Source: Burkholderia sp. Bp8992 (GTDB lineage Bacteria > Pseudomonadota > Gammaproteobacteria > Burkholderiales > Burkholderiaceae). From it: a stretch of DNA of 64,000 nt. Positions within the stretch are counted from its first letter, which is position 1. The number at the start of each line of letters is the position of its first letter. The DNA is taken from NCBI RefSeq assembly GCF_003853705.1, contig NZ_QTQI01000019.1:99781-163780 (forward strand), read 5' to 3'. Shown piece after piece: positions 1-64,000 of this stretch. The notes under the pieces were generated by a model. It had not been told where the DNA came from and made no database searches. It saw nothing but the letters and a program-made list of their open reading frames with translations. The translations under genes were made by a program, and so were the position numbers.

Positions 1-208
1 AGCGTTTCCATTCCGCCCGTGTCTTCGGATGATCGTCCCAAAATGGAGGTGGCCCCGCCGCGATTATCGTTTGAATTTCCGGGCTGACCGTAGTCGGAAC
101 AGGGATCACGCGATTAGCTCGATTCAGCCCACTCTCGTAGGCGTTCGCGGAACCCAGCATCAACAAGGTCAGGGCAAACAGGAGCAGAAAGCGACCACCT
201 TGCGCCAC
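1..208 (-). CDS. Exported alpha/beta-hydrolase-like protein, 5' end only
   Basis: Only the first 69 codons lie in the window; the gene runs off the left edge. The reading frame begins with GTG at 208, six to seven bases after a clear AGGAG ribosome binding site at 216-220. The product opens with a signal peptide (basic start, long Leu/Phe/Ala core, SANA-Y cleavage site near residue 23) followed by VPTTVSPEIQTIIA and a PPFWDDHPKT stretch. That pattern resembles the N-terminus of secreted alpha/beta-hydrolase or acetyl-esterase proteins, where a cap segment precedes the core fold. No catalytic residues are in view, so the family call is tentative; the existence of an exported protein gene is much better supported. 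Confidence 0.55.
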   Translation of the reverse strand, partial: MAQGGRFLLLFALTLLMLGSANAYESGLNRANRVIPVPTTVSPEIQTIIAAGPPPFWDDHPKTRAEWKR

Positions 209-349
209 GGGTTTTCTCCTTTCAACCTGCTGAATCAGGGAACTGAAGCTCGCCACCGATGCATTCTCCTGGAATCCGAGAACCGCGCTTCATCAGCTCG
301 CGCCCCGTTTTTTGCAACACATTGCACCGCTAAGGCGCCGCTTGCCCTG

Positions 350-371
350 GCTGTCGGCAGCCCCCGACAGC
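350..371 (-). terminator. Hairpin downstream of the aldehyde dehydrogenase gene
   Basis: GCTGTCGG at 350-357 pairs perfectly with CCGACAGC at 364-371 around a six-base loop, 27-48 bases past the minus-strand stop at 398. A further GGCGCCG/CGGCGCC pair flanks it. No T-run follows on the minus strand, so it is a candidate only. The rest of 209-397 shows nothing else. Confidence 0.35.
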
Positions 372-397
372 GATAGCCACGGCGCCGCGACAGACAA

Positions 398-1816
398 TCA
401 GGCGAAACCGATCATGGCCTTCGTTTCGAGATATTCCTCCATCCCGAACACGCCCATTTCACGACCGTTACCCGATTTCCGATACCCTCCCATCGGAGCG
501 ACTGTGTTCGCGGGCGCACCGTTGAAGAAAACGCGACCAGCGTTCAATTTGCGACAGACGTTCAGTCCTTTTTCGCGATCCTTGGTGAAGACGTATGCAC
601 CAAGTCCATATTCGGTATCGTTTGCGATCTCGATCGCTTGTTCTACCGTGCTGTACGTCAGGACCGAAGTGACCATCCCGAAGATTTCCTCACGAGCAAT
701 CGTCATATCAGGAGTGACATCGGCAAAAATCGTAGGACGAACGAAGAATCCGCGGTCCAACCCGTCCGGACGGCCTGGGCCCCCGCAAACCAGACGCGCG
801 CCTTCCTCGAGGCCCACATTGATGTAGTGCTGAATCCGATCGAACTGTGCGCGATTAACCACCGGGCCGTGTGTCGTTGCGGGGTTTTTCGGGTCGCCGA
901 TACACATGTCGGCGACGGCTTCGCGAAGATAGCCGAGCACTTCTTCGAGTTGATCCTGATGCACGAGAAGGCGCGTCGGAGAATGGCAAGACTGCCCGCT
1001 GTTCGAAAAACCACGTGTCGCGTTATATACCGCGGCCGCCCGCAAATCGGCGTCCGGCAGGACAATGTTCGCCGACTTGCCGCCGAGTTCCTGCGCGACA
1101 CGCTTTACCGACGACGCAGCCGCCTCGGCCACGAGAATCCCGGCACGGGTCGAGCCGGTAAACGACACGATGCCAATATCCTCGTGCGCGCTGATCGCGT
1201 TGCCGACGGTTGGACCGTCGCCGTTCACAAGATTGAATACCCCGTTGGGCACCCCTGCCTCGTGAAGAATTTCGGCCAGGATCAACGCGCTCACGGGCGT
1301 GAATTCAGACGGTTTCAGCACGACTGGGCAGCCTGCTGCGAAGGCCGACGCGAGCTTGTTGCAAATGAGCTGGTTTGGCCAGTTCCAGGGGGTAATGAGC
1401 CCGGCCACGCCAATCGCTTCACGACGAATGATGCTGACGCCCAGCCAACTCTCGAATTCGTAACCCTTGAGCGTCTCGATTGCCTGCCGAAGCGCGGCAA
1501 GGCCGGACGCCGTATGTTGTTTCAACGAACACGGCGTACCCATCTCCTCGGTGAGTGCCGCCATGATGTCGTCTTCGCGGCGCAGGTAGACCGCGACGAT
1601 GTTATCGAGGAGTTCGATCCGCTCCTGCTTGGACGCGGCACTAAAGGCCGGGAACGCACGCTTGGCTGCCTGCACCGCTCGGTCCACGTCCGCGGCACTT
1701 CCCAACGCCACGACGCCGAAGGTCTCCTCCGTCGCGGGGTTGACGAGGTCAAACGGCCGCGACTCGACGGGATCGACCCACTCGCCATCAATGTAGAACT
1801 GCTCGAATTTTCGCAT
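398..1816 (-). CDS. NAD(P)-dependent aldehyde dehydrogenase
   Basis: A 472-residue member of the aldehyde dehydrogenase superfamily, oxidising an aldehyde to the acid. Visible family marks are the cofactor-binding ITPWNWP segment, the glutamate motif ELGGKSANIVL and the catalytic cysteine in NSGQSCHSPTR (around residue 275), so the enzyme should be active. The open frame extends upstream to 1888, but I place the start at the ATG at 1816 (MRKFEQFYIDGEWV): homologues begin there, and a perfect sigma-54 promoter at 1854-1869 lies inside the longer frame and would put transcription start near 1843, just upstream of this ATG. It is monocistronic, and the sigma-54 activator gene lies next to it. 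The substrate is unknown; an aldehyde made by the regulon is likely. Confidence 0.9.
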   Translation of the reverse strand: MRKFEQFYIDGEWVDPVESRPFDLVNPATEETFGVVALGSAADVDRAVQAAKRAFPAFSAASKQERIELLDNIVAVYLRREDDIMAALTEEMGTPCSLKQHTASGLAALRQAIETLKGYEFESWLGVSIIRREAIGVAGLITPWNWPNQLICNKLASAFAAGCPVVLKPSEFTPVSALILAEILHEAGVPNGVFNLVNGDGPTVGNAISAHEDIGIVSFTGSTRAGILVAEAAASSVKRVAQELGGKSANIVLPDADLRAAAVYNATRGFSNSGQSCHSPTRLLVHQDQLEEVLGYLREAVADMCIGDPKNPATTHGPVVNRAQFDRIQHYINVGLEEGARLVCGGPGRPDGLDRGFFVRPTIFADVTPDMTIAREEIFGMVTSVLTYSTVEQAIEIANDTEYGLGAYVFTKDREKGLNVCRKLNAGRVFFNGAPANTVAPMGGYRKSGNGREMGVFGMEEYLETKAMIGFA

Positions 1817-1853
1817 TGTCTCGGTTTTAACGGTTGAGGTATGCAAACCACCT

Positions 1854-1869
1854 CGCAAGAGATGTGCCA
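1854..1869 (-). promoter_or_regulatory. Sigma-54 promoter of the aldehyde dehydrogenase gene
   Basis: Reading the minus strand gives TGGCACATCTCTTGCG: GG and GC are separated by exactly ten bases and both -24 (TGGCAC) and -12 (TTGC) blocks match the sigma-54 consensus. Predicted transcription start is near 1843, about 27 bases before the ATG at 1816. The remaining sequence up to 2213 holds no gene. Confidence 0.85.
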
Positions 1870-1931
1870 TCAGATCTATTCGTGGCACTCAACCGATCTC
1901 TCAGGCCGACCATTGAACGATTTCGAATCGA

Positions 1932-1971
1932 TTGTCCGCACGGTAAGCACGATTGTCTTCTACACGAGCAC
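1932..1971. promoter_or_regulatory. Tandem candidate activator sites upstream of aldehyde dehydrogenase
   Basis: Two 19-base elements, TTGTCCGCACGGTAAGCAC (1932-1950) and TTGTCTTCTACACGAGCAC (1953-1971), repeat at 21-bp spacing, two helical turns. Both carry TGTC at one end and CAC at the other with the same spacing as the perfect dyad at 33807-33825. Their centres are about 98 and 119 bp upstream of the predicted sigma-54 start, the usual place for an enhancer-binding activator. Each is an imperfect dyad, so confidence rests on position and recurrence. Confidence 0.5.
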
Positions 1972-2171
1972 GAGGCTCGACGATCGTATCTGGCGTCTGA
2001 ATCACGTCACCCGCTGCGCTCGCGAATCAGGTTCGCAGCTTTGTCGGGCTCGGCGATCCGGTGTGCACGGCATCGCCTGATATTTTCGCGATCGCTGACG
2101 TCGTAAAAGCCATTCCGTCAGCAATCCCACAAACAATATGCCATCGAGCAAACGAGAGACGCGCTTGCATC

Positions 2172-2187
2172 GTCACAATCATGTGAC
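2172..2187. repeat. 16-bp inverted repeat downstream of the regulator gene
   Basis: GTCACA-ATCA-TGTGAC is a perfect six-base dyad 27 bases past the regulator stop codon. It could be a protein-binding site; it does not resemble the 19-bp motif and has no T-run expected of a terminator. Confidence 0.3.
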
Positions 2188-2213
2188 TCCGCTATCCGGC
2201 CTCACACGGTCTG

Positions 2214-3932
2214 TCAAGACGTGGTCATCCCCATTTGGGCAAGCCGTTTATATAGATATGACCGCGAGATTCCGAGGCTCGAAGCCACTCGCTTCTTGTT
2301 TCCGCCGAATTGCGTCATCGCCTTCCGGATGAGTTGCTCCTCGACCTGCTCCACTGCGCTACTCACGCGCATCGTGTCCGACTGGCCCAGTGAAGGCGGA
2401 TGCGACGACTGATTCGAGAACGTCGGAGCCATCACGGCCGCCTGAGGACCTGCATCCGACAGATCGATGATGCCGAAGTCGGTTGCATCAATGATGTCCG
2501 TGTCGCTGAATATGGCGGCCCGCTCGACCGTATGCATCAGCTGTCGCACGTTACCCGGCCATGAATGTGCTTGGAGATAGGCAAGCGCATGGTCCGACAG
2601 CCGCTTCGGCCGCTGCCCGTGCCGTTCCGCAAACTGGTCAAGCGCCAGATCCGCAAGCAGCGGGATATCGTCGAGTCGCTCGCGAAGCGCCGGTAGTCGA
2701 ATGACGACCGCTCCGATTCGATAGAACAAATCGAGCCGAAACGTCCCGTCGGCAATCATCGCTTCGAAGTTGCGGTTGCTCGCGCTGATCAAACGGAAAT
2801 TGGAGTTTCGTGCTTCGGTTCCGCCGACACGCTGGAACGACCCGTCCTGCAACACGCGCAGCAACTTCACCTGCACGTCGGCCGGCATGTCTCCGACCTC
2901 GTCGAAAAACAGGCTCCCGGCATCTGCCTGCTCTATCTTGCCGCGCCGGCCTTTGCGTTCAGCACCGGTGAATGACCCGCCCTCATAACCGAACAGCTCA
3001 CTCTCGACCAGCGTCGACGGTAATGCCGCCGCGTTCACCATCACCAGATTGCCATCCCGCCGGGCGCTTAACTTATGAATCGCGTGCGCCGCCAATTCCT
3101 TGCCCGTTCCGCTTTCCCCTGTCAGCAGAACCGGTACATCGAGCGGCGCAACCTTCACGATTTGCTGCTTCAAGCGCTGCATCGCCTGACTGTCCCCGAC
3201 AATCTGATCCAGACCGTAGCTCCGATTTTTCAGATCCTTCAGCTCGCGCCTGTAGTACGCCACCTCCGACTTCAATTTCGTCAACTCCGTCGAGAACGAC
3301 TGCAATTGCTCAGGTCCCTTGAACATGACTTGACCAATCGCGCCGACGGTCTCCCCACGAGCGTTCTTGATCGGATGTCGCGTGACAACCCGCGTCACGC
3401 CTCGCATCTCCTGAATTGCGCCAATCTCCGCCTTACCGGACGACGCGACCTGATCGAGCCGTGTATTTTCGATTACCTCGGATACGTGACGGCCAACCGA
3501 GCTGCCAGGTTTCATTCCGAAAAAGCGCTCATGGACGGGGCTGATATACCGCAGCACCCCGTCGCGATCGACGACGGTCAGCGCCTCGAATGGATTCGTC
3601 AGAAAATGACTGAGGATGTCGCTCGCGAAATCAACGGAACCGACGAATTCGAACAGCGCATCGCGTCCATCTCGAAGCAGCGCAACGAGTATCGTCGCGT
3701 CCGTGGCCGGTAACACGATTACCACAACCGACGAAGAATCGGGACCTTCAACCGAGAAAAGGTGTTGCTGGCGACGCCGTGCTTCGTGCCAACCCGCGAT
3801 GATTCTCGTCGCCATTTCGCGTTGCTCGACGATACCGGTCGCCATCATCTCCTTTCCGTCTGACGACAGAATCAAAACGCCACGCAGCGACGCCGCCGTC
3901 ACACCAGGCCTTGCCAAATCGAGTGTCTCCAT
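2214..3932 (-). CDS. PAS-containing sigma-54-dependent transcriptional activator (bacterial enhancer-binding protein)
   Basis: A 572-residue cytoplasmic activator. Residues 1-105 form an unassigned sensory segment, about 108-205 a PAS domain (the EALTVVDRDGVLRYISP block), about 207-237 a charged coiled coil, 243-475 the AAA+ ATPase, and about 535-570 a Fis-type helix-turn-helix (GGNKKRVASSLGISRSYLYK). Walker A is TGESGTGKE (271-279) and Walker B is LFFDE. The sigma-54 contact loop reads GSFTGA rather than the canonical GAFTGA, a known natural variant. The ATG at 3932 follows AGGGA at eight bases. It is the only sigma-54 activator in the window, which contains sixteen candidate sigma-54 promoters, so I infer it is their common activator, responding to a small ligand or CoA intermediate through the N-terminal/PAS region. 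A motif-like dyad at 3983-4001 suggests autoregulation. Confidence 0.93.
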   Translation of the reverse strand: METLDLARPGVTAASLRGVLILSSDGKEMMATGIVEQREMATRIIAGWHEARRRQQHLFSVEGPDSSSVVVIVLPATDATILVALLRDGRDALFEFVGSVDFASDILSHFLTNPFEALTVVDRDGVLRYISPVHERFFGMKPGSSVGRHVSEVIENTRLDQVASSGKAEIGAIQEMRGVTRVVTRHPIKNARGETVGAIGQVMFKGPEQLQSFSTELTKLKSEVAYYRRELKDLKNRSYGLDQIVGDSQAMQRLKQQIVKVAPLDVPVLLTGESGTGKELAAHAIHKLSARRDGNLVMVNAAALPSTLVESELFGYEGGSFTGAERKGRRGKIEQADAGSLFFDEVGDMPADVQVKLLRVLQDGSFQRVGGTEARNSNFRLISASNRNFEAMIADGTFRLDLFYRIGAVVIRLPALRERLDDIPLLADLALDQFAERHGQRPKRLSDHALAYLQAHSWPGNVRQLMHTVERAAIFSDTDIIDATDFGIIDLSDAGPQAAVMAPTFSNQSSHPPSLGQSDTMRVSSAVEQVEEQLIRKAMTQFGGNKKRVASSLGISRSYLYKRLAQMGMTTS

Positions 3933-3982
3933 GGTGTTATCCCTATGTCTCCGTGGCGATCATTGAATCGCTTTTTTTGGAT

Positions 3983-4001
3983 GTGTCTTCACCGCGGACA
4001 T
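3983..4001. promoter_or_regulatory. Candidate autoregulatory operator of the sigma-54 activator gene
   Basis: GTGTCTTCACCGCGGACAT matches the perfect dyad at 33807-33825 at 14 of 19 positions, including GTGTC and GCGGACA, and sits 51-69 bases before the activator start codon. No sigma-54 promoter is visible here, so binding may repress a sigma-70 promoter. The rest of 3933-4215 shows nothing further. Confidence 0.5.
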
Positions 4002-4215
4002 AGCCTATCACCACGATACCCAATGATTAGTGAGCCGAATCGACAGTACCTGTCTATCGGACTCATCAATCTTTCGACGTCACCGTGGCGACCGCCCGCA
4101 CTGCCGCTTCGTCGCTGACGAAACCGTACCTACGATGAGGATCGCCCATTCATCATACGTATCATTCCACTTTTCCCTATCCACTCGCATATCGCCGGAC
4201 GAACCGCTCGATTCA

Positions 4216-5610
4216 TCACTGGGGCAACTGCAGAAGACGAAGCAACTCTGTTGTAGAGTCGGCACGTTCGAGCGCGCACACAGCGGCCTCCAGGCGGCCC
4301 ACCTGATCCACAGGCAGCGCTTTCGATGCGAGGCGGCGAAACTTGGCCGCCATCAGTTCATCGCTCATCGGACGCTGGTAACTTCCGAGAAAGTTGTCGA
4401 CGGTCTTGCTCAATTTCTTTCCGCTGGTCAGCAGAATCTCGACATCAGCACCTCGCGCAAACGCCCTGCCCTTTTGCTCGCGCGCTTCGCTTCGCACCAC
4501 ATCGACGCGCTTCGCGAATTCAACGAGATCCGGTCGGCCGACGTTTTCGTCGATCATCTGATCGACGAACACCTCACCGTCGATGAGCTTCATGCCGATG
4601 CAGAAGCCGAGATGCATCTGGGCCGCCGTCAGACCGTTGGGGATGTAGGGTGTCCAGAATGAATGGCGCACCGCATCCTCGGTCATTCGCACGGTAATTC
4701 GCTCGACGTCGGTCGCGGTCAGGCCCGTTTCCTCCATGAGCTCCTCAATCGCGTCCAGTGCGGACAGATTCGTGCCGACTGCCGCGTGCCGCTTGATCGA
4801 AATCCGCATCGTTTCCCAGCGCGTGCCGAGCTCGCTGGTCAGCGCCGACAAGTCGAACTGGTCGGCGGTCTGCGTGAAGGTGGTGCAATATCCGCCATAG
4901 GTTTCCTCGAACACGTCCTCGATGCCGGTAAATCCGTCCGCAGCGAGTAGTGCCGAATACAGCCCGCTTTGCGCCGCCTTCGCCGACAGCATCCGCTTCA
5001 CCATCGAGCCGAACTGGGCGGCCATGATGCCGGACGCCTGGGCACCCGCAATACCAAACGCATGGTAGATCTGCTCGCCGTCGAGACCGAGAACGATGCC
5101 GGCCGCCACCGCCGCCGGAAATGGTCCGAAGATGCCGGGCGTATGCCAGCCCCGCACCAGCATCTTGTTGCCGTTCATGCACAGGCCCACGCGAGGGCCG
5201 ACTTCGAAGCCTGCGATGATGGCGGTCAGGAGAGTTTCGCCATCTACGTTTTCGGTGCCGACCAATTCGGCCGCCGCGAGCGCCGCCGGCAGCACGGCGG
5301 CGCAGCTGTGAATGGAAGCCGGATTCGCGTCGTCCAGCTCATAACCTTGAATCATCGTGCCGTTGAGTAGCGCCGCATTCACCGCAGATGCCGTTTCGCC
5401 CCGCCCCCACACCGATGCTCGGCCGCCATCTGGTTCGAGCTTGCCGACGACGCCAGCCAGGATTCGGGTCCACTCGAGATTTGCGCCGAACAACCCGCAT
5501 CCGAGACCATCGAGCATGATCAGCTTCGCGCGATTGCGCACATCCTCCGGAACGTCGGCCAGTTTGAGTCCTGCTGCAAAATCTGCCAATTGACGCGTAT
5601 ATGACGTCAT
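4216..5610 (-). CDS. MmgE/PrpD family protein
   Basis: A 464-residue protein of the MmgE/PrpD family, which includes 2-methylcitrate dehydratase, cis-aconitate decarboxylase and iminodisuccinate epimerase. The N-terminal helical domain covers roughly residues 1-260 and 340-464 around a smaller C-terminal alpha/beta insertion. Family blocks seen include LDGLGCGLFGAN, the NGTMIQGYELDD segment and SIHSCAAVLPAALAAAE, which carry the conserved Asp and His of the active site. The ATG at 5610 follows a strong GGAGGAG. It is the last gene of the operon that begins at 10956 and starts 31 bases after the second TctC gene, so its substrate is probably a di- or tricarboxylic or branched acid handled by that operon. 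The exact reaction cannot be assigned. Confidence 0.85.
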   Translation of the reverse strand: MTSYTRQLADFAAGLKLADVPEDVRNRAKLIMLDGLGCGLFGANLEWTRILAGVVGKLEPDGGRASVWGRGETASAVNAALLNGTMIQGYELDDANPASIHSCAAVLPAALAAAELVGTENVDGETLLTAIIAGFEVGPRVGLCMNGNKMLVRGWHTPGIFGPFPAAVAAGIVLGLDGEQIYHAFGIAGAQASGIMAAQFGSMVKRMLSAKAAQSGLYSALLAADGFTGIEDVFEETYGGYCTTFTQTADQFDLSALTSELGTRWETMRISIKRHAAVGTNLSALDAIEELMEETGLTATDVERITVRMTEDAVRHSFWTPYIPNGLTAAQMHLGFCIGMKLIDGEVFVDQMIDENVGRPDLVEFAKRVDVVRSEAREQKGRAFARGADVEILLTSGKKLSKTVDNFLGSYQRPMSDELMAAKFRRLASKALPVDQVGRLEAAVCALERADSTTELLRLLQLPQ

Positions 5611-5641
5611 GAATCAACTCCTCCAAATTTCATTGTGCAAA

Positions 5642-6622
5642 TCACTGCTTCGGCATGCCCACATAGGCGGCCAGCTTTGTTTTCTCGGCTTCATTTTTCA
5701 ACAGGAGATCCGTGAACTCTCGTGGTGACATGGTCACCGGCTCGAGTCCATAGCTCCGAAGGCGGTCTGCCAGCGCCTTGTCCGACAGCGCCGCCTGCAA
5801 CGCCGCCGACAGGCGTTGAACGACGGCCGGCGGCGTTCCGGCCGGCGCCATCAGCCCTTGATACAGAACGTAGCTGTAGTTGGGATAACCGGCCTCGGCG
5901 ACCGTCGGCACGTCCGGAAGGGCAGTGACGCGCTTCGGGGATGTCACCGCCAGCGCCCTCATCTTTCCTGCCTTCAGATACGGAGAACTGCTGATCAGCG
6001 CGTCGAAGATGACGGAGATGCGACCACTCATTACTTCAGGCAGCGCCTCCCCGTTGCCTTTGAACGGAACGTGCATCATCTTCAAGGCGCTCTGCTGGAG
6101 GAACGCAGCTGTCGCAAGGTGAGTCGTACTGCCCACGCCCGCGGATCCGTATGACAGCTTGTCCGGGTTCGCCTTCGCGTACGCGGCCAGTTCGCCGAAC
6201 GTCTTGAAGGGCTGGCTGGCGCCGACTTCGATCAAAAGCGGTGCCGCGACCGACGGCCCCACGCCCGTGAAGTCCTTGCGGAGAACGAAGCCCGGATCAC
6301 GCTTGACTGCTGACTGGAGGCCGAGCGTATCCGCCGAAGTGGCCAGCAGCGTATATCCATCCGGCGCCGCATCCTTCACATAGCGGATGCCAACCAGGCC
6401 ACCTCCGCCGCCGCGATTCTCGATAATCACCGGCTGCCCCAGGCTCTGCCCCAGCTTTGGCGCCAGCAAGCGGGTGACGGTGTCTGCCAGGCCACCCGGC
6501 GCCGTCGCAACCACAATATGCACCGGCTTGGTGGGGAATGGGTCCGACGCCGAAGCGGCCGCCGCGCTGAACAGGACGAATGTGCCCGCCGCCAGTCTGC
6601 GGCAAAACAATGCTTTCTTCAT
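5642..6622 (-). CDS. TctC/Bug-type periplasmic solute-binding protein (copy B)
   Basis: A 326-residue extracytoplasmic binding protein of tripartite tricarboxylate transport (TTT). It has a signal peptide cut near ASASD, then the signature KPVHIVVATAPGG and the IENRGGGGGLVGIRYV ligand loop. TTT receptors bind carboxylates and hand them to TctA/TctB permeases; the only tctA/tctB pair in the window lies 50 kb away at 55.7-57.7 kb. Copy A (6722-7702) lies exactly 1080 bp upstream and is closely similar, with long stretches identical at the DNA level. Signal peptides and ligand-loop residues such as the ATAPGGLAD versus AMAPGGMVD segment differ most, so the copies may bind different ligands. Both are intact. 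Confidence 0.9.
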   Translation of the reverse strand: MKKALFCRRLAAGTFVLFSAAAASASDPFPTKPVHIVVATAPGGLADTVTRLLAPKLGQSLGQPVIIENRGGGGGLVGIRYVKDAAPDGYTLLATSADTLGLQSAVKRDPGFVLRKDFTGVGPSVAAPLLIEVGASQPFKTFGELAAYAKANPDKLSYGSAGVGSTTHLATAAFLQQSALKMMHVPFKGNGEALPEVMSGRISVIFDALISSSPYLKAGKMRALAVTSPKRVTALPDVPTVAEAGYPNYSYVLYQGLMAPAGTPPAVVQRLSAALQAALSDKALADRLRSYGLEPVTMSPREFTDLLLKNEAEKTKLAAYVGMPKQ

Positions 6623-6656
6623 AAGAGAATCCTTTCTCCAAGACCTTGATTTCCTG

Positions 6657-6718
6657 CTACGCCGCGTCGAGGATGCCTCGCATGTCGACGGCGTTCGTCA
6701 CCTGCTTGCCGATCCCGC
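6657..6718 (-). pseudogene. Duplicated 3' remnant of the Fe-ADH-like gene
   Basis: Between the two tctC copies the minus strand encodes VTNAVDMRGILDAA then TAG, matching the true C-terminus VTNVADVRAILDAAW of the gene ending at 7734. The Trp codon TGG has become TAG. The remnant is a scar of the 1080-bp tandem duplication and starts immediately after the copy A stop codon. Confidence 0.8.
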
Positions 6719-6721
6719 CGG

Positions 6722-7702
6722 CTACTGCTTCGGCATGCCGACATAGGCGGCCAGCTTTGCCTTCCCGGCTTCGTTTTTCAAAAGAAGATTCGTAAACGCC
6801 GTGGGCGACATGGCCACCGGCTCGAGCCCGTAGCTTCGAAGGCGGTCCGCCAGCACCTTGTCCGACAGGGCCGCCTGCAACGCCGCCGACAGGCGTTGAA
6901 CGACGGCCGGCGGCGTTCCGGCCGGCGCCATCAGCCCTTGATACAGAACGTAGCTGTAGTCGGGATAACCGGCCTCGGCGACCGTCGGCACGTCCGGAAG
7001 GGCAGCGAGGCGCTTCGGGGATGTCACTGCCAGGGCTCTCAGCTTCCCTGCCTTCAGATAGGGAGCACTGCTGACTGGCGCGTCGAAGATGACGGAGATG
7101 CGTCCACTCATTACTTCAGGCAGCGCCTCCCCGTTGCCTTTGAACGGAACGTGCATCATCTTCAGAGCGGTCCGCTGCAGGAATGCGGCCGTCGCAAAGT
7201 GAGTCGCACTGCCCACGCCGCCCGATCCGTAGGTCAGCTTGTCCGGATTCGCCTTCGCGTACGCGGCCAGTTCGCCGAATGTCTTGAAGGGCTGGCCGGC
7301 GCCAACGTCGAGCAAAAGCGGCGATTCGACCATCGGCCCCACTCCCGCAAAGTCCCTGCGGAGAACAAAGCCCGGATCCTGGCGGACTGCCGACTGGAGG
7401 CCGAGCGTATCCGCCGAAGTGGCCAGCAGCGTATATCCATCCGGCGCCGCATCCTTCACATAGCGGATGCCGACCAGGCCGCCTCCGCCGCCGCGATTCT
7501 CGATAATCACCGGCTGCCCCAGGCTCTGCCCCAGCTTTGGCGCCAGCAAACGCGTGACCGTATCGACCATGCCGCCAGGCGCCATCGCCACCACGATATG
7601 CACGGGCTTGACCGGAAACTGGTCGGATGCCGAAGCCGTCGTTGCCCTGACCACCACGAAGGCGCACGCCGCGAATCGACAGTCAAAAGAAGCGTGCTTC
7701 AC
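6722..7702 (-). CDS. TctC/Bug-type periplasmic solute-binding protein (copy A)
   Basis: A 326-residue TTT receptor, the upstream and probably ancestral copy because it directly follows the intact Fe-ADH-like gene (31-base gap). Features are a signal peptide ending in ASASD, the KPVHIVVAMAPGGMVDTVTRLL opening and the IENRGGGGGLVG loop. The two copies are mosaic: several hundred bases in the centre are almost identical while the first 60 and some internal residues have diverged, suggesting gene conversion or selection on parts of the ligand pocket. Part of the operon started at the sigma-54 promoter 11019-11034. Confidence 0.9.
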   Translation of the reverse strand: MKHASFDCRFAACAFVVVRATTASASDQFPVKPVHIVVAMAPGGMVDTVTRLLAPKLGQSLGQPVIIENRGGGGGLVGIRYVKDAAPDGYTLLATSADTLGLQSAVRQDPGFVLRRDFAGVGPMVESPLLLDVGAGQPFKTFGELAAYAKANPDKLTYGSGGVGSATHFATAAFLQRTALKMMHVPFKGNGEALPEVMSGRISVIFDAPVSSAPYLKAGKLRALAVTSPKRLAALPDVPTVAEAGYPDYSYVLYQGLMAPAGTPPAVVQRLSAALQAALSDKVLADRLRSYGLEPVAMSPTAFTNLLLKNEAGKAKLAAYVGMPKQ

Positions 7703-7733
7703 GAGAAGCCTCCGTCTCCGAGATTGTTATTGC

Positions 7734-8921
7734 CTACCACGCTGCGTCGAGGATCGCCCGCACATCGGCGACGTTCGTCACCTCACGGGGGCTACGCTTG
7801 ATGAACCAGTCCTGCATCGCCGCTTCCGCGATCGGATCGAGAGCCTCCCGGGCCACGCCGATGTCGCGAAGCCTCCGGGGAATGTCCACTTTCGCGAGCA
7901 GGCGCTCAAGGATCTCGACGGCCGACATCGCGTACCGCTGGTCCGAATCGGCAGTCAGCGGAAGCCATAGGCTTTCGGCAATGCGCCCGACCGTATAGTG
8001 CGTCGCCGGGCTATTGAAACCCATCGTGTGCGGCAGCACGATTGCGTTGATGATCCCGTTCGATACGTCGCTTCGATGACCGATTGCGTGTGCGAGTACC
8101 GACGAAAGCCCGCCGCCCGACTGCTCGGTACCCCGGCCGCAAAGAACGGCGGCGATCGCCAAACGTTCCCGAGCCGCGACGTCTTCGGGCGACATGCGGT
8201 CGATGTTGCGCGCGACAAGTCGTAGCGCTTGCGTCAACATCGCCTCCGACACGAGGTCGCAGCGCGGCGACTCCAGCGCCTCGACTGCAGTGGAAAGCGT
8301 GTTGAGCGTCGCACCCTCGACGAGCGCCGCCGGTGCGGTGCCGAGAAACCCCGAGTGAAGGAAGATTGCCTTGGCCCGCGTCTTCGGATCGAACAAGGCA
8401 AGCCGCTGTCCCGTCTCCTCGTCATGCACGGCGCTTCCCGCCTTGACGAACGCCGTACTGGGTGTGGTCGGCACAACGAATTGCGCGAGCTTGGGAGCGG
8501 CAAGCCGAGGACTATCGAACGCGCCGTCCGGGAGCCTGCGGGTGCAAAGCTCGTGCGCAGGCCGCTTCTCCGCGAGCAGGATGCTTGCCGCACGCGCCGT
8601 GACGGCGGCCGACCCACCGCCCACCGCGATCACGGCGTCTGCGTCCAGTGCGCTCAGCGCACGCGCCGCTTCCTCCACGGCGCGCACGGGACTATTCGGC
8701 CGAACCGTAGGAGATTCGCCGACCAGCACGGGGCCGAGCACATCGCGCAACTGCTGCATCGCATTGGACGAGCCGACTGACCGACCGCTGACGATCACTG
8801 CACGCTGACACCCACTGCGCTTGATCTCCCTCGCCAAGGCAGCGAGACTTTCCTCACCGCAGTACAGTCGCAATTCCGGGGCAATGTGTTGAAAGGAGAT
8901 CGATCGAAAGGTCTGGTTCAT
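7734..8921 (-). CDS. Iron-type alcohol dehydrogenase / maleylacetate reductase-like protein
   Basis: A 395-residue group III (Fe-ADH fold) dehydrogenase-like protein, closest in style to maleylacetate reductases. The N-terminal Rossmann part carries AVGGGSA; the helical C-terminal part carries the AHAIGHR and LPHTMGFN blocks that hold two of the usual metal ligands. The first ligand block, normally D-A-L-x-H or N-A-L-A-H, reads NTLSTAVEAL, so the Asp is Asn and the His is Thr. Maleylacetate reductases also lack the Asp, but loss of this His is odd. The open frame extends to 9071; I choose the ATG at 8921 (MNQTFRSISFQHIAPELRLYCG) by family length, although no good ribosome binding site is visible. 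Second gene of the operon; likely reduces or oxidises a carbonyl in the pathway. Confidence 0.8.
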   Translation of the reverse strand: MNQTFRSISFQHIAPELRLYCGEESLAALAREIKRSGCQRAVIVSGRSVGSSNAMQQLRDVLGPVLVGESPTVRPNSPVRAVEEAARALSALDADAVIAVGGGSAAVTARAASILLAEKRPAHELCTRRLPDGAFDSPRLAAPKLAQFVVPTTPSTAFVKAGSAVHDEETGQRLALFDPKTRAKAIFLHSGFLGTAPAALVEGATLNTLSTAVEALESPRCDLVSEAMLTQALRLVARNIDRMSPEDVAARERLAIAAVLCGRGTEQSGGGLSSVLAHAIGHRSDVSNGIINAIVLPHTMGFNSPATHYTVGRIAESLWLPLTADSDQRYAMSAVEILERLLAKVDIPRRLRDIGVAREALDPIAEAAMQDWFIKRSPREVTNVADVRAILDAAW

Positions 8922-9126
8922 TGTCTGTATGCGCGAACGCGTGGAACGAGGTTGCCCATCAACTTGCAATTGACGTGCCATGCTTGCCGCAGGAACGTCG
9001 CAGTCTACGGGTGCCGACAAACTGTCCACGCCGGCGACGGCCTGCCCGATTCGTGTCCACCGCGGCGACACGTGCCGCTCGCCGCGCCTTCATCGCTGCC
9101 GCACCGGTGCGTGCAGAATGGCCCGC

Positions 9127-10956
9127 TCATGCAGCGGCAAACGTGATCCCCGCCCGCGCTTCGAACAGCCTGGCCAGTTCGTCGATATTGGCGTCTCCCC
9201 CAAGCTCGTTCGCTCCGGCCTCGACCGCATTACGGACCGCATTCGCAATCAACATCGGCGCCCCGCAATTCATGGCGGTCTCACATGCAAGCCGAAGGTC
9301 CTTCACCATGAGTTCCAGCCGCAGGCTCGCCGACCGGCCGCCCGCCGCGAGAACAGGAACGACACGCTCGAACGTAGCGCTCCACCCTGAACCGCTGTTG
9401 ATCACTTTCTCCATGTCCCGGAGTTTCAGGCCGTTTTTGATACCCATCGCCACGGCTTCATACGCGATCAGCCGATTGCACGCACCCAATGCGTTCTTGA
9501 CTAGCTTGGCGATATGCCCATATCCGGTTTCGCCGCAATACACCACGTTCGGGCTGATGGATTCGAGAAGCGGCCGCACGCGTGCGCACACGTCCTGCGC
9601 CCCGCTGCACATAATCGCCACGGTACCTGCCTGCGCGCCGCTCGGACCGCCTGAAACGGGCGCGTCCACTAGCGCCACGCCCAGCGCCCTGAGTTCCTCT
9701 GCCGTCTGTCGCGTGACGGACGGATCGCCCGTCGTCTGATCGATGACGACCTTGCCTGCGGCGAGGCCTTCCCTTAACCCCCCCTTTCCGAACACAACCT
9801 CTCGGACGACTGTCGAGTCGGGCACGCAAATCATGATGACGTCGCAGTCGCGTGCCAGCGAGGGCAAGTCCGACGCCGCGACCGCGCCGTCGGCTTCGAG
9901 ATCGCGGACGATATCGGGCCGCACATCGAACACCTGCACCTTTCGAAACTTCATCAGACGCCGCACCAGCGCCGCGCCCATGGCGCCAAGCCCGACATAG
10001 CCGACCGTCAGCTCGTCCCGCCCCGCCGTTGCTGCCGTCGACGTCGACATCGACATCGACATCGACATCGCATCATCACGCAGCCGCGTGCCCGCCATCG
10101 ACTCGATCAGCTTGACGACATCCTCGAGCCGGGCATCCTGCCCCAACGTATTGACGCCGGTCTGCAGCAAGCCGAGCGCGATGCTCGACACAGGCATCGG
10201 CGCACCGGCATTCATGCCGAGTTCGATCGCTTGACGAACGTCCTTCACCATCAGGGGAAGCGCGAAGTTGGTCGCGGCCCTGCCTTCGACAATGGCCGGC
10301 AACATGGTCTCCGTGATGCGGTTCCGAGCCGTGCTTTTGTTGAGCAAGTCAGTCAAGGTCGCGAGCGGCAGTCCCGACTTTCTTCCCATCGCGACGATTT
10401 CCAGCGTCGCCAGGCGGCATGCCGCGTTCATCACGTTGTTGACGAGCTTGATTGCCTGCCCGTCGCCGACCCGTTCCCCGCATCGGAAGACGTTCGAACT
10501 GATTGCATGCAGGATCGGCGATACTGTCTGATAGGCACTATCGGGACCGGAAACCATGATGGTCACCTTGCCCGCGCGAGCGGCCGCCACACCGCCCGCC
10601 ACCGGCGCGTCGATCATCGCGACGCCCTTTGCCTCCAATTGGCGTGCGATGTCCCGGGTTTGCTCCGGCACACCGCTCGTCTGATCGATGATGATCTTTC
10701 CCGGCGTCAGCCCTTGCGCCAGCCCTTGTGCGCCGAAGATCACCTGCCGCACGTTCTCCGTGCGCGGCAGACACAGCATCAGGACGTCGCAGCGATACGC
10801 CAGCTCAGCCGCGGATGATGCGACGCCCGCACCGAGCTTCTCGAACTCGGCGACAGCCGCAGTATTGATATCCCAGACGCACAGGTCGTATGTGCCGATG
10901 AGCCTTTGTGCCAACGGCGCCCCCATCGCGCCCAAACCGATATACCCGACTTTCAT
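9127..10956 (-). CDS. Fused tandem 3-hydroxyisobutyrate dehydrogenase-like protein (two complete domains)
   Basis: A 609-residue protein made of two whole beta-hydroxyacid dehydrogenases where relatives are single proteins of about 290-300 residues. Domain 1 (1 to about 295) starts MKVGYIGLGAMGAPLAQRL, with DAPVAGG and the catalytic-lysine block IKLVNN. Domain 2 (about 314-609) starts VGYVGLGAMGAALVRRL, with DAPVSGG and AKLVKN. Both nucleotide-binding GxGxMG and catalytic Lys are intact. They are joined by a low-complexity MSMSMSMSTSTAA linker encoded by a hexanucleotide repeat (10045-10068). The longer frame to 11298 is rejected: the ATG at 10956 has AAGGGG seven bases upstream, and the sigma-54 promoter 11019-11034 lies above it. 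First gene of the operon. Probably oxidises hydroxy acids to semialdehydes with NAD(P); substrates unknown. Confidence 0.88.
   Translation of the reverse strand: MKVGYIGLGAMGAPLAQRLIGTYDLCVWDINTAAVAEFEKLGAGVASSAAELAYRCDVLMLCLPRTENVRQVIFGAQGLAQGLTPGKIIIDQTSGVPEQTRDIARQLEAKGVAMIDAPVAGGVAAARAGKVTIMVSGPDSAYQTVSPILHAISSNVFRCGERVGDGQAIKLVNNVMNAACRLATLEIVAMGRKSGLPLATLTDLLNKSTARNRITETMLPAIVEGRAATNFALPLMVKDVRQAIELGMNAGAPMPVSSIALGLLQTGVNTLGQDARLEDVVKLIESMAGTRLRDDAMSMSMSMSTSTAATAGRDELTVGYVGLGAMGAALVRRLMKFRKVQVFDVRPDIVRDLEADGAVAASDLPSLARDCDVIMICVPDSTVVREVVFGKGGLREGLAAGKVVIDQTTGDPSVTRQTAEELRALGVALVDAPVSGGPSGAQAGTVAIMCSGAQDVCARVRPLLESISPNVVYCGETGYGHIAKLVKNALGACNRLIAYEAVAMGIKNGLKLRDMEKVINSGSGWSATFERVVPVLAAGGRSASLRLELMVKDLRLACETAMNCGAPMLIANAVRNAVEAGANELGGDANIDELARLFEARAGITFAAA
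10045..10068 (-). repeat. Hexanucleotide microsatellite in the inter-domain linker
   Basis: CGACAT is repeated four times on the plus strand (ATGTCG, Met-Ser, in the gene). Because the unit is two codons, copy-number change would alter linker length without breaking the frame. Confidence 0.9.
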
Positions 10957-11018
10957 GTACAGCCCCTTTTCCAAAATATGCCGCGTCGCGGTTTCATTCC
11001 GCTCAGGCGCGAATCGAT

Positions 11019-11034
11019 TGCAGGTTCCGTACCA
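11019..11034 (-). promoter_or_regulatory. Sigma-54 promoter of the HIBADH/Fe-ADH/TctC/PrpD operon
   Basis: The minus strand reads TGGTACGGAACCTGCA, with GG and GC ten bases apart and two departures from consensus. Predicted start is near 11008, about 52 bases before the ATG at 10956. It is divergent from the sigma-54 promoter at 11212-11227. Confidence 0.7.
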
Positions 11035-11065
11035 GCTTCGTTGGGCGCCACCCCATACGCCGCCA

Positions 11066-11085
11066 CGGCGATCGCGCGATCGCCG
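11066..11085. repeat. 20-bp perfect palindrome
   Basis: CGGCGATCGCGCGATCGCCG is a perfect dyad just upstream of the minus-strand promoter. It does not resemble the 19-bp TGTC/GACA motif. CGATCG-rich palindromes are common in GC-rich genomes, so function is uncertain. Confidence 0.35.
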
Positions 11086-11107
11086 GAACGTCGCTATTGC
11101 TCGTGCA

Positions 11108-11144
11108 TGTCGTCGGGAAACACAGTTGTCCGTATCAGCGACGG
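11108..11144. promoter_or_regulatory. Candidate activator sites between divergent sigma-54 promoters
   Basis: Two weak relatives of the 19-bp motif lie side by side: TGTCGTCGGGAAACAC (11108-11123) and TTGTCCGTATCAGCGACGG (11126-11144). Their centres are close to 105 bp upstream of the predicted minus-strand (11008) and plus-strand (11239) starts respectively. Confidence 0.4.
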
Positions 11145-11211
11145 TCGAATCACACCGGGCGCGCCCGCGTGCGACGCTTCTCCTTAGATCGGCAGCACAT
11201 CCGGCGTCCGT

Positions 11212-11227
11212 TGGCATCGCAATTGCT
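11212..11227 (+). promoter_or_regulatory. Sigma-54 promoter of the LivK-like/SDR operon
   Basis: TGGCATCGCAATTGCT has GG and GC ten bases apart and full TGGCAY/TTGCW blocks. Predicted start is near 11239; the gene begins at 11406, leaving a leader of about 167 bases. Confidence 0.8.
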
Positions 11228-11405
11228 TCATTACTGCCAGATCGGTTATCGCCGGGCCGAAAAACGGCTATCCGTTTTCGGTCGAATCGCGAAGCCAATC
11301 TTTTTCGCGCCCAGCGCTAGGTATTTCGGGCCGATTCGGGTGTTCGGATGAGGTAGCGCCCTTTCCGGACTTGCACCCATAGATAACTACCAGAAGGAGA
11401 CTTTG

Positions 11406-12605
11406 ATGGCGAAACATTGGAACACGGCCAAAGCGGCGGCCTGCGCAGCGACGCTCGCCGCATCCTGGGCGGTTTGCACGCCGGCGGCAGCACAATCGTG
11501 CGAAGTCAAGATCGGCGTGCTCGGCCCGATGAGCGGCGGTGGATCGTCGCAGGGCCTCGCCGAGAAAGCCGCCGTCGAGTTCGAGGCCGCCTATACCAAT
11601 GCCAATGGCGGCCTGCAAGTCGGCAACCGCAAGTGCAAGGTGGTGCCGACGAGTTATGACTCGCAAGCGACCGCTGCCGGTGGAGCGGCCGCCGCCAACT
11701 ATTTCGCGAGCCAGGGGGTTCATGCGGCTGTGGGCCCGGTTCCGTCGGTCGAACTGGCGGGATTCAAGCCCATCGCGAAGCGGTACGGCATCGTGAATTT
11801 CGCGCACTCGTACGCGAAGGATGTCATCAACACGCAATATCCGCTCGCCTTCGCGGTATCACTCACGCCGCAGGTCTGGGGTGCCTATGTCGTGAAAGCC
11901 GCAAGGGACGAGTTCAAATTCAACAAGGTGATCGTTGTTGCACCGAACGACCAGGGCGGCACCGATGCAGGCAAAGCACTGGTCCAGGAGTACGAAAAGG
12001 CCGGTGCCAAGGCGACGCTCGAATTCTATCAACGCGGCACCACGAACTTCGCGCCCATCGTGGCCCGCCTGATGAGCATGGGCCCCGAATCGGTGGAGTT
12101 CGGACCGATGCCGCCGGGTGAAGCCGGCGTCCTAGTCAAGCAAATGCTAGGCGCCGGATACACGGGCGCGTTCGGTGACCTCGGCAGCGGCGCAGAGGTG
12201 GTGCTGAACACCGTGGGAGACATTTCAACCCAGAAGGCGTTCTACTGGCTCGAACTCGCTCCGCTGGACGACCCCGGCATCCAGCGTCTGAATGCCGACT
12301 ACGAGCGCGTGATGAAGTCGAAGGTGCCGGACAACACGCTGTTCTATCCGTCCGCACTCGCCGCGGAGCATCTTCTGCGTGCGATCTCGCGAGCCGGAAC
12401 CGATCAGGATGGCCAAAAGATCGCGGCCGCGTTGCGAGAGACGACGCCGGAATCCCGCTACCTCGGCAAAGGCGGATGGCGCGGCAAGGCGCAATACGGA
12501 ATCAATCAGCAGCTCGCCTTCCCGATCGGGATGGGCGTGATCGCGAACGGTAAAAGGCAAAAGGATCGACGCATCGCCATTGCGTCGGAACCCGCGACGC
12601 CGTGA
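11406..12605 (+). CDS. Periplasmic binding protein of a branched-chain-amino-acid-type (Liv) ABC transporter
   Basis: A 399-residue type I periplasmic binding protein. It has a signal peptide (MAKHWNTAKAAA... ending PAAA-Q) and the family opening VKIGVLGPMSGGGSS, then NANGGLQVGNRKCKVV and the two-lobed fold. Start is the ATG at 11406, six bases after AGGAG; a TTG at 11403 would be too close to the ribosome binding site. The livHMGF genes lie 2.1 kb away in the opposite direction under their own sigma-54 promoter and are the natural partners. In catabolic clusters such proteins usually bind aromatic or aliphatic carboxylates rather than leucine, so the ligand here is probably the pathway substrate (inference). 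Confidence 0.9.
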   Translation: MAKHWNTAKAAACAATLAASWAVCTPAAAQSCEVKIGVLGPMSGGGSSQGLAEKAAVEFEAAYTNANGGLQVGNRKCKVVPTSYDSQATAAGGAAAANYFASQGVHAAVGPVPSVELAGFKPIAKRYGIVNFAHSYAKDVINTQYPLAFAVSLTPQVWGAYVVKAARDEFKFNKVIVVAPNDQGGTDAGKALVQEYEKAGAKATLEFYQRGTTNFAPIVARLMSMGPESVEFGPMPPGEAGVLVKQMLGAGYTGAFGDLGSGAEVVLNTVGDISTQKAFYWLELAPLDDPGIQRLNADYERVMKSKVPDNTLFYPSALAAEHLLRAISRAGTDQDGQKIAAALRETTPESRYLGKGGWRGKAQYGINQQLAFPIGMGVIANGKRQKDRRIAIASEPATP

Positions 12606-12788
12606 ACCTCGGATAGTGCGGTTAATCGCCGAAGGCCGTATGGGGCGTCCGCGCTACCGCGCGACTTTCGGCGAATCTCTCGATCGCCACGGCATCGCGG
12701 AGCAACGAGACCACATCCGGAATCCGTGCGTCTCGACCGCGTTGCCCGACCGCACGTGGTGGCTTCGACATGAAAAGGAAAAGGTGAC

Positions 12789-13553
12789 ATGAAGCGTTTT
12801 GAAGGGAAAACGATCCTCGTAACGGGAGCCGGCAGCGGGATTGGCGCGGCGTGTGTTCGACGTCTGTTCGACGAGGGTGCATTGGTCGTCGCAGCAGACG
12901 TACGCAAGGGCGATGTTGACAAGGTCGCCTCGGAATTCGGCCCGACTAACCGTATCCACGCCGTCGCGATGGACGTGTCGAATCGCGACGACGTCAACGC
13001 CATCGTGGCCGACGCCGCTCGACGATTCGGCCCGCTTCACGGGCTCGTGAACTCCGCCGGCATCCGCGGCGTGGGCAACGTGCTGGATTTCGATCCGGAG
13101 GCGTGGCATCGCGTCCTGTCAGTGAATCTCGATGGAACGTTCAACGTCTGCCAGGCATTTGCACGCGTCGCGACGGAAGCGAAAACACCCGCGGCAATCG
13201 TCAACGTTTCGTCGGGGGCGGGAATCCGCGGCGTACCGAACCGCCTCGCATACTCCGCGTCGAAGTTCGGCGTCTCGGGCATCACGCATACCATGGCGCT
13301 CGAACTTGCCTCTTACGGTATCCGCGTGAACGCCGTAGCGCCGGGGATGATTCGCACCCCGATGACAGCCGTGATGTTCGAGGATCCGGAAAACGAAAAG
13401 CGCATTCGCGCGGCGCATCCGATCGGCCGCGAGGGAGAGCCTGAAGAGGTTGCCGCCGCCATCGCGTTTCTGCTGTCGGATGATGCCAGCTTCGTCACGG
13501 GCATCGTCATGCCCGTGGACGGCGGCTCCACGGCGGGCATTCCATCTCACTGA
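12789..13553 (+). CDS. Short-chain dehydrogenase/reductase (SDR)
   Basis: A 254-residue classical SDR using NAD(H) or NADP(H). It shows the cofactor motif TGAGSGIG (residues 12-19), the NSAG variant of NNAG, the active-site Ser in VNVSSGAG, YSASK with catalytic Tyr and Lys, and the C-terminal VDGG. An Asp (AADVR) at the end of the second strand suggests NAD. It follows the binding-protein gene by 183 bases, which hold no gene or clear promoter, so the two are probably cotranscribed. It resembles 3-oxoacyl and 2-hydroxycyclohexanecarboxyl-CoA dehydrogenase-type SDRs; a hydroxyacyl or ring-alcohol oxidation is likely, but the substrate cannot be fixed. Confidence 0.9.
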   Translation: MKRFEGKTILVTGAGSGIGAACVRRLFDEGALVVAADVRKGDVDKVASEFGPTNRIHAVAMDVSNRDDVNAIVADAARRFGPLHGLVNSAGIRGVGNVLDFDPEAWHRVLSVNLDGTFNVCQAFARVATEAKTPAAIVNVSSGAGIRGVPNRLAYSASKFGVSGITHTMALELASYGIRVNAVAPGMIRTPMTAVMFEDPENEKRIRAAHPIGREGEPEEVAAAIAFLLSDDASFVTGIVMPVDGGSTAGIPSH

Positions 13554-13561
13554 GACATCGC

Positions 13562-13592
13562 GCCTGCCGTCCACGATGCGCGGACGGCAGGC
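13562..13592. terminator. Perfect 11-bp hairpin between convergent genes
   Basis: GCCTGCCGTCC (13562-13572) pairs with GGACGGCAGGC (13582-13592) around a nine-base loop, eight bases past the SDR stop and before the convergent amidohydrolase stop. No T-run follows. Confidence 0.5.
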
Positions 13593-13671
13593 TGAACCGT
13601 GGATCTTCTCGCCGGGTTGGTGCGGCGCGTCGAGCAATCTGCTCGCGCGCCCACGGCGCACGACGCCCGGT

Positions 13672-14694
13672 TCAGGAAAGGTCGATGCGGTAAACGCGGG
13701 CTGCGGTATCGTGAAAAAGCGCTGCCTTTTCTCGAGCCGATGCGCCCCGGACGATATGCTTCAGCGCGTTCCACATCGGCACGAATCCGCACGATCGACC
13801 ATCGGGCGGATAATTGCTTTCCATCATGCAGCGCTCGACGCCGAAAGCATCAATGACGGTCTCGACATAGGGCCTCCACGCATCCGCGAGTTCCAGATAG
13901 CCGACCGGCTCCGCGCGTTTCTCGAAACCGAACCCCCAAAACGGCAATCCCAGGCCGCCGATCTTGCACAGCACGTTTTGGCGGCGCGCCACCTCGCGCA
14001 CTGCCGATCGCCACTGCGCGAACACGCCGGCACGGCCGTCGGCGTCCATGTCCATGCCCATCGCCTGGCCCAGGTGGTTGAGGACGATGGACGTATCGGG
14101 AAACATATCGGCAAGCTCGCAAACGTCGGCCATCTGGTGATGGAACACTGCCGCATCGAACGTCAGGCCGCGTGCTGCCACCTCCTGGAAGCCGGCACGA
14201 AATCCCGGGGATTTCATGATTCCGGGCGCCGGCCGGTTCGTGACATAGCGGAAAGGCGCATCGCTCGGATCCTCGATCGTGATCTGCCGAACGCCCCGGA
14301 ATCGCTCTGGCGCGGCTTCAAGCGACCGGTCGAGCAATTCGGCCACTGCCGACCCGAATCGCAGGTCCGCGTTCCCGACGATCGCCGCGCAGACGCGGCA
14401 ATCGCCATAGGCGCCGGTGGCGCTCATCGCCGCAACCCCGTTCGCGAACTCAACCTCGCCAAGCGGCCGCAGCACCTCCGGGCCATCCTTGCGTGCGAAG
14501 GCAAGCGTTTCCACGTAGATGGACGCGACGATTCGATGTCCCGCGTTCACGTCCGCCAGGTAATCCTCGAACATGTAGCGCAATGCCGGTCTGTCAAAGA
14601 GATGGTGAGCTGAGTCGATGATCGGCAGGTCGGGATCGATGATAGGCTCATCGCGACCGGCCTTCAGTTGCGGGTACGGAAACATGTTCGTCAT
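13672..14694 (-). CDS. Amidohydrolase family 2 protein
   Basis: A 340-residue metal-dependent hydrolase or decarboxylase of the amidohydrolase_2 (PF04909) type, TIM barrel. The opening IIDSAHHLFDRP is the HxH-like metal motif, MFPDTSIVLNHLGQ carries a further metal His, and MESNYPPDG the conserved Asp near the C-terminus. Relatives hydrolyse lactones such as 2-pyrone-4,6-dicarboxylate or decarboxylate aromatic acids. The frame is open to 14823, but the ATG at 14694 follows AAGGTGA and begins 31 bases after the livF stop, so it is the last gene of the livHMGF operon. Coexpression with the transporter suggests it acts on the imported compound, perhaps a lactone. Confidence 0.88.
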   Translation of the reverse strand: MTNMFPYPQLKAGRDEPIIDPDLPIIDSAHHLFDRPALRYMFEDYLADVNAGHRIVASIYVETLAFARKDGPEVLRPLGEVEFANGVAAMSATGAYGDCRVCAAIVGNADLRFGSAVAELLDRSLEAAPERFRGVRQITIEDPSDAPFRYVTNRPAPGIMKSPGFRAGFQEVAARGLTFDAAVFHHQMADVCELADMFPDTSIVLNHLGQAMGMDMDADGRAGVFAQWRSAVREVARRQNVLCKIGGLGLPFWGFGFEKRAEPVGYLELADAWRPYVETVIDAFGVERCMMESNYPPDGRSCGFVPMWNALKHIVRGASAREKAALFHDTAARVYRIDLS

Positions 14695-14725
14695 TGCATC
14701 ACCTTGTCTTGATGTGAATTCGAAT

Positions 14726-15424
14726 TCAAAGATATTCCTCCGCGAGCGCGACATCCCGAATCTCGTCGACCGTGCCGCTTCGCCGGACCTCGCCGCCACG
14801 CATGACGTACGCGCGGTCGACAAGCTTAAGCGCGGGGCGGGCCATTTGTTCAGTCATCAGGATCGTGGTGCCGCGACGCTGCAGCTCCCGAATCGACTCG
14901 CTGATGCGCTCGATCCAGACGGGTGCCAGTCCGAGGAACGGTTCGTCCAAAAGCAGCAGTTTGGGCAGCGTGCTTGCCGCTCGAGCCAGCGCGACGACCT
15001 GCTGCTGCCCGCCGCTCAGTTGGTTGGCCGGTTGGTCTGCGCGCTCAGCGAGCAACGGAAAAGTCCGCTCCATCCACTCGAGGTTCGCTTGCGCCTGCAT
15101 CTTCGAAATACCGAGCGTGCCCGCCAGGACGTTTTCCCTCACGCTCAGCGAGCGGAATATCCGGCGCCCCTCCGGCGAATAGCCGATGCCCAGACGGGCT
15201 CGGCCCGGGCACGAGACACCAACCAGGTCCTTCCCGGCAAAACGGATCTGACCGGATATCGCGGGAACCAGACCGACTACGGCATTGATCAGGCTCGACT
15301 TGCCCGCGCCATTCGCGCCGACCAACAGGACCGTTTCGCCCTCCTTCACGTCGATCGACACTTCCCGTAGGGCCACGATGCCGCCATAACGAACGACCAG
15401 CTTCTCGATGCTCAGCATTTTCAT
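14726..15424 (-). CDS. livF: Branched-chain-type ABC transporter ATP-binding protein LivF
   Basis: A 232-residue ATPase with Walker A GANGAGKSS, the LSGGQQQ signature, Walker B LLLLDEPFLGLAP and the switch His region. It powers uptake through LivH/LivM. Its ATG at 15424 overlaps the livG stop as ATGA, giving translational coupling. The terminal ...LAEEYL matches the usual LivF length and end. Confidence 0.95.
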   Translation of the reverse strand: MKMLSIEKLVVRYGGIVALREVSIDVKEGETVLLVGANGAGKSSLINAVVGLVPAISGQIRFAGKDLVGVSCPGRARLGIGYSPEGRRIFRSLSVRENVLAGTLGISKMQAQANLEWMERTFPLLAERADQPANQLSGGQQQVVALARAASTLPKLLLLDEPFLGLAPVWIERISESIRELQRRGTTILMTEQMARPALKLVDRAYVMRGGEVRRSGTVDEIRDVALAEEYL

Positions 15425-16188
15425 TCCTCACTCACGCCCAGATAGGCCTCGATGACATCACGGCGGGAAAGCACATCGCCCGGCGCTCCCTCAGCGAGAA
15501 GCCGCCCCGCCTCGAGCACGACAATGCGCGGGCACAGTCGCTTGACCATATCCATGTCGTGCTCCACGATCAGGACGCCGCAGCCCAGCACGCTGCGCGC
15601 ATGCTCGATGAAGCGGTCCACCTGCGGCCGCTCCCGGGCCTCCAGCCCTGCGGCCGGCTCGTCCAGAAGCAAAAATCGGGGTCTCGAAGCGAGCACCATC
15701 ACCAGGCCAAGCATTTTCTGGAGTCCATACGGCAACTTGTCGCTCGGGTCGTAAAGGTGCTGTGCAAGACCGAACTCGTCCAGCAACCCTTCGATGCCGA
15801 GATCCGCATTCGAATGGATCGTGCTGAAGCGCTGCGCACGAAACAGGTTCTCTTCGACCGTCGCGCTCTTGAACGTGTTGGTCTGCTGGAAGCTGCGAGC
15901 GACACCAAGACGTGCCACGTTGTAGAACCGCATCCCGGAGATGACCTGCCCGCCCAGCAAAATGCGTCCCGACGTCGGCGGCAGCATGCCGCTCATGACA
16001 TTGATCAGCGTAGTCTTGCCCGCGCCGTTCGGGCCGATCACGCCAAGCACGTCGCCCGCCGACACTTCGAATGAAATGCCTTCGAATACGCGCAGGCCGC
16101 CGAATCGCTTGGTGATCGCTTCGACTTGCAATGTCGCCGGCACGGGCGCTCGGTTGCTCTGTTTTGAAATACCAATAGGCGAACTCAT
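15421..16188 (-). CDS. livG: Branched-chain-type ABC transporter ATP-binding protein LivG
   Basis: A 255-residue ATPase with Walker A GPNGAGKTT, a YGLQK segment in place of LSGGQ, Walker B LLLDEPAAGLE and the EHDMD switch. The LSGGQ signature is clearly degenerate (SDKLPYGLQKML), which is common in LivG relatives whose LivF partner supplies the canonical site. The start at 16188 overlaps the livM stop as ATGA. Confidence 0.95.
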   Translation of the reverse strand: MSSPIGISKQSNRAPVPATLQVEAITKRFGGLRVFEGISFEVSAGDVLGVIGPNGAGKTTLINVMSGMLPPTSGRILLGGQVISGMRFYNVARLGVARSFQQTNTFKSATVEENLFRAQRFSTIHSNADLGIEGLLDEFGLAQHLYDPSDKLPYGLQKMLGLVMVLASRPRFLLLDEPAAGLEARERPQVDRFIEHARSVLGCGVLIVEHDMDMVKRLCPRIVVLEAGRLLAEGAPGDVLSRRDVIEAYLGVSEE

Positions 16189-17183
16189 GCTCGACGATCC
16201 TCGATACGCGGTTGAAGTACGCCGCGATGGCGTACCCTCATCTTGTCAAACACGTTCGTCAGTGTTCCCACGATGCCGCCGGGTGCAATCATCATCACGA
16301 TGACGAGCAGCAGCCCGAACAATCCGGACGACAATTGAGCGTAGCTGCTGAAAACATCGTTCATCGTGATGAGCAGAAGGCTGCCCACCACGACACCCAG
16401 CAACGATCCGCGGCCCCCGACGAAGACGTACGCGATGTAGCTGTTCACCGACCACGTGGTGAACGAGCTCGGATGGGCGGTCGAGAGCATGTTGACAAGT
16501 GCGAAACCCGCCAGTCCGGATACGGCGGCCGAGGTAACGAAGCCGATGGTGCGATATTTCCACGGCGCAACGCCCAGGCTTTCCGCGAGCGTCTCGTTCT
16601 CCTCGATCGACGAGAACTCGGGCCGGAGAACGTGCGTCATGCCAAGCGTAAACAACGCGGAGACGATGCAAATGGCAACAGTGACGACGACGACCGTCGC
16701 CGGCGACGTGGCACCCATCCCGAACAGCAATGCTGGCGGGACACCGGTGATCCCGTTGGCACCGCCTGTCAATGTCGGCGTTTGGAAGATGACGATCTGA
16801 AGTATTTCGTTGAAGACGAACGTAATGAAAATGAAGTACACGCCTTTGAGTCGGAGCACCAACGCCCCGAGCGGCAGCGCCACGAGCGCCGGCACGATCG
16901 CACTGATCAGCATGAGCAGAACGAGGTTCGTCGTACCGGCATTCGCCGCGATGGCGGCGGCATAGCCACCGAGCGCCATGAAAGACGGCGCGGAGAACGA
17001 CAGGAGCCCAAGCCGCAGCATGATGTAGATGCCCAGCGCGGCACACACGCCGATGGCGGACTGACCGGCCAGCGAATACATGAACGGGTCCGTTGACGCG
17101 AAGGGTACGATAAGAAGCAGTAGCAGTACGATCACGCCCGATATGTCGAGCATGAAGTCACGGCGACGATAGGTCATTTTCAT
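16185..17183 (-). CDS. livM: Branched-chain-type ABC transporter permease LivM
   Basis: A 332-residue inner-membrane permease with about nine to ten hydrophobic helices. It carries the EAA-like cytoplasmic loop SSIEENETLAESLGVAPWKYR and the VNSYIAYVFVGGRGSLLG block typical of LivM. It starts three bases after the livH stop and couples to livG by ATGA. Confidence 0.94.
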   Translation of the reverse strand: MKMTYRRRDFMLDISGVIVLLLLLIVPFASTDPFMYSLAGQSAIGVCAALGIYIMLRLGLLSFSAPSFMALGGYAAAIAANAGTTNLVLLMLISAIVPALVALPLGALVLRLKGVYFIFITFVFNEILQIVIFQTPTLTGGANGITGVPPALLFGMGATSPATVVVVTVAICIVSALFTLGMTHVLRPEFSSIEENETLAESLGVAPWKYRTIGFVTSAAVSGLAGFALVNMLSTAHPSSFTTWSVNSYIAYVFVGGRGSLLGVVVGSLLLITMNDVFSSYAQLSSGLFGLLLVIVMMIAPGGIVGTLTNVFDKMRVRHRGVLQPRIEDRRA

Positions 17184-17186
17184 AAT

Positions 17187-18053
17187 TCAGGCCTTGCGTG
17201 TAACGGTACCGAACAGCCCCTGCGGGCGAACCAAGAGGATCAGCATCACGATCACGAACAGCACGAGCGCGCCTTGGGAACCGCCGAGATAGACACTCGC
17301 ATAAGCCTCCACGAGGCCGACGACGAATGCGGAGATCGTGGCACCGCCGACACTGCCCAGTCCGCCCATGACGACGACGATGAACGCCCTGCCGAGCACG
17401 GCATCTCCGCTGGAAGGCTCCAACGCAAGAATCGGCGTGACGAGTGCGCCGGTGAGCCCCGCCAGCGCCGTTGCAATGGCAAACGCCAGCGGGAACATAC
17501 GCGCGGGCCGAATTCCCTGTGCGCGCGCAACCGGGCTGTCGTCTGCCATCGCACGCAGCGCAATACCGTATCGGGTCCTGAAGACGAGGTAATAGACGCT
17601 GCCGATCGCGAGCGCGCACACGCCGAAGACGATCAGGTTTGCGTAAGGGATATAGAAACCCGGACCGCGCAGCGAGCCGGTCACCGGGAACGGGAAATTC
17701 ATCGGCTCGGCCCCATAGACGGCCGTCATGCCGGTCGTGATGATCTGATAGATGCCCAACGTCATCAGCATCGTCGCCAAATGGTCGGAGACGTTCCGCT
17801 CCACAACCACGACTTCCACCAGATAGCCGACCACGCCCGTGGCCAACGCGGCGATCAGCACCGCTGCCGCAAACGGCACGCCCAGGGACTGGGACAGTGA
17901 ATAGGCGATGTAACCGCCGAGGATGTAGAAACCGCCATGAGCGAAGTTCACCACGCCCATGATGCCGAATATGAGCGTGAACCCGATGCTGATCAACGCA
18001 TACTGGGTGCCCAGGCTCAGGCCGATGACGCCAGCCGAAATCAAGCCTTCCAT
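17187..18053 (-). CDS. livH: Branched-chain-type ABC transporter permease LivH
   Basis: A 288-residue permease with about eight membrane helices; GLSLGTQYALISIGFTLIFG and NFAHGGFYILGGY are the LivH signature, and RTRYGIALRAMADD the ATPase-contact loop. First transporter gene of a five-gene operon. Its leader of about 320 bases runs back to a sigma-54 promoter at 18383-18398 and contains a possible 34-codon ORF. Confidence 0.95.
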   Translation of the reverse strand: MEGLISAGVIGLSLGTQYALISIGFTLIFGIMGVVNFAHGGFYILGGYIAYSLSQSLGVPFAAAVLIAALATGVVGYLVEVVVVERNVSDHLATMLMTLGIYQIITTGMTAVYGAEPMNFPFPVTGSLRGPGFYIPYANLIVFGVCALAIGSVYYLVFRTRYGIALRAMADDSPVARAQGIRPARMFPLAFAIATALAGLTGALVTPILALEPSSGDAVLGRAFIVVVMGGLGSVGGATISAFVVGLVEAYASVYLGGSQGALVLFVIVMLILLVRPQGLFGTVTRKA

Positions 18054-18129
18054 GACTTTGATACCTCTCTTTCGATCGTAGGGATAGAGGACGCGCCGAA
18101 CGAACGGCTGTCAACGTTCGGGACGGCGT

Positions 18130-18234
18130 TCAGTCAATCGAAAGGCGGATCACCGATGGCCGCGCATGGGAAGCGTCGTCTGTCCCGCGCCGCGCGTCGC
18201 GGTGTGCGGTTTCGAAAAATGGAAGGTTGTGCAT
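18130..18234 (-). CDS. Possible 34-residue leader ORF upstream of livH
   Basis: Between the sigma-54 start (near 18372) and livH there is an ATG at 18234, eight bases after GGAG, opening a 34-codon frame that begins MHNLPFFETAHRDARRG and ends at TGA 18130. No family is recognised. It may be a small protein or a leader peptide; only its position and ribosome binding site support it. Confidence 0.35.
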   Translation of the reverse strand: MHNLPFFETAHRDARRGTDDASHARPSVIRLSID

Positions 18235-18382
18235 CGATTGTCTCCTGTTTTTTGCTGCTATCGCTCGACCTCGAATGCCGCCGGCTGTCTGTGCGAAACG
18301 ACGAACCGTCCGCGACCTCGGGGGCATCGGCCCTGTGCTTGAATCCGCCGTCCTCCGGCGGCACGTCAAGTAGCACGGATAA

Positions 18383-18398
18383 TGCAATGCCCATGCCA
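18383..18398 (-). promoter_or_regulatory. Sigma-54 promoter of the livHMGF-amidohydrolase operon
   Basis: The minus strand reads TGGCATGGGCATTGCA, a full TGGCAY-N5-TTGCA match. Predicted start is near 18372. The interval 18399-18584 shows no gene and no other clear signal. Confidence 0.82.
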
Positions 18399-18584
18399 GC
18401 ATCGGGCCGATGTTCCAGGCGACCCGCACGGCACCCACGCCGGGCAAACGTGATCTTGAAGCGAAAGAACCGGGGCCCCGTATCCATGCGGCTCCGATCG
18501 GAGGGCGTCTGGCAAGACGCGACTTCATCGATCATCGAAGTCGACGGAGATGCGAAAGGGACAAGTGCACACAACGCGGCAGAT

Positions 18585-18622
18585 GTGTCCTTGCAAAAGA
18601 CAGGTGTCCATTCCGGCGACTC
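18585..18622. promoter_or_regulatory. Tandem candidate activator sites upstream of livH
   Basis: GTGTCCTTGCAAAAGACAG (18585-18603) is followed directly by GTGTCCATTCCGGCGACTC (18604-18622). The first is almost the same sequence as the site at 55591-55609 (16 of 19 bases), an independent operon. They lie about 220-240 bp upstream of the predicted start, further than at most other operons. Confidence 0.5.
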
Positions 18623-18750
18623 CCGCCAGGCAAGGCCCCGGGCATCGGGAATACCCTCGAAAGTAACCTGTGCCGTCCACTTCGGACGCCGTATCGAACT
18701 GGCGTGGATCGCCGATTTCGCGTCACGGCCGCTCTCGTTTCGATGGTGCG

Positions 18751-20430
18751 CTACAGGGCCGGGTAATTCGGCCCGCCGCCGCCTTCCGGCGTGACCCACA
18801 CGATGTTCTGCGTCGGATCCTTGATGTCGCAGGTCTTGCAGTGCACGCAGTTCTGCGCGTTGATCACCAGGCGATCGCTGCCGTCGTCGTTCTTCACGAA
18901 TTCGTACACGGCTGCCGGGCAGAAGCGCCCCTCCGGCCCCGCGTACGTGCGCAGGTTCACGTTCACCGGCACGCTCGCGTCCTTCAGCGTCAGGTGCGCC
19001 GGCTGGTTCTCCTCGTGGTTCGTGTTCGAGATGAACACCGACGACAGCCGGTCGAACGTCAGCTTGCCGTCCGGCTTCGGGTATTCGATCGGCTCGCACT
19101 GCGACGCCGGCTTCAGCATCTCGTGGTCCGCATGCTGGTGATGCAGCGTCCACGGCACGTTGCCGCCCATCACCTTCTGCTCGAGCCCGACCATCAGCGT
19201 GCCGAGGTACAGGCCCTTCGCCATCCACTGCTTGAAGTTGCGCGCGCGGTACAGCTCCGTGTACAGCCACGATTGCTTGAACGCGTCCGGGTACGCATTG
19301 AGCTCGTCCGACTGGCGGCCTGCCTGCACCGCGTCGAACGCGGCGTCGGCGGCCAGCATGCCGGTCTTGATCGCCGCGTGGCTGCCCTTGATCCGCGATG
19401 CGTTCAGGAAACCCGCGTCGTCACCGATCAGCGCGCCGCCCGGGAACACCGTCTTCGGCAGCGACAGCAGGCCGCCGGCCGTGATCGCGCGCGCGCCGTA
19501 CGACACGCGCTTGCCGCCTTCGAGGAACGCGCGGATCGACGGATGCGTCTTGTAGCGCTGGAATTCCTCGAACGGCGACAGGTACGGGTTCGTGTAGCCC
19601 AGGCCCACCACGAAGCCGACCACCACCTGGTTGTTGTCCATGTGATACAGGAACGAGCCGCCGTACGTGTCGGACTTCAGCGGCCAGCCGGCCGTGTGGA
19701 TCACGAGGCCCGGCTTGTGCTTGGCCGGGTCGATTTCCCACAGTTCCTTGATGCCGATCCCGTAGGCCTGCGGATCGGCGTTCGCGTCGAGCTTGAACTT
19801 GGAGATCAGCTGGCGGCCGAGGTGGCCACGGCAGCCTTCGGCGAACAGCGTGTACTTCGCGTGCAGCTCCATGCCGAGCTGGAAGTTCTCGGTCGGCTCG
19901 CCGTCCTTGCCCACGCCCATGTTGCCGGTCGCGACGCCCTTCACCGAGCCGTCGTCGTTATAGAGAATCTCCGCGGCCGGGAAGCCCGGGAAGATCTCGA
20001 CGCCGAGCGCTTCGGCCTGCGCGCCGAGCCAGCGCGTGACGTTGCCCAGCGAAATCACGTAGTTGCCGTGGTTCTTGAAGTTCGCGGGCAGCGCCCAGTT
20101 CGGCGTGGTGACCGCGCTCTTCTCGGACAGGAACAGGAAGCGGTCTTCCGTCACCTCGACGGTGAGCGGCGCGCCTTGTTCCTTCCAGTCGGGGAACAGT
20201 TCGTTGATCGCGCGCGGGTCCATCACCGCGCCCGACAGGATGTGCGCGCCGATCTCGGAACCCTTCTCGAGCACGCACACGCCGATCTCGGTGCCTTTCT
20301 CGGCGGCCAGCTGCTTGAGCCGGATCGCCGCCGACAGCCCGGCGGGGCCGCCGCCGACGATCACGACGTCGTATTCCATGGATTCGCGCTGTTGCGCTGC
20401 GTCACTATGCACGACAGCTGAATTTGTCAT
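18751..20430 (-). CDS. Electron-transfer flavoprotein:ubiquinone oxidoreductase (ETF-QO)
   Basis: A 559-residue membrane-associated FAD and 4Fe-4S enzyme that passes electrons from reduced ETF to ubiquinone. The FAD site is YDVVIVGGGPAGLSAAIRL near residue 20; the C-terminal ferredoxin-like domain has the cysteine block QNCVHCKTCDIKDPTQNI plus an upstream Cys in GRFCPAAVYE. The middle part carries the hydrophobic membrane-contact loop. Length is normal. Its codon use looks more strongly GC-biased than its neighbours, fitting a conserved, well-expressed gene. It is the electron sink for the acyl-CoA dehydrogenase at 53452 and for EtfAB at 28799-30527. Confidence 0.96.
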   Translation of the reverse strand: MTNSAVVHSDAAQQRESMEYDVVIVGGGPAGLSAAIRLKQLAAEKGTEIGVCVLEKGSEIGAHILSGAVMDPRAINELFPDWKEQGAPLTVEVTEDRFLFLSEKSAVTTPNWALPANFKNHGNYVISLGNVTRWLGAQAEALGVEIFPGFPAAEILYNDDGSVKGVATGNMGVGKDGEPTENFQLGMELHAKYTLFAEGCRGHLGRQLISKFKLDANADPQAYGIGIKELWEIDPAKHKPGLVIHTAGWPLKSDTYGGSFLYHMDNNQVVVGFVVGLGYTNPYLSPFEEFQRYKTHPSIRAFLEGGKRVSYGARAITAGGLLSLPKTVFPGGALIGDDAGFLNASRIKGSHAAIKTGMLAADAAFDAVQAGRQSDELNAYPDAFKQSWLYTELYRARNFKQWMAKGLYLGTLMVGLEQKVMGGNVPWTLHHQHADHEMLKPASQCEPIEYPKPDGKLTFDRLSSVFISNTNHEENQPAHLTLKDASVPVNVNLRTYAGPEGRFCPAAVYEFVKNDDGSDRLVINAQNCVHCKTCDIKDPTQNIVWVTPEGGGGPNYPAL

Positions 20431-20520
20431 CGATCTCTCTGAATAAACGGACGAACTGCGCGATGGCGAGACGGCGCCCCATGCAACGCGTAACCCGGAA
20501 TCGCAGACCGCCGTCTCGCG

Positions 20521-20748
20521 TCATCCGTCGAACTGCTCGAGGACATGCAGAAGGTCTGTCTTGCTCGGGCGCGTGCCCCAATTGCTTACACCGGCGCTCG
20601 TGGCCACGATCATCCATGACTGGGGCGGAAAGAATTCGTGCGACAGCACGCCGTTCGACGATATGCGAAGTCGTCCCGAGCCTTCGTGAAATTCGGCCGT
20701 CAGCGACGTGTTGCCGACATGCCTTTGTACCAGCGTCGAACCAAACAT
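20521..20748 (-). CDS. Small conserved-looking protein of unknown function (75 aa)
   Basis: The ATG at 20748 follows an excellent AGGAGGGG ribosome binding site, and the 75-residue frame (MFGSTLVQRHVGNTSLTAEF...) has a balanced composition with no membrane segment or metal motif. It sits between pntB and the ETF-QO gene on the same strand with gaps of 63 and 90 bases, so it may be cotranscribed with either. I do not recognise the family. Confidence 0.6.
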   Translation of the reverse strand: MFGSTLVQRHVGNTSLTAEFHEGSGRLRISSNGVLSHEFFPPQSWMIVATSAGVSNWGTRPSKTDLLHVLEQFDG

Positions 20749-20811
20749 TTTCCCCTCCTGATCACTCGGACACGGATGCGGACCGGAGCGAGTCCGTGTC
20801 AGTCGGCCCGT

Positions 20812-22269
20812 TTAGTCGATGGCCTTCACCATGTCCTCGACAACCTTCTTCGCATCGCCGAAAACCATCATCGTCTTGTCCATATAGAACAACTCGTTGT
20901 CGAGCCCCGCATATCCGGCAGCCATCGAACGTTTATTGACGATGACCGTCCGCGCCTTGTATGCGTCGAGGATCGGCATACCGTAGATCGGACTGCCCTT
21001 TTCCAGCGCGACCGGGTTCACCACGTCGTTGGCACCGAGCACGATCGCGACATCGGCCTGCGAGAATTCGCCGTTGATCTCCTCCATCTCGAACACCTGG
21101 TCATACGGCACCTCGGCTTCCGCGAGCAGCACGTTCATGTGACCGGGCATGCGCCCCGCGACCGGATGAATTGCATACTTCACCGTCACACCCTTTTCCG
21201 TGAGTTTCTGAGACAGCTCGTTGATCGCGTGTTGCGCACGCGCGACCGCCAGGCCATATCCCGGAACGATGATCACGGATTCCGCGTTCGACAGCATGTA
21301 CGCGGCGTCGTCCGCGCTGCCGCTCTTGACCGGACGCTGTTCCTTGGCCCCGCCGGCAGCGGCATTGGCCTCGCCGCCGAACCCGCCCAGAATCACGTTG
21401 AAGAACGATCGGTTCATCGCCTTGCACATGATGTAGGACAGAATCGCACCGGAGCTGCCCACCAACGAGCCGGCAATGATCAGCATCGGATTGCCGAGCG
21501 AAAAGCCGATGCCCGCAGCCGCCCAGCCGGAGTAGCTGTTCAGCATCGACACCACCACCGGCATGTCTGCGCCGCCGATCGGGATGATGATCAACACGCC
21601 CATCACGAACGCGAATGCCAGCATCAACAGAAACACGGACCAGCTTTCGGTCGCCATGAACGTCAGGCCGAGCCCGATCGTGGTCAGTCCCAGCACGAGG
21701 TTCAGAAAATGCTGCCCCTTGAACTGGACCGGCGCGCCCTGAAATACGCGCAGCGTGTACTTACCGCTGAGCTTGCCGAACGCGATCACTGATCCGCTGA
21801 ACGTGATCGCGCCAATCGCCGCTCCGAGGAAAAGCTCGAGCCGGTTGCCGGTCGGGATCGACGGGTGCGCGAGACCGTCCAGGCCCGCGCCCGCAGCCAA
21901 CGGTGCAGGCGTAATGCCGAACGCCCAAGGCTCCGTCACCGCGGCCACCGCGATGAAGACGGCTGCCAAGCCGATCATGCTGTGCATGAACGCCACCAGC
22001 TCCGGCATCTTGGTCATTTCCACGCGATACGCCATCACGGCGCCGACGGTTCCCCCCAGGAGCAGACCGAGCAGCACGAGCCCGATCCCGGTCGGCGTGG
22101 CGGCGAGCTTCACGATCAGAGCCGCGGTGGTCAGTACTGCGATTGCCATGCCCGTCATGCCGAATGCGTTTCCGCGAATGGCCGTCGTCGGGTGAGACAG
22201 CCCCTTCAGCGCCTGAATGAAACAGATGCTGGCCAGCAAATACAACAAGGTAACGAGGTTCATGCTCAT
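20812..22269 (-). CDS. pntB: NAD(P) transhydrogenase subunit beta
   Basis: A 485-residue inner-membrane protein. About nine membrane helices fill residues 1-270; the C-terminal cytosolic domain III binds NADP(H) (VIIVPGYGLAVARAQHAI, then IVLGANDVVNPVA and the terminal MVFGDAKKVVEDM). With PntAA and PntAB it uses the proton gradient to transfer hydride between NADH and NADP. Five bases separate it from pntAB. Confidence 0.97.
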   Translation of the reverse strand: MSMNLVTLLYLLASICFIQALKGLSHPTTAIRGNAFGMTGMAIAVLTTAALIVKLAATPTGIGLVLLGLLLGGTVGAVMAYRVEMTKMPELVAFMHSMIGLAAVFIAVAAVTEPWAFGITPAPLAAGAGLDGLAHPSIPTGNRLELFLGAAIGAITFSGSVIAFGKLSGKYTLRVFQGAPVQFKGQHFLNLVLGLTTIGLGLTFMATESWSVFLLMLAFAFVMGVLIIIPIGGADMPVVVSMLNSYSGWAAAGIGFSLGNPMLIIAGSLVGSSGAILSYIMCKAMNRSFFNVILGGFGGEANAAAGGAKEQRPVKSGSADDAAYMLSNAESVIIVPGYGLAVARAQHAINELSQKLTEKGVTVKYAIHPVAGRMPGHMNVLLAEAEVPYDQVFEMEEINGEFSQADVAIVLGANDVVNPVALEKGSPIYGMPILDAYKARTVIVNKRSMAAGYAGLDNELFYMDKTMMVFGDAKKVVEDMVKAID

Positions 22270-22274
22270 GATCG

Positions 22275-22592
22275 TTACGCCCCCGCCTTTTCAGTCGTCT
22301 TTCTTTCTTTCTTCCTGAACATTTCCAGCATCCGTCGCGTGACGAGGAAGCCCCCGAACACGTTGACCGCGGCGAGCGCAACCGCGAGCACGCCAGCGGT
22401 TCTGCCGAGACCGCTCGATGTCAGTCCCGCCGCGAGCATCGCGCCGACGATGACGATCGCCGAGATCGCGTTGGTCACGGCCATCAAGGGCGTATGCAGT
22501 GCGGGCGTCACATTCCAGACGACGTGATAGCCGACATAGATGGCCAGGGCAAAGATGATCAGGTTGGTGATGATGTGGCTGACAGCTTCCAT
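22275..22592 (-). CDS. pntAB: NAD(P) transhydrogenase subunit alpha part 2
   Basis: A 105-residue membrane protein with three hydrophobic helices. It contains VWNVTPALHTPLMAVTNAIS, the conserved domain II entry of the alpha subunit. Split alpha subunits (PntAA plus PntAB) are usual in alpha- and betaproteobacteria. Eight bases after pntAA. Confidence 0.95.
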   Translation of the reverse strand: MEAVSHIITNLIIFALAIYVGYHVVWNVTPALHTPLMAVTNAISAIVIVGAMLAAGLTSSGLGRTAGVLAVALAAVNVFGGFLVTRRMLEMFRKKERKTTEKAGA

Positions 22593-22600
22593 GGCGATTC

Positions 22601-23761
22601 TCAGTTCGTGGTCGAAGCTTCCGCCGTTGACCGGACGGGAGCAGGTTGATCGCGCATGACCATTCCGTCCCGGGCAACCAGGCAGGCGGCAACGATGTCA
22701 TCCTCGAGATCGATCGTCACGCCGCCGCCCTTCGGCAGAATCAGTTTCAGGAAATCGAGTACGTTGCGCGCATACAGGTTGCTGGCGTCGGTGGCAACCA
22801 GCGCAGGCAGGTTCGTTTCGCCGACGATCGTCACCCCGTGCCGAATCGCAGTGCTGCCCGGCTCGGTCAGCGGGCAATTGCCACCCTGGGCCGCCGCGAG
22901 ATCCACGATGACGGAACCCGGCTTCATCGATTCCACCATCGCCTCGGTCACCAGCACCGGCGCGGGCCGCCCGGGAATCAGCGCCGTGGTGATGACGATA
23001 TCGGCGGCCGCGACACGCCTGGCCACTTCAACCTGCTGACGCTGCAGCCACGAGGCCGGCATCGGCCTCGCGTATCCGCCGACACCCTCCGCGGCCTCTT
23101 TTTCTTCCGCCGTTTCGTAGGGCACGTCGATGAACTTCGCCCCCAGAGACTCCACCTGCTCCTTGACGCTCGGACGCACGTCGCTCGCTTCGATGACAGC
23201 GCCCAGGCGTTTTGCCGTCGCGATGGCCTGCAACCCGGCAACCCCGACACCGAGAATCACGACGCGCGCCGCCTTCACGGTCCCCGCCGCCGTCATCAAC
23301 ATCGGGAAGATGCGCCGATATCGATCGGCGGCGATCATGACAGCCTTGTAGCCTGCGATATTCGCCTGGCTCGACAGCACATCCAGGCTTTGCGCGCGCG
23401 TCGTTCGCGGCGCGGCCTCGAGCGCGAACGCCGTGATGCCAGCTTTGGCGAGCCGTTGGAGACCAGTTGCATCGAACGGATTGAGCATCCCGACCAGCAC
23501 GGCCCCCACGCGGAAAGCGGCGAGTTCGCTGTCGAGAGGCGACCTGACTTTCAGCACGACCTCGCAGCCGAGCGCAGCCGCTTGATCCACGATCTCGGCG
23601 CCGGCGGCCCGATAAACGTCGTCGGTATAGCTGGCCCCCTGCCCCGCACCGGAAGCCACGCGCACCGTGTGTCCCTGATCCTGCAGTTTCCTGGCCGTCT
23701 CCGGGGTAACGGCGACGCGGGCTTCGCCCGGCGTTGTTTCGACGGGCACACCTATCAGCAT
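22601..23761 (-). CDS. pntAA: NAD(P) transhydrogenase subunit alpha part 1
   Basis: A 386-residue soluble domain I, related to alanine dehydrogenase, binding NAD(H). It shows GVPVETTPGEARVAVTPE at the start, the Rossmann loop VILGVGVAGLQAIATAKRLGA and the RQD-type loop region. It supplies NADPH or recovers reducing power from NADH made by the dehydrogenases of this cluster. It starts 185 bases after the thiolase stop; no clear promoter is seen there, so readthrough from the thiolase sigma-54 promoter is possible. Confidence 0.96.
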   Translation of the reverse strand: MLIGVPVETTPGEARVAVTPETARKLQDQGHTVRVASGAGQGASYTDDVYRAAGAEIVDQAAALGCEVVLKVRSPLDSELAAFRVGAVLVGMLNPFDATGLQRLAKAGITAFALEAAPRTTRAQSLDVLSSQANIAGYKAVMIAADRYRRIFPMLMTAAGTVKAARVVILGVGVAGLQAIATAKRLGAVIEASDVRPSVKEQVESLGAKFIDVPYETAEEKEAAEGVGGYARPMPASWLQRQQVEVARRVAAADIVITTALIPGRPAPVLVTEAMVESMKPGSVIVDLAAAQGGNCPLTEPGSTAIRHGVTIVGETNLPALVATDASNLYARNVLDFLKLILPKGGGVTIDLEDDIVAACLVARDGMVMRDQPAPVRSTAEASTTN

Positions 23762-23946
23762 GACTTCTGCTCCTTGAGAAAAATGATCGTTCGTTGCCGC
23801 GCAGCGGATACGCGGACCAACGCTCGATGTCGCGCCGGCGATGAACCAACGATGAGCGGCACGTGTGTTACATGAACGCCACGCGGCCGGCGCGCGAAAT
23901 GAACTCGCCGGTTTCAGCCGAATTCGTTACGCGTATCCGATCGCAC

Positions 23947-25152
23947 TCAGACGCGCTCCAGGATCAATGCGATGCCCTGGCCCACTCCGATGCACATCGT
24001 GCACAATGCGTAGCGACCGCTCGTGGCGTGCAACTGATTGATTGCCGTCGTCACGAGACGCGCGCCCGACGCGCCGAGCGGATGACCGAGTGCAATCGCC
24101 CCGCCGTTGGGGTTGACCCGGGGATCATCGTCCTTCAGGCCCAGCAGGCGCAACACGGCCAGCCCCTGTGCGGCGAACGCCTCGTTGAGTTCGATCACGT
24201 CGATCTCGTCGAGCCGCAATCCGGCCAGTGCCAGAACCTTCTCCGTCGCCGGCGCCGGACCGATACCCATCACGCGCGGCGGCACACCCGCGGTTGCCAT
24301 CGCGACCACCCGAGCACGGGGCGTGAGACTGTGTTGGGCGATCGCGCGCTCGTCGGACAGCAGCAACGCACAGGCTCCGTCGTTGACGCCGCTCGCGTTT
24401 CCGGCCGTCACGCTGCCGTCAGGCCGCACGACACCCTTGAGCTTCGCAAGGGCTTCGAACGACGTCTCGCGAGGATGCTCGTCCTGCTTCACGACCAGCG
24501 GCTCGCCTTTTTTCTGCGGGATGTAGACAGGCGTGATCTCGCTATCGAAGAACCCGCGCTTTTGCGCGGCCAGCGCCTTCGTCTGCGAAGCCAGCGCCAT
24601 CCGATCCTGAGCGTCACGCCCGATCTTGTAGTCGACCGCAACGTTCTCCGCCGTTTCCGGCATCGCATCGGCGCCGTACTGCTCCTTCATCAGCTTGTTG
24701 ACGAATCGCCAGCCGATCGTCGTGTCGTAGACCGCGTTCGCACGGCTGAAAGCCGACTCCGCCTTCGGCATGACAAAGGGCGCGCGACTCATGCTTTCCA
24801 CGCCGCCCGCAACCATCAACGCTGTTTCGCCGGACTTGATCGCGCGCGCTGCGCTGCCCACCGCATCGAGGCCCGAGCCGCACAGTCGATTGATCGTGGC
24901 GCCCGGTACGCCGAGCGGCAGGCCGGCGAGCAAGCTCGCCATGCGCGCGACGTTGCGGTTGTCCTCACCGGCCTGATTCGCGCAGCCGAGCAGCACGTCG
25001 CCGACCGCCTCCCAGTCGACGCCAGGATTGCGCGCCATCAGCGCCCTGATCGGAATCGCGGCCAAATCGTCGGCGCGCACGGAAGAAAGCGAGCCGCCAT
25101 AGCGGCCGAACGGCGTACGGATTGCATCGCAGATAAAGGCTTGTGTACTCAT
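23947..25152 (-). CDS. Thiolase, 3-oxoadipyl-CoA thiolase-like
   Basis: A 401-residue thiolase that cleaves a 3-oxoacyl-CoA with CoA. The nucleophile is in INRLCGSGLDAVGSAARAI (Cys near 90), with the second-half GHPLGASGARL His and the C-terminal CIGVGQGIA Cys. The block YDTTIGWRFVNKLM and TAENVAVDYKIGRDAQD are characteristic of beta-ketoadipyl-CoA thiolases (PcaF/PaaJ). The start is the ATG at 25152: a perfect sigma-54 promoter predicts transcription start near 25182, leaving a 30-base leader. Released products would be acetyl-CoA plus succinyl-CoA or a shortened acyl-CoA. Confidence 0.93.
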   Translation of the reverse strand: MSTQAFICDAIRTPFGRYGGSLSSVRADDLAAIPIRALMARNPGVDWEAVGDVLLGCANQAGEDNRNVARMASLLAGLPLGVPGATINRLCGSGLDAVGSAARAIKSGETALMVAGGVESMSRAPFVMPKAESAFSRANAVYDTTIGWRFVNKLMKEQYGADAMPETAENVAVDYKIGRDAQDRMALASQTKALAAQKRGFFDSEITPVYIPQKKGEPLVVKQDEHPRETSFEALAKLKGVVRPDGSVTAGNASGVNDGACALLLSDERAIAQHSLTPRARVVAMATAGVPPRVMGIGPAPATEKVLALAGLRLDEIDVIELNEAFAAQGLAVLRLLGLKDDDPRVNPNGGAIALGHPLGASGARLVTTAINQLHATSGRYALCTMCIGVGQGIALILERV

Positions 25153-25192
25153 GACGTGGCGTCGCATCGAGAAGTTGAAATCACACTCTTAA

Positions 25193-25208
25193 TGCAATGA
25201 ACATGCCA
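25193..25208 (-). promoter_or_regulatory. Sigma-54 promoter of the thiolase gene
   Basis: The minus strand reads TGGCATGTTCATTGCA, a complete TGGCAY-N5-TTGCA match ending 41 bases before the chosen ATG. Confidence 0.85.
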
Positions 25209-25270
25209 GTCACGCCCGGATTCGGCTTTCGGGCTCCAATGCGGTCGGCATGGACATGCGCAACGGGCTT

Positions 25271-26656
25271 TCACCGACGTGCGACGCCCGCTCTTCGCGC
25301 CACGACATGATCACGTTCACGCGACAGCGATGCATCGTTGTCTGCGGTCTCTACATCAGATGTCGTTTCGACGGACATGTGCCGAGTCGAGTCCGACATG
25401 ATGTGCAGTGCTGCTTCCTGAACGGCATACCGCGCACGCGCCTGCAACGTACGCTCGCTCAGTGTGCGGTAATGCTGGAGCGTCTGGAACGCCGTTTCCT
25501 TCGGGATCACCGATCGAATCTTCAGCAGGTCCCACTCGCCCTTCGATTCCGACGGTTTCTTCGCCTCGGCCAGATACATGTCGTGCACCATCAGGCCGTT
25601 TGCCAGAATACGGCCGTCCCGGGCAAAGAAATCATTGATCGGCATCGCCTTCATTTTCGCTATGACCGCATCGCTGTCCACCGTTCCCGCTGCCTGAACG
25701 GCCTGGAGATAGTGAGTTACGGCGGAGTACATGCCCGCCTGGACCATCGTAGGCATCTTGCCGGTCTCGGCGTTGAATGCCTTCGCGAACGCGCGCGTCC
25801 GATCGTTGTAGTCCCAGTAGAACGCGGTGGTGAACTGAACACCCTGAGCCGTCTTCAGGCCGATGCCCTTCAGATCGCCATCGAAGATCAGCAGCGGTGC
25901 AACGATCTGCTTGCCGGTCATCATGCCGAACTCGGCAGCCTGACGAATCGCATTTTGCGTGTCGCGCCCCGCGTTCGCGAGCCCGATGACCTGGGCCTTC
26001 GACGACTGGGCCTGCATCAGGAAGGACGCGAAGTCCGATGTCGCCAGAGGATGGTCGATACTTCCCACGACCTGTCCGCCCATCGACGTGACAACCTGCG
26101 TGGCCTGCGACTGCAACGAATGACCGAATGCGTAGTCGGCCGTGATGAAGAACCAGCGTTTCCCACCTTCCGATACCACCGCCCGGGCCGTCCCGTTCGC
26201 GAGCGCATAGGTGTCGTACACATAGTGCACGCCGTACGGGGAACACTGCTTGCCGGTCAGATCCGTCGTTGCCGAGCCAGCAAAGATCGTCACCTTGCGC
26301 TTTTCCATGCCTAGCTTCTGCAGCGCGAGTGCCGAGGCCGAATCGGTCGATTCGATCACCATCGACACGTTATCCCTGTCGTACCATTGCCGCGCGCGCG
26401 TCGCCGTAATATCGACCTTGTTCTGGTAGTCTGCAGACAGCACTTCGATCGGTCTGCCGAGCACCTTGCCACCGAAATCGCGCACGGCCATCTTGACCGC
26501 CGCCACCCCGCCCGTTCCGCCGATGCCCGAGTAGACGCCGGACATATCGACAATCACGCCGACCTTCAGCGGCTCTCCCGACGAAGCCGCAAAGGCGCCC
26601 GGCATCGCCACGGCGACGGCGAGCGTCCATGTAAGCGCAAATCGCAGTTTCATCAT
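25271..26656 (-). CDS. Second Liv-type periplasmic binding protein, with unusual C-terminal extension
   Basis: A type I periplasmic binding protein (signal peptide MMKLRFALTWTLAVAVA...GAFAA, then LKVGVIVDMSGVYSGIGG). The ATG pair at 26656/26653 follows GGAGGAG. Relatives end shortly after a segment like IPKETAFQ (here about residue 395); this frame continues for roughly 60 more residues of Arg/Ser-rich sequence that does not look like the family. Candidate activator sites for the thiolase promoter (25338-25378) lie inside that extension, so either the natural stop has been lost by a frameshift or the extension is tolerated. The long frame upstream to 27595 overlaps the dehydrogenase gene and is rejected. 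Likely feeds the LivHMGF transporter with a second ligand. Confidence 0.85.
   Translation of the reverse strand: MMKLRFALTWTLAVAVAMPGAFAASSGEPLKVGVIVDMSGVYSGIGGTGGVAAVKMAVRDFGGKVLGRPIEVLSADYQNKVDITATRARQWYDRDNVSMVIESTDSASALALQKLGMEKRKVTIFAGSATTDLTGKQCSPYGVHYVYDTYALANGTARAVVSEGGKRWFFITADYAFGHSLQSQATQVVTSMGGQVVGSIDHPLATSDFASFLMQAQSSKAQVIGLANAGRDTQNAIRQAAEFGMMTGKQIVAPLLIFDGDLKGIGLKTAQGVQFTTAFYWDYNDRTRAFAKAFNAETGKMPTMVQAGMYSAVTHYLQAVQAAGTVDSDAVIAKMKAMPINDFFARDGRILANGLMVHDMYLAEAKKPSESKGEWDLLKIRSVIPKETAFQTLQHYRTLSERTLQARARYAVQEAALHIMSDSTRHMSVETTSDVETADNDASLSRERDHVVARRAGVARR
25338..25378. promoter_or_regulatory. Candidate activator sites upstream of the thiolase promoter
   Basis: TTGTCTGCGGTCTCTACAT (25338-25356) and ATGTCGTTTCGACGGACAT (25360-25378) keep TGTC and ACA(T/C) ends at the motif spacing and repeat at 22 bp. 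They lie about 165-190 bp upstream of the predicted start and inside the 3' end of the binding-protein frame. Confidence 0.4.
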
Positions 26657-26742
26657 CAGTCTCCTCCCGTTTAATTTCCGGCTGCGCGACGCACAGTACG
26701 CGGAACGGCCGGAGCAGTCCGTCGTCCGTCGATCGATGTTCG

Positions 26743-28290
26743 TCAGGCAGCGGCCCGCTCCGGTGACGTCAACGGCAGACCGAGACGTGCACGCCGAACG
26801 AGCCACGGCGACGGTCGGTATCGCTGATCCCCGAAGGTCTCGTAAAGTCCCCTGAGGATGTCGAGCACCCGATGCGCGCCGAGCGCATCGCCCCACTCGA
26901 ATGGCCCCGTCGGATAACCGAGGCCGAGACGCACCGATACATCGATATCCTCCGGTGACGCGATGCCCTGCTGGGCCATTTCGCAAGCGAGATTGACAAT
27001 GCACGCCACCACTCGGGGCGCAACGAATCCAGGGGAATCCGAAATGACAAACGCGGGAATCGATTGCGCTGCGAATATCGCCTGCGCGCGATCTACCGTC
27101 GACTTCACTGTTCCCGGGCAGGTCATCAACGTCACGCCCGAAGTCCCGCAGAACACGGGATCGATCCCGACGACCTTGCTCGGATCGAGCCGGAAATTCG
27201 CAATCGCAGTTGAAAGGTCCGTGTCCAGTGGCGCGATCAGGACCACATCGGCGGCATGCAAGTCGGCCGCACGCGTCACCTGCGACAGCAACGGCACAAC
27301 CGTTTCGGGCAACGCCGCCGCCCCCTCCGTCGGCCACCACACCGCGAAGTCGACCACCGGTACCGCCTGCTGCGCCGGCGCATGTGCCGCCGCCGGCTTG
27401 CCGTCGTAGCTGTAAAAACCTTGTCCCGCCTTGCGACCCAACAGGCCGGCGTGGAGGCGCGTGCGTGCGAGCATCACCGGTCGGTAGCGATCGTCGCCGT
27501 AGTACTGCGCATGAATCGATTCCATCACGGGAACAGACACGTCGAGCCCAGTCAGATCCAGCAGCTCGAACGGACCCATGCGGAACCCTGCGCACTGGCG
27601 CAGGATCGCATCCAGCACCGAGTGCTCAGCGTTTTTTTCCGCGAGCAGCTTCAACCCTTCGGTGACAAAGGCACGGCCCGCATGGTTGACCACGAAACCC
27701 GGCGAATCCGGCACAACGATCGGCCGATGTCCGATGCGCCGCGACAGCTCGGCCAGCGCATCGATCGCTTCCGTTGCCGTTCGGGGCGCCTGCACGATCT
27801 CGACCAGTCTCATCCGCGTGACGGGATTGAAGAAGTGCCACCCGGCCACGCGAGATGGCTGTACACAACCGGATGCGATCGACGTCACGCTCAACGACGA
27901 CGTGTTGGTCACCAGAATGCACGACGGCGACACGATCGACTCCAGATCCCGCAACAGCCGCTGCTTGAACTCGAGGTTCTCGACGATCGCTTCCACGACC
28001 AGATCGCACCCGGCCATTTCTGTCAGACTGGTCGCCGCGGTGATCCGGTGCAGCGCAGCGTCCGCGTCGCACTGCTCGATCCGCCCATTTTCAACCGACC
28101 GCATCAGATCGTTGCGTATCGCTGAAATGGCCCGTGTCACTGCGCCGTCATTCACATCGAACAATGTCACGTCGCAACCGGCCATCGCGCAAACTTGTGC
28201 GATACCGCGCCCCATCGCGCCCGCGCCTACCACGCCGACGCTATTCAGAGATTGTCCCAATCTCGATCTCCCATTCAATTTGCGCTTCAT
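26743..28290 (-). CDS. 3-hydroxyacyl-CoA dehydrogenase, PaaH/PaaC-like (full-length, two C-terminal domains)
   Basis: A 505-515-residue NAD-dependent 3-hydroxyacyl-CoA dehydrogenase like 3-hydroxyadipyl-CoA dehydrogenases. The Rossmann motif VGVVGAGAMGRGIAQ is at the start, the catalytic His in GWHFFNPVTRMRLVEIV, a first C-terminal helical domain from VNHAGRAF, and a second after DSPGFVAPRVVACIVN. The frame has an ATG at 28290, but a TTG at 28260 is seven bases after GGGAG and begins close to the Rossmann motif, so the shorter start is a serious alternative. With the thiolase it completes a beta-oxidation round for a dicarboxylic-type acyl-CoA. It follows the 98-residue ORF and precedes the binding protein. 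Confidence 0.92.
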   Translation of the reverse strand: MKRKLNGRSRLGQSLNSVGVVGAGAMGRGIAQVCAMAGCDVTLFDVNDGAVTRAISAIRNDLMRSVENGRIEQCDADAALHRITAATSLTEMAGCDLVVEAIVENLEFKQRLLRDLESIVSPSCILVTNTSSLSVTSIASGCVQPSRVAGWHFFNPVTRMRLVEIVQAPRTATEAIDALAELSRRIGHRPIVVPDSPGFVVNHAGRAFVTEGLKLLAEKNAEHSVLDAILRQCAGFRMGPFELLDLTGLDVSVPVMESIHAQYYGDDRYRPVMLARTRLHAGLLGRKAGQGFYSYDGKPAAAHAPAQQAVPVVDFAVWWPTEGAAALPETVVPLLSQVTRAADLHAADVVLIAPLDTDLSTAIANFRLDPSKVVGIDPVFCGTSGVTLMTCPGTVKSTVDRAQAIFAAQSIPAFVISDSPGFVAPRVVACIVNLACEMAQQGIASPEDIDVSVRLGLGYPTGPFEWGDALGAHRVLDILRGLYETFGDQRYRPSPWLVRRARLGLPLTSPERAAA

Positions 28291-28340
28291 TCAATCGACA
28301 AACGTCAGTCACCGGCAGTCGTGCGCGCACCGCCGACGCG

Positions 28341-28637
28341 CTAAACACGTGCAAGATTTTTTCTCGGTTCGTGTACGTCGAAGAGAAACTGGCCGGCATA
28401 GCGCGATCCGCCGATCGCCGCCCGCCTTCTGCCGGGGGGAAAAACGTGCCACGCCCCGTCGTCGTGACGAAAGAACACGAGCGATAAGGTTCCGGACGGG
28501 CAATCGACGTCGATTCGCACACAACGCCACCGGCTTTCATCCGATCGACCGATACGCGAGAGACGAAAACACCCGGCAACACCGCTGCCCAACCATTTCC
28601 CGATTGCCGCTCGCAGAGAACGTTTCGGTGCAGTCAT
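28341..28637 (-). CDS. Small protein of unknown function (98 aa)
   Basis: An ATG at 28637 with a strong GGAGGAG ribosome binding site opens a 98-residue frame (MTAPKRSLRAAIGKWLGS...). The C-terminal half has an alternating, beta-rich pattern (SGTLSLVFFRHDDGAWHVF). No known motif. It lies between etfA and the PaaH-like gene on the same strand and would be part of that operon. The 161 bases between it and etfA show no promoter. Confidence 0.5.
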   Translation of the reverse strand: MTAPKRSLRAAIGKWLGSGVAGCFRLSRIGRSDESRWRCVRIDVDCPSGTLSLVFFRHDDGAWHVFPPGRRRAAIGGSRYAGQFLFDVHEPRKNLARV

Positions 28638-28798
28638 CTCAGCTCCTCCGCCCGGTGAGTCACGCGACCGCATCTCGCGGCATTGCGTGGGCTCGTGATC
28701 GGGGCGTCGGCCTGAACGATCCCCGGTGGCGTCGCCGCCTGTTCATGAAGCAAGGCCGCGTTGCGTCACCTAAAATCGTCGTCACGATATCGCGCGCG

Positions 28799-29761
28799 TC
28801 AGCCCAGTTCGCCGACGAGTTCCGGCACGACCGTGAACAAATCGCCGACGAGGCCGTAATCGGCCACGCTGAAGATCGGCGCTTCCGGATCCTTGTTGAT
28901 CGCGACGATCACCTTCGAATCCTTCATGCCGGCCAGATGCTGGATCGCACCCGAGATGCCGACCGCGATGTACAGCTGCGCGGCGACGATCTTGCCGGTC
29001 TGGCCAACCTGATAGTCGTTCGGTACGTAGCCCGCATCGACTGCCGCGCGCGATGCGCCCAGCGCTGCCGACAGCTTGTCCGCCAGCGGCTCCAGCACCT
29101 TCGTGTAGTTCTCGCCGCTACCCAGACCGCGGCCGCCCGACACGATGATCTTCGCGCTGGTGAGTTCCGGACGGTCCAGCTTCGTCACTTCACGGCTCAC
29201 GAATTGCGACTTGCCTGTATCGGCCGCGGCTTCGATCTTCTCGACCGACGCGCTGCCGCCTGCCGCTGCGACCGGATCGAAGCCCGTCGCACGCACCGTG
29301 ATGACCTTGATCGGGTCGCCCGACTGCACCGTCGCGATCGCATTGCCTGCGTAGATCGGACGCTCGAACGTATCGGCCGAGTCCACTGCCGTGATGTCCG
29401 AGATCTGCGCGACGTCCAGCTTCGCGGCGATGCGCGGCGCGATGTTCTTGCCGTAGGCCGTTGCCGGCGCGAGGATGTGCGAGTAGTCCTTCGCGATGTT
29501 CAGCGCCGTCGCTTCGACGTTTTCCGCCAGGCCTGCGGCCAGTTGCGGTGCGTCGGCCAGCAGCACCTTCGACACGCCTGCAATCTTCGCTGCCGCATCG
29601 GCTGCGCCCTGTGCGTTGTGGCCTGCCACCAGCACGTGAATGTCACCGCCAATCTTCGCCGCCGCTGCCACCGTGTTCAACGTCGCGGCCTTGAGCGACG
29701 CATTGTCGTGTTCTGCAATCACCAGAATCGTCTCGTGCTCTGCCATCACCAGAACCGTCAT
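28799..29761 (-). CDS. etfA: Electron transfer flavoprotein alpha subunit
   Basis: A 320-residue FAD-binding subunit. The C-terminal FAD domain shows [13 protein letters not shown], the [22 protein letters not shown] stretch and [24 protein letters not shown] accepts electrons from acyl-CoA dehydrogenases and delivers them to ETF-QO. Oddly, the first ten residues are a near copy of the next nine ([10 protein letters not shown] then TILVIAEHD): a 27-base in-frame tandem duplication, since relatives begin directly with the second unit. Starts 16 bases after etfB. Confidence 0.97.
29705..29758 (-). repeat. 27-bp tandem duplication at the start of etfA
   Basis: Bases 29732-29758 and 29705-29731 match at 23 of 27 positions and encode TVLVMAEHE and TILVIAEHD. 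Confidence 0.85.
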
Positions 29762-29777
29762 TTCTTTCCGCTCCCTC

Positions 29778-30527
29778 TTACATCACCTTGGCTTCGGTCT
29801 TCAGCTTCTCGACCAGCGTCTTCACGTCCGGCACCTTCACGCCGGCTGCGCGCTTCGGCGGCTCGACCACCTTCAGCGTCTTCAGACGCGGCGTAACGTC
29901 GACGCCCAGGTCTTCCGGCTTCACGGTTTCGAGCGGCTTCTTCTTCGCCTTCATGATGTTCGGCAGCGTCACGTAGCGCGGCTCGTTCAGGCGCAGGTCG
30001 GTCGTGACCACGGCCGGCAGCGTCAGCGACAGCGTTTCCGCGCCGCCGTCGACTTCGCGTGCAACCGTTGCCTTACCGGCGGCGACCGTCACCTTCGATG
30101 CAAACGTCGCTTGCGGCAGGCCAGCCAGCGCAGCCAGCATCTGGCCCGTCTGGTTCGAATCGTCGTCGATCGCCTGCTTGCCGAGGATCACCAGTTGCGG
30201 CTGTTCCTTGTCGACCAGCGCCTTCAGGATCTTCGCGACGCCCAGCGGCTCGACACTGTCGTTCGACTCGACGAGGATCGCGCGATCCGCGCCGATCGCC
30301 AGCGCCGTACGCAGCGTTTCCTGCGCTTGCGCAACGCCCACCGACACGGCGATCACTTCAGTCGCCACGCCCGCTTCCTTCAGGCGCACGGCTTCTTCCA
30401 CCGCGATTTCGTCGAACGGGTTCATCGACATCTTCACATTCGTAATGTCGACACCCGTGTTGCCCGGCTTCACGCGGACCTTCACGTTGTAATCGACCAC
30501 TCTTTTCACTGGCACCAGGATTTTCAT
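29778..30527 (-). CDS. etfB: Electron transfer flavoprotein beta subunit
   Basis: A 249-residue AMP-binding subunit of [23 protein letters not shown] is the standard start, [11 protein letters not shown] and the signature [20 protein letters not shown] region are present. Length and sequence are those of the housekeeping betaproteobacterial ETF. It follows the NDP-forming synthetase gene by 66 bases, so beta-oxidation activation and electron transfer are in one operon driven by the promoter at 33675-33690. Confidence 0.97.
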
Positions 30528-30593
30528 TCTTTAACCCGAACATCAAGAACCGAAGCAGCCGAACGCGCTGTCCCCAGCGCGTCCGGCATTCTT

Positions 30594-32669
30594 TCACTGC
30601 ACCGTCACCAGCGCATCGACGGCACCCAGTCCCCGGCCACGAGACTTCACGATCACCGGGTTGATCTCGAACTCCTGGATCGCCGGGCTCGCGAGGAACA
30701 TGTCGCCAAACCGCACTGCAGCCGCCACCAGCGCGTCCAGGTCCGCCGCAGGCTTTCCACGGAAACCTTCCAGAAGCGTCCATAGCTTCAGCTTCCGAAG
30801 CGCCTGACGAACCTGATCGGCAGTCACCGGCAGCGCCAGGTGCGACATGTCGCGGTACAGTTCCACCGCGACGCCACCGGAGCCGATCGAGATGATCGGT
30901 CCGAAGTCCGTCTGCCTCATGCACGACACGACGATCTCTACGCCATCACTGATCATTTCCTGAACCAGCACACCCATATCAGGTCTGCCTACCCGCTCGC
31001 GAAACTCGCGCGCACACGCATCGACCTCCTCCGCGGTTTGAACGCGCAACTTCACCAGGCCAAGCTCGGTCTTGTGCTCGCATTCCGATGGCAGTACTTT
31101 CACGACCAGCGGGTAGGCCATTCCGGCACATGCGTCCGACGCGCGGTCCTCCGGCCCAAGCACCGCCCACTTCGCGGGCGTCATCCCGCTCTCAGCGCAA
31201 AACCGCATCGTCTGCGTCCAATCCTGCGGCGCCGCCCGGCTCGCCAATGGCGTCCGAATCTCTGATCTTGGCAATGACAGCATCCGAGTACGCTTGTACA
31301 GCAACGACAGCGCTTTCATCGCATGGGACGGATCCGCGACCAGCAGCACGCCCGCCTCCCTGAACGACCGGCGCGCCTCGTGATCCGGCAACTCCCCGAT
31401 GAAACTCAGCACCACCGGCATGGACTGCGCCACTTTCTTGAACACTTCGGCGTTCGGCTCGAGGTACCGACGACCGCTACTGGCAAACTGCACGATCAGT
31501 GCCTCCGCCCTCGGCTCCGCCTCGATAGCGAAACACGTGTCACGGAACAGCGTCGGCACGCTCTGAATCTGCCCCGTTAAATCCACCGGATTGGCTGTCC
31601 GTGCGAACGCCGGCAGAACCCGCTCCAGTTCTGCTGCGGTTTGCAGGCCGAATTCCGCCATCGAGATCCCATATTCACTGCTGTGGTCGGCGAGCAGCGC
31701 GCCTGCCCCGCCCGACGAACTCAACACGGCCAGCCCCCCCTGCCTATCGCCGCTCAAGCGCGGTGACGGCAGATACGCCAGCACCTCGACCGCCGACATT
31801 GCATCGATCAGGCTGTCGACCGTGATCACCCCTGCCTGCTCTAGCACATCCGCATAGACCGCGTGCGCCGAAGCAATTTTCCCGGTGTGCGACGCCGTCG
31901 CCTGCTGGCCGATCGTCGATCGGCCAGCCTTCAATGCGACGATTTGCACACCGCGTTCTCGCGCACGCTCGGCGATCCTCACGATCCGGCTCGCTTCATC
32001 GAGTCCTTCGATGTAGAGCGCGACCACGCGCACATCGTCCTGCTCGACGATGTGTTCGAGTACGTCGAGCGCATCGGCGCATGTCTCATTGCCGACGCTG
32101 ACGATGTACGAGCATCCGATCCCGTTGCTCTGCAGGAAATTGCCGATTGCCCCGGCAAGCGCGCCACTCTGGCTGACGACCGCGATCGGCGCGTGCTTGA
32201 GCGCCGGAAGACTCATTGCTGCCGATCCGAACGTCATCATGACGCGCCGACGAACCGACCACACGCCCTGACAGTTGGCGCCGATTACCGCCACACCGTG
32301 CTCCCGCGCCGCTTCGGCCAGGCGCTGCGCATGTTCCTTTCCGGCTTCCGTCTCTTCGAATCCGGAACTGAAGACAATCGCGCTGCGTATCCCCTTCTCA
32401 CCGCACTCCGCAATGACGCCCGGCACTGTGTGAGCCGGCGTGATCACCAGCGCAACGTCCGGCACTTCCGGCAATTCCGCCACCGACGGATACGCCTTCA
32501 GCCCTTCTACCTCGGCGTGGTTCGGGCTCACCGGATACACGGTGCCGTCAAATCCATGCTTCAACAGCACACGCACCAGCGAATTGCGCGGACTACCCGG
32601 CTGCGGTGATGCGCCGACGATCGCGACGCTGCGCGGTTCAATAAACTTCTCGAATGCCTGTCTGTCCAT
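30594..32669 (-). CDS. NDP-forming acyl-CoA synthetase (acetate-CoA ligase family), fused alpha/beta
   Basis: A 691-residue ligase that makes an acyl-CoA with cleavage of NTP to NDP, or runs in reverse. Residues 1-130 are the CoA-binding Rossmann domain (SVAIVGASPQPGSPRNSLVRVL), 150-290 and 290-450 the succinyl-CoA-ligase-like domains, with a TASHTGKIAS block that holds the His phosphorylated in this family, and 470-691 the ATP-grasp domain (YPLVVKVLPSECEHKTELGLV, VELYRDMSHLALPV). Third-party context: between an enoyl-CoA hydratase and etfB. Substrate is unknown; an organic acid of the pathway is likely. Confidence 0.9.
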   Translation of the reverse strand: MDRQAFEKFIEPRSVAIVGASPQPGSPRNSLVRVLLKHGFDGTVYPVSPNHAEVEGLKAYPSVAELPEVPDVALVITPAHTVPGVIAECGEKGIRSAIVFSSGFEETEAGKEHAQRLAEAAREHGVAVIGANCQGVWSVRRRVMMTFGSAAMSLPALKHAPIAVVSQSGALAGAIGNFLQSNGIGCSYIVSVGNETCADALDVLEHIVEQDDVRVVALYIEGLDEASRIVRIAERARERGVQIVALKAGRSTIGQQATASHTGKIASAHAVYADVLEQAGVITVDSLIDAMSAVEVLAYLPSPRLSGDRQGGLAVLSSSGGAGALLADHSSEYGISMAEFGLQTAAELERVLPAFARTANPVDLTGQIQSVPTLFRDTCFAIEAEPRAEALIVQFASSGRRYLEPNAEVFKKVAQSMPVVLSFIGELPDHEARRSFREAGVLLVADPSHAMKALSLLYKRTRMLSLPRSEIRTPLASRAAPQDWTQTMRFCAESGMTPAKWAVLGPEDRASDACAGMAYPLVVKVLPSECEHKTELGLVKLRVQTAEEVDACAREFRERVGRPDMGVLVQEMISDGVEIVVSCMRQTDFGPIISIGSGGVAVELYRDMSHLALPVTADQVRQALRKLKLWTLLEGFRGKPAADLDALVAAAVRFGDMFLASPAIQEFEINPVIVKSRGRGLGAVDALVTVQ

Positions 32670-32699
32670 ATTCCGTTTCTTCTCGAGTCGACAGCGCTG

Positions 32700-33488
32700 T
32701 CAGCGCCCAATGAATTTAGGTGTGCGCTTCTCCTTGAACGCATTCACCGCTTCCTGATGGTCCTCGCTCGCGCGTACGATCGGCAGATTCGCAGCCACCA
32801 GTTCGTGAGCCGTCTGAAGGTCTTTGTCCAGACCAAACCGCATCACTCGCTTGATCAACTGCACGGCAAGCGGCGGCCCGTCCGCGATCCGGCGTGCGAA
32901 CGCATACGTCTCGTCCATCAACTCCGCGTCGGGAAATACCCTGTTCACCAGACCGATTCGTTCCGCATCGCACGCCTCCACCCAGTCCGCTGTCCAGAAC
33001 ATCTCGAGCGCCTTCGACATCCCGACGATGCGCGGCAGCAGATACGCCCCGCCGACGCCGGGAATCAGTCCCATGCGCACGTAGGTCTCGGCAAAGCGCG
33101 CACTCTGCGCTGCGAAACGGATGTCGCATGCGAGGGCGATATCCAGACCACCGCCTGTCGCCAGACCGTTCAACGCTGCGATTACCGGCTTGTCGAGCTC
33201 GGTGATCTTGCGTGGCAGACGCTGTACGCCATCGGCTACTCGCGCCTTGATATTCGCCGGCGTCTGCGCTGCCGACTCGGAAAAGGTCTCGATGTCACCA
33301 CCCGTCGTGAATGCGCGCCCGGTACCAGTCATCACGACGACGCGAATCTCCGGATTCGCACGGCACTCCTCAAGCGCCTCGAGCCATACGTCCTGCATCG
33401 CCTCGGTAAAGGCGTTCAGCTTGTCCGGACGATTGAGCGTAATCGTCGCAATGCCACGATCGATTTCGAATTTCAGTTGATCCACCAT
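32700..33488 (-). CDS. Enoyl-CoA hydratase/isomerase family protein
   Basis: A 262-residue crotonase. The oxyanion-hole segments are GTGRAFTTGGDIETF (first) and GLATGGGLDIALACDIRFA (second); TYVRMGLIPGVGGAYLLPRIVG carries the position of the second catalytic residue, where Val-Gly-Gly-Ala replaces the usual D/E-GG loop, so hydratase, isomerase or hydrolase activity cannot be separated. ATG at 33488 follows AGGA. First gene of the ECH-synthetase-etfBA operon, about 176 bases after the predicted sigma-54 start. Confidence 0.92.
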   Translation of the reverse strand: MVDQLKFEIDRGIATITLNRPDKLNAFTEAMQDVWLEALEECRANPEIRVVVMTGTGRAFTTGGDIETFSESAAQTPANIKARVADGVQRLPRKITELDKPVIAALNGLATGGGLDIALACDIRFAAQSARFAETYVRMGLIPGVGGAYLLPRIVGMSKALEMFWTADWVEACDAERIGLVNRVFPDAELMDETYAFARRIADGPPLAVQLIKRVMRFGLDKDLQTAHELVAANLPIVRASEDHQEAVNAFKEKRTPKFIGR

Positions 33489-33674
33489 ATCGTCATCCTC
33501 ACTACTCCGCTTGTTCTAAATGCTTCAGCACGTCGTGTATCGCATCGATTTCCTCTGATGTCGCCTGATCCACTCGCCTCCTCCTTCACGGGTCTTTCGG
33601 TCGAGGCTTCGGTTGGGGCGCGCCGAACGGTATCCTCGTCAGCCCACCTCGCGTGCTTTTCGACACGTCATCTC

Positions 33675-33690
33675 AGCAACATGCATGCCA
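33675..33690 (-). promoter_or_regulatory. Sigma-54 promoter of the ECH-synthetase-etfBA operon
   Basis: The minus strand reads TGGCATGCATGTTGCT, a complete TGGCAY-N5-TTGCT match; predicted start near 33664. It faces away from the promoter at 33896-33911. Confidence 0.82.
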
Positions 33691-33806
33691 TCGATCACCA
33701 TGAGTCGTTTTGCAACCGCTATCGGCCGTCGGAGCCCGCGCTGCCGGCGGCGACCGCACACACACGTTCTCGATCATGTACATCAGGCGGACGGGCGCAT
33801 TGCAAA

Positions 33807-33825
33807 GTGTCCGCGACGCGGACAC
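33807..33825. promoter_or_regulatory. Perfect 19-bp dyad, reference operator for the sigma-54 activator
   Basis: GTGTCCGCGACGCGGACAC is a perfect inverted repeat with nine-base arms and one central base. It lies between two divergent sigma-54 promoters, centred 106 bp upstream of the plus-strand start (33922) and 152 bp upstream of the minus-strand start (33664). Imperfect copies precede most other sigma-54 promoters in the window, so I take it as the best version of the activator site. Confidence 0.75.
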
Positions 33826-33895
33826 GAGTGAAATGCCGCGCGCGATCCAGAGACATGCCGCGCGGGCTGGTGGCCGATCCAGCCTGCGGCGAAGA

Positions 33896-33911
33896 TGGCA
33901 CGCGCATTGCA
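33896..33911 (+). promoter_or_regulatory. Sigma-54 promoter of the quinone oxidoreductase-like gene
   Basis: TGGCACGCGCATTGCA is an exact match to the sigma-54 consensus TGGCACG-N4-TTGCA. Predicted start near 33922; the gene starts at 33992. Confidence 0.9.
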
Positions 33912-33991
33912 AGCGATACACGCGGCCCAGCGAACTCACCCGGCATAGCTGGAAGCACTCGGCCATATCGAAAAAAAGCGGAGGAACATCA

Positions 33992-34978
33992 ATGCGCGCG
34001 GTTCGGATCAAGACGCTCGGCCTGGCTGAAACTCATACGCTTGAGGAGCTTCCCGATCTCGAACCGGGGCATCACGAGGTCGTCATCGACGTCAAGAGCG
34101 CTGCGATCAATTATCCGGATCTGCTCGTGATTTCCGGTCAATATCAAACGCGCCCGCCATTGCCGTTCACCGCGGGGAAGGAAGCGGCGGGTGTCGTACG
34201 CATCGTCGGAGCGGGCGTCACGCGGGTCAAACCTGGAGATCACGTGCTGATCCATGTGGAATGGGGCGCTTTCGCAACGCAGGCGCTCGCGCACGAAGAT
34301 CAATGCCTGCCGCTGCCCGACGGTATGGCGTTCACGGAGGCGGCCGTCCTCGGCCTTCCGGCGCAAACGGCATGGTTCGCACTGATGGAACGCGGCCGCT
34401 GGCCCGGCGACACCGTCCTCGTCAATGGCGCCACAGGCGCAGTCGGGTATGCCGCCGTGCAGATTGCACGAGCGATGGGCGCGACAGTCCTCGCAGGCGT
34501 GAATTCACCGGAGCGTGCGAGAACCCTGCTGAGCGACGTACCTTGCAGCATCATCGACCTGAGTGCACCCGATCTGCGCAACAGCCTTCGCACCCAGGTC
34601 CACACTGCGACTGAGAGCCGAGGCGCGGACATCGTGATCGATATGCTCGGTGGCGAAATCTTCGATGCGTCGCTGCGTGCGCTTGCATGGGATGGCCGAA
34701 TCGTCACTGTCGGTTTCGCCGCCGGACGAATTCCCGAAGTCAAGGCCGGCCACCTGCTCGTAAAGAACGCTACGGTCAGCGGATTGCAATGGACAGACTA
34801 TCGCGATCGGCAGCCATGGAAGGTCGCACAAGCGCACACGGTCATGGCATCCATGTGGGCCAAGGGGACGCTGAGCGCCAATATCATGCAAACGATTGCG
34901 CTGAGCCACTTTTCCGAAGCCCTCCGGCTGATCGCCACGCGTCGCGCGACGGGGCGCGTCGTACTGACGATGGACTGA
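33992..34978 (+). CDS. NADPH:quinone oxidoreductase-like medium-chain dehydrogenase
   Basis: A 328-residue zinc-independent member of the medium-chain dehydrogenase superfamily. The N-terminal GroES-like domain (SAAINYPDLLVISGQY, PFTAGKEAAGVV) lacks zinc-binding Cys/His; the Rossmann domain shows VLVNGATGAVGYAAVQIARAMGA. Such enzymes reduce quinones, enoyl groups or enoyl-CoA with NADPH. ATG at 33992 has GGAGG seven bases upstream. First gene of its own sigma-54 unit; PntAB could supply its NADPH. Confidence 0.9.
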   Translation: MRAVRIKTLGLAETHTLEELPDLEPGHHEVVIDVKSAAINYPDLLVISGQYQTRPPLPFTAGKEAAGVVRIVGAGVTRVKPGDHVLIHVEWGAFATQALAHEDQCLPLPDGMAFTEAAVLGLPAQTAWFALMERGRWPGDTVLVNGATGAVGYAAVQIARAMGATVLAGVNSPERARTLLSDVPCSIIDLSAPDLRNSLRTQVHTATESRGADIVIDMLGGEIFDASLRALAWDGRIVTVGFAAGRIPEVKAGHLLVKNATVSGLQWTDYRDRQPWKVAQAHTVMASMWAKGTLSANIMQTIALSHFSEALRLIATRRATGRVVLTMD

Positions 34979-35104
34979 ACGCGGAGTTGAATCGGGCCGT
35001 GTTCTCTGGCGTGTCCGATGCGCGACGAGCGCGTAAGAGCTCGATTGCGCGACCTCCATGCCGGCGCTCGTTGCTCGATACGTCGACGTTCGTACGTGTA
35101 TCGC

Positions 35105-35123
35105 GTGTCTGCCGCCCGGGCAC
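35105..35123. promoter_or_regulatory. Candidate activator site upstream of the crotonase at 35247
   Basis: GTGTCTGCCGCCCGGGCAC matches the perfect dyad at 14 of 19 positions and is centred 99 bp upstream of the predicted start. Confidence 0.6.
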
Positions 35124-35186
35124 ATCCGTGTTCTGCAAAAACGCATTCCCCGGGCGCTGAGTGCCCACCACGCGAACCAGGCGGAT

Positions 35187-35202
35187 TGGCATGGCGATTG
35201 CA
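35187..35202 (+). promoter_or_regulatory. Sigma-54 promoter of the crotonase gene at 35247
   Basis: TGGCATGGCGATTGCA is a complete TGGCAY-N5-TTGCA match. Predicted start near 35213, 34 bases before the ATG. Confidence 0.85.
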
Positions 35203-35246
35203 TGCATCCGCAATCACTCGTCAAAGCAGCGTCCAGGAGACATCGC

Positions 35247-36041
35247 ATGACCCAACAGTTGGTGAACACCTCGGTCGAAGGTTCCGTACTCGTCATCCGG
35301 CTCTGTAGCCCTGCCGACCGCAATGCGTTGACGACGGAACTGCGGGAACAGCTCGGCGATGCGATCGAACGCGCGCAGAACAGTCGCGCGGTGCGCGCGG
35401 TTTATCTCACGGGCGAAGGTCCGACGTTCTGCTCCGGGGGAAATCTGAACATGTTGAAAAATGCGTCCGCACCCTGGGCCGTCCATCGGCGCTTTCGCGG
35501 TCTCAGCACATGGCTGACCCCGCTCATCACGCTCGACAAGCCGGTCGTCGTGGGCGTACGAGGCCAGGCAGTGGGAGGAGGATTCGGCCTCGCGCTGACA
35601 GGCGACCTGCTGATCGCCGGCGAGGGGGCGAAGTTCATCCCCGGATTCTTCCGTATCGGCGTGGTCCCCGACATTGGAACGATGTACCACCTTCCGCGGC
35701 TCATCGGTATGGCGGCTGCGAAGCGGCTGCTGTACAGCGGCGCGACGCTGTCCGCGCAGGACGCGCTCGAGCTGGGGCTCGTTGCACAGGTGGTGCCCGA
35801 CGAGAAGGTCGATGAAGCCGGACTCGCGGAAGCCACGCGTCTCGCGAATGGTCCCGCCGAGGTCATGGGGCTTGCCAAGAACCTGATGGCGCGCAGTTTC
35901 GAAACAAGCCTTCAGGACATGCTCGCGTTCGAAGGATTCGGGCAGATTCTGGCCATGTCCAGTCCCGAGTTTCAGGAAGGACTCGGCGCCGCCCTGGACG
36001 GCCGCCCTGCGGACTTCAGCCGAGCCGCATCGGACCAATAA
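35247..36041 (+). CDS. Enoyl-CoA hydratase/isomerase family protein
   Basis: A 264-residue crotonase. First oxyanion segment GEGPTFCSGGNLNML, second GQAVGGGFGLALTGDLLIA; the loop FFRIGVVPDIGTMYHLPRLIG replaces the usual EIKLGL..GGTQRL, so the typical catalytic glutamates are not both present and an isomerase or hydrolase role is possible. ATG at 35247 follows AGGAG at eight bases. It is followed by a strong terminator, so it is a single-gene transcript. Confidence 0.9.
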   Translation: MTQQLVNTSVEGSVLVIRLCSPADRNALTTELREQLGDAIERAQNSRAVRAVYLTGEGPTFCSGGNLNMLKNASAPWAVHRRFRGLSTWLTPLITLDKPVVVGVRGQAVGGGFGLALTGDLLIAGEGAKFIPGFFRIGVVPDIGTMYHLPRLIGMAAAKRLLYSGATLSAQDALELGLVAQVVPDEKVDEAGLAEATRLANGPAEVMGLAKNLMARSFETSLQDMLAFEGFGQILAMSSPEFQEGLGAALDGRPADFSRAASDQ

Positions 36042-36126
36042 GCCGCGGCAAGTACTCGCTCCCGACGCGACCATGAGGCGGCCGCTTGGCCTCACGCTTG
36101 CCGTCGACGGCGTTACCGCGAATATC

Positions 36127-36154
36127 GCCCGCCCTCTAGGCGGGCATCTTTTTT
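36127..36154 (+). terminator. Rho-independent terminator
   Basis: GCCCGCC (36127-36133), five-base loop CTCTA, GGCGGGC (36139-36145), then a T-rich run ATCTTTTTT. It lies 86 bases after the crotonase stop. Confidence 0.9.
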
Positions 36155-36249
36155 ATCCGGGGTCGCAGCGCGACGCCAGCATCGCGCAGTCTCATCCCGG
36201 TATGCCAGTACATCGGCGGTCGGCACTGTGCACTGCAATGTGACCGGTG

Positions 36250-36304
36250 GTGTCTGCACGGAAATCACCTGAGCACGGCCAACCACTGTCGTCGCCGCGG
36301 ACAC
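36250..36304. promoter_or_regulatory. Candidate activator sites upstream of the BadI-like operon
   Basis: CTGTCGTCGCCGCGGACAC (36286-36304) matches the perfect dyad at 15 of 19 positions, centred 109 bp upstream of the predicted start. A weaker partner, GTGTCTGCACGGAAATCAC (36250-36268), resembles the site at 1932-1950. Confidence 0.65.
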
Positions 36305-36377
36305 TTGCCGGCGGTTCGACCAGATCCGGGTACCGCGTTTTCCGGACGCAATCGAGATCGCCCGCCACACCCCCGTT

Positions 36378-36393
36378 TGGCACGAAGCTTGCA
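36378..36393 (+). promoter_or_regulatory. Sigma-54 promoter of the BadI-like/CoA ligase/SDR operon
   Basis: TGGCACGAAGCTTGCA matches the consensus exactly. Predicted start near 36404, leader of about 136 bases to the ATG at 36540. Confidence 0.9.
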
Positions 36394-36539
36394 GATCAGA
36401 CGCCGTGACGACATTCGCGGCGCTCGCGCCAGCTGCCATCGGTTTGAGCACAAGGCCCCAATTGCGCTGTCGCGGTCCATCGCGATCGTCCGGAATTCGT
36501 CAACTTCGCGCACTGCGCATCGCTCTGAAAGGACAGTCC

Positions 36540-37319
36540 ATGCAATTCGAAGAAATCATTTATCAGGAAGACGGCCCGATCGGCACCATCACGCTCAATC
36601 GCCCGCAAGACGGCAACATGTTCACGCCGCGCATGTGCCACGAGATTCGCGATTGCATCAACGAAATCCGTCGCGAGACGCGCACGCGCGTCGTCGTGAT
36701 TACCGGAGCCGGCGACAAGTTCTTTTGTACGGGAGGCCGCAAGGAGGGCATGGAGGACTCGCTGCTGTATGCAGGCGTCCTGCCAACCCTGGAAATGTAC
36801 GAGAGCATCGACCGGCTGCAAAAACCGGTGATCGCATCGGTCAACGGCTACGCCGTAGGTGGCGGCAACGTGCTGCAGGTCGTGTGCGATATCACCATCG
36901 CGAAGGAAAGCGCGGTGTTCCGACAAGTCGGACCGATGGTCGGCAGTTTCGATGGCGGCTACGGCACCTGGTATCTCGAAGATCTCGTCGGCAAAAAGCG
37001 CGCGAAAGAGATGTGGTATCGCAACCCCAAGTTGACTGCACGAGAAGCGCTCGACTGGGGCCTCGTCAATCACGTGGTTCCCGACGCGGAACTCCAGGAG
37101 GCGACGCGCAAGTTGGCGCTCGAAATCGCCGACCGCGGCGCATTCGCACTCGCATCGATCAAGGCCGCATTCAACGCGCGCCACGGCGGTGTGTCCGGCC
37201 TGTCACGCATGGCGCACGATCTGCTGCTGCGCGCATACCTCGACTCCGGCGAGCACGCGGAACTGGCCGATGCATTCGCCGACCGCAGGGCGCCGGATGC
37301 AACGCGATTCGGCCATTAA
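36540..37319 (+). CDS. MenB/BadI-type crotonase, possible 2-ketocyclohexanecarboxyl-CoA hydrolase-like ring-cleaving enzyme
   Basis: A 259-residue crotonase. The block VFRQVGPMVGSFDGGYGTWYLEDL (read in two parts: QVGPMVGSFDGG and YGTWYLEDLVGKKRA) is the hallmark of the MenB/BadI subgroup, with the Asp of SFDGGYG as catalytic residue; KEMWY and GLVNHVVPDAEL follow as in that group. MenB closes and BadI opens a ring by Dieckmann-type chemistry. The start MQFEEIIY also resembles BadI. One difference is GGRKEG where relatives have GGDQ. No menaquinone genes are nearby; the downstream genes are an acyl-CoA ligase and an SDR, the partners expected in cyclohexanecarboxylate degradation. Function is inferred from subgroup and context. 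Confidence 0.82.
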   Translation: MQFEEIIYQEDGPIGTITLNRPQDGNMFTPRMCHEIRDCINEIRRETRTRVVVITGAGDKFFCTGGRKEGMEDSLLYAGVLPTLEMYESIDRLQKPVIASVNGYAVGGGNVLQVVCDITIAKESAVFRQVGPMVGSFDGGYGTWYLEDLVGKKRAKEMWYRNPKLTAREALDWGLVNHVVPDAELQEATRKLALEIADRGAFALASIKAAFNARHGGVSGLSRMAHDLLLRAYLDSGEHAELADAFADRRAPDATRFGH

Positions 37320-37346
37320 CGCGCACGACTCCTGGAGCTCCCGACC

Positions 37347-39017
37347 ATGTCGCATCTCCTTACCTTGCATGATCCGGCAACGGCCCGAAAACACTATCTG
37401 ACCGGAATCTGGCAAACCGACACGCTTTACTCGCTCGCGAGACGCCATGCAACCGAGCGAGGCACCGCTTTCGCCGTGAGAGACAGCACCAGGCGCCTGA
37501 CCTGGAGCGCGCTCGTCGCATGGGCGGACGCCGTCGCCGCCGATCTCCATGACAGCGGACTGTGCAGCGGCGATCGCGTGTCCGTATGGCTCCCAAACCG
37601 CGTCGAAATGACGGTCATTCAACTGGCGTGCTCGCGCAATGGATACGTCTGCAACCCGTCGTTGCATCAGAACTATACGGTTGCCGAGATTCTGTCGATG
37701 CTCGGCCGCATCGAATGCCGGGCGTTGTTTGCCCAGCCCGGCTGGGGCGCGGATGCCGATCGGGCCGATGTATTCTCGGCCGCCAGCGCTTTGAGTCACG
37801 TCAAGCGCGTCTATGCGCTGCCTTCATTGCGTGCAGCCGATCCCGACACGCCGCCCGGAACCCACCCGTTCCCGATTCCGGGACACATGTCGCAAATTCC
37901 TCTTCCGCCGCCGAGCCAGAATCCCGATCAAGTCGTCTACCTGGCATTCACGAGCGGCACGACCGGCGCGCCGAAAGGCGTGATGCACAGCGACAACACG
38001 CTGCTCGCAAACGGGCGCGCATTGGTATCCGACTGGAAACAAACCAGCGACACCGTACTGCTCACTTTGAGTCCTCTGAGTCATCATGTCGGCACAGTGG
38101 CCTTCGAACAAGCGCTCGTCGCAGGCTGCGAGCTGGTCATTTACGATCCCACCGCCGCCATCGCGCCGCTCGATTGGATCGTATCCACCGAGGCCACCTA
38201 CGTGATGGGTGTCCCCACGCACGCAATCGACCTGCTGCAGGAAATCGAGCGACGCGGCGTCACCCAGCTCGGCTCCGTCAAGGTTTTCTACATGGCCGGA
38301 AGCTTGATTCCGAGCGAAACCGCCCGCAAGCTCCTCGCGCTTGGCGCAACGCCGCAGAACGTGTACGGGATGACGGAAAACGGCTCGCATCAATACACCA
38401 GCCCCACCGATTTGATGGACGTCATTACCGCGACATGCGGAAAGGCATGTAACGGATACGAGGTGCGCCTCTGGCAACCCGACAACCCCGATCTGGAGGC
38501 CGTTCCCGGCGAAGTCGGCGAAATCGGCGGCCGCGGCGGCGTGCTGATGCTTGGCTACTTCGACAATCAGTCTGCCACCGAATCGTCCTTCAACAGCAGC
38601 GGCTGGTTCATGAGCGGCGACCTGGGGCGCTTCGATGGCGACGGCAACCTCGAAATCGTCGGGCGCAAAAAGGATCTGATCATACGCGGCGGCCACAACA
38701 TTCATCCGTCGCACATCGAGGAGTTCGCTCATCGTCATCCTGCCGTCAAGAAAGCGGCGGCATTCGGTGTACCAGACGAGCGCCTCGGGGAAAAGGTGTG
38801 CCTTGCGATTATCGGCGACGGCGCGCCACCCGCCGCCGAAGAGTTGCTTGCGCATCTGGCCCGAGAAGGGCTATCGAAGTTCGACATGCCCGAGTACTTC
38901 GTCGTGCTGCCAGCGTTTCCGCTGACCGCCAGCGGCAAGATCCTGAAGCGCGAGTTGGTCCAGTGGGTACGAGACGGCCGTATCGCGCCCGCTCCTGTAC
39001 GGTTTCGCGCCGCCTGA
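37347..39017 (+). CDS. AMP-forming acyl-CoA synthetase (possible cyclic carboxylate-CoA ligase)
   Basis: A 556-residue ANL-family enzyme that activates a carboxylic acid through an acyl-AMP. Motifs: P-loop YLAFTSGTTGAPKGVMHS, NVYGMTENGS (A5), SGDLGRFDGDGNLEIVGRKKD (A7-A8 hinge) and the catalytic Lys in TASGKILKRELVQW. ATG at 37347 follows GGAG; 27 bases after the crotonase. The family includes cyclohexanecarboxylate and benzoate-type ligases, but chain versus ring specificity cannot be read here. Confidence 0.92.
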   Translation: MSHLLTLHDPATARKHYLTGIWQTDTLYSLARRHATERGTAFAVRDSTRRLTWSALVAWADAVAADLHDSGLCSGDRVSVWLPNRVEMTVIQLACSRNGYVCNPSLHQNYTVAEILSMLGRIECRALFAQPGWGADADRADVFSAASALSHVKRVYALPSLRAADPDTPPGTHPFPIPGHMSQIPLPPPSQNPDQVVYLAFTSGTTGAPKGVMHSDNTLLANGRALVSDWKQTSDTVLLTLSPLSHHVGTVAFEQALVAGCELVIYDPTAAIAPLDWIVSTEATYVMGVPTHAIDLLQEIERRGVTQLGSVKVFYMAGSLIPSETARKLLALGATPQNVYGMTENGSHQYTSPTDLMDVITATCGKACNGYEVRLWQPDNPDLEAVPGEVGEIGGRGGVLMLGYFDNQSATESSFNSSGWFMSGDLGRFDGDGNLEIVGRKKDLIIRGGHNIHPSHIEEFAHRHPAVKKAAAFGVPDERLGEKVCLAIIGDGAPPAAEELLAHLAREGLSKFDMPEYFVVLPAFPLTASGKILKRELVQWVRDGRIAPAPVRFRAA

Positions 39018-39140
39018 CATATTTCCGATCCGCAATTCTGCATGTGTTGCGAGGGCTGAAAGTCGAACCGCGCGTCGATGGCCGCGTACGACTGTCGACT
39101 CGCTCTCCAACACCGCAATCGTTTCCCTGGAGTAGTCTTC

Positions 39141-39884
39141 ATGACCCGTGATTGCATAGTCGTAACCGGCGCGAGCCGTGGCATTGGCGCCGGCATCGCG
39201 CTAGCGCTGGCCCAGCAGGGCCTCCATGTGGCGTGTCTGTCACGTTCGGGCGCGCTGCCGCCATTTTCCGACGTCAGTCCCGACGTGTCCGCGCGCTGGC
39301 TGCCGCGCACCGCGGACGTCATGCGTCCGGACGACCTCAAGACAGTACTGGGAGCGCTCGCCCAAGAAGGATGGCGTATCGTCGGCCTCGTCAATAACGC
39401 GGGATTGCACATCGACGCCCCGTCAGCGGAGCTTTCTCTCGATGAGTGGCATCAGGTGATGGACATGAACGCGACGTCTGTCATCGCTGCATGTCAGGCC
39501 GCCTACCCCCATCTCGTATCGGCAGGTAATGCGCTGATCGTCAATATCGGCTCCTTCTTCGACAAGCTCGGCGTCAAACGCAACCTCGCGTACTGTGCGA
39601 GCAAGGCAGCCGTCGGAGCCATCACCCGCTGTCTGGCCGTCGAGTGGGCCAGCAAGGGAATTCGCGTCATCAACATCGCGCCCGGTTACATTCACACTGA
39701 CCTGAACGCCGACATGATCGCGTCAGGTTCCCTGTCTGCGTATCTCGAAAAGCGGATTCCGCGGGGTCGTCCCGGTAGTGCTGAGGAAATCGGCACGCTT
39801 GTGGCGACGCTGTTTGCGCATGGAACGACGTTCCTGACCGGGGAAACGATTTACGTTGACGGCGGGCAAGGAATCGCACACTGA
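39141..39884 (+). CDS. Short-chain dehydrogenase/reductase
   Basis: A 247-residue SDR with TGASRGIGAG, the NNAG motif (VNNAGLHID), Ser in NIGSFFDKLG (Ser-Phe rather than Ser-Ser), YCASK and VDGGQG. The active triad is intact. Third gene of the BadI-like operon; by analogy with BadH it may oxidise a 2-hydroxy ring acyl-CoA to the ketone that the MenB/BadI-like enzyme cleaves. GGAG lies nine bases before the ATG. Confidence 0.9.
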   Translation: MTRDCIVVTGASRGIGAGIALALAQQGLHVACLSRSGALPPFSDVSPDVSARWLPRTADVMRPDDLKTVLGALAQEGWRIVGLVNNAGLHIDAPSAELSLDEWHQVMDMNATSVIAACQAAYPHLVSAGNALIVNIGSFFDKLGVKRNLAYCASKAAVGAITRCLAVEWASKGIRVINIAPGYIHTDLNADMIASGSLSAYLEKRIPRGRPGSAEEIGTLVATLFAHGTTFLTGETIYVDGGQGIAH

Positions 39885-39899
39885 CGGTTCAGCAGTCGC

Positions 39900-39925
39900 G
39901 CAAGGTCGCGGTGGCGCGGCCTTGC
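39900..39925 (+). terminator. Hairpin after the SDR gene
   Basis: GCAAGGTCGCG and CGCGGCCTTGC form an 11-pair stem (one G-T pair) around GTGG, 16 bases after the stop. No T-run. Confidence 0.45.
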
Positions 39926-39994
39926 CGAGCGGTACACGTGTCCCGCTGACGCACGACCCTTCTCGCCATGCGAGACACCCAGGATCGTGATCTG

Positions 39995-40031
39995 TTGTCC
40001 CCAAGTACATCACTGTCGAAATCAAAAACAC
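39995..40031. promoter_or_regulatory. Weak candidate activator sites upstream of the porin promoter
   Basis: TTGTCCCCAAGTACATCAC (39995-40013) and CTGTCGAAATCAAAAACAC (40013-40031) keep the TGTC and CAC ends at motif spacing in tandem. Other positions match poorly. Confidence 0.3.
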
Positions 40032-40081
40032 GCTCGAACACGATGACACGGACGCACAACGCAATAGCGCGCCGCGCGCCG

Positions 40082-40423
40082 TCACGGCTGGCGCGCGACA
40101 CATGACATCAGCCTGACACAGCGCTGTCTCACTGGCACGGACGTTGCGTTATCGATAACAGCTGCCACGTATGACCGAATCGTTCGGTGACGCCAGCAAA
40201 TAAAAGAACGCATCAATTGGAGACTTCCGTGACGATCAGCCCTCCTTCGTAATCGCACGTCGACCCGCATCGACGCCTGGCGAGCATCCGCTGCCCGCAC
40301 TCGATCATTCTCATCCGAACGCACCGTAACCGACAAGGCGTGCGTGACCTGCCACGCGTTGTCCTCGACCCGAAGGAGATGTTCGCAGAAGCACGTCAAT
40401 TCAATTTCTCGCCATTCAGACAT
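40082..40423 (-). pseudogene. Possible gene remnant upstream of the porin
   Basis: The minus strand between 40423 and about 40250 encodes a protein-like segment (MSEWREIELTCFCEHLLRVE, then DNAWQVTHALSV), loosely reminiscent of the end of NTF2-like or ring-hydroxylase beta subunits. It lacks a ribosome binding site and degenerates toward 40082. The sigma-54 promoter 40133-40148 overlaps it on the other strand. Treat as uncertain. Confidence 0.2.
40133..40148 (+). promoter_or_regulatory. Sigma-54 promoter upstream of the porin gene
   Basis: TGGCACGGACGTTGCG matches TGGCACG-N4-TTGC. Predicted start near 40159, leaving an unusually long leader of about 420 bases to the porin ATG; a different short transcript cannot be excluded. 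Confidence 0.65.
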
Positions 40424-40578
40424 CGCGCTGCACACCCGCATTCAGCCTGCGCCTACCGATATATCGTCCGCATTCAGCGGACTTTCGAGCCCCTGCGGCC
40501 GAGTAGGCGCGACGGCCATGTCGGATAAATATCGGCTCAGCGGTGCCAATATTCATACAATACTTCGTATACCTAATC

Positions 40579-41757
40579 ATGAACAAGACTTTCACACGGA
40601 AAATTCTTTGCGCTTCCCTCGCCGGCGCATTCGCAGCAGCAGCACATGCTCAAAGCAACATCACCCTCTACGGGGTCATCGACGAAGGCATCATGTTCCA
40701 GAACAACAACGAAGGTGGTCGGAGAGTCTTTCTTGATTCACTGAGCGGCATCTTTGGCAGCCGGTGGGGGATGATCGGCAGCGAGGACCTTGGCGGCGGG
40801 ATGAAAGCGATCTTCACGATCGAATCCGGCGTCAACCTGAACAACGGCGCGTTCGGCCAAGGGGGCACCGCGTTTGGCCGTCAGGCTTTCGTCGGTCTGA
40901 GCAGCGACCGTCTCGGTACCATCACCCTCGGCCGCCAGTACGACATGATCTACTACTATCCTCTGCCGCTGACCGCAGCCAGCTTAATCGGCGGCCCTGC
41001 CGCGGTGCACCCGGGGGATATCGACAACGGCGCGAATACGGTGCGCGTCAACAATGCCATTCGCTACATGAGTCCGAATTTCAACGGCCTGAAGTTCGGC
41101 GGTGAATATAGTGTGGGCGGCGTTGCGGGGAATCTCACCGCCAACAGCGGGTATTCATTGGGAACGTCCTATCAATATGGCCCGCTGCAGATCGGCGCCG
41201 GTTTCGAATACTTCAAGAATCCGACCGCTGCGACCGCCGGATCCGGATTCTTCACCGATAACGTGAGCGGCGCCTCCCCACTGGCTCTTTCCCTCAACAA
41301 GGGGTACAAGAGCGCGCAAGCGTATCAAACGGCCCTGGTCGCCGCCAACTACAGAATCGGCGCATTGACGCTCGCGGCATCCTACTCGAACGTTCAATAC
41401 GGGCAATTGGGCGCCGGGTTTGCGAGCGGCTCCGCGCGTTTCAACAACTTCGACGTGGGCGCGCAGTATCAATTCGCGCCGACCTTTTTCGCCGGCATCG
41501 CCTACGACTATCTGAACGGCCGAGCCGTGCATACGGCGACCGGCACGACAGTGGGTGGCCAACACTACAATCAAGTCGCCATTCTGGCGGACTACCTGTT
41601 TTCCAAACGAACCGATATTTACGGAACGGTGGGCTGGCAGCGCGCGTCCGGGACCTCGTCGGTGGGCACGCCCGCCGTTGCCGACATCGACAACCTTGGC
41701 GATTCTTCAAACAATCACCAGTTCCTGATCCGCGTATCGCTGCGGCATCGATTCTAA
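40579..41757 (+). CDS. Gram-negative outer-membrane porin
   Basis: A 392-residue trimeric-type general porin. Signal peptide MNKTFTRKILCASLAGAFAA ending AHA-QSNITLYG, the classic burkholderial porin start; then GSRWGMIGSEDLGGGMKAIF and the terminal aromatic residue in RVSLRHRF that directs outer-membrane insertion. It should let small carboxylates into the periplasm. No obvious ribosome binding site. A sigma-54 promoter lies 420 bases upstream, which ties it to the catabolic genes. A strong terminator follows. Confidence 0.94.
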   Translation: MNKTFTRKILCASLAGAFAAAAHAQSNITLYGVIDEGIMFQNNNEGGRRVFLDSLSGIFGSRWGMIGSEDLGGGMKAIFTIESGVNLNNGAFGQGGTAFGRQAFVGLSSDRLGTITLGRQYDMIYYYPLPLTAASLIGGPAAVHPGDIDNGANTVRVNNAIRYMSPNFNGLKFGGEYSVGGVAGNLTANSGYSLGTSYQYGPLQIGAGFEYFKNPTAATAGSGFFTDNVSGASPLALSLNKGYKSAQAYQTALVAANYRIGALTLAASYSNVQYGQLGAGFASGSARFNNFDVGAQYQFAPTFFAGIAYDYLNGRAVHTATGTTVGGQHYNQVAILADYLFSKRTDIYGTVGWQRASGTSSVGTPAVADIDNLGDSSNNHQFLIRVSLRHRF

Positions 41758-41771
41758 TTACGCGCCGGATT

Positions 41772-41813
41772 ACACGCGGCCGCCTCGAGACGAGGCGGCC
41801 GCGTGTGATTTTT
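41772..41813 (+). terminator. Strong rho-independent terminator of the porin gene
   Basis: CACGCGGCCGCCTCG (41773-41787) pairs perfectly with CGAGGCGGCCGCGTG (41791-41805) around a three-base loop, followed by TGATTTTT. Confidence 0.92.
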
Positions 41814-42212
41814 CGAATATTCCCGCTTGTCGTCGCTTCCGTCAACGGAAGATTATTTTCCATTCGAGACTGGCCGACTGCCGCTACCCGTTCAGCTTTG
41901 CACGACTGCCAGCGACCCTCCTCCGAAGCGTTCCGACGTCCGAATCCCCCGCAAGCAGCGCTTTCTCTCTCTATGGCACCAAACTCCCAAAAATGTCCTT
42001 ACCGAAATCAATCTCAATTTTTCGTGTACTCATCGACGACACAAATAAATTCCATCCACAAGCCTTCATCATCGAATAACAAATAAATGTTTTTGAAATA
42101 AAAACTACATTCCATTTTTTTCTTGACTACATCGTCACCCCTATATAACGTCGCAAACGTTACAACCGCAACATAAATATCGATTTAAAAAAATCCATTG
42201 GGAGACATTTCC
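41814..42212 (+). promoter_or_regulatory. AT-rich leader and promoter region of the GH3 gene
   Basis: This stretch, above all 42030-42195, is markedly AT-richer than the rest of the window. TTGACT (42123-42128) and TATAAC (42144-42149) form a possible sigma-70 promoter with a short 15-base spacer. GCAAACGTTAC (about 42152-42163), with a central AACGTT, resembles LacI/GalR-type operators. No sigma-54 site is visible. Confidence 0.4.
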
Positions 42213-44474
42213 TTGAAGAACTCGATACGGTATCTGGCCGTCGCCAGTGTGTCGCCGCTCGTCGTCGCGCTTGCGTCGTGCGGCTCCGACACCACCTCCG
42301 ACTCGTCGACCGGCAATACGAATGTCGATTCCCGAGCCGCTGCATACGTCGCTCAAATGACTACGGAGGAGAAGATCCAGCTTGTACATGGAAACGGGAT
42401 GCCTGGCGCCGGTCTCGGCGGCCCGTTCCCGTCATGGGCGAAAGGCGCGGGCTATATACCGGGAATCCCCAGGCTCGGTATTCCTCCGATCGCGAGCGCC
42501 GACTCTGCGGGCGGAGTGAACGTGGCCAATTCCGGCGCGACGGCGTTGCCCGCCCCCATCGCACTCGCGGCAACCTGGGATCCTCAGCTCGCGACCGCGT
42601 ACGGCGCGCGCATCGCGACCGAGCTTCGTGCGCTCGGTTACGCCGAAGGTCTGGGCGGTGGCGTCAACCTCGCGCGCGAACCGCGTAATGGCCGAACATT
42701 CGAGTACATGGGGGAAGACCCGGTGCTCGCGGGAACGATGAGCGCCGCGCGCACTTCCGGCACGCAGTCAAAGAACGTGATCGCGACGATCAAGCACTTC
42801 GCAATGAACGGCCAGGAAACGAATCGGATGACGAGCAATTCCGTCGTTGACGAGCGCACAATGCGCGAAACCGAACTGCTGGCGTTCGAGATCGGCGTCA
42901 AGGAAGGCAAACCGGGCAACGTGATGTGCTCGTACAACCTCGTCAATGGAATCTATGCGTGCGAGAACCCGTACTTGTTGACCACCGTCCTGAAGAATGA
43001 GTGGGGCTTCCAGGGTATGGTGCAGTCCGATTGGACCGGCACGCACAGCACGGTCGCAGCGGCAATGGCCGGCCTCGACGAAGAGCAACCCGGTGATGCG
43101 GGCGCCGATTGGAACAAGGTCCCAGGGTTCACGATCATTTCGTACTTCAGCACGAAGCTGAAGGCCGCGATCGCGGCGGGCACCGTTCCGATGTCGCGGC
43201 TGAACGATATGGTCTTGCGCAAGGTTCGAACGCTTATCGCGACTGGCGTGATGGACAATCCACCCAGCCCCGGCGGTACGATCGATCAAGCGGCCGGCAA
43301 TGCCGATGCGCTGTCGATTGCGCGTCAGTCATTCGTGTTGCTGAAAAACGGCACGCCGCCCGGTGGCAATCAACCAGTCCTTCCACTCCTCGGATCCGCA
43401 CTTTCCTCGATCGTCGTGATCGGAGGACACGCGAACATTGGGGTCATTTCGGGTGGCGGCTCGGGCGCGGTGCCCGCAGTGAACGGCAATGCGATAACCA
43501 GCTGTCAATCGACCAGCTTCTTCCCACCCGATTGCGCGATCTGGTACGAATCGTCACCGCTCGCCGCAATCAAGGCAAAAGCACCAAATGCCACCATGAC
43601 CTATCTCGATGGCGCGGACGCGACCGCTGCCGCCAACGCGGCTGCGCAGGCCGACGTGGCAATCGTTTTCGCGACGCAGTTCGAAACGGAGGGACGCGAC
43701 CTCCCGACTCTCGCACTGCCCGATGCGAATGCCGATCCATTCAATCAGCACTACGATCAGAACGCGCTGATCACTGCAGTCGCGTCGAAAGCGAAGCGCG
43801 TCATAGTCGTGCTCGAAAACGGCAGTCCCGTCCTGATGCCATGGCTGGCGAGCGTACATGGCGTACTCGAGACCTGGTACCCGGGCGTGGAAGGTGGCCA
43901 GGCTATTGCCGACGTGCTGTTTGGCGATGCAAATCCGTCAGGCAAGCTGCCGATCACGTTTGCGCAGCAAGATTCGGATCTCCCGCAGCCGTCGATCGAT
44001 CCGAGCAACCTGAACGTCAATTATGGCGAAGGCCTTCTCGTTGGCTACCACTGGTACGACGCAAAAAATATCCAGCCGTTGTTCCCATTCGGGTTCGGAT
44101 TGTCGTACACGACGTTCGCCTACTCCGGGATGACTGCTCAGCGCGACGGTTCGGACAACGTGACCGTCACGCTGACCATCACGAACACCGGTGCGCGCGT
44201 AGGCGCTGAAGTCGCGCAAATCTATGCGTCGCTGCCGGCCGGCCTCAACGAACCGCCACAACGCCTCGTCGGATGGAACAAGGTGATGCTGCAGCCTGGC
44301 CAATCTCGGCAGATCAGCGTCACCATTCCCGCTCGACGGTTCGCGACGTGGAATGCCGACGCGCATGCATGGCAGGTCAACCCGGGACGTTACACACTGA
44401 CCGCTGCCGGATCGTCCCACGACCCGAACGCCCAGCAGCAGGCGCTCGACCTGACCGCAACGCAACCGCTATAA
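42213..44474 (+). CDS. Glycoside hydrolase family 3 beta-glucosidase-type lipoprotein
   Basis: A 753-residue GH3 enzyme. The chosen start is TTG at 42213, eight bases after GGAG; the product then opens MKNSIRYLAVASVSPLVVAL with lipobox LASC-GS, so it is probably a lipoprotein exported to the envelope. Domain order: N-terminal TIM barrel (VNLAREPRNGRTFEYMGEDP, KHFAMNGQETNR), nucleophile Asp in GMVQSDWTGTHS, alpha/beta sandwich (LLKNGTPPG, FATQFETEGRD), and C-terminal fibronectin III domain (FPFGFGLSYTTFAYS, AEVAQIYASLP). Substrate would be a beta-glucoside or a glycosylated plant compound. It is unlike its acyl-CoA neighbours, has an AT-rich leader and no sigma-54 promoter, which suggests separate acquisition. 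Confidence 0.93.
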   Translation: MKNSIRYLAVASVSPLVVALASCGSDTTSDSSTGNTNVDSRAAAYVAQMTTEEKIQLVHGNGMPGAGLGGPFPSWAKGAGYIPGIPRLGIPPIASADSAGGVNVANSGATALPAPIALAATWDPQLATAYGARIATELRALGYAEGLGGGVNLAREPRNGRTFEYMGEDPVLAGTMSAARTSGTQSKNVIATIKHFAMNGQETNRMTSNSVVDERTMRETELLAFEIGVKEGKPGNVMCSYNLVNGIYACENPYLLTTVLKNEWGFQGMVQSDWTGTHSTVAAAMAGLDEEQPGDAGADWNKVPGFTIISYFSTKLKAAIAAGTVPMSRLNDMVLRKVRTLIATGVMDNPPSPGGTIDQAAGNADALSIARQSFVLLKNGTPPGGNQPVLPLLGSALSSIVVIGGHANIGVISGGGSGAVPAVNGNAITSCQSTSFFPPDCAIWYESSPLAAIKAKAPNATMTYLDGADATAAANAAAQADVAIVFATQFETEGRDLPTLALPDANADPFNQHYDQNALITAVASKAKRVIVVLENGSPVLMPWLASVHGVLETWYPGVEGGQAIADVLFGDANPSGKLPITFAQQDSDLPQPSIDPSNLNVNYGEGLLVGYHWYDAKNIQPLFPFGFGLSYTTFAYSGMTAQRDGSDNVTVTLTITNTGARVGAEVAQIYASLPAGLNEPPQRLVGWNKVMLQPGQSRQISVTIPARRFATWNADAHAWQVNPGRYTLTAAGSSHDPNAQQQALDLTATQPL

Positions 44475-44483
44475 CGGCGACTG

Positions 44484-44529
44484 ACCGTGTGCCCGAGGGT
44501 ATCGCCATGCTCGCTCTCGGGCACACGGT
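44484..44529. terminator. 14-bp perfect stem between convergent genes
   Basis: ACCGTGTGCCCGAG (44484-44497) pairs with CTCGGGCACACGGT (44516-44529) around an 18-base loop, ten bases past the GH3 stop. No T-run; may serve both strands. Confidence 0.55.
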
Positions 44530-44568
44530 TACGGTATCGACCGGATGGTGCGCGAGCCGTGGAGCGCG

Positions 44569-45747
44569 TCAGCCCATCGCGTTCGCGAGGATGACGGTGC
44601 AATGGGACGACAGTATCCCCCCTTCGTTATGCACCAGCGCGACTTCCGCACCCTCCACCTGGCGCGGCCCGAGACCTCCCCTCAATTGGCGCACCGCCTC
44701 GACGATCCCGAAAAGACCGCCCGCCGCGCCTGCGTGGGCGTGGGAGAGCATGCCACCGTGAGTGTTGATCGGCAGCTTGCCACCGATGCGCGCATGTCCG
44801 TCGGCAAAGAAGGCACCGCCCTCACCACGCTTGCACAGGCCGAGTTCTTCCATTTCGATGATCGGGACGATCGTGAAGCAGTCGTACAATTGAGCCACAT
44901 CGATATCACCGGGACCCAGGGCCGCCATTTCGTATGCGAGGCGCCCCGATTCCGTGGCACCGAACTCGGTCAGACTCGGCGCGCACATCAGGTGCTCGTG
45001 AGTGTGATATTCACCGATCCCTTGCAGATAGATTGGCGTGGCTTTCAAATCGGCCGCGCGCTCCGCCGACGTGACGATGAACGCTCCGCCGGCATCCGAT
45101 ATCAGACAGCAATCGAGCATGCCAAGCGGGTCCGCAATCGGCTTGGCTGTCAGAACCTGCTCGATCGTCAACGGCGTCTTCATATGTGCGTTCGGATGCA
45201 GCAGCGCATGCTCGCGGGTGTTGACCGCAACGTGTGCCAATTGCTCGCGGGTGGTGCCCAACTCATGCATGTACCGCTGCGCGATCATCGCGTAGAAGCC
45301 GGGAATGGACGCGCCGTACGGTTGCTCGAAATACGGATGCCCCACCGCCATCAACGATGCGACTGCCGCGTCGCGCGTGAGACCTGTTGCGCGATTCTCC
45401 CCGGCGCAGATCAGGATGGTTTCAGCCTGCCCTGAGGCGATCGCTTCGGCCGCATGCTTGAGCATCACGGCAGGACTGGCCCCGCCCGTCACGAGCGACG
45501 CATTGAATCGAGGCTTGACTCCCAGATATTCGCAAAGCACCGAACCCAGCATGAAGTATGGCTCGGTAAAGGAATAGGCAGTCAGTACGCCGTCAATGTC
45601 CGACACCTTGAGACCCGCGTCATCCAACGCGCGCTTTGCGGCCTGAGCGTTCAGACCCAAGCCCGTCATACTGGGCACCCGCCCGATTTCGGATTCACCC
45701 ACACCGACGATGGCTACTTTGTTCTTCAGCGATTCAGCTTTCTTCAT
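44569..45747 (-). CDS. SCP-x/Ltp2-like thiolase homologue (probable retro-aldolase subunit)
   Basis: A 392-residue thiolase-fold protein of the lipid-transfer/SCP-x branch. VAIVGVGESEIGRV and the C-terminal HNEGGILSSHCTVILA are typical. At the place of the nucleophilic Cys the sequence reads SLVTGGASPAVML, with no Cys, so classical thiolysis is unlikely. In steroid side-chain degradation such Cys-less Ltp2 proteins pair with DUF35 proteins and act as retro-aldolases on 3-hydroxyacyl-CoA. Here a DUF35 gene ends 10 bases upstream, and MaoC and an aldehyde dehydrogenase complete the operon. The frame extends upstream to 45858, but the ATG at 45747 gives family length. Confidence 0.88.
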   Translation of the reverse strand: MKKAESLKNKVAIVGVGESEIGRVPSMTGLGLNAQAAKRALDDAGLKVSDIDGVLTAYSFTEPYFMLGSVLCEYLGVKPRFNASLVTGGASPAVMLKHAAEAIASGQAETILICAGENRATGLTRDAAVASLMAVGHPYFEQPYGASIPGFYAMIAQRYMHELGTTREQLAHVAVNTREHALLHPNAHMKTPLTIEQVLTAKPIADPLGMLDCCLISDAGGAFIVTSAERAADLKATPIYLQGIGEYHTHEHLMCAPSLTEFGATESGRLAYEMAALGPGDIDVAQLYDCFTIVPIIEMEELGLCKRGEGGAFFADGHARIGGKLPINTHGGMLSHAHAGAAGGLFGIVEAVRQLRGGLGPRQVEGAEVALVHNEGGILSSHCTVILANAMG

Positions 45748-45757
45748 ATCGTCGATC

Positions 45758-46171
45758 TCAAGCGTTGACACGATGGAATTGCGGAAGCATCGCGCCACCG
45801 CCACGATCCTCGAACGTGACGCCGACCCGATCGCCGATTCGTACGGATAACGCCTCATCGCCGACGATATTGGTCAGCATTCGGGGGCCCTCGTCGAGAT
45901 CGATCAGTGCCACGACATACGGCGCGTGCGCACCGAACGAGGCAAGCGGCGCACGCCGAATGATCGTGAAGCTATGCACGTGACCAGCCCCACTGCTCTC
46001 AACCCATTCGAGCTGGTCGGACCAACAACTCGGGCACAGATACCGAGGCATGAAGTGAGTCGTGCCACAAGCTTTGCATTTTCGAATCAGCAGGCGTCGC
46101 TCTCGCGCTGCGTCCCAGTATGGCTGCGAATCGGCATTCGCAACCGGAATGGGTAGTGGGGTTGCTTCCAT
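45758..46171 (-). CDS. Zn-ribbon/OB-fold DUF35 protein
   Basis: A 137-residue partner protein. The N-terminal rubredoxin-like zinc ribbon has CKACG and CPSC (CxxC-x-CxxC), followed by an OB fold (AGHVHSFTIIRRAP, APYVVALIDLDEGPRMLTNIVG). DUF35 proteins bind acyl-CoA and form complexes with thiolase-fold aldolases. ATG at 46171 follows AGGGAG. Lies directly between the aldehyde dehydrogenase and the thiolase homologue. Confidence 0.92.
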   Translation of the reverse strand: MEATPLPIPVANADSQPYWDAARERRLLIRKCKACGTTHFMPRYLCPSCWSDQLEWVESSGAGHVHSFTIIRRAPLASFGAHAPYVVALIDLDEGPRMLTNIVGDEALSVRIGDRVGVTFEDRGGGAMLPQFHRVNA

Positions 46172-46209
46172 AGTCAGTCTCCCTCTTGTTTCGTCCTCAA
46201 CCGGCGCAG

Positions 46210-47688
46210 TCAAACGCGCGCTATCTTCTGCAATACCGCCTTGCTTACCATGTACGCGTCGAGCGATTCCGCGCCACCTTCGCGCCCGACGCCGCTGTCC
46301 TTGACGCCCCCGAACGGCATGTCTGCGCCCGGAACGCCGAAATGGTTGATCGACAACACGCCGCACTCCAGCTCACGTGTAAAGCGCTCGGCATCATCGA
46401 TCGAGTTCGTGAACGCGTATGCAGCCAAGCCGACCGACAGGCTGTTCGCGATGGCCAGACCGTCACACATGTTCTTCACGGAAACGCATGTCCCGAGTGG
46501 ACCAAATGGTTCGGCACGCATCGCCTTTGTGTGCACAGGCGCGTCAGCGAGTACTGTCGGCGCGTAAAAGTAGCCGCGTTCGCCAATGCGATGTCCGCCG
46601 GCCGCTACGCGCGCCCCCGCGGCCCGGGCGTCGGCCACAAGCGATTCCATCGCTGCCAGCCGGCGCGCATTGATCACCGGTCCCATCTGCACATCCGGCT
46701 CGAATCCATCGCCGACGCGAATTTCATTGGCCGCATGTGCGAATGCGTCCACGAAGTCGGCGTACACGCGCTCATGCACGATGAAGCGTGACGGCGATGC
46801 ACAGATCTGGCCGGCCATGCGCATCTTCGCCGCCACCGCGAGACGCGCGATCCTGGCGACGTCGACGCCGTCGCAGACGAGAACCGGCGCATGCCCGCCC
46901 AGCTCCATCAGCACCGGCTTCATCGCGGCGCCGGCAAGCTGGGAAAGATGCATGCCGACCTGCACTGAACCGGTCAGCGTAATCATCCGGATCGCCGGCG
47001 ACGCGATCAGGTCCGCCGAAATTTCCGCCGGATCGCCGAACACGAGGTTGAGTACGCCGGACGGCAAACCCGCATCGACGAAGCATTGAACGAATGCGCA
47101 TGCGGCGCCTGGCGTTTCTTCGGCCGCCTTGATAACAATGGAGCAGCCCGCCGCCAACGCCCCGCTGATCTTCCGTGACGGAGAGCTGATCGGCACGTTC
47201 CACGGCGTGAATGCCGCCACCGGACCAATGGGCTGCTTGATGACCATCCGCAGCATGCCCGGCTCGGAAGGCGCGACGACTCCATACGAACGATGCAGTT
47301 GTGCCGCATCCCACTCGAGGAACGTGCGGGCGCGCTCGACTTCCGCTCGGGCGTCTGCGACGGGTTTGCCCTGCTCCAGCGTAATGATCGACGCGATCGC
47401 ATCGACGCGTTCACGTAGCAAACCGGCGACGCGAAGCAACAACGCCGCGCGCTCGTCGGGTGCCGTATCCCGCCAGGTCCTGAACGCGCGGTACGCTGCG
47501 CCCGATGCACGTTCGAGATCCTCCCGCGTCGCGCGCGGGACCGGACCCAGCACACTTTCATCGCCGGGATTTTCGACTGCGTGACAAGCGGCACGATCAT
47601 AAATCCAGTCACCGTCGATATACAGCCCGATGCGAGGATATGCTCGACGAGCCATTGTGCGATCCACGTTCGACCTGAGGTCCGACAT
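46210..47688 (-). CDS. NAD(P)-dependent aldehyde dehydrogenase
   Basis: A 492-residue aldehyde dehydrogenase, similar in style to succinate-semialdehyde dehydrogenases: FTPWNVPISSPSRK, LTGSVQVGMHL, ELGGHAPVLV, and catalytic Cys in AGQICASPSRFIV. All key residues are present. ATG at 47688 follows AAGGA. In this operon it could oxidise the aldehyde released by the adjacent Ltp2/DUF35-like retro-aldolase. Confidence 0.92.
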   Translation of the reverse strand: MSDLRSNVDRTMARRAYPRIGLYIDGDWIYDRAACHAVENPGDESVLGPVPRATREDLERASGAAYRAFRTWRDTAPDERAALLLRVAGLLRERVDAIASIITLEQGKPVADARAEVERARTFLEWDAAQLHRSYGVVAPSEPGMLRMVIKQPIGPVAAFTPWNVPISSPSRKISGALAAGCSIVIKAAEETPGAACAFVQCFVDAGLPSGVLNLVFGDPAEISADLIASPAIRMITLTGSVQVGMHLSQLAGAAMKPVLMELGGHAPVLVCDGVDVARIARLAVAAKMRMAGQICASPSRFIVHERVYADFVDAFAHAANEIRVGDGFEPDVQMGPVINARRLAAMESLVADARAAGARVAAGGHRIGERGYFYAPTVLADAPVHTKAMRAEPFGPLGTCVSVKNMCDGLAIANSLSVGLAAYAFTNSIDDAERFTRELECGVLSINHFGVPGADMPFGGVKDSGVGREGGAESLDAYMVSKAVLQKIARV

Positions 47689-47782
47689 CTCACCTTCCTT
47701 CGTATGGTCTGCCACTGTTCAGTGGCGTGCGCTGCCACCCCGTGTTGCCGAGTGCTCCCGAGCCGGGTGCTCCAGGAGTGCG

Positions 47783-48271
47783 TCAGGTCGCGCTCGATGC
47801 AGATTCACTGTCTCCGGTCGGTCGCCGGCGATAAAGCAACGTCACTTCCATCTGCTGTACGACCGTCCCGTCGTGTCGCACGAAGCGACGATTCATCTTG
47901 ACGGTCCCTCGGTCCGGTTTGCTGGATTCCTTGCGCTCGACAACCGTCATTTCCGCATGCAGCGTGTCGCCATGCTTGACGGGCGCAAGCATGCGCCACT
48001 GGTCGACCTGAAGCAGCGCGAGCAACGTGCCGTCATTGACGCCGCTCGCATATTGCAGCCCCCCCATGATCCCGTAGATCAACGGACCATGCGCGATCGG
48101 CTCGCCGAACGGCGTCGTCTTGCAGTACTCCCAATTCGTGTGGACTTCGTTGAAATCGCCGGTCAGGCAGGCGAAATTCACGATGTCGGTCGACGTGATC
48201 GTGCGAGCCGGTGTTTGAATGACCTTGCCTATTTCGAAATCCTCCCAGTACAACCCTCGCCTGGTCGACAT
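47783..48271 (-). CDS. MaoC-like enoyl-CoA hydratase
   Basis: A 162-residue single hot-dog-fold (R)-specific hydratase. LTGDFNEVHTNWEYCKTTPFGEPIAHGPL contains the catalytic Asp and His of the hydratase 2 motif (DxNxxH, here DFNEVH). ATG at 48271 has AGGAG eight bases upstream and lies 30 bases after the predicted sigma-54 start. First gene of the MaoC-ALDH-DUF35-Ltp2-like operon; it would form the 3-hydroxyacyl-CoA cleaved by the last two. Confidence 0.92.
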   Translation of the reverse strand: MSTRRGLYWEDFEIGKVIQTPARTITSTDIVNFACLTGDFNEVHTNWEYCKTTPFGEPIAHGPLIYGIMGGLQYASGVNDGTLLALLQVDQWRMLAPVKHGDTLHAEMTVVERKESSKPDRGTVKMNRRFVRHDGTVVQQMEVTLLYRRRPTGDSESASSAT

Positions 48272-48311
48272 TGCCGATCTCCTTTGTGTGAATGAGTATC
48301 GCTGGCAATCA

Positions 48312-48327
48312 AGCAATCATCGTGCCT
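48312..48327 (-). promoter_or_regulatory. Sigma-54 promoter of the MaoC operon
   Basis: The minus strand reads AGGCACGATGATTGCT: only the first base departs from consensus. Predicted start near 48301. Confidence 0.8.
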
Positions 48328-48377
48328 TCCCGATATCGTCAAAGGGCACGCGGGTCCGGCGCGGCCGGCGGCACACC

Positions 48378-48416
48378 ATGTCGCGACGGGCAACACTGTG
48401 TCGCCGTCGCCGACAC
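48378..48416. promoter_or_regulatory. Tandem activator sites between divergent sigma-54 promoters
   Basis: GTGTCGCCGTCGCCGACAC (48398-48416) matches the perfect dyad at 15 of 19 positions and is centred 106 bp from the predicted minus-strand start and 98 bp from the plus-strand start. ATGTCGCGACGGGCAACAC (48378-48396) keeps both ends and lies 20 bp away on the same helix face. Confidence 0.68.
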
Positions 48417-48478
48417 GCGGCACGCCACCCGCAAATGGATAGCTGCGCGCCGCGCCGTCCGAAGTGAAGAAGCGCTTG

Positions 48479-48494
48479 TGGCACGACGATTGCT
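48479..48494 (+). promoter_or_regulatory. Sigma-54 promoter of the DUF2889/MFS operon
   Basis: TGGCACGACGATTGCT matches the consensus exactly. Predicted start near 48505, 58 bases before the GTG start. Confidence 0.87.
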
Positions 48495-48562
48495 GAAGCT
48501 GCGGGTGACAAGCCCGGTCCAGCCATGCGGGCCGTTATCGTTCACTTCCGGGAGAATTCTCC

Positions 48563-49132
48563 GTGCCTTTATCCGAGCCGAGCGGCCGTCGCGAACTCCA
48601 TCACCGCGTGATCGATATGCGCACGTATGCGCGCGATGATGGTCTCTACGATGTCGAAGCACATCTCGTCGATACCAAACCGTTCGATTTCCAGCATTCG
48701 GGCCGAGCGGATCCGCTGCCGGCTGGCGCGCCGCTGCATGACCTCCGGGTCCGCGTCACCGTCGACGATCAATACGTGATTCATCGCATAGAGGCAGCAT
48801 CGGACGCGACGCCGTTCGCGTTGTGCAAGGAAGCCGAAACGACTTTGAACGTGCTCGTCGGGCAGCGTATCGGCAAGGGGTGGTCGTCCGTCGTCAAAGA
48901 CAACCTGCGGGGACCGGCGAGCTGCACGCATCTGAGGGAAGTACTGATTCCGCTCGCGACGACCATGATGCAGGGGGTTCGCGGGGTGACCGGCGCGCCG
49001 AGCCAGTTCGTCGACGCGAACGGCAAACCGACCATCCTGAACAGTTGCTATGCGTATGCGGATCATCGCGATGTCGTAAAGCAGCGGTGGCCTCAGCACT
49101 TCCGATCGACGACGCGGTCCACCGCCGACTGA
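48563..49132 (+). CDS. DUF2889 domain protein
   Basis: A 189-residue cytoplasmic protein of the DUF2889 family, function unknown. It starts at GTG 48563, eight bases after GGGAG. The family core runs from RRELHHRVIDMRTYARDDG through LYDVEAHLVDTKPFDF to GPASCTHLREVLIPLATTMMQG, where His and Cys cluster. Its stop overlaps the MFS start (TGATG). It shares a divergent control region with the MaoC operon. Confidence 0.85.
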   Translation: MPLSEPSGRRELHHRVIDMRTYARDDGLYDVEAHLVDTKPFDFQHSGRADPLPAGAPLHDLRVRVTVDDQYVIHRIEAASDATPFALCKEAETTLNVLVGQRIGKGWSSVVKDNLRGPASCTHLREVLIPLATTMMQGVRGVTGAPSQFVDANGKPTILNSCYAYADHRDVVKQRWPQHFRSTTRSTAD

Positions 49133-50661
49133 TGCATACCGTGGTCCCGCCGGAGACCGCGCCGACCGTCCCTCACGTCCCCTTCATCAGCACCGTAACC
49201 ATCATGGGCTGCACTCCGCATCTGCCACAACGCAACCGCACGACAAGCGGCACGCATGACCGCAGGCTGACAATCACGCTCTGGCTGGTCGCGGCCGGGT
49301 TCTTCATGCAGACGCTCGATACCACGATCGTCAATACGGCACTACCGGGGATGGCGCGCAGCCTCGGCGAAGCGCCACTCCATATGCAATCGGTGGTCGT
49401 CGCCTACTCGCTCACGATGGCGCTGATGATTCCGGTTTCCGGATTTCTGGCTGATCGACTCGGCACGCGCCGGGTATTTCTTTCCGCCATCGTCGTCTTC
49501 ACGCTCGGATCGCTGTTATGCGCGAATGCGCAAGCGCTTGGGCAACTGGTCCTGTTCCGTGTCGTGCAGGGTATAGGTGGGGCGATGCTGTTGCCGATCG
49601 GTCGGCTCGCCGTTATTCGATCGTTTCCGCCCGAGCGCTACCTGCCGGCCCTCACGTTCGTTGCGATTCCTGGCCTGGTCGGACCGCTGATTGGTCCGAT
49701 GCTCGGAGGCTGGCTCACCGAATCCGCATCATGGCACTGGGTATTTCTGATCAACGTGCCGATCGGCGCGCTCGGGTGCGCGGCGACGGCGATCTACATG
49801 CCCGGAGAACCGTTGCCTGGGTCCGCTCGATTCGACTTCCTCGGTTATCTGATGCTCGCGATCCCGATGCTGTCGATCACGCTTGCGCTCGACGGAATTG
49901 CGGAATTCGGGCTGACCCGTCGCGCAGTGATCGGCCTCGTCGCGCTGACATTCGCCGGCATCGTCATGTACTGCGTCCATGCGACCCGCGTCCCGGACCC
50001 TCTGTTTTCGCTGAAATTGTTTGACATCCGCACGTTCAGGATCGGTTTGCTGGGCAATCTGCTCACGAGACTTGGCGGTGGAGCCATGCCGTATCTGCTG
50101 CCGTTGCTGCTCCAGGTAAGCCTCGGCTACTCTCCTTTTCACGCCGGCATGATGATGCTACCCGTTGCGGCCGCCGGAATGGCGGTGAGGCCTCTGGCCG
50201 TTCGTTTGATCACGGCTTGCGGCTATCGCACGGTTCTACTGGTCAATACGCTCGCAATCGGTTTGACGATCTCGAGCTTCGCGTTGATATCGCCGCCGCA
50301 GCCGCCGTGGCTCCAGGTCACGCAGTTTGCGTTGTTCGGCGCCGTCAATGCGTTGCAGTTCACCGCGATGAATGCGATCACGCTGAGGGACCTCGGAACG
50401 GCAGGCGCGAGCAGCGGCAACAGTCTCTTCTCTCTCGCGCAGATGCTATCGATGAGTCTCGGCGTGACGATTGCCGGTACGTTGCTCGACCAGTTCATGG
50501 AGACGTTTGGCCGCCACACGCATTCCCAGACGCTGACGGCCTTTCACGCGACGTTTGCGTGCATCGGCATCATCACCGCGTCGTCGGCACTGGTCTTCGC
50601 ACGGTTGACGCCTGAAGCAGGTGTGATGACCGTTCGCAGCAGCCCTGCCAAGGAGGGGTGA
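49132..50661 (+). CDS. MFS transporter, DHA2 (EmrB-like) family
   Basis: A 509-residue inner-membrane proton-driven transporter with about 14 hydrophobic helices from residue 45 on. Signature parts are FMQTLDTTIVNTALPGMARSLG (motif D1 region), GFLADRLGTRRVF (motif A) and GPMLGGWL (motif C of exporters). I start it at the ATG that overlaps the DUF2889 stop by one base; a later Met (MGCTPHLPQ) is possible. Probably exports the pathway substrate, a toxic intermediate or a related compound. Confidence 0.9.
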   Translation: MHTVVPPETAPTVPHVPFISTVTIMGCTPHLPQRNRTTSGTHDRRLTITLWLVAAGFFMQTLDTTIVNTALPGMARSLGEAPLHMQSVVVAYSLTMALMIPVSGFLADRLGTRRVFLSAIVVFTLGSLLCANAQALGQLVLFRVVQGIGGAMLLPIGRLAVIRSFPPERYLPALTFVAIPGLVGPLIGPMLGGWLTESASWHWVFLINVPIGALGCAATAIYMPGEPLPGSARFDFLGYLMLAIPMLSITLALDGIAEFGLTRRAVIGLVALTFAGIVMYCVHATRVPDPLFSLKLFDIRTFRIGLLGNLLTRLGGGAMPYLLPLLLQVSLGYSPFHAGMMMLPVAAAGMAVRPLAVRLITACGYRTVLLVNTLAIGLTISSFALISPPQPPWLQVTQFALFGAVNALQFTAMNAITLRDLGTAGASSGNSLFSLAQMLSMSLGVTIAGTLLDQFMETFGRHTHSQTLTAFHATFACIGIITASSALVFARLTPEAGVMTVRSSPAKEG

Positions 50662-50709
50662 CCGAACACGAAGATTTGGAGCGCCCCCCCGGATCGCGCG
50701 GCCTTTGAC

Positions 50710-50732
50710 AAAAAAGGGGGCTCGTGGCCCCC
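50710..50732 (-). terminator. Rho-independent terminator of the CaiB operon (minus strand)
   Basis: On the minus strand GGGGGC, loop CACGA, GCCCCC is followed by six T (A-run 50710-50715 on plus). It lies 30-50 bases past the CaiB stop at 50763. Confidence 0.88.
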
Positions 50733-50762
50733 GAAAGTGAAACGGGACATCGCCGTCGTTGC

Positions 50763-51884
50763 TTAGCCGTCGCGTCCGACACCGCCGCCGCCCGCGTCGA
50801 GCGCCGGGGCGTCACCGATTGAAGCGTCGCCGCGAAACGCGTCGGCAATCGGCACCGGCAGCGCGTCGATGACCTGCCCGCCCGGCATCCGGACTTTGCG
50901 ATCGAACAGTCGTCGGCCGGTGAAATGCGGATCCGTGACCGCCTGCTCGAGTGGGACAACACGCACGGTACATGTGTCGGTCCCCGCGAAACGTTCGAGC
51001 CATGTCTCGGCAGTCTGGCCGGCGATCAGCTCCGCCACCCGCTGTGTGACGCCAGGTTCGTCACCATTCTTCGTCGCCAGTTCCGACGCGCCAATCACTT
51101 CGGTGAAGTTTTTCCAGAATTTCTCTTCCAGCGGTGCGGCGGCAAGATACTGGCCGTCGAGCGTTCTGTAAATCTGATACCGTGCGGTGCCGCCCGTCAC
51201 CAGCTCGCCACCCGGCGTGGGCCAACCGTTGCCCGTCGTGCCGTTGCCCAGCGCCCAATACATGAACGTGAACAGGTTGTCGGCCATCGAGATGTCCAGC
51301 CGGCAGCCCTTTCCGGTCGCGTCACGCTGCTTCAGCGCCAGCAGGATATTGATGACCGCGGGGTACGCACCGCCGCCGATGTCGGCAATCAATGCCGGCG
51401 GCAACACAGGCGCACCGTCCGGACCACAGGACAGCGCAAGCATCCCGGTTTCCGCGAGATAGTTGAGGTCATGAGCAGCGACGCCTGCCTTCGGTCCGCT
51501 TTGGCCGTAGCCGGTGATCGAGCAGTAGACGACGCGCGGATTTCGCTCCGCCACTTCCTGGTAACCGAGACCGAGACGCGCCATGACGCCCGGTCGAAAC
51601 TGCTCGACCAGCACATCCGCATCGTCGATCAGTGCGAGGACCGCGTCTCGACCGGCGGGGCTCTTCAGATCGAGCGCCACCGACCGCTTGCCACGGTTCA
51701 GCATACCGAAGTTGACGCTGTCGGTCCCCGCCTTCGGCACGTACGAACGCATTTCGTCGCCGCCGGCGGGCCTTTCGACCTTGACGACGTCCGCCCCCGC
51801 TTCGGCCAGCAGCAACGTGCATAGCGGGCCGGGCAACAGCGTGCTCAAATCGACGACCTTGACACCCTGCAGAGGCTGATTCAT
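50763..51884 (-). CDS. CaiB/BaiF family CoA-transferase (class III)
   Basis: A 373-residue class III CoA-transferase or racemase-fold protein. LSTLLPGPLCTLLLAEAGADVVKVERPAGGD is the N-terminal CoA-binding block, GKRSVALDLKSPAGRD follows, and the catalytic Asp lies in AHDLNYLAETGML. It is closest in style to alpha-methylacyl-CoA racemase, which would fit a branched acyl-CoA. The ATG overlaps the preceding stop as ATGA. Last gene of the ECH-ACAD-HBD operon. Confidence 0.9.
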   Translation of the reverse strand: MNQPLQGVKVVDLSTLLPGPLCTLLLAEAGADVVKVERPAGGDEMRSYVPKAGTDSVNFGMLNRGKRSVALDLKSPAGRDAVLALIDDADVLVEQFRPGVMARLGLGYQEVAERNPRVVYCSITGYGQSGPKAGVAAHDLNYLAETGMLALSCGPDGAPVLPPALIADIGGGAYPAVINILLALKQRDATGKGCRLDISMADNLFTFMYWALGNGTTGNGWPTPGGELVTGGTARYQIYRTLDGQYLAAAPLEEKFWKNFTEVIGASELATKNGDEPGVTQRVAELIAGQTAETWLERFAGTDTCTVRVVPLEQAVTDPHFTGRRLFDRKVRMPGGQVIDALPVPIADAFRGDASIGDAPALDAGGGGVGRDG

Positions 51885-52570
51885 CGCTCGCCGCCTTCCA
51901 TTCGCCGATATGCGACCTGGGCCCGCCGTGCGGGCGCATATGCACTGTCGCCCAGTGCTTCATAAAGCGCCTGCGTCACACGATAGTGATGACTCAGACC
52001 GGTACGCTCGAGCAGCGCGATCGGCCCCTCCGGATACCCGAGCCCGAGACGCAGCGTCGTGTCGAGATCGGACGCGGTGGCCAGCTTCTCGTCGAGACGG
52101 CGCAGCGCAGCGTTGTAATACGGCCGCACGAGCCGATCGACGATTCGGCCCGGAAAGTCGCCGCAAACAGCGACGACGAAGCCGGCGTCCTCGAACACCT
52201 GCTTCGCCTGCGCGAGCGCCGATTCGTCGGTTTGAGCCGGCTTGACGAGCTCGATCAGCCGGCTCGGCTCGGCATCGCCCAGTCGAAAGCGCGCGAAGCC
52301 GAACACGTTCGGTGCTGCGTTGCCGCGCTGATCGGCCGACGCAGAATCACCGGTATGAACCGCGAGGCACTCGTGACCCAGCTCCACCAGAACGAAAGGC
52401 GCATCTGCGGGGTTCCAGCCGCCCCCTATGTCGCGCACGAATGCCGTCCCGGCCCTCGAGTCGATGTAAACGCGCGCCGCCGCGTCATCGCGCGCCGCTT
52501 CGACGAATGCGTGGCCGCCCTGAAATGAACGGCTCTCGCCGTTCTGGATAATGCGATAGCTCATCGTCAT
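51881..52570 (-). CDS. Stand-alone C-terminal half of a PaaH-type 3-hydroxyacyl-CoA dehydrogenase
   Basis: A 229-residue protein whose last 110 residues (DFPGRIVDRLVRPYYNAALR, LGLGYPEGPIALLERTGL) match the second 3HCDH C-terminal domain of the full-length PaaH-like protein at 26743. The N-terminal part corresponds to the linker Rossmann-like region without a nucleotide site. Overlaps both neighbours by ATGA, so it is translationally coupled to the N-terminal half (52567-53442). Together they rebuild the two-part PaaH architecture as separate chains. Confidence 0.85.
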   Translation of the reverse strand: MTMSYRIIQNGESRSFQGGHAFVEAARDDAAARVYIDSRAGTAFVRDIGGGWNPADAPFVLVELGHECLAVHTGDSASADQRGNAAPNVFGFARFRLGDAEPSRLIELVKPAQTDESALAQAKQVFEDAGFVVAVCGDFPGRIVDRLVRPYYNAALRRLDEKLATASDLDTTLRLGLGYPEGPIALLERTGLSHHYRVTQALYEALGDSAYAPARRAQVAYRRMEGGER

Positions 52571-53442
52571 GCTCCGAACATCTTCGTGTCGTTGTACGTG
52601 TGGAAGCCTTGCCCCGTCTTCTTGCCGAGGCGGCCCGCCGCGATCATCCGTCTGACGAGCGGCGGACATGCGGCGCGCGCTTCGTGCGTGAGCCCGTACA
52701 TCGCTTCGCAAAGCAGGCGCTGCGTATCCAGGCCGACCAGGTCGAGCAACTCGAGCGGGCCCATCGGATAGCCGAGCGCGGTCTTGATTGCCTTGTCGAT
52801 GTCGGCCGGCTCCGCCACGCCCTGCTCGACGAGCCGGATCGCGTCGTTGTTGAACGGTATCAGGAAGTAGTTGAGGATGAAGCCGGGCGTGTCCTGAGTC
52901 CGGACCGGACGCTGACCCAGCGCTTCCGCAAACGCCCATGCGCGCTCGAACGACTCGTCACTCGTGTTCAGCCCGGGCGACATTTCGATCAGTTTCATCA
53001 GTTGGGCCGGCAAGCAGAAATGCATGCCCACGAAGCGATCGGGCCGGCCCGATCCGCCCGCGATCTCGGTGATCGAGATCGTCGATGTATTCGATGCGAA
53101 CAGCGTATGTGCCGGGCACACCTTGTCCAGCGCACTGAATAGCTGATGCTTGACGGCCAGATCCTCGAACACGGCCTCGATCACGACGTCGCAATCGGCG
53201 AGGTCGTCGAGTTTCGTCGTCCCGTGCCAGCGAGACATGATCTCCGGCACCGCGTCGGCGGGAAGCTTGCCGCGCTCCGCCGACTTCCTTAGAAAGCCTT
53301 CGGTCTGGCCGCGTGCGCGCTCCAGCGCCTCCTGCCGCGCGTCATACACGCGCGTCACGAAGCCCGCCCGGGCCGCGACGATCGCGATACCCGTGCCCAT
53401 CGTTCCGCCACCCGCGATTCCGACTGTCTTGATTTGCGCCAT
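52567..53442 (-). CDS. 3-hydroxybutyryl-CoA dehydrogenase-like protein
   Basis: A 291-residue NAD-dependent 3-hydroxyacyl-CoA dehydrogenase: VGIAGGGTMGTGIA at the start and the helical C-domain from DTPGFILNYFLIPF. The catalytic His is kept but its context is GMHFCLPAQLMKLIEM instead of HFFNPxxxMxLVE; the Asn is replaced. This may alter specificity. Coupled by ATGA overlap to the partner C-terminal half. Starts nine bases after the acyl-CoA dehydrogenase. Confidence 0.9.
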   Translation of the reverse strand: MAQIKTVGIAGGGTMGTGIAIVAARAGFVTRVYDARQEALERARGQTEGFLRKSAERGKLPADAVPEIMSRWHGTTKLDDLADCDVVIEAVFEDLAVKHQLFSALDKVCPAHTLFASNTSTISITEIAGGSGRPDRFVGMHFCLPAQLMKLIEMSPGLNTSDESFERAWAFAEALGQRPVRTQDTPGFILNYFLIPFNNDAIRLVEQGVAEPADIDKAIKTALGYPMGPLELLDLVGLDTQRLLCEAMYGLTHEARAACPPLVRRMIAAGRLGKKTGQGFHTYNDTKMFGA

Positions 53443-53451
53443 GCGCGTCTC

Positions 53452-54618
53452 CTATTTGAGAATGAAGCTGCGGCCGATCAGCTGACGGTGAACCTGATTG
53501 GTTCCCTCCCAGATCTGCGTGATCTTCGCGTCGCGCATCAGCCGTTCGACGCGATAATCCGAGCAATATCCGTAGCCGCCGAGCAGTTGGACTGCATCCG
53601 TCGTGATACGCATCGCTGCATCCGATGCACGCATCTTCAGCATCGATGCTTCGATCCCGAAATCCGTTTCGCCGGCGTCGATCATCCCGGCAACCTGCCA
53701 AAGCCACGATTCACACAGCGCGAGTTCCGACGCGAGGTCCGCCAGCATGAATTGAACGCCCTGGAACTCGATCACTTTGCGGCCGGATTGCTTGCGCTCG
53801 TTGATATACGCGGCGGCATCCTCGAATGCACCGCGCGCAATACCGAGCGCGTGCGCAGCCACGCTGGGCCGGGATCGGTTCAACGAACCCAGCAGAATTC
53901 GCAATCCGTCTCCGGGTTCTCCAATCAGATTCGCCCGGGGTACACGGCAGTTGTCGAACGACAGCGTCGCCGTCCCCGACGCGCGCGTGCCCATCTTGTC
54001 TTCCAGGCCGATCACGCTGAGGCCAGGCGTCCCCTTCTCGAGAATCAGCACCGAGATCGCGCGCTTCGGATCGTCGATGCCGTCCCACTTGCCGAACAGC
54101 AGATACAGGTCCGCAACATCCCCGTTTGTAATGAACGTCTTGCCGCCATTGATCACGATCTCGCCGCCATCCTCGCGGAACGTCGTCCGCATGCCGGTCG
54201 CGTCGGAGCCGGCACCCGGCTCGGTAATCGCCAACGATGCGAGCGCGCCGCCCGCAACTGCCGGCAGAAAGCGCTGCTTTTGCGCTTCGCTGCCATACTC
54301 GATCAGCGGCTTGATCGCGTGGAAATTCGTTGCCCAGATAATGCCGGTCGCTGCACACGCCTTCGCGATCTCGCGCACGCAGAGCGCATAGCATGTGAAC
54401 GACAACTGCGCACCGCCGTACGCTTCCGGGATGAACATGGCATTCAGGCCCAGTTCATTGATCGCGTCGATGTTCTGCTGCGGAAACGTCCCGGTACGGT
54501 CGTACTCGGCCGCGTGAGGCGCAATCCGATCTCGAGCGAGCGCGCGCACGCTGTCCACGATCATGCGCTCGTCGTCGCTCAGGCGAATGTGAGAATCGAT
54601 TCTCTCCAGTATGTTCAT
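53452..54618 (-). CDS. Acyl-CoA dehydrogenase
   Basis: A 388-residue FAD-dependent acyl-CoA dehydrogenase that introduces a 2,3 double bond and passes electrons to EtfAB. Blocks: SLAITEPGAGSDATGM, FITNGDVADLYLLF, MGTRASGTATLSFDNCRVP, and the catalytic Glu region in AKITQIWEGTNQVHRQLIG (the Glu of WEGTNQ is the typical base-side marker). ATG at 54618 gives family length. It follows the enoyl-CoA hydratase by 91 bases. Confidence 0.93.
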   Translation of the reverse strand: MNILERIDSHIRLSDDERMIVDSVRALARDRIAPHAAEYDRTGTFPQQNIDAINELGLNAMFIPEAYGGAQLSFTCYALCVREIAKACAATGIIWATNFHAIKPLIEYGSEAQKQRFLPAVAGGALASLAITEPGAGSDATGMRTTFREDGGEIVINGGKTFITNGDVADLYLLFGKWDGIDDPKRAISVLILEKGTPGLSVIGLEDKMGTRASGTATLSFDNCRVPRANLIGEPGDGLRILLGSLNRSRPSVAAHALGIARGAFEDAAAYINERKQSGRKVIEFQGVQFMLADLASELALCESWLWQVAGMIDAGETDFGIEASMLKMRASDAAMRITTDAVQLLGGYGYCSDYRVERLMRDAKITQIWEGTNQVHRQLIGRSFILK

Positions 54619-54709
54619 TCCATGTTCCGATTCGATTGATAACCATCGACGCACCGATATCGGCGACGGCAGTCCACCAGCCGTGGGCGCGCCCTCGTTT
54701 ATATCCGCG

Positions 54710-55480
54710 TCAAGCGTCCTTGAATACCGGTGAGCGCTTTTCGATGAAGGCGCGCATGCCTTCGGCCGCGTCTTGCGTGCGGTATGCGAGCGTCGACAAA
54801 TCCGCTTCGATACGCAGCCCTTCGCCGAGATCGACGTCAGCGGCACGGCACACGGCTTCGCGCGCCAACAGCGACGCACACGTGCTGAAGCCGATATAGC
54901 GCTGCGCATACTCGGCCCCGAGCGCCCGCGGATCGCCGTCCTCGACGATGCAGTTCACGAGACCGATACGCTCCGCCTCCTCTGCACCGACGGTTCTCCC
55001 GGACATGACGATGTCGAGCGCCCGCGCGTGGCCCACGAGGCGAGGGAGGCGTTGCGTGCCGCCGTAACCGGGAATCAGGCCGAGTTTGATTTCCGGCAAG
55101 CCGACCTTCGCCTTTGCCGTGGCAATGCGGAACGTACACGCCATTGCAAGCTCCAGACCACCGCCGAACGCATAGCCATGAATGACGGCGATCGACGGAA
55201 TGCGCAAACGGTCGAGCTTCGCGAACGTCGCCTGGCCGAACAATGCGCCGTCCCGCTCCGCGACAAGATCCCGGCCCATCAATTCGCGAATGTCCGCGCC
55301 CGCGCAAAATGCCTTGTCGCCGTGGCCGGTGATCACCAGCGCGCGCGCATCCGACGCGGACACTCGATCGAGCGCATCGGAAAATTCCTGCAGGACTTCG
55401 AAACTCAGTGCGTTGAGTGCCTCCGGCCGGTTCAGCGTGATATACGCAATCGGACCTTCGACACTGGTTTGAATCGGCAT
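54710..55480 (-). CDS. Enoyl-CoA hydratase
   Basis: A 256-residue crotonase with complete hydratase residues: GDKAFCAGADIREL (oxyanion 1), GYAFGGGLELAMACTFRIA (oxyanion 2 and first Glu), GLPEIKLGLIPGYGGTQRLPRLVG (second Glu region), and EGMRAFIEKRSPVFKD at the end. AGGAG lies six bases before the ATG. First gene of the operon ECH, acyl-CoA dehydrogenase, split PaaH pair, CaiB. Confidence 0.94.
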   Translation of the reverse strand: MPIQTSVEGPIAYITLNRPEALNALSFEVLQEFSDALDRVSASDARALVITGHGDKAFCAGADIRELMGRDLVAERDGALFGQATFAKLDRLRIPSIAVIHGYAFGGGLELAMACTFRIATAKAKVGLPEIKLGLIPGYGGTQRLPRLVGHARALDIVMSGRTVGAEEAERIGLVNCIVEDGDPRALGAEYAQRYIGFSTCASLLAREAVCRAADVDLGEGLRIEADLSTLAYRTQDAAEGMRAFIEKRSPVFKDA

Positions 55481-55534
55481 GCCATTCTCCTGACTACATT
55501 CGGAAGGCGACATTTCGCCCGTCCACCATGAATA

Positions 55535-55550
55535 AGCAAACATCGCGCCA
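55535..55550 (-). promoter_or_regulatory. Sigma-54 promoter of the ECH/acyl-CoA dehydrogenase operon
   Basis: The minus strand reads TGGCGCGATGTTTGCT, one change (A to G) from consensus. Predicted start near 55524, 44 bases before the ATG. Confidence 0.75.
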
Positions 55551-55590
55551 ACACCGGAATCTCCCTATATCGACACTTGCAGCGCAGCGA

Positions 55591-55629
55591 GTGTCCGCAC
55601 AAAAGACAGTGTGTTGCCCGCCGCGACAA
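55591..55629. promoter_or_regulatory. Tandem candidate activator sites
   Basis: GTGTCCGCACAAAAGACAG (55591-55609) is nearly identical to the livH site at 18585. GTGTTGCCCGCCGCGACAA (55611-55629) follows at 20 bp. Centres are about 76 and 96 bp upstream of the predicted start. Confidence 0.55.
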
Positions 55630-55695
55630 CTGCAGGCCGACCGGTATGACTGCCGGCATGCAGCCACGATGCAGCGGCGGCATGACCGTTCCCAC

Positions 55696-57246
55696 CTACT
55701 CAGCCCCAGCGCCCTCGATCGAGCGAAGATCGTCCGATGATTTGGCTTGTCTCCGGCTTCTGGTCGCGCGCCACGCGAAGAACAATTGCGCCACCAGCAA
55801 CACGACGCAGATGCCCATGAACCCCGCGCTGATCGGACGTTCGAAAAACACGAGCGCGTCACCGCGGGACAGCAGTAGCGATCGCCGAAAATTCTCTTCC
55901 ACCATCGGGCCCAGCACGTATCCAAGCAGAATGGTCGAGACGGGAAACTCCAGTGCCAGCAGCACGGCGCCTATCAGGCCGAATACCAAAACCTCGCCCA
56001 CTTCGAACAGGCTGTTGTTCGTGCTGTAGACGCCCACGGCGATAAAGAACAGCGCCGCCGGATACATGTACCGATACGGCACCTGAAGCACCTTCACCCA
56101 GATGCCAATCATCGGCACGTTCAGAATCAGCAACAGAACGTTGCCGATCCAGAAACTCGCGATCAAACCCCAGAACAGATCGGCATGCTCCGTGATCAAT
56201 TGCGGTCCCGGCTGATATCCCTGGATCAACAACGCACCTAGCAGCAGTGCCATCACCGCATCTCCCGGGATACCGAGGCTCATCGTCGGAATGAAATCGA
56301 CCTGGGTCTTCGAATGCGTCGACGCTTCGGGGCTCGCCACGCCCTCGATCGCGCCATGGCCGAACCGGCCCGGCGTTTTTGACACCTTGCGTTCGAGCGC
56401 GTACGCGATGAACGTCGTAATTGTCGGGCCGGTACCCGGGATCGCACCGAACAGTGTGCCCACGAGCGTGCCGCGCACCATCGGCATGAACGAACGCTTC
56501 AGTTCCGCCCGCGATGGCCGCATGTCGCGCAGACGTACTTTCGCGTTCGTGCCGACGAAATGCACGCGGTTGACGTTACGGAGAAAATCCGCCACGCCGA
56601 ACAGCCCCATTGCCAGTGCAACGAGTTCGAGATGGTTGGACAGGTCGACCAGACCGAACGTGAATCGTTCGACCCCGGTGTTGACATCCGTTCCGACGAT
56701 GCCGAACAAGAGGCCGAGCGTCGTCATCGCGATCCCCTTGAGCGCGGAGCCGCGAGCCATCGTCGATCCGGCGATCAACCCGAGCAGCATGATCGAGAAT
56801 ATCTCGGCCGGCCCGAATTCGAACGCGACTTTCACCAGCAGCGGAGACGCGACGATCATCACGACGATGCCGACCGAGGCGGCGAAAAATGACGAGATCA
56901 TCGTTATGCCGAGCGCAGTGCCGCCCTTTCCCTGCTGCGTCAGCGGATAGCCGTCGATGCACGTCACCGCGTGCGGAGGATGAGACGGCAGATTCAGCAG
57001 AATCGCGCCGATTGCGCCGCCGTACTGGGATCCGTAAAAGATGCCGGCCAGCATCAGCAATGCCGGCACGGCATGCATCGTGTAGGTCAACGGCAACAGC
57101 ATCGCGATCGTCGATAGCGCGCCCATGCCGGGGAGCACGCCGATCAGATTTCCGACCAGCACTCCGAAGAACGACCACATCAGGTTTTGCGGCAGCATCG
57201 CGACCGAAAAGCCGTACCAGAGATCATGAAGCGTTTGCCAGATCAT
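55696..57246 (-). CDS. tctA: Tripartite tricarboxylate transporter large permease TctA
   Basis: A 516-residue membrane protein with about 12 helices. GVLVGNLIGVLPGMGALSTIAMLLPLTY and the second family repeat GTLFGAIPGTGPTITTFIAYALER hold the paired conserved loops of TctA, with GVASPEASTHSKTQVDFIPTMSLGIPG. It uses the ion gradient to import a carboxylate delivered by a TctC protein. ATGA overlap with tctB. No tctC is adjacent; the duplicated tctC genes are at 5.6-7.7 kb. Confidence 0.95.
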   Translation of the reverse strand: MIWQTLHDLWYGFSVAMLPQNLMWSFFGVLVGNLIGVLPGMGALSTIAMLLPLTYTMHAVPALLMLAGIFYGSQYGGAIGAILLNLPSHPPHAVTCIDGYPLTQQGKGGTALGITMISSFFAASVGIVVMIVASPLLVKVAFEFGPAEIFSIMLLGLIAGSTMARGSALKGIAMTTLGLLFGIVGTDVNTGVERFTFGLVDLSNHLELVALAMGLFGVADFLRNVNRVHFVGTNAKVRLRDMRPSRAELKRSFMPMVRGTLVGTLFGAIPGTGPTITTFIAYALERKVSKTPGRFGHGAIEGVASPEASTHSKTQVDFIPTMSLGIPGDAVMALLLGALLIQGYQPGPQLITEHADLFWGLIASFWIGNVLLLILNVPMIGIWVKVLQVPYRYMYPAALFFIAVGVYSTNNSLFEVGEVLVFGLIGAVLLALEFPVSTILLGYVLGPMVEENFRRSLLLSRGDALVFFERPISAGFMGICVVLLVAQLFFAWRATRSRRQAKSSDDLRSIEGAGAE

Positions 57247-57710
57247 GCGCCACCCCACGTGAATAGCGGAAGTTGTACATTGAGCGCCCATCCGAATACG
57301 ACGACGCCGACGACAACCATCGCAAGTGCAAGCACGGTCGCAGAACGCCACGAATTGTTCCGGTCACCGAGCGCTGAAATGAAAACAGTCGAGAAAGTCG
57401 CCGCAACCAGCCCCAGATATTTGGCGAATACAACGAACGCGACGAGGCCTGCGCAAATGAGCACCCATGCTTTCCACTCCAGCCGGCGTCCCCTGCGTCG
57501 TTCATCGGGACCGCCCTTCATCCCCTTGATACCGATCGCAATACCGGTCAGCGCGAGAACCACACCGAGCACCAGCGGAAAATAACCGGGCCCCATGCGC
57601 GTCAATGTACCGACGCTGTAGGAAATGGAATCGACGGCAACCCATAGCCCGAGACACGTCATCAGCAAGCCGCCCCAAACGTCCTTGTTCAAGCCACGTG
57701 CGTGCGCCAT
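57243..57710 (-). CDS. tctB: Tripartite tricarboxylate transporter small permease TctB
   Basis: A 155-residue protein with four hydrophobic helices, including GLWVAVDSISYSVGTLTRMGPGYFP, a TctB hallmark. The ATG at 57710 has AGGGGGG upstream. Predicted leader from the sigma-54 promoter at 57883-57898 is about 162 bases. Confidence 0.9.
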   Translation of the reverse strand: MAHARGLNKDVWGGLLMTCLGLWVAVDSISYSVGTLTRMGPGYFPLVLGVVLALTGIAIGIKGMKGGPDERRRGRRLEWKAWVLICAGLVAFVVFAKYLGLVAATFSTVFISALGDRNNSWRSATVLALAMVVVGVVVFGWALNVQLPLFTWGGA

Positions 57711-57882
57711 GCCGCCCCCCTGTCTGCCTCGTGACCGATTCGGCGAACTTCTCCGTGTCGCCCGGGATACTGTTCGCATGCGCGGGCTGTATCCGCGACG
57801 CATGAGCGGTGAAATGAAGATGTCGATGTCATGTCTCCTCCATCGGATGTATATGAATGGTTCCGAGGCTCGATCGCAGTCA

Positions 57883-57898
57883 CGCAAATCGCGCGCCA
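57883..57898 (-). promoter_or_regulatory. Candidate sigma-54 promoter of tctBA
   Basis: The minus strand reads TGGCGCGCGATTTGCG; GG and GC are ten bases apart with one change in each block. Predicted start near 57872. Confidence 0.6.
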
Positions 57899-57915
57899 CC
57901 GTGTCAATGACACGG
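57899..57915. promoter_or_regulatory. 17-bp perfect palindrome next to the tctBA promoter
   Basis: CCGTGTCAATGACACGG is a perfect dyad abutting the -24 element. It has TGTC/GACA arms like the common motif but a shorter centre, so it may bind another regulator or be a compact variant. Confidence 0.45.
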
Positions 57916-57929
57916 ACTGCCGATAGGGA

Positions 57930-59159
57930 TTACACGATGCCATCCTCTTTCAGTTGTCGAAGTGTGTCAGCTTCAATGTCGAGCCACGCACGCAGCACGT
58001 CCTGGCTGTCCTCGCCGAGCCGAGGTGGCGGCTTGCGAAACGTATGTGAGTTCCCGTCGACATGGATGCCCAGTCCCACCTGCGGAATCTGCGCGTCACC
58101 GCGGGGAACCGCATAGAAGAATCCGCGGCGACGCAGTTCGGGATCTGCTGCCACTTCGTCGATCCGATTGATCGGACCAGCCGGGATACGGGCATCTCGG
58201 AAGATGTCGAGCCAGTGATCGCGACGCTTCGTGCCGATGATGGACTGGATCTTTTCGACGATCTCGTCACGCAAACGACGCCGGTCGCTGTTGCTCGTGT
58301 AGCTGGCAGCCTGTCCGAATTCGGGCTCACCTACCGCGCGCCAGAATCGCGTCCAGATCCCATCATTGCCCAGACCGATCGTGAGCGGCGCGTCGGCAGC
58401 CTGAAAAACCTGGTAGACGGCGATGACGCTGTCTCGCCCCCCCGAACGGCGCGGCACCTCCCCGGAGCCGAGATAAGGCACGATTCGCGGCGTCATGAAG
58501 CGGGTCATGCTCTCGATCATCGAGATGTCAATACAATGTCCGTGTCCGGTACGATTGCGATCGACGAGCGCTGCGAGCACCGCGAGTGCCGCATCGCTGC
58601 CGGCCAGCAGGTCCGCAGCGGGCGTACCGATTTTTTGTGGGCCTTCATCCGCCTCGCCGGTCAGATCCATCACACCGCTATAGCCTTCGGCGATCAGGTC
58701 GTAGCACGGCATGTCGCTGCGTTCGCCATCGAGACCGAAACCCGACACCGAAGCATGGATAAGCCGCGAGTTGACCTGTCGGAGACTCGCGTAGTCGATA
58801 CCCAGCTTGCGTTGAATTGGCGAGGTCCTGTTGACAACCACGACATCGGCGCTTGCAACCATCCGTTTGAGCAACTCGAGTCCCTGGGGTTTGCTGTAAT
58901 CCAGCGTGAGGCTGTGCTTGTTGCGGTTCACGCTGAGATACCAGAGCGACTCGCCATCAAGAAACGGGGGTCCCCAAGCGCGCACGTCGTCACCTTTGCC
59001 AGGCGGCTCGATCTTGACGACCGTCGCCCCGAAATCCGCGAGCAGCAGCGTGGCGTACGGTCCTGCAACGGACGAAGTGAGGTCCAGCACGCGCACCCCG
59101 TCAAGTAGTTTCAAAGGGGTTTTCTCGCAGAGAGTGGGCAATGGGTCGAATGCGTTCAT
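57930..59159 (-). CDS. CaiB/BaiF family CoA-transferase (class III)
   Basis: A 409-residue class III CoA-transferase: LDLTSSVAGPYATLLLADFGATVVKIEPPGKGDDVR, NRNKHSLTLDYSKPQGLELL, catalytic Asp in MPCYDLIAEGYSGVMDLTG, and the C-terminal DGIV end. Longer than the copy at 50763 and more like formyl-CoA or succinyl-CoA:carboxylate transferases. Start ATG at 59159 agrees with a 28-base leader from the sigma-54 promoter. Probably charges the imported acid with CoA from an end product. tctB lies downstream. Confidence 0.9.
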   Translation of the reverse strand: MNAFDPLPTLCEKTPLKLLDGVRVLDLTSSVAGPYATLLLADFGATVVKIEPPGKGDDVRAWGPPFLDGESLWYLSVNRNKHSLTLDYSKPQGLELLKRMVASADVVVVNRTSPIQRKLGIDYASLRQVNSRLIHASVSGFGLDGERSDMPCYDLIAEGYSGVMDLTGEADEGPQKIGTPAADLLAGSDAALAVLAALVDRNRTGHGHCIDISMIESMTRFMTPRIVPYLGSGEVPRRSGGRDSVIAVYQVFQAADAPLTIGLGNDGIWTRFWRAVGEPEFGQAASYTSNSDRRRLRDEIVEKIQSIIGTKRRDHWLDIFRDARIPAGPINRIDEVAADPELRRRGFFYAVPRGDAQIPQVGLGIHVDGNSHTFRKPPPRLGEDSQDVLRAWLDIEADTLRQLKEDGIV

Positions 59160-59197
59160 GTTTTTTGTCAGGAAATTGGTAGCAGCAGCATTCGCAC

Positions 59198-59213
59198 GGC
59201 AAGTCCCGTGCCA
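59198..59213 (-). promoter_or_regulatory. Sigma-54 promoter of the CaiB gene at 57930
   Basis: The minus strand reads TGGCACGGGACTTGCC, matching TGGCACG-N4-TTGC. Predicted start near 59187. Confidence 0.82.
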
Positions 59214-59296
59214 TACGGGCGCTGATCGTCTTCCCAAACACGTTTGCCAGATAACCGCCCCGTGCGGCTAGCAAGCGCACACCTCGACTCGCATGC

Positions 59297-59356
59297 GTGT
59301 CGTTGGCATGGTCAGCATGTCGACGAAACGCATGGACATGTCGTCGGGGCAGACAC
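59297..59356. promoter_or_regulatory. Cluster of candidate activator half-sites
   Basis: GTGTCGTTGGCATGGTCAG (59297-59315), an ATGTC...GACAT inverted pair (59317-59339) and ATGTCGTCGGGGCAGACAC (59338-59356, 13 of 19 matches) lie 110-170 bp upstream of the predicted start. The rest of 59357-59790 shows no gene; open frames there lack ribosome binding sites. Confidence 0.5.
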
Positions 59357-59790
59357 CGCCGCCGATGCTCGCTGAAAATCTCGTTGAGCCGCGACGTCGA
59401 CAACGGCATCACGCGAGCTTTTTTATCGAATAAAACGCGTTCTACCGTGCAGATGGTTCGGAACACCTGACATGCGGCGGCGAAATGGAGTTTCGCCGTC
59501 GGTATGGGTGCGATGGCGAACAGCGCGAAATACACGCCAGTTCATGCGGCGGCGGGCATCGTTGGCTTCGCGGATTGACGATCAGTGGAAGGGGCGCGGA
59601 AACGCTACTTGTGCATTGCGAATCCGCCAACTGCTGGCTCAAGGGTATCCGTCTGCGGCGAAATGTGATACCGATCCGGTCGTGCGATCTTGCCGTGCAC
59701 ATGGTTCAGACGCGCGCTCGCTGCGAAACGATTTCGACCGTGCATAGCTTTGCACGCAGCCGGAGCGGACCACATCACCACAAACGTGCG

Positions 59791-59806
59791 TGGCATGGAA
59801 TCTGCG
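59791..59806 (+). promoter_or_regulatory. Weak candidate sigma-54 promoter of the CMD-family gene
   Basis: TGGCATGGAATCTGCG has a good -24 block and GG/GC spacing but two changes in the -12 block. Predicted start near 59817. No clear upstream dyad. Confidence 0.4.
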
Positions 59807-59898
59807 TCGCCGAACGTCCCTCCAGCGCTTGGCGTGCCGGTCGCGGATTCGCGAAGCCGTCGAGTGTCGAGATATGTGACATCCAACTAAAACCCGCC

Positions 59899-60246
59899 AT
59901 GAACACATTCGATCGCAAACCGTCGTCTCAACGCCTTGTTGAAGCCAATCCCGACGCCATGTCGCACTACAGAAAGATGCGCGGCCAACTGTTTCCGCCT
60001 GAGAATGTCGACGAAGCAACCTGCGAAATCATGCTCGCGATGCAATTGGCGGTATTGGGCCGCGAGATCCCTTTCAAGGTTCATGCATTGCGCGCGTTGT
60101 CGCGCGGCGTGACCAAAGTGCAGCTCGAAGGTTTGCTGCTGTGCGGAATGGGGGTGTCGCTGGTTGCATTCGAAGCGGCCCAGGCCCTGATCTGGCTGGA
60201 CGAGGCCTGCGCCGAAGCTGATACTCCCCAGCCCGCTCAGACCTGA
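59899..60246 (+). CDS. Carboxymuconolactone decarboxylase/AhpD-like small protein
   Basis: A 115-residue all-helical protein resembling the CMD/AhpD family: HALRALSRGVTKVQLEGLLLCGMGVSLVAFEAA fits the H-x(n)-G-x-T-x-x-E pattern. The CxxC pair of peroxide-reducing AhpD is absent, so a decarboxylase-like or lactone role is more likely. ATG at 59899; upstream ribosome binding site is poor. It is the last gene that could belong to the sigma-54 set. Confidence 0.7.
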   Translation: MNTFDRKPSSQRLVEANPDAMSHYRKMRGQLFPPENVDEATCEIMLAMQLAVLGREIPFKVHALRALSRGVTKVQLEGLLLCGMGVSLVAFEAAQALIWLDEACAEADTPQPAQT

Positions 60247-60649
60247 CGAACGCGCGGTCCCTTCTCGGTACGAGATGCTCATATGCCATCGGGGTCGACC
60301 GCAGAACGGCCGCGGCGGCTTCCGTGAACGCGCCCGCTATGAAGCGACCGTCCATGCCGAAAAGACTTCCGGTGACGTAGCACGTACGGATGGAGTGAAA
60401 TGGTCGTTGCGGCGCCGCCAGATCACATGCGCGTGAACAGGCTCCCTATCTGCCGCATGCTTTCTGCCTCTTCGAGCTTCATGATCAGGTATGGTCAGGT
60501 CCGACAACGACTCGGCAATCTCGTCGCCAAACGTACTCCCCACCAGATCACGATACTTGTTTTCGATATCGGCATGGGCCCCGTCGCGCCGGTATGGACA
60601 AGCGTCAGCGACTCAGAGCCAAGAATCATGTGTTCGTCACCGGCACCGG
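60247..60649 (-). pseudogene. Non-coding interval with possible decayed coding remnant
   Basis: No intact gene is supported. On the minus strand, about 60660-60420, protein-like pieces appear in shifting frames (for example LVGSTFGDEIAESLSDL then, in another frame, MKLEEAESMRQIGSLF), as expected of a frameshifted relic. Identity unknown. Confidence 0.25.
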
Positions 60650-61558
60650 TTACAATCCAAGCGGTTGAAGTTCGCGGACAAGATCGATCAATAAGCGCAG
60701 GCCAGTCGGCATCTGACGTCTGCTCGAATAGTAAATGTAGAAACCCGGTTCCGAAGGCGCCCAGTCGTTCAGCACGAGACGCAGCCGCCCCTCCCTGACA
60801 TACGTCGCGACGAACGGTTCGGGAAAATACATCAGCCCAGCTCCGCCGAGTACTGCGACGAGTCCGGTTTCAGCATGATCGACCGTCAACGACGACGGTA
60901 CCGCCACTTCGAGCTTCTCATCGCCGCGTTTGAATTCCCATCGGTAAATTCGATCGTCGCCAAGGCGATTGCTAATGCAACGATGCTCGAGCAGATCATT
61001 GGGGTGATTTGGGATACCGAAGCGGCCAAGATAATCGGGTGCCCCTGCAACGACCCAACGTATATTGGCCGAAAGGCGCTGCGCGATCATGTCCTCCGGA
61101 ACCGTTCCGCCGTAGCGAATACCCGCGTCAAAGCCCCCCTCCGTCACGTCGACCAAACGGTTGCTCGCGACGATATCCAGTTCCACGTCAGGATAGCGCT
61201 CGACAAATGTCGGCAGCACCGGTGCCAACAGCAACGTCGAAGCCTCGACGGCCGCATTGACCCGAATGCGGCCTGTAGGCGCATCCCGGAAGCGATTCAG
61301 GGTCTCCAGAGCCGTGTCGATCGCCTCGAAAGGCATGCCGATCGACGCCGCCAACGCATCTCCCGCAGCGGTCAGCGTGACGCTCTTCGTCGTACGGTTT
61401 AGTAGACGGACGCCCAGTCTAGCTTCGAGCCCCTTCAGGGCATGACTCAGTGTCGAGGCGCTTACTCCGAGCTCTATCGCCGCACGACTAAAGCTCCTTT
61501 GTCGAGCAATAGCCAGGAAATAGATCAGATCAGCCATATCAGATCGATTTATTTGCAT
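60650..61558 (-). CDS. LysR-family transcriptional regulator
   Basis: A 302-residue regulator. The N-terminal winged helix (FLAIARQRSFSRAAIELGVSASTLSHALKGLEARLGVRLLNRTTKSV) is textbook LysR; the C-terminal effector domain follows from GRIRVNAAVEASTLLLAP. It belongs to the subgroup with NRTTRS-type motifs. Start MQINRSDMADL at 61558. Its target is not obvious: the upstream neighbour region is decayed and the divergent side carries no intact gene. Confidence 0.92.
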   Translation of the reverse strand: MQINRSDMADLIYFLAIARQRSFSRAAIELGVSASTLSHALKGLEARLGVRLLNRTTKSVTLTAAGDALAASIGMPFEAIDTALETLNRFRDAPTGRIRVNAAVEASTLLLAPVLPTFVERYPDVELDIVASNRLVDVTEGGFDAGIRYGGTVPEDMIAQRLSANIRWVVAGAPDYLGRFGIPNHPNDLLEHRCISNRLGDDRIYRWEFKRGDEKLEVAVPSSLTVDHAETGLVAVLGGAGLMYFPEPFVATYVREGRLRLVLNDWAPSEPGFYIYYSSRRQMPTGLRLLIDLVRELQPLGL

Positions 61559-61699
61559 GTCAAGAATTCCGGTTAAATATCTCTCTGATTTCGCGAGCAT
61601 TTCGCTCAATGAACCGCACCACGCAAGAACCCCTTCGACCTCGCCCTACTGTCGCTTGCCGCAGCGTAGCCTAGGCTCGCCATGGTCTCGTAGTTTACG

Positions 61700-61862
61700 C
61701 GGTGAATTCTGGCGGCGCTGCCGACAAATCGCGCGTTAGCGGTACTGCTGTCACGGTTCACGGAAACGCCGAACGCCAACAGCCGAATCCTAAATGACTC
61801 CAGCCGCGTCATCGAAGCGTTGAGGACCGGGAAGCAATCTGGACTGCAAGTGGCGTTCGACG
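61700..61862 (+). pseudogene. 3' remnant of a plus-strand gene
   Basis: The plus strand encodes ILAALPTNRALAVLLSRFTE, then TPNANSRILNDSSRVIEALR, then TGKQSGLQVAFDDEVPPNP without a start codon or ribosome binding site, and with stops in front. Composition is protein-like, suggesting the C-terminus of a deleted oxidoreductase-type gene. I cannot name it. Confidence 0.3.
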
Positions 61863-61874
61863 ACGAGGTGCCGC

Positions 61875-62576
61875 CTAATCCGCTGACGCACGCGCGTCAG
61901 CGGTCGCGCCAGCGCGAATGCCGGCGGAAATGAAAGTCACCAGATGCTCGGCCTTGCGCTTCAGGGCGCCGGCCTTGACCTTGCCGCCCGAGATACGCTC
62001 GATGCGGCTGTCAAACGCACTCATCACCAACGCGCCCACTGCGAACAAGTAGGCCCAGTGCGCATAGTTGGCGCTATGGCCCGGCAGCGTCTTCCTGATT
62101 GCGCTGATGAATTCCGCCGCGAAAGGATCGAAATATTCAGCAACGATGCCGCGCTCGGCCTCGCGCGGATCGGAAGCTTCGCGCGCAACAAGTTTGGCAT
62201 ACGCAAGTCCGGACTCGGTATTCTGGATCTGCATCACCGGGAGCACGAATGCGCGCACGATATGCTCGAGGGGGTCTTCCCCCGCGGCGACCGGTTCACG
62301 AAGCAAAGCCAACCGGGTGTCGAGCACCGTCTTGCGGCGCTCGAACAGCGCGCGGTACAGGCCCATCTTGGTCTCAAAGTGATACACGATCAACGGCAGG
62401 CCAACGTCTGCCGCCGACGCAATATCCCGCATCGAAACGCCATCGAAACCGCCTTCGGCAAACAGCCGCTCCGCCACGTCGAGCACCCGCTCGCGCTTGC
62501 TCGTCTCGACCGTCTGTTGCGCTCCCTTCCCCCCCCGTACACCGGTCGCCTTTCCCGTGACTTCCTTCGCCTGCAT
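61875..62576 (-). CDS. TetR-family transcriptional regulator
   Basis: A 233-residue repressor-type protein. The helix-turn-helix spans about residues 30-75 (RVLDVAERLFAEGGFDGVSMRDIASAADVGLPLIVYHFETKMGLY, read in two halves). I start it at ATG 62576 (MQAKEVTGKA), five bases after GGAG, rather than at 62627, which has no ribosome binding site. It is divergent from the cyclase gene and a perfect 20-bp palindrome lies between them, so it probably represses both. Confidence 0.92.
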   Translation of the reverse strand: MQAKEVTGKATGVRGGKGAQQTVETSKRERVLDVAERLFAEGGFDGVSMRDIASAADVGLPLIVYHFETKMGLYRALFERRKTVLDTRLALLREPVAAGEDPLEHIVRAFVLPVMQIQNTESGLAYAKLVAREASDPREAERGIVAEYFDPFAAEFISAIRKTLPGHSANYAHWAYLFAVGALVMSAFDSRIERISGGKVKAGALKRKAEHLVTFISAGIRAGATADARASAD

Positions 62577-62659
62577 GGTGTCTCCGCTGTCCTGTGGCTC
62601 GATTGCCGCGAATGCCAATCCGTTCATTACGCGACGTCAGTTTACACCAACACGATACT

Positions 62660-62679
62660 GACTGTACGATCGTACAGTC
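62660..62679. promoter_or_regulatory. Perfect TetR-type operator palindrome
   Basis: GACTGTACGATCGTACAGTC is a perfect 20-bp dyad, 81 bases before the TetR start and 65 bases before the cyclase start, the expected place for an operator controlling both. Confidence 0.75.
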
Positions 62680-62743
62680 CACATAACGTGAACGCTGCCA
62701 TGCGGCGTCGGTGGTAAGTCCCCCAAACCAGGAGCAACCGCAC

Positions 62744-63571
62744 ATGACACGACGCTTCGTCGATCTTTCGATCTATCTGGAAAACGACGTCATTTCCGAT
62801 CCACCGGGTTACGGCCCCACGATCCAGTATCTGACGCACCGGAATACGGCCAAAGCCGTGACGGCCTTCTTTCCCGGACTGCAGGAAACCGACCTGCCGG
62901 ACAAGAAAGGCTGGGCCATTGAACACATCCAGTTGAGCACACACAACGGGACGCATCTGGATGCGCCCTATCACTTCCACAGCACGATGAACGATTCGAA
63001 GGGCGAGCGGGAGCGTTCGACAACCATCGACGAAGTCCCGCTCGACTGGTGTTTCCAGCCCGGCGTGAAGCTCGATTTCACCGGTTTCGACGATGGCTAC
63101 GTCGTGACCGCTACCGACGTCGAAGCCGAGCTTGTGCGCATCGGGCACGAACTCAAGCCGCTTGAAATCGTCGTCGTCAACACGCGTGCAGGCAAGCGCT
63201 ACGGACAACCCGACTATGTTTCCTCGGGTTGCGGCATGGGCTTCGACGCGACCATGTACCTGCTCGAGCGAGGGGTTCGCCTGACGGGCACCGACGCGTG
63301 GAGCTGGGACGCGCCGTTCGTCCATACCGCGAAAAAATATGCCGAAACGCGTGATGCATCGCTGATCTGGGAAGGACACAAGGCCGGCCGCAAGATCGGC
63401 TATTGCCACCTGGAGAAACTCCACAATCTCGAGGTGCTGCCACCTCACGGCTTCTTCATCTCGTGCTTCCCGCACAAAATCCGGGGCGGCTCCGCCGGCT
63501 GGACTCGCGCAGTCGCGATCTTCGACGACGCCCTCAATGCAACAGCTTGCGACCCGCATCGAACCGCATAG
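62744..63571 (+). CDS. Cyclase family protein (kynurenine formamidase-like metal hydrolase)
   Basis: A 275-residue member of the cyclase/KynB family. The motif [14 protein letters not shown] carries the HxGTHxDxPxH metal ligands. These enzymes hydrolyse amides, lactones or isatin-like compounds. AGGAG precedes the ATG. It is 13 bases upstream of the fumarylacetoacetase gene, so the two form an operon under the TetR protein, likely for an aromatic compound degraded through a fumarylacetoacetate-like intermediate. Confidence 0.9.
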
Positions 63572-63584
63572 GCAAGGAGCCTCG

Positions 63585-64000
63585 ATGGAACTGAATCACA
63601 CACACGACGTCACTCAACGCAGTTGGCTGGAAACGGCCAACGTGGCGGGGACCGACTTTCCGTTGCAGAATTTGCCACTCAGCGTGTTTCGCCGCAGGGG
63701 CGTCGGCGAAACCTGGCGCGGCGGGATCGCGATCGGCGACCAGATCGTCGACCTCGCTGCGTTACAGCAGGCGGGCTGCATGGACGGCCTGGCACTCGAG
63801 GCCGTGCGAGCGGCCACGGCAACCACACTGAATGCACTGCTCGATATGGGGCCGCCTGCGTGGCAGGCACTGCGCCACGCACTCTTCGAACTGCTTCGGG
63901 CCGGCAGTCCGCATGAGCCGAACGTACGGAAGACGCTGGTATCACAAGCGGAAGCCGAGTATGCCGTCCCCGTGCGTATCGGCGACTACACCGACTTCTA
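63585..64000 (+). CDS. Fumarylacetoacetase, 5' part (runs off the window)
   Basis: The first 138 codons are present. RSWLETANVAGTDFPLQNLPLSVFRRRG is the typical N-terminal (SH3-like) domain of fumarylacetoacetase, and the frame reaches VPVRIGDYTDFY, the entry to the catalytic domain, where the window ends. AAGGAG lies five bases before the ATG. The enzyme cleaves fumarylacetoacetate to fumarate and acetoacetate at the end of tyrosine/homogentisate degradation. Confidence 0.93.
   Translation, partial: MELNHTHDVTQRSWLETANVAGTDFPLQNLPLSVFRRRGVGETWRGGIAIGDQIVDLAALQQAGCMDGLALEAVRAATATTLNALLDMGPPAWQALRHALFELLRAGSPHEPNVRKTLVSQAEAEYAVPVRIGDYTDF

Follow-up and report, generated by a model that had tools for sequence, protein, structure and literature searches.

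The ali/bad genes of Rhodopseudomonas constitute the ring-opening pathway for cyclohexanecarboxylate, and the R. palustris regulators BadR and AliR are of the MarR type. Sigma-54-dependent enhancer-binding proteins (EBPs) of catabolic genes typically govern one to few operons, and activators of the XylR/DmpR type act on few promoters. EBPs with a Fis-type helix-turn-helix (HTH), among them NifA, FhlA and PrdR, use enhancers of the form TGT-N10-12-ACA, and 170 of 263 Clostridiales EBPs were accompanied by one operon, the rest by two to six (PMC6615313).

We analyzed a window of 64 kb, the whole stretch of DNA considered here, which aligned at 99.9% to contig C51 of an 8.6 Mb genome (G001) used for all genome-wide counts. 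We propose, with a probability of roughly 0.8, that one PAS-AAA+-Fis EBP runs a local sigma-54 regulon here, directed at a cyclohexanecarboxylate-like acid. With the NifA/FhlA/PrdR class, as described in PMC6615313, the locus shares AAA+ and Fis HTH domains, a palindromic TGT/ACA enhancer, -24/-12 promoters and a regulon adjoining its regulator, whereas its predicted 13–17 units exceed the maximum of six given there for Clostridiales. Like XylR/DmpR, the activator is a one-component catabolic regulator with presumed ligand sensing, but it has a PAS sensor, matched no XylR_N/V4R domain and would serve many promoters. As in Rhodopseudomonas ali/bad (enzyme names as in PMC6449761 and PMC4547698), acyl-CoA ligase, acyl-CoA dehydrogenase, hydratase, SDR and a BadI/MenB-type hydrolase belong to the core set; however, the window proteins stay below the AliA, BadI and CHC-CoA dehydrogenase cut-offs, and predicted sigma-54 control by a PAS-EBP sets the locus apart from R. 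palustris. The component parts are of known kinds, while regulon size and dispersed layout appear unusual. In the openly licensed literature we found no paper joining sigma-54/RpoN with cyclohexanecarboxylate and, among the papers listed, no account of this cluster.

Sigma-54 promoter motifs

The exact pattern TGGCAY-N5-TTGC occurs 12 times in the window, against a mean of 0.33 and a maximum of 2 in 100 dinucleotide shuffles. The original prediction had given ten exact matches and about 0.25 expected by chance; the strong excess stands with corrected figures. G001 contains 56 exact sites in total (15 for the reversed control pattern), and the exact sites cluster in the window: 12 of the 56 fall within the 64 kb that make up 0.74% of the genome (binomial P ~1e-14). 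A sigma-54 weight matrix yielded 18 sites of at least 12 bits compared to 4.3 in Markov sequence, and 14 compared to 1.5 at 14 bits or more. After exclusion of one intragenic site (36770-36785, minus strand, 12.2 bits) 17 plausible -24/-12 promoters were retained, showing GG-N10-GC with TGGCAY/TTGC blocks, 12 of them exact and five near matches:

1854..1869, minus strand, ALDH (398); exact, 14.9 bits
8965..8980, minus strand, Fe-ADH/TctC/TctC/PrpD genes (8921-4216); exact, 19.1 bits
11019..11034, minus strand, double HIBADH-family gene (9127); 13.2 bits, counterpart in B. guangdongensis
11212..11227, plus strand, LIV-type binding protein and SDR (11406-13553); exact
18383..18398, minus strand, LivHMGF-amidohydrolase genes (18053-13672); exact, 18.8 bits
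25193..25208, minus strand, PcaF-type thiolase, PntAB, ETF-QO (25152-18751); exact
33675..33690, minus strand, enoyl-CoA hydratase, ADP-forming CoA ligase, EtfBA (33488-28799); exact
33896..33911, plus strand, quinone oxidoreductase-type gene (33992); exact
35187..35202, plus strand, enoyl-CoA hydratase (35247); exact
36378..36393, plus strand, BadI-like hydrolase, AMP ligase, SDR (36540-39884); exact, identical in B. guangdongensis
40133..40148, plus strand, porin (40579); exact, identical in B. guangdongensis
48312..48327, minus strand, MaoC, ALDH2, thiolase-like genes (48271-44569); 14.8 bits, identical in B. guangdongensis
48479..48494, plus strand, DUF2889 and MFS genes (48563-50661); exact
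55535..55550, minus strand, ECH4-ACAD-HBD-HBD-CaiB genes (55480-50763); 14.5 bits, identical in B. guangdongensis
57883..57898, minus strand, TctB-TctA (57710-55696); 12.2 bits, no enhancer found
59198..59213, minus strand, CaiB-type CoA transferase (57930); exact
59791..59806, plus strand, weak site, 115-aa gene (59899-60246); 13.2 bits, no enhancer in the window

All 16 genes originally named as targets have a site, but the exact site at 8965-8980 (minus strand) in front of the Fe-ADH operon had been overlooked. Each of the 17 sites points towards a gene, as had been claimed for the original sixteen; three lie more than 180 bp from the start codon, those of ECH1 (187 bp), LivH (330 bp) and the porin (about 430 bp). 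The small gene at 59899 is real and conserved in B. guangdongensis, and its weak site is identical there.

Counterparts of all 17 sites are found in B. guangdongensis, where 148/153 bases are identical in the -24/-12 core and 89/104 in the enhancer arms, compared to 3541/5212 in other intergenic sequence, i.e. 97% in the core versus 68% in the flanks. We therefore give practically no credence to the idea that chance or the GC-rich composition of the window produced the sites; shuffled sequences, counts over the genome and shifted controls rule this out for the whole set. Matches with one mismatch or better are frequent, though (9.1 expected in the window), and the weak sites at 57883 and 59791 fall in that range. 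These two, for which no enhancer was found, and 1854, with an unconserved enhancer candidate, are the least strong; regulon membership is less certain for up to four sites (1854, 40133, 57883, 59791). As a pattern in the DNA, the predicted sigma-54 promoter set is confirmed, on stronger evidence than had first been given. G001 has two PF04552 (sigma-54) genes. The window also contains a LysR gene at 60650 and a TetR gene at 61875, and its PaaH-type gene at 26743 has no -24/-12 site (best 6.5 bits), unlike in B. guangdongensis.

A shared palindrome and its putative activator

The palindrome GTGTC-N9-GACAC is located 50–196 bp upstream of 15 of the 17 sites, 13 of these cases being well supported. 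The following enhancers or enhancer candidates were found, conservation being given as bases kept in B. guangdongensis:

1952-1972, candidate for the ALDH site; weak, 6/21 kept
3982..4002, about 60 bp upstream of the activator start; 18.6 bits, 19/21 kept
9052..9072, for 8965-8980; perfect GTGTC-N9-GACAC, 18.0 bits
11106..11126, common to the divergent 11019-11034 and 11212-11227; 17.0 bits, 19/21 kept
18584..18604, LivH unit; 20.0 bits, 19/21 kept
25359..25379, thiolase unit; 15.6 bits, 20/21 kept
33806..33826, common to the divergent 33675-33690 and 33896-33911; perfect arms, 23.6 bits
35104..35124, for 35187-35202; 13.2 bits, 10.2 bits when left out, 19/21 kept
36285..36305, for 36378-36393; 22.7 bits
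40012..40032, weak candidate for 40133-40148; 12.5 bits, leave-one-out chooses a different 21-mer (P 0.03)
48397..48417, common to the divergent 48312-48327 and 48479-48494; perfect arms, 20.4 bits
55590..55610, for 55535-55550; 19.0 bits
59337..59357, for 59198-59213; 19.0 bits, 10/21 aligned in a rearranged stretch

The candidate at 1952-1972 was set aside as unconserved. In B. guangdongensis the counterpart of 59198-59213 has its own enhancer (18.1 bits), a 12.2-bit enhancer lies 151 bp from that of 59791-59806, and the counterpart of 57883-57898 (16.1 bits) is likewise without one. The enhancers at 3982 and 42023 (GH3) have no -24/-12 site alongside (best 0.7 bits around the activator and 7.7 bits, respectively), and no site of at least 10 bits was found in the stretches examined around four perfect palindromes elsewhere in G001.

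The enhancer matrix was fitted on these very upstream regions, so that independent evidence comes only from leaving regions out and from comparison with other genomes. Leave-one-out P was at most 0.03 in all 12 intergenic regions, although three of them (35187, 40133, 1854), when left out, scored less than the 11.6 bits of the best site outside the window. In the window stretch 16 of 19 sites were paired with an enhancer (1.0 in shifted controls), compared to 0/14 on 340 kb of C1 and 0/22 on the remainder of C51. At 12 bits the enhancer is absent from all 42 distinct exact sites that G001 has elsewhere, which rules it out as a general companion of sigma-54 sites in this genome. The loose palindrome itself is common, with 214 places in G001 at up to one mismatch (control 79), and 47 in the window at up to two mismatches compared to 35 by shuffling, a number reached in 6 of 100 shuffles.

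The activator gene was found at the position originally predicted:

2214..3932, minus strand, one-component sigma-54 activator with N-terminal alpha/beta domain, PAS, AAA+ and Fis HTH

Its product matches PF00158, PF25601 and PF02954; the sigma-54 interaction AAA+ domain PF00158 scores 212 bits (cut-off 20.2) and the Fis HTH PF02954 covers residues 527-566. The GAFTGA loop reads GSFTGA, a change of A2 to S that is present in functional LevR (PMC3162934). A PAS fold was assigned to residues 115-204 (AlphaFold model and VIA-align), while residues 12-90 received no assignment in a fold search dominated by the PAS part. The XylR_N/V4R sensor domain was absent from the Pfam matches (E <=0.001), the N-terminal half giving a weak PAS_4 only, and the score for the PrdR equivalog NF041552 stayed below its cut-off (360 vs 795 bits).

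It is conceivable that the promoters are genuine but divided among several activators, with the local one responsible for just some of them. G001 has 27 other EBP matches, two sites are without enhancer and one or two more are doubtful; a single palindrome at 15 of 17 sites and at none of the 42 elsewhere, and the lack of a second close member of the activator's EBP family in G001 (all 27 are at most 47% identical), make this improbable. Even less probable is that another regulator, e.g. LysR (60650) or TetR (61875), binds the palindrome while the sigma-54 activator acts elsewhere. Palindrome and activator are linked by co-occurrence only, and across homologues the palindrome does not cleanly follow the HTH core; however, 18 of 25 homologues have the palindrome close to the start of the activator itself, and its inverted TGT/ACA, spacer of 11 and distance of 50–196 bp from the -24 element fit the TGT-N10-12-ACA class of Fis-HTH activators as given in PMC6615313. 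The predicted single sigma-54 regulon is further supported by the layout in B. guangdongensis and G021.

Under control by the local activator, a small molecule, substrate or CoA/acid intermediate, would probably be sensed by the N-terminal and PAS domains of the 2214-3932 protein, and the Fis-type HTH would bind the GTGTC-N9-GACAC palindromes. By DNA looping the activator could then meet RNA polymerase-sigma-54 at the -24/-12 promoters 50–196 bp away and open them by ATP hydrolysis through the GSFTGA loop. We infer that 13 (well supported) to 17 transcription units would be switched on jointly, co-regulating transporters, porin, CoA activation, ring opening, beta-oxidation, ETF/ETF-QO and transhydrogenase. 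The cluster would be a compact case of a whole catabolic programme co-ordinated by one enhancer. The enhancer about 60 bp before the activator start suggests autoregulation.

Layout in related genomes

Paired sites and enhancers were observed for 18 of 22 sites in B. guangdongensis, 8 of 20 in Variovorax Sphag1AA, 6 of 12 in C. basilensis and 6 of 17 in Variovorax OK212, values reached by none of 2000 shifts in each case; in the examined part of G021 it was 8 of 10. G059 has an activator of the same family with 1 of 5 sites paired, which is chance level (115/2000 shifts). The 18 enhancers close to activator starts, where chance would give about 1% per 200 bp, come from several genera, and two overlap the presumed start. 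The remaining 7 of 25 loci lack a strong enhancer-matrix match; that they and G059 employ other enhancer subtypes is a guess. Enhancer-bearing homologues share the HTH core with small changes, but L042, L046, L047, L052 and L100 have a near-identical core at enhancer scores below 11 bits. Because some homologues without a strong match share the core, we did not take it as proof of a tie between activator and enhancer type, and it made us rate the proposed regulon slightly less probable.

Activator and BadI-like gene co-occur in the same four Burkholderia genomes; of 27 homologous loci, 18 carry the two genes on opposite strands and no more than 10 kb apart. In G059, Pandoraea, Cupriavidus and Variovorax OK212 the activator stands opposite the core genes, which form a single run behind one strong -24/-12 site. 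The window has a homologous activator and homologous core enzymes, but its core is split among several units, and in this Burkholderia lineage the core genes, together with those for transport and electron transfer, are distributed among 13–17 transcription units. We lean slightly towards an exploded divergon, in which the activator originally stood opposite one catabolic operon and this arrangement was broken up in one Burkholderia lineage into 13–17 units, each with a kept or gained -24/-12 promoter and most with the same enhancer. If true, few catabolic sigma-54 regulons under a single local one-component activator would be larger, and the locus would offer a natural experiment on the multiplication of enhancer-driven promoters, with natural relatives displaying compact and dispersed layouts of the same core genes.

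Proposed pathway and substrate

The core enzymes include a ring hydrolase:

36540..37319, plus strand, BadI/MenB-type ring hydrolase

It scores 211 bits with TIGR03210 (BadI, cut-off 468) and 221 and 243 bits with menB models, below their cut-offs; its best PDB matches are MenB, with SFDGGYG aligned. The equivalog models for AliA (238 vs 792 bits) and CHC-CoA dehydrogenase (333 vs 650 bits) were likewise not reached. Since the ring-pathway models match below cut-off, naming a substrate is guesswork; the most likely candidate is an alicyclic carboxylic acid similar to cyclohexanecarboxylate.

A sigma-54 regulon as described might also serve a branched or dicarboxylic acid, a terpenoid or a steroid fragment, a substantial possibility though short of even odds. 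Ligase, ACAD and hydrolase all stay below the cyclohexanecarboxylate equivalog cut-offs, and dicarboxylates would fit the presence of CaiB transferases and Tct components. What speaks for a ring is the SFDGGYG BadI/MenB-type hydrolase, which 18 of 27 homologous loci keep close to the activator, mostly accompanied there by an acyl-CoA ligase; these genera use ubiquinone, and MenB is therefore not expected. We consider the 60 kb block as probably devoted to catabolism of a ring-shaped acid. The cluster suggests a ring-opening pathway under sigma-54 control that is as yet uncharacterised, possibly for alicyclic acids, e.g. naphthenic acids. The alicyclic half of the original guess on catabolism is favoured by the hydrolase together with the thiolase at 23947, which passes the pcaF cut-off (703 vs 597 bits; 3-oxoadipyl-CoA-type, a dicarboxyl-CoA thiolase). 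This putative pathway is found again in Burkholderia, Paraburkholderia, Caballeronia, Pandoraea, Cupriavidus, Variovorax and Noviherbaspirillum.

Sigma-54 promoter sites in the window and the genome

The window has a GC content of 61.7% over its 64 kb and contains 12 exact matches to TGGCAY-N5-TTGC, where 0.33 are expected; the original prediction was right about the presence of exact matches but had counted ten. Genome-wide counts were made in G001, an 8.6-Mb genome in which contig C51:233961–297962 matches the window at 99.9% identity. This genome holds 56 exact sites compared to 15 for the reversed control, with 12 of the 56 lying within 0.74% of the genome (P ~1e-14). Scoring with a sigma-54 weight matrix at a threshold of at least 12 bits gave 18 sites in the window, of which 17 face a gene and one was discarded because of its intragenic position. 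All sixteen sites predicted originally were recovered, and the seventeenth is an exact match at 8965–8980 ahead of the Fe-ADH genes. Sites are named by their start coordinate; the activator and the sites discussed below are:

2214–3932, minus strand: activator, a one-component PAS-AAA+-Fis enhancer-binding protein (EBP)
Site 1854: ALDH
Site 8965: Fe-ADH
Site 33896: quinone oxidoreductase-type gene (QOR)
Site 35187: enoyl-CoA hydratase
Site 36378: BadI-like hydrolase, AMP ligase and SDR
Site 40133: porin
Site 55535 (55535–55550, the 55550 unit): ECH4-ACAD-HBD-HBD-CaiB
Site 57883: TctB-TctA
Site 59198: CaiB-type gene
Site 59791: 115-aa gene

Pairing of promoters with an enhancer palindrome

A gapped-word count over the 17 upstream regions yielded the palindrome GTGTC-N9-GACAC. 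A 21-bp enhancer matrix, fitted to the same 17 regions that it scores, reaches at least 12 bits at 15/17 sites, with the centre 50–196 bp upstream of the -24 element (72–96 bp in 9/15). In three divergent pairs (11019/11212, 33675/33896 and 48312/48479) a single palindrome is common to both promoters. Since the matrix was fitted on its own data, three checks were applied: leave-one-out, the rest of the genome and position shifts. Leaving out one intergenic region at a time gave P values from <0.001 to 0.03 in 12/12 regions; regions 35187, 40133 and 1854 dropped to 8.9–10.2 bits, and the best word at 40133 differed. Of the 44 exact sigma-54 sites elsewhere in G001, two were dropped as repeated contexts; none of the 42 distinct ones reached 12 bits, the best scoring 11.6. 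In the window stretch 16/19 sites were paired with an enhancer compared to 1.0 by position shift, and pairing was found at none of 14 sites on 340 kb of contig C1; the remaining 275 kb of C51 gave none among 22 sites.

The palindrome alone is common, occurring with at most one mismatch at 214 places in G001 versus 79 for the control, and with up to two mismatches it is barely enriched in the window (47 versus 35). The special feature is the palindrome paired with -24/-12 sites, not the palindrome by itself. We rate 13 units as well supported and two as weak (1854, 40133); no enhancer was found for two (57883, 59791). A good palindrome (15.8 bits) at 42023–42043 precedes a GH3 glycosidase gene and is not accompanied by a -24/-12 site.

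Conservation and layout in relatives

The window belongs to the genus Burkholderia: G049, a genome of the same genus, has the activator at the coordinates it occupies in B. guangdongensis DHOM02. The syntenic cluster is present in B. guangdongensis, with counterparts of at least 12 bits for all 17 sites. In an alignment of 15 intergenic stretches, identity is 148/153 positions for the -24/-12 cores and 89/104 for the enhancer arms, compared to 3541/5212 for the remaining positions. Exceptions to enhancer conservation are ALDH (6/21) and the CaiB2 stretch, a rearranged region (10/21). The layout recurs in another genome, G021, where 8/10 sites in the 20 kb compared are paired.

Some genes differ locally. 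The PaaH-type gene at 26743–28290 is without a -24/-12 site in the window, but a strong one with an enhancer (183173) belongs to the orthologue in B. guangdongensis; the LIV-type binding protein downstream of it (25271–26650) was not found at that place in B. guangdongensis. Downstream of the activator, a one-mismatch -24/-12 remnant at 2129–2143 corresponds to a B. guangdongensis site (208317), next to which lies an additional HIBADH-family gene (208410–209279). A DUF2889 gene (48563–49132) is also found with the clusters of B. guangdongensis, G021 and Variovorax Sphag1AA.

We examined flanks of up to 10 kb at 27 homologous loci with an activator at least 50% identical. A BadI-like gene lies within the flank in 18/27, on the strand opposite to the activator in all 18. 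Its usual companions are AMP ligase, ECH, SDR, ACAD and two HBD genes, with CaiB and QOR often present too; at loci L047 and L050 other genes separate it from the activator. The activator start was usable in 25/27 loci. An enhancer of at least 11 bits lies within 200 bp of it in 18/25, and in two of these 18 the presumed start falls inside the enhancer. Divergent -24/-12 sites no more than 400 bp away were likewise seen in 18/25.

Within Burkholderia, activator and BadI-like gene occur in the same four genomes (4/65 in one search, four same-genus matches among 101 in the other). One of these, G059, has a compact form in which the activator lies opposite ten genes in a row, served by a single strong -24/-12 site (459123). 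Enhancer pairing in G059 is 1/5, no better than chance, and the divergon is without a strong match to the window's enhancer matrix; it may use another palindrome. This compact divergon of G059 encodes the same core enzymes and contains, at L208:9116–9138, two -24/-12 sites that overlap in opposite orientations. Intermediate layouts with 6–8 paired sites are found in Variovorax Sphag1AA, OK212 and C. basilensis; the C. basilensis contig carries two activators of this family and its sites may therefore be split between them.

In the window and in B. guangdongensis the G059-type core genes are split over the 36378, 55550 and 33896 units, as they likewise are in G021 within the stretch compared. 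Genes for transport, porin, ETF, ETF-QO and transhydrogenase, along with more CoA genes, are added to the core units, and every unit has a promoter of its own. The simplest reading, with an inferred direction of change, is that an ancestral divergon was dispersed and its promoter and enhancer multiplied.

Relation to known regulons and candidate pathway

For 263 Clostridiales EBPs, PMC6615313 gives one operon for 170 and two to six for the others. Every part of the window's system is of a known kind: judged by its domains the activator is an ordinary EBP, and the enhancer belongs to the TGT-N10-12-ACA class. The departure lies in how many units come under a single local activator. Global EBPs, e.g. 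NtrC or NifA, control more units. Among the openly licensed papers searched we found none linking sigma-54/RpoN with cyclohexanecarboxylate.

The candidate ring hydrolase is of the MenB/BadI type, and the thiolase at 23947 scores above the 3-oxoadipyl-CoA thiolase cut-off. Ligase and ACAD resemble cyclohexanecarboxylate enzymes, and the CaiB transferases resemble succinate-glutarate CoA-transferase, all with scores below the cut-offs. No oxygenase was found among the window proteins scanned. The substrate would be activated, desaturated, hydrated and oxidized, hydrolytic ring opening would give a dicarboxyl-CoA, and this would enter beta-oxidation; the likeliest candidate substrate is an acid of the cyclohexanecarboxylate type. 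Dedicated EtfBA and ETF-QO are compatible with acyl-CoA dehydrogenase steps, where ETF-QO, like PntAB, LivHMGF, TctA, MFS, LysR and TetR, was named by eye from the translation without a family match.

The two tandem TctC/Bug binding-protein genes at 5642–7702 are recent duplicates (87% DNA identity). The ETF-QO-like gene at 18751–20430 has a second copy in G001 about 220 kb away (C51:29212–30841, 94% DNA identity). Two sigma-54 (PF04552) genes are present in G001, at C87:38565–39032 and C96:32153–32617, and either could serve the regulon.
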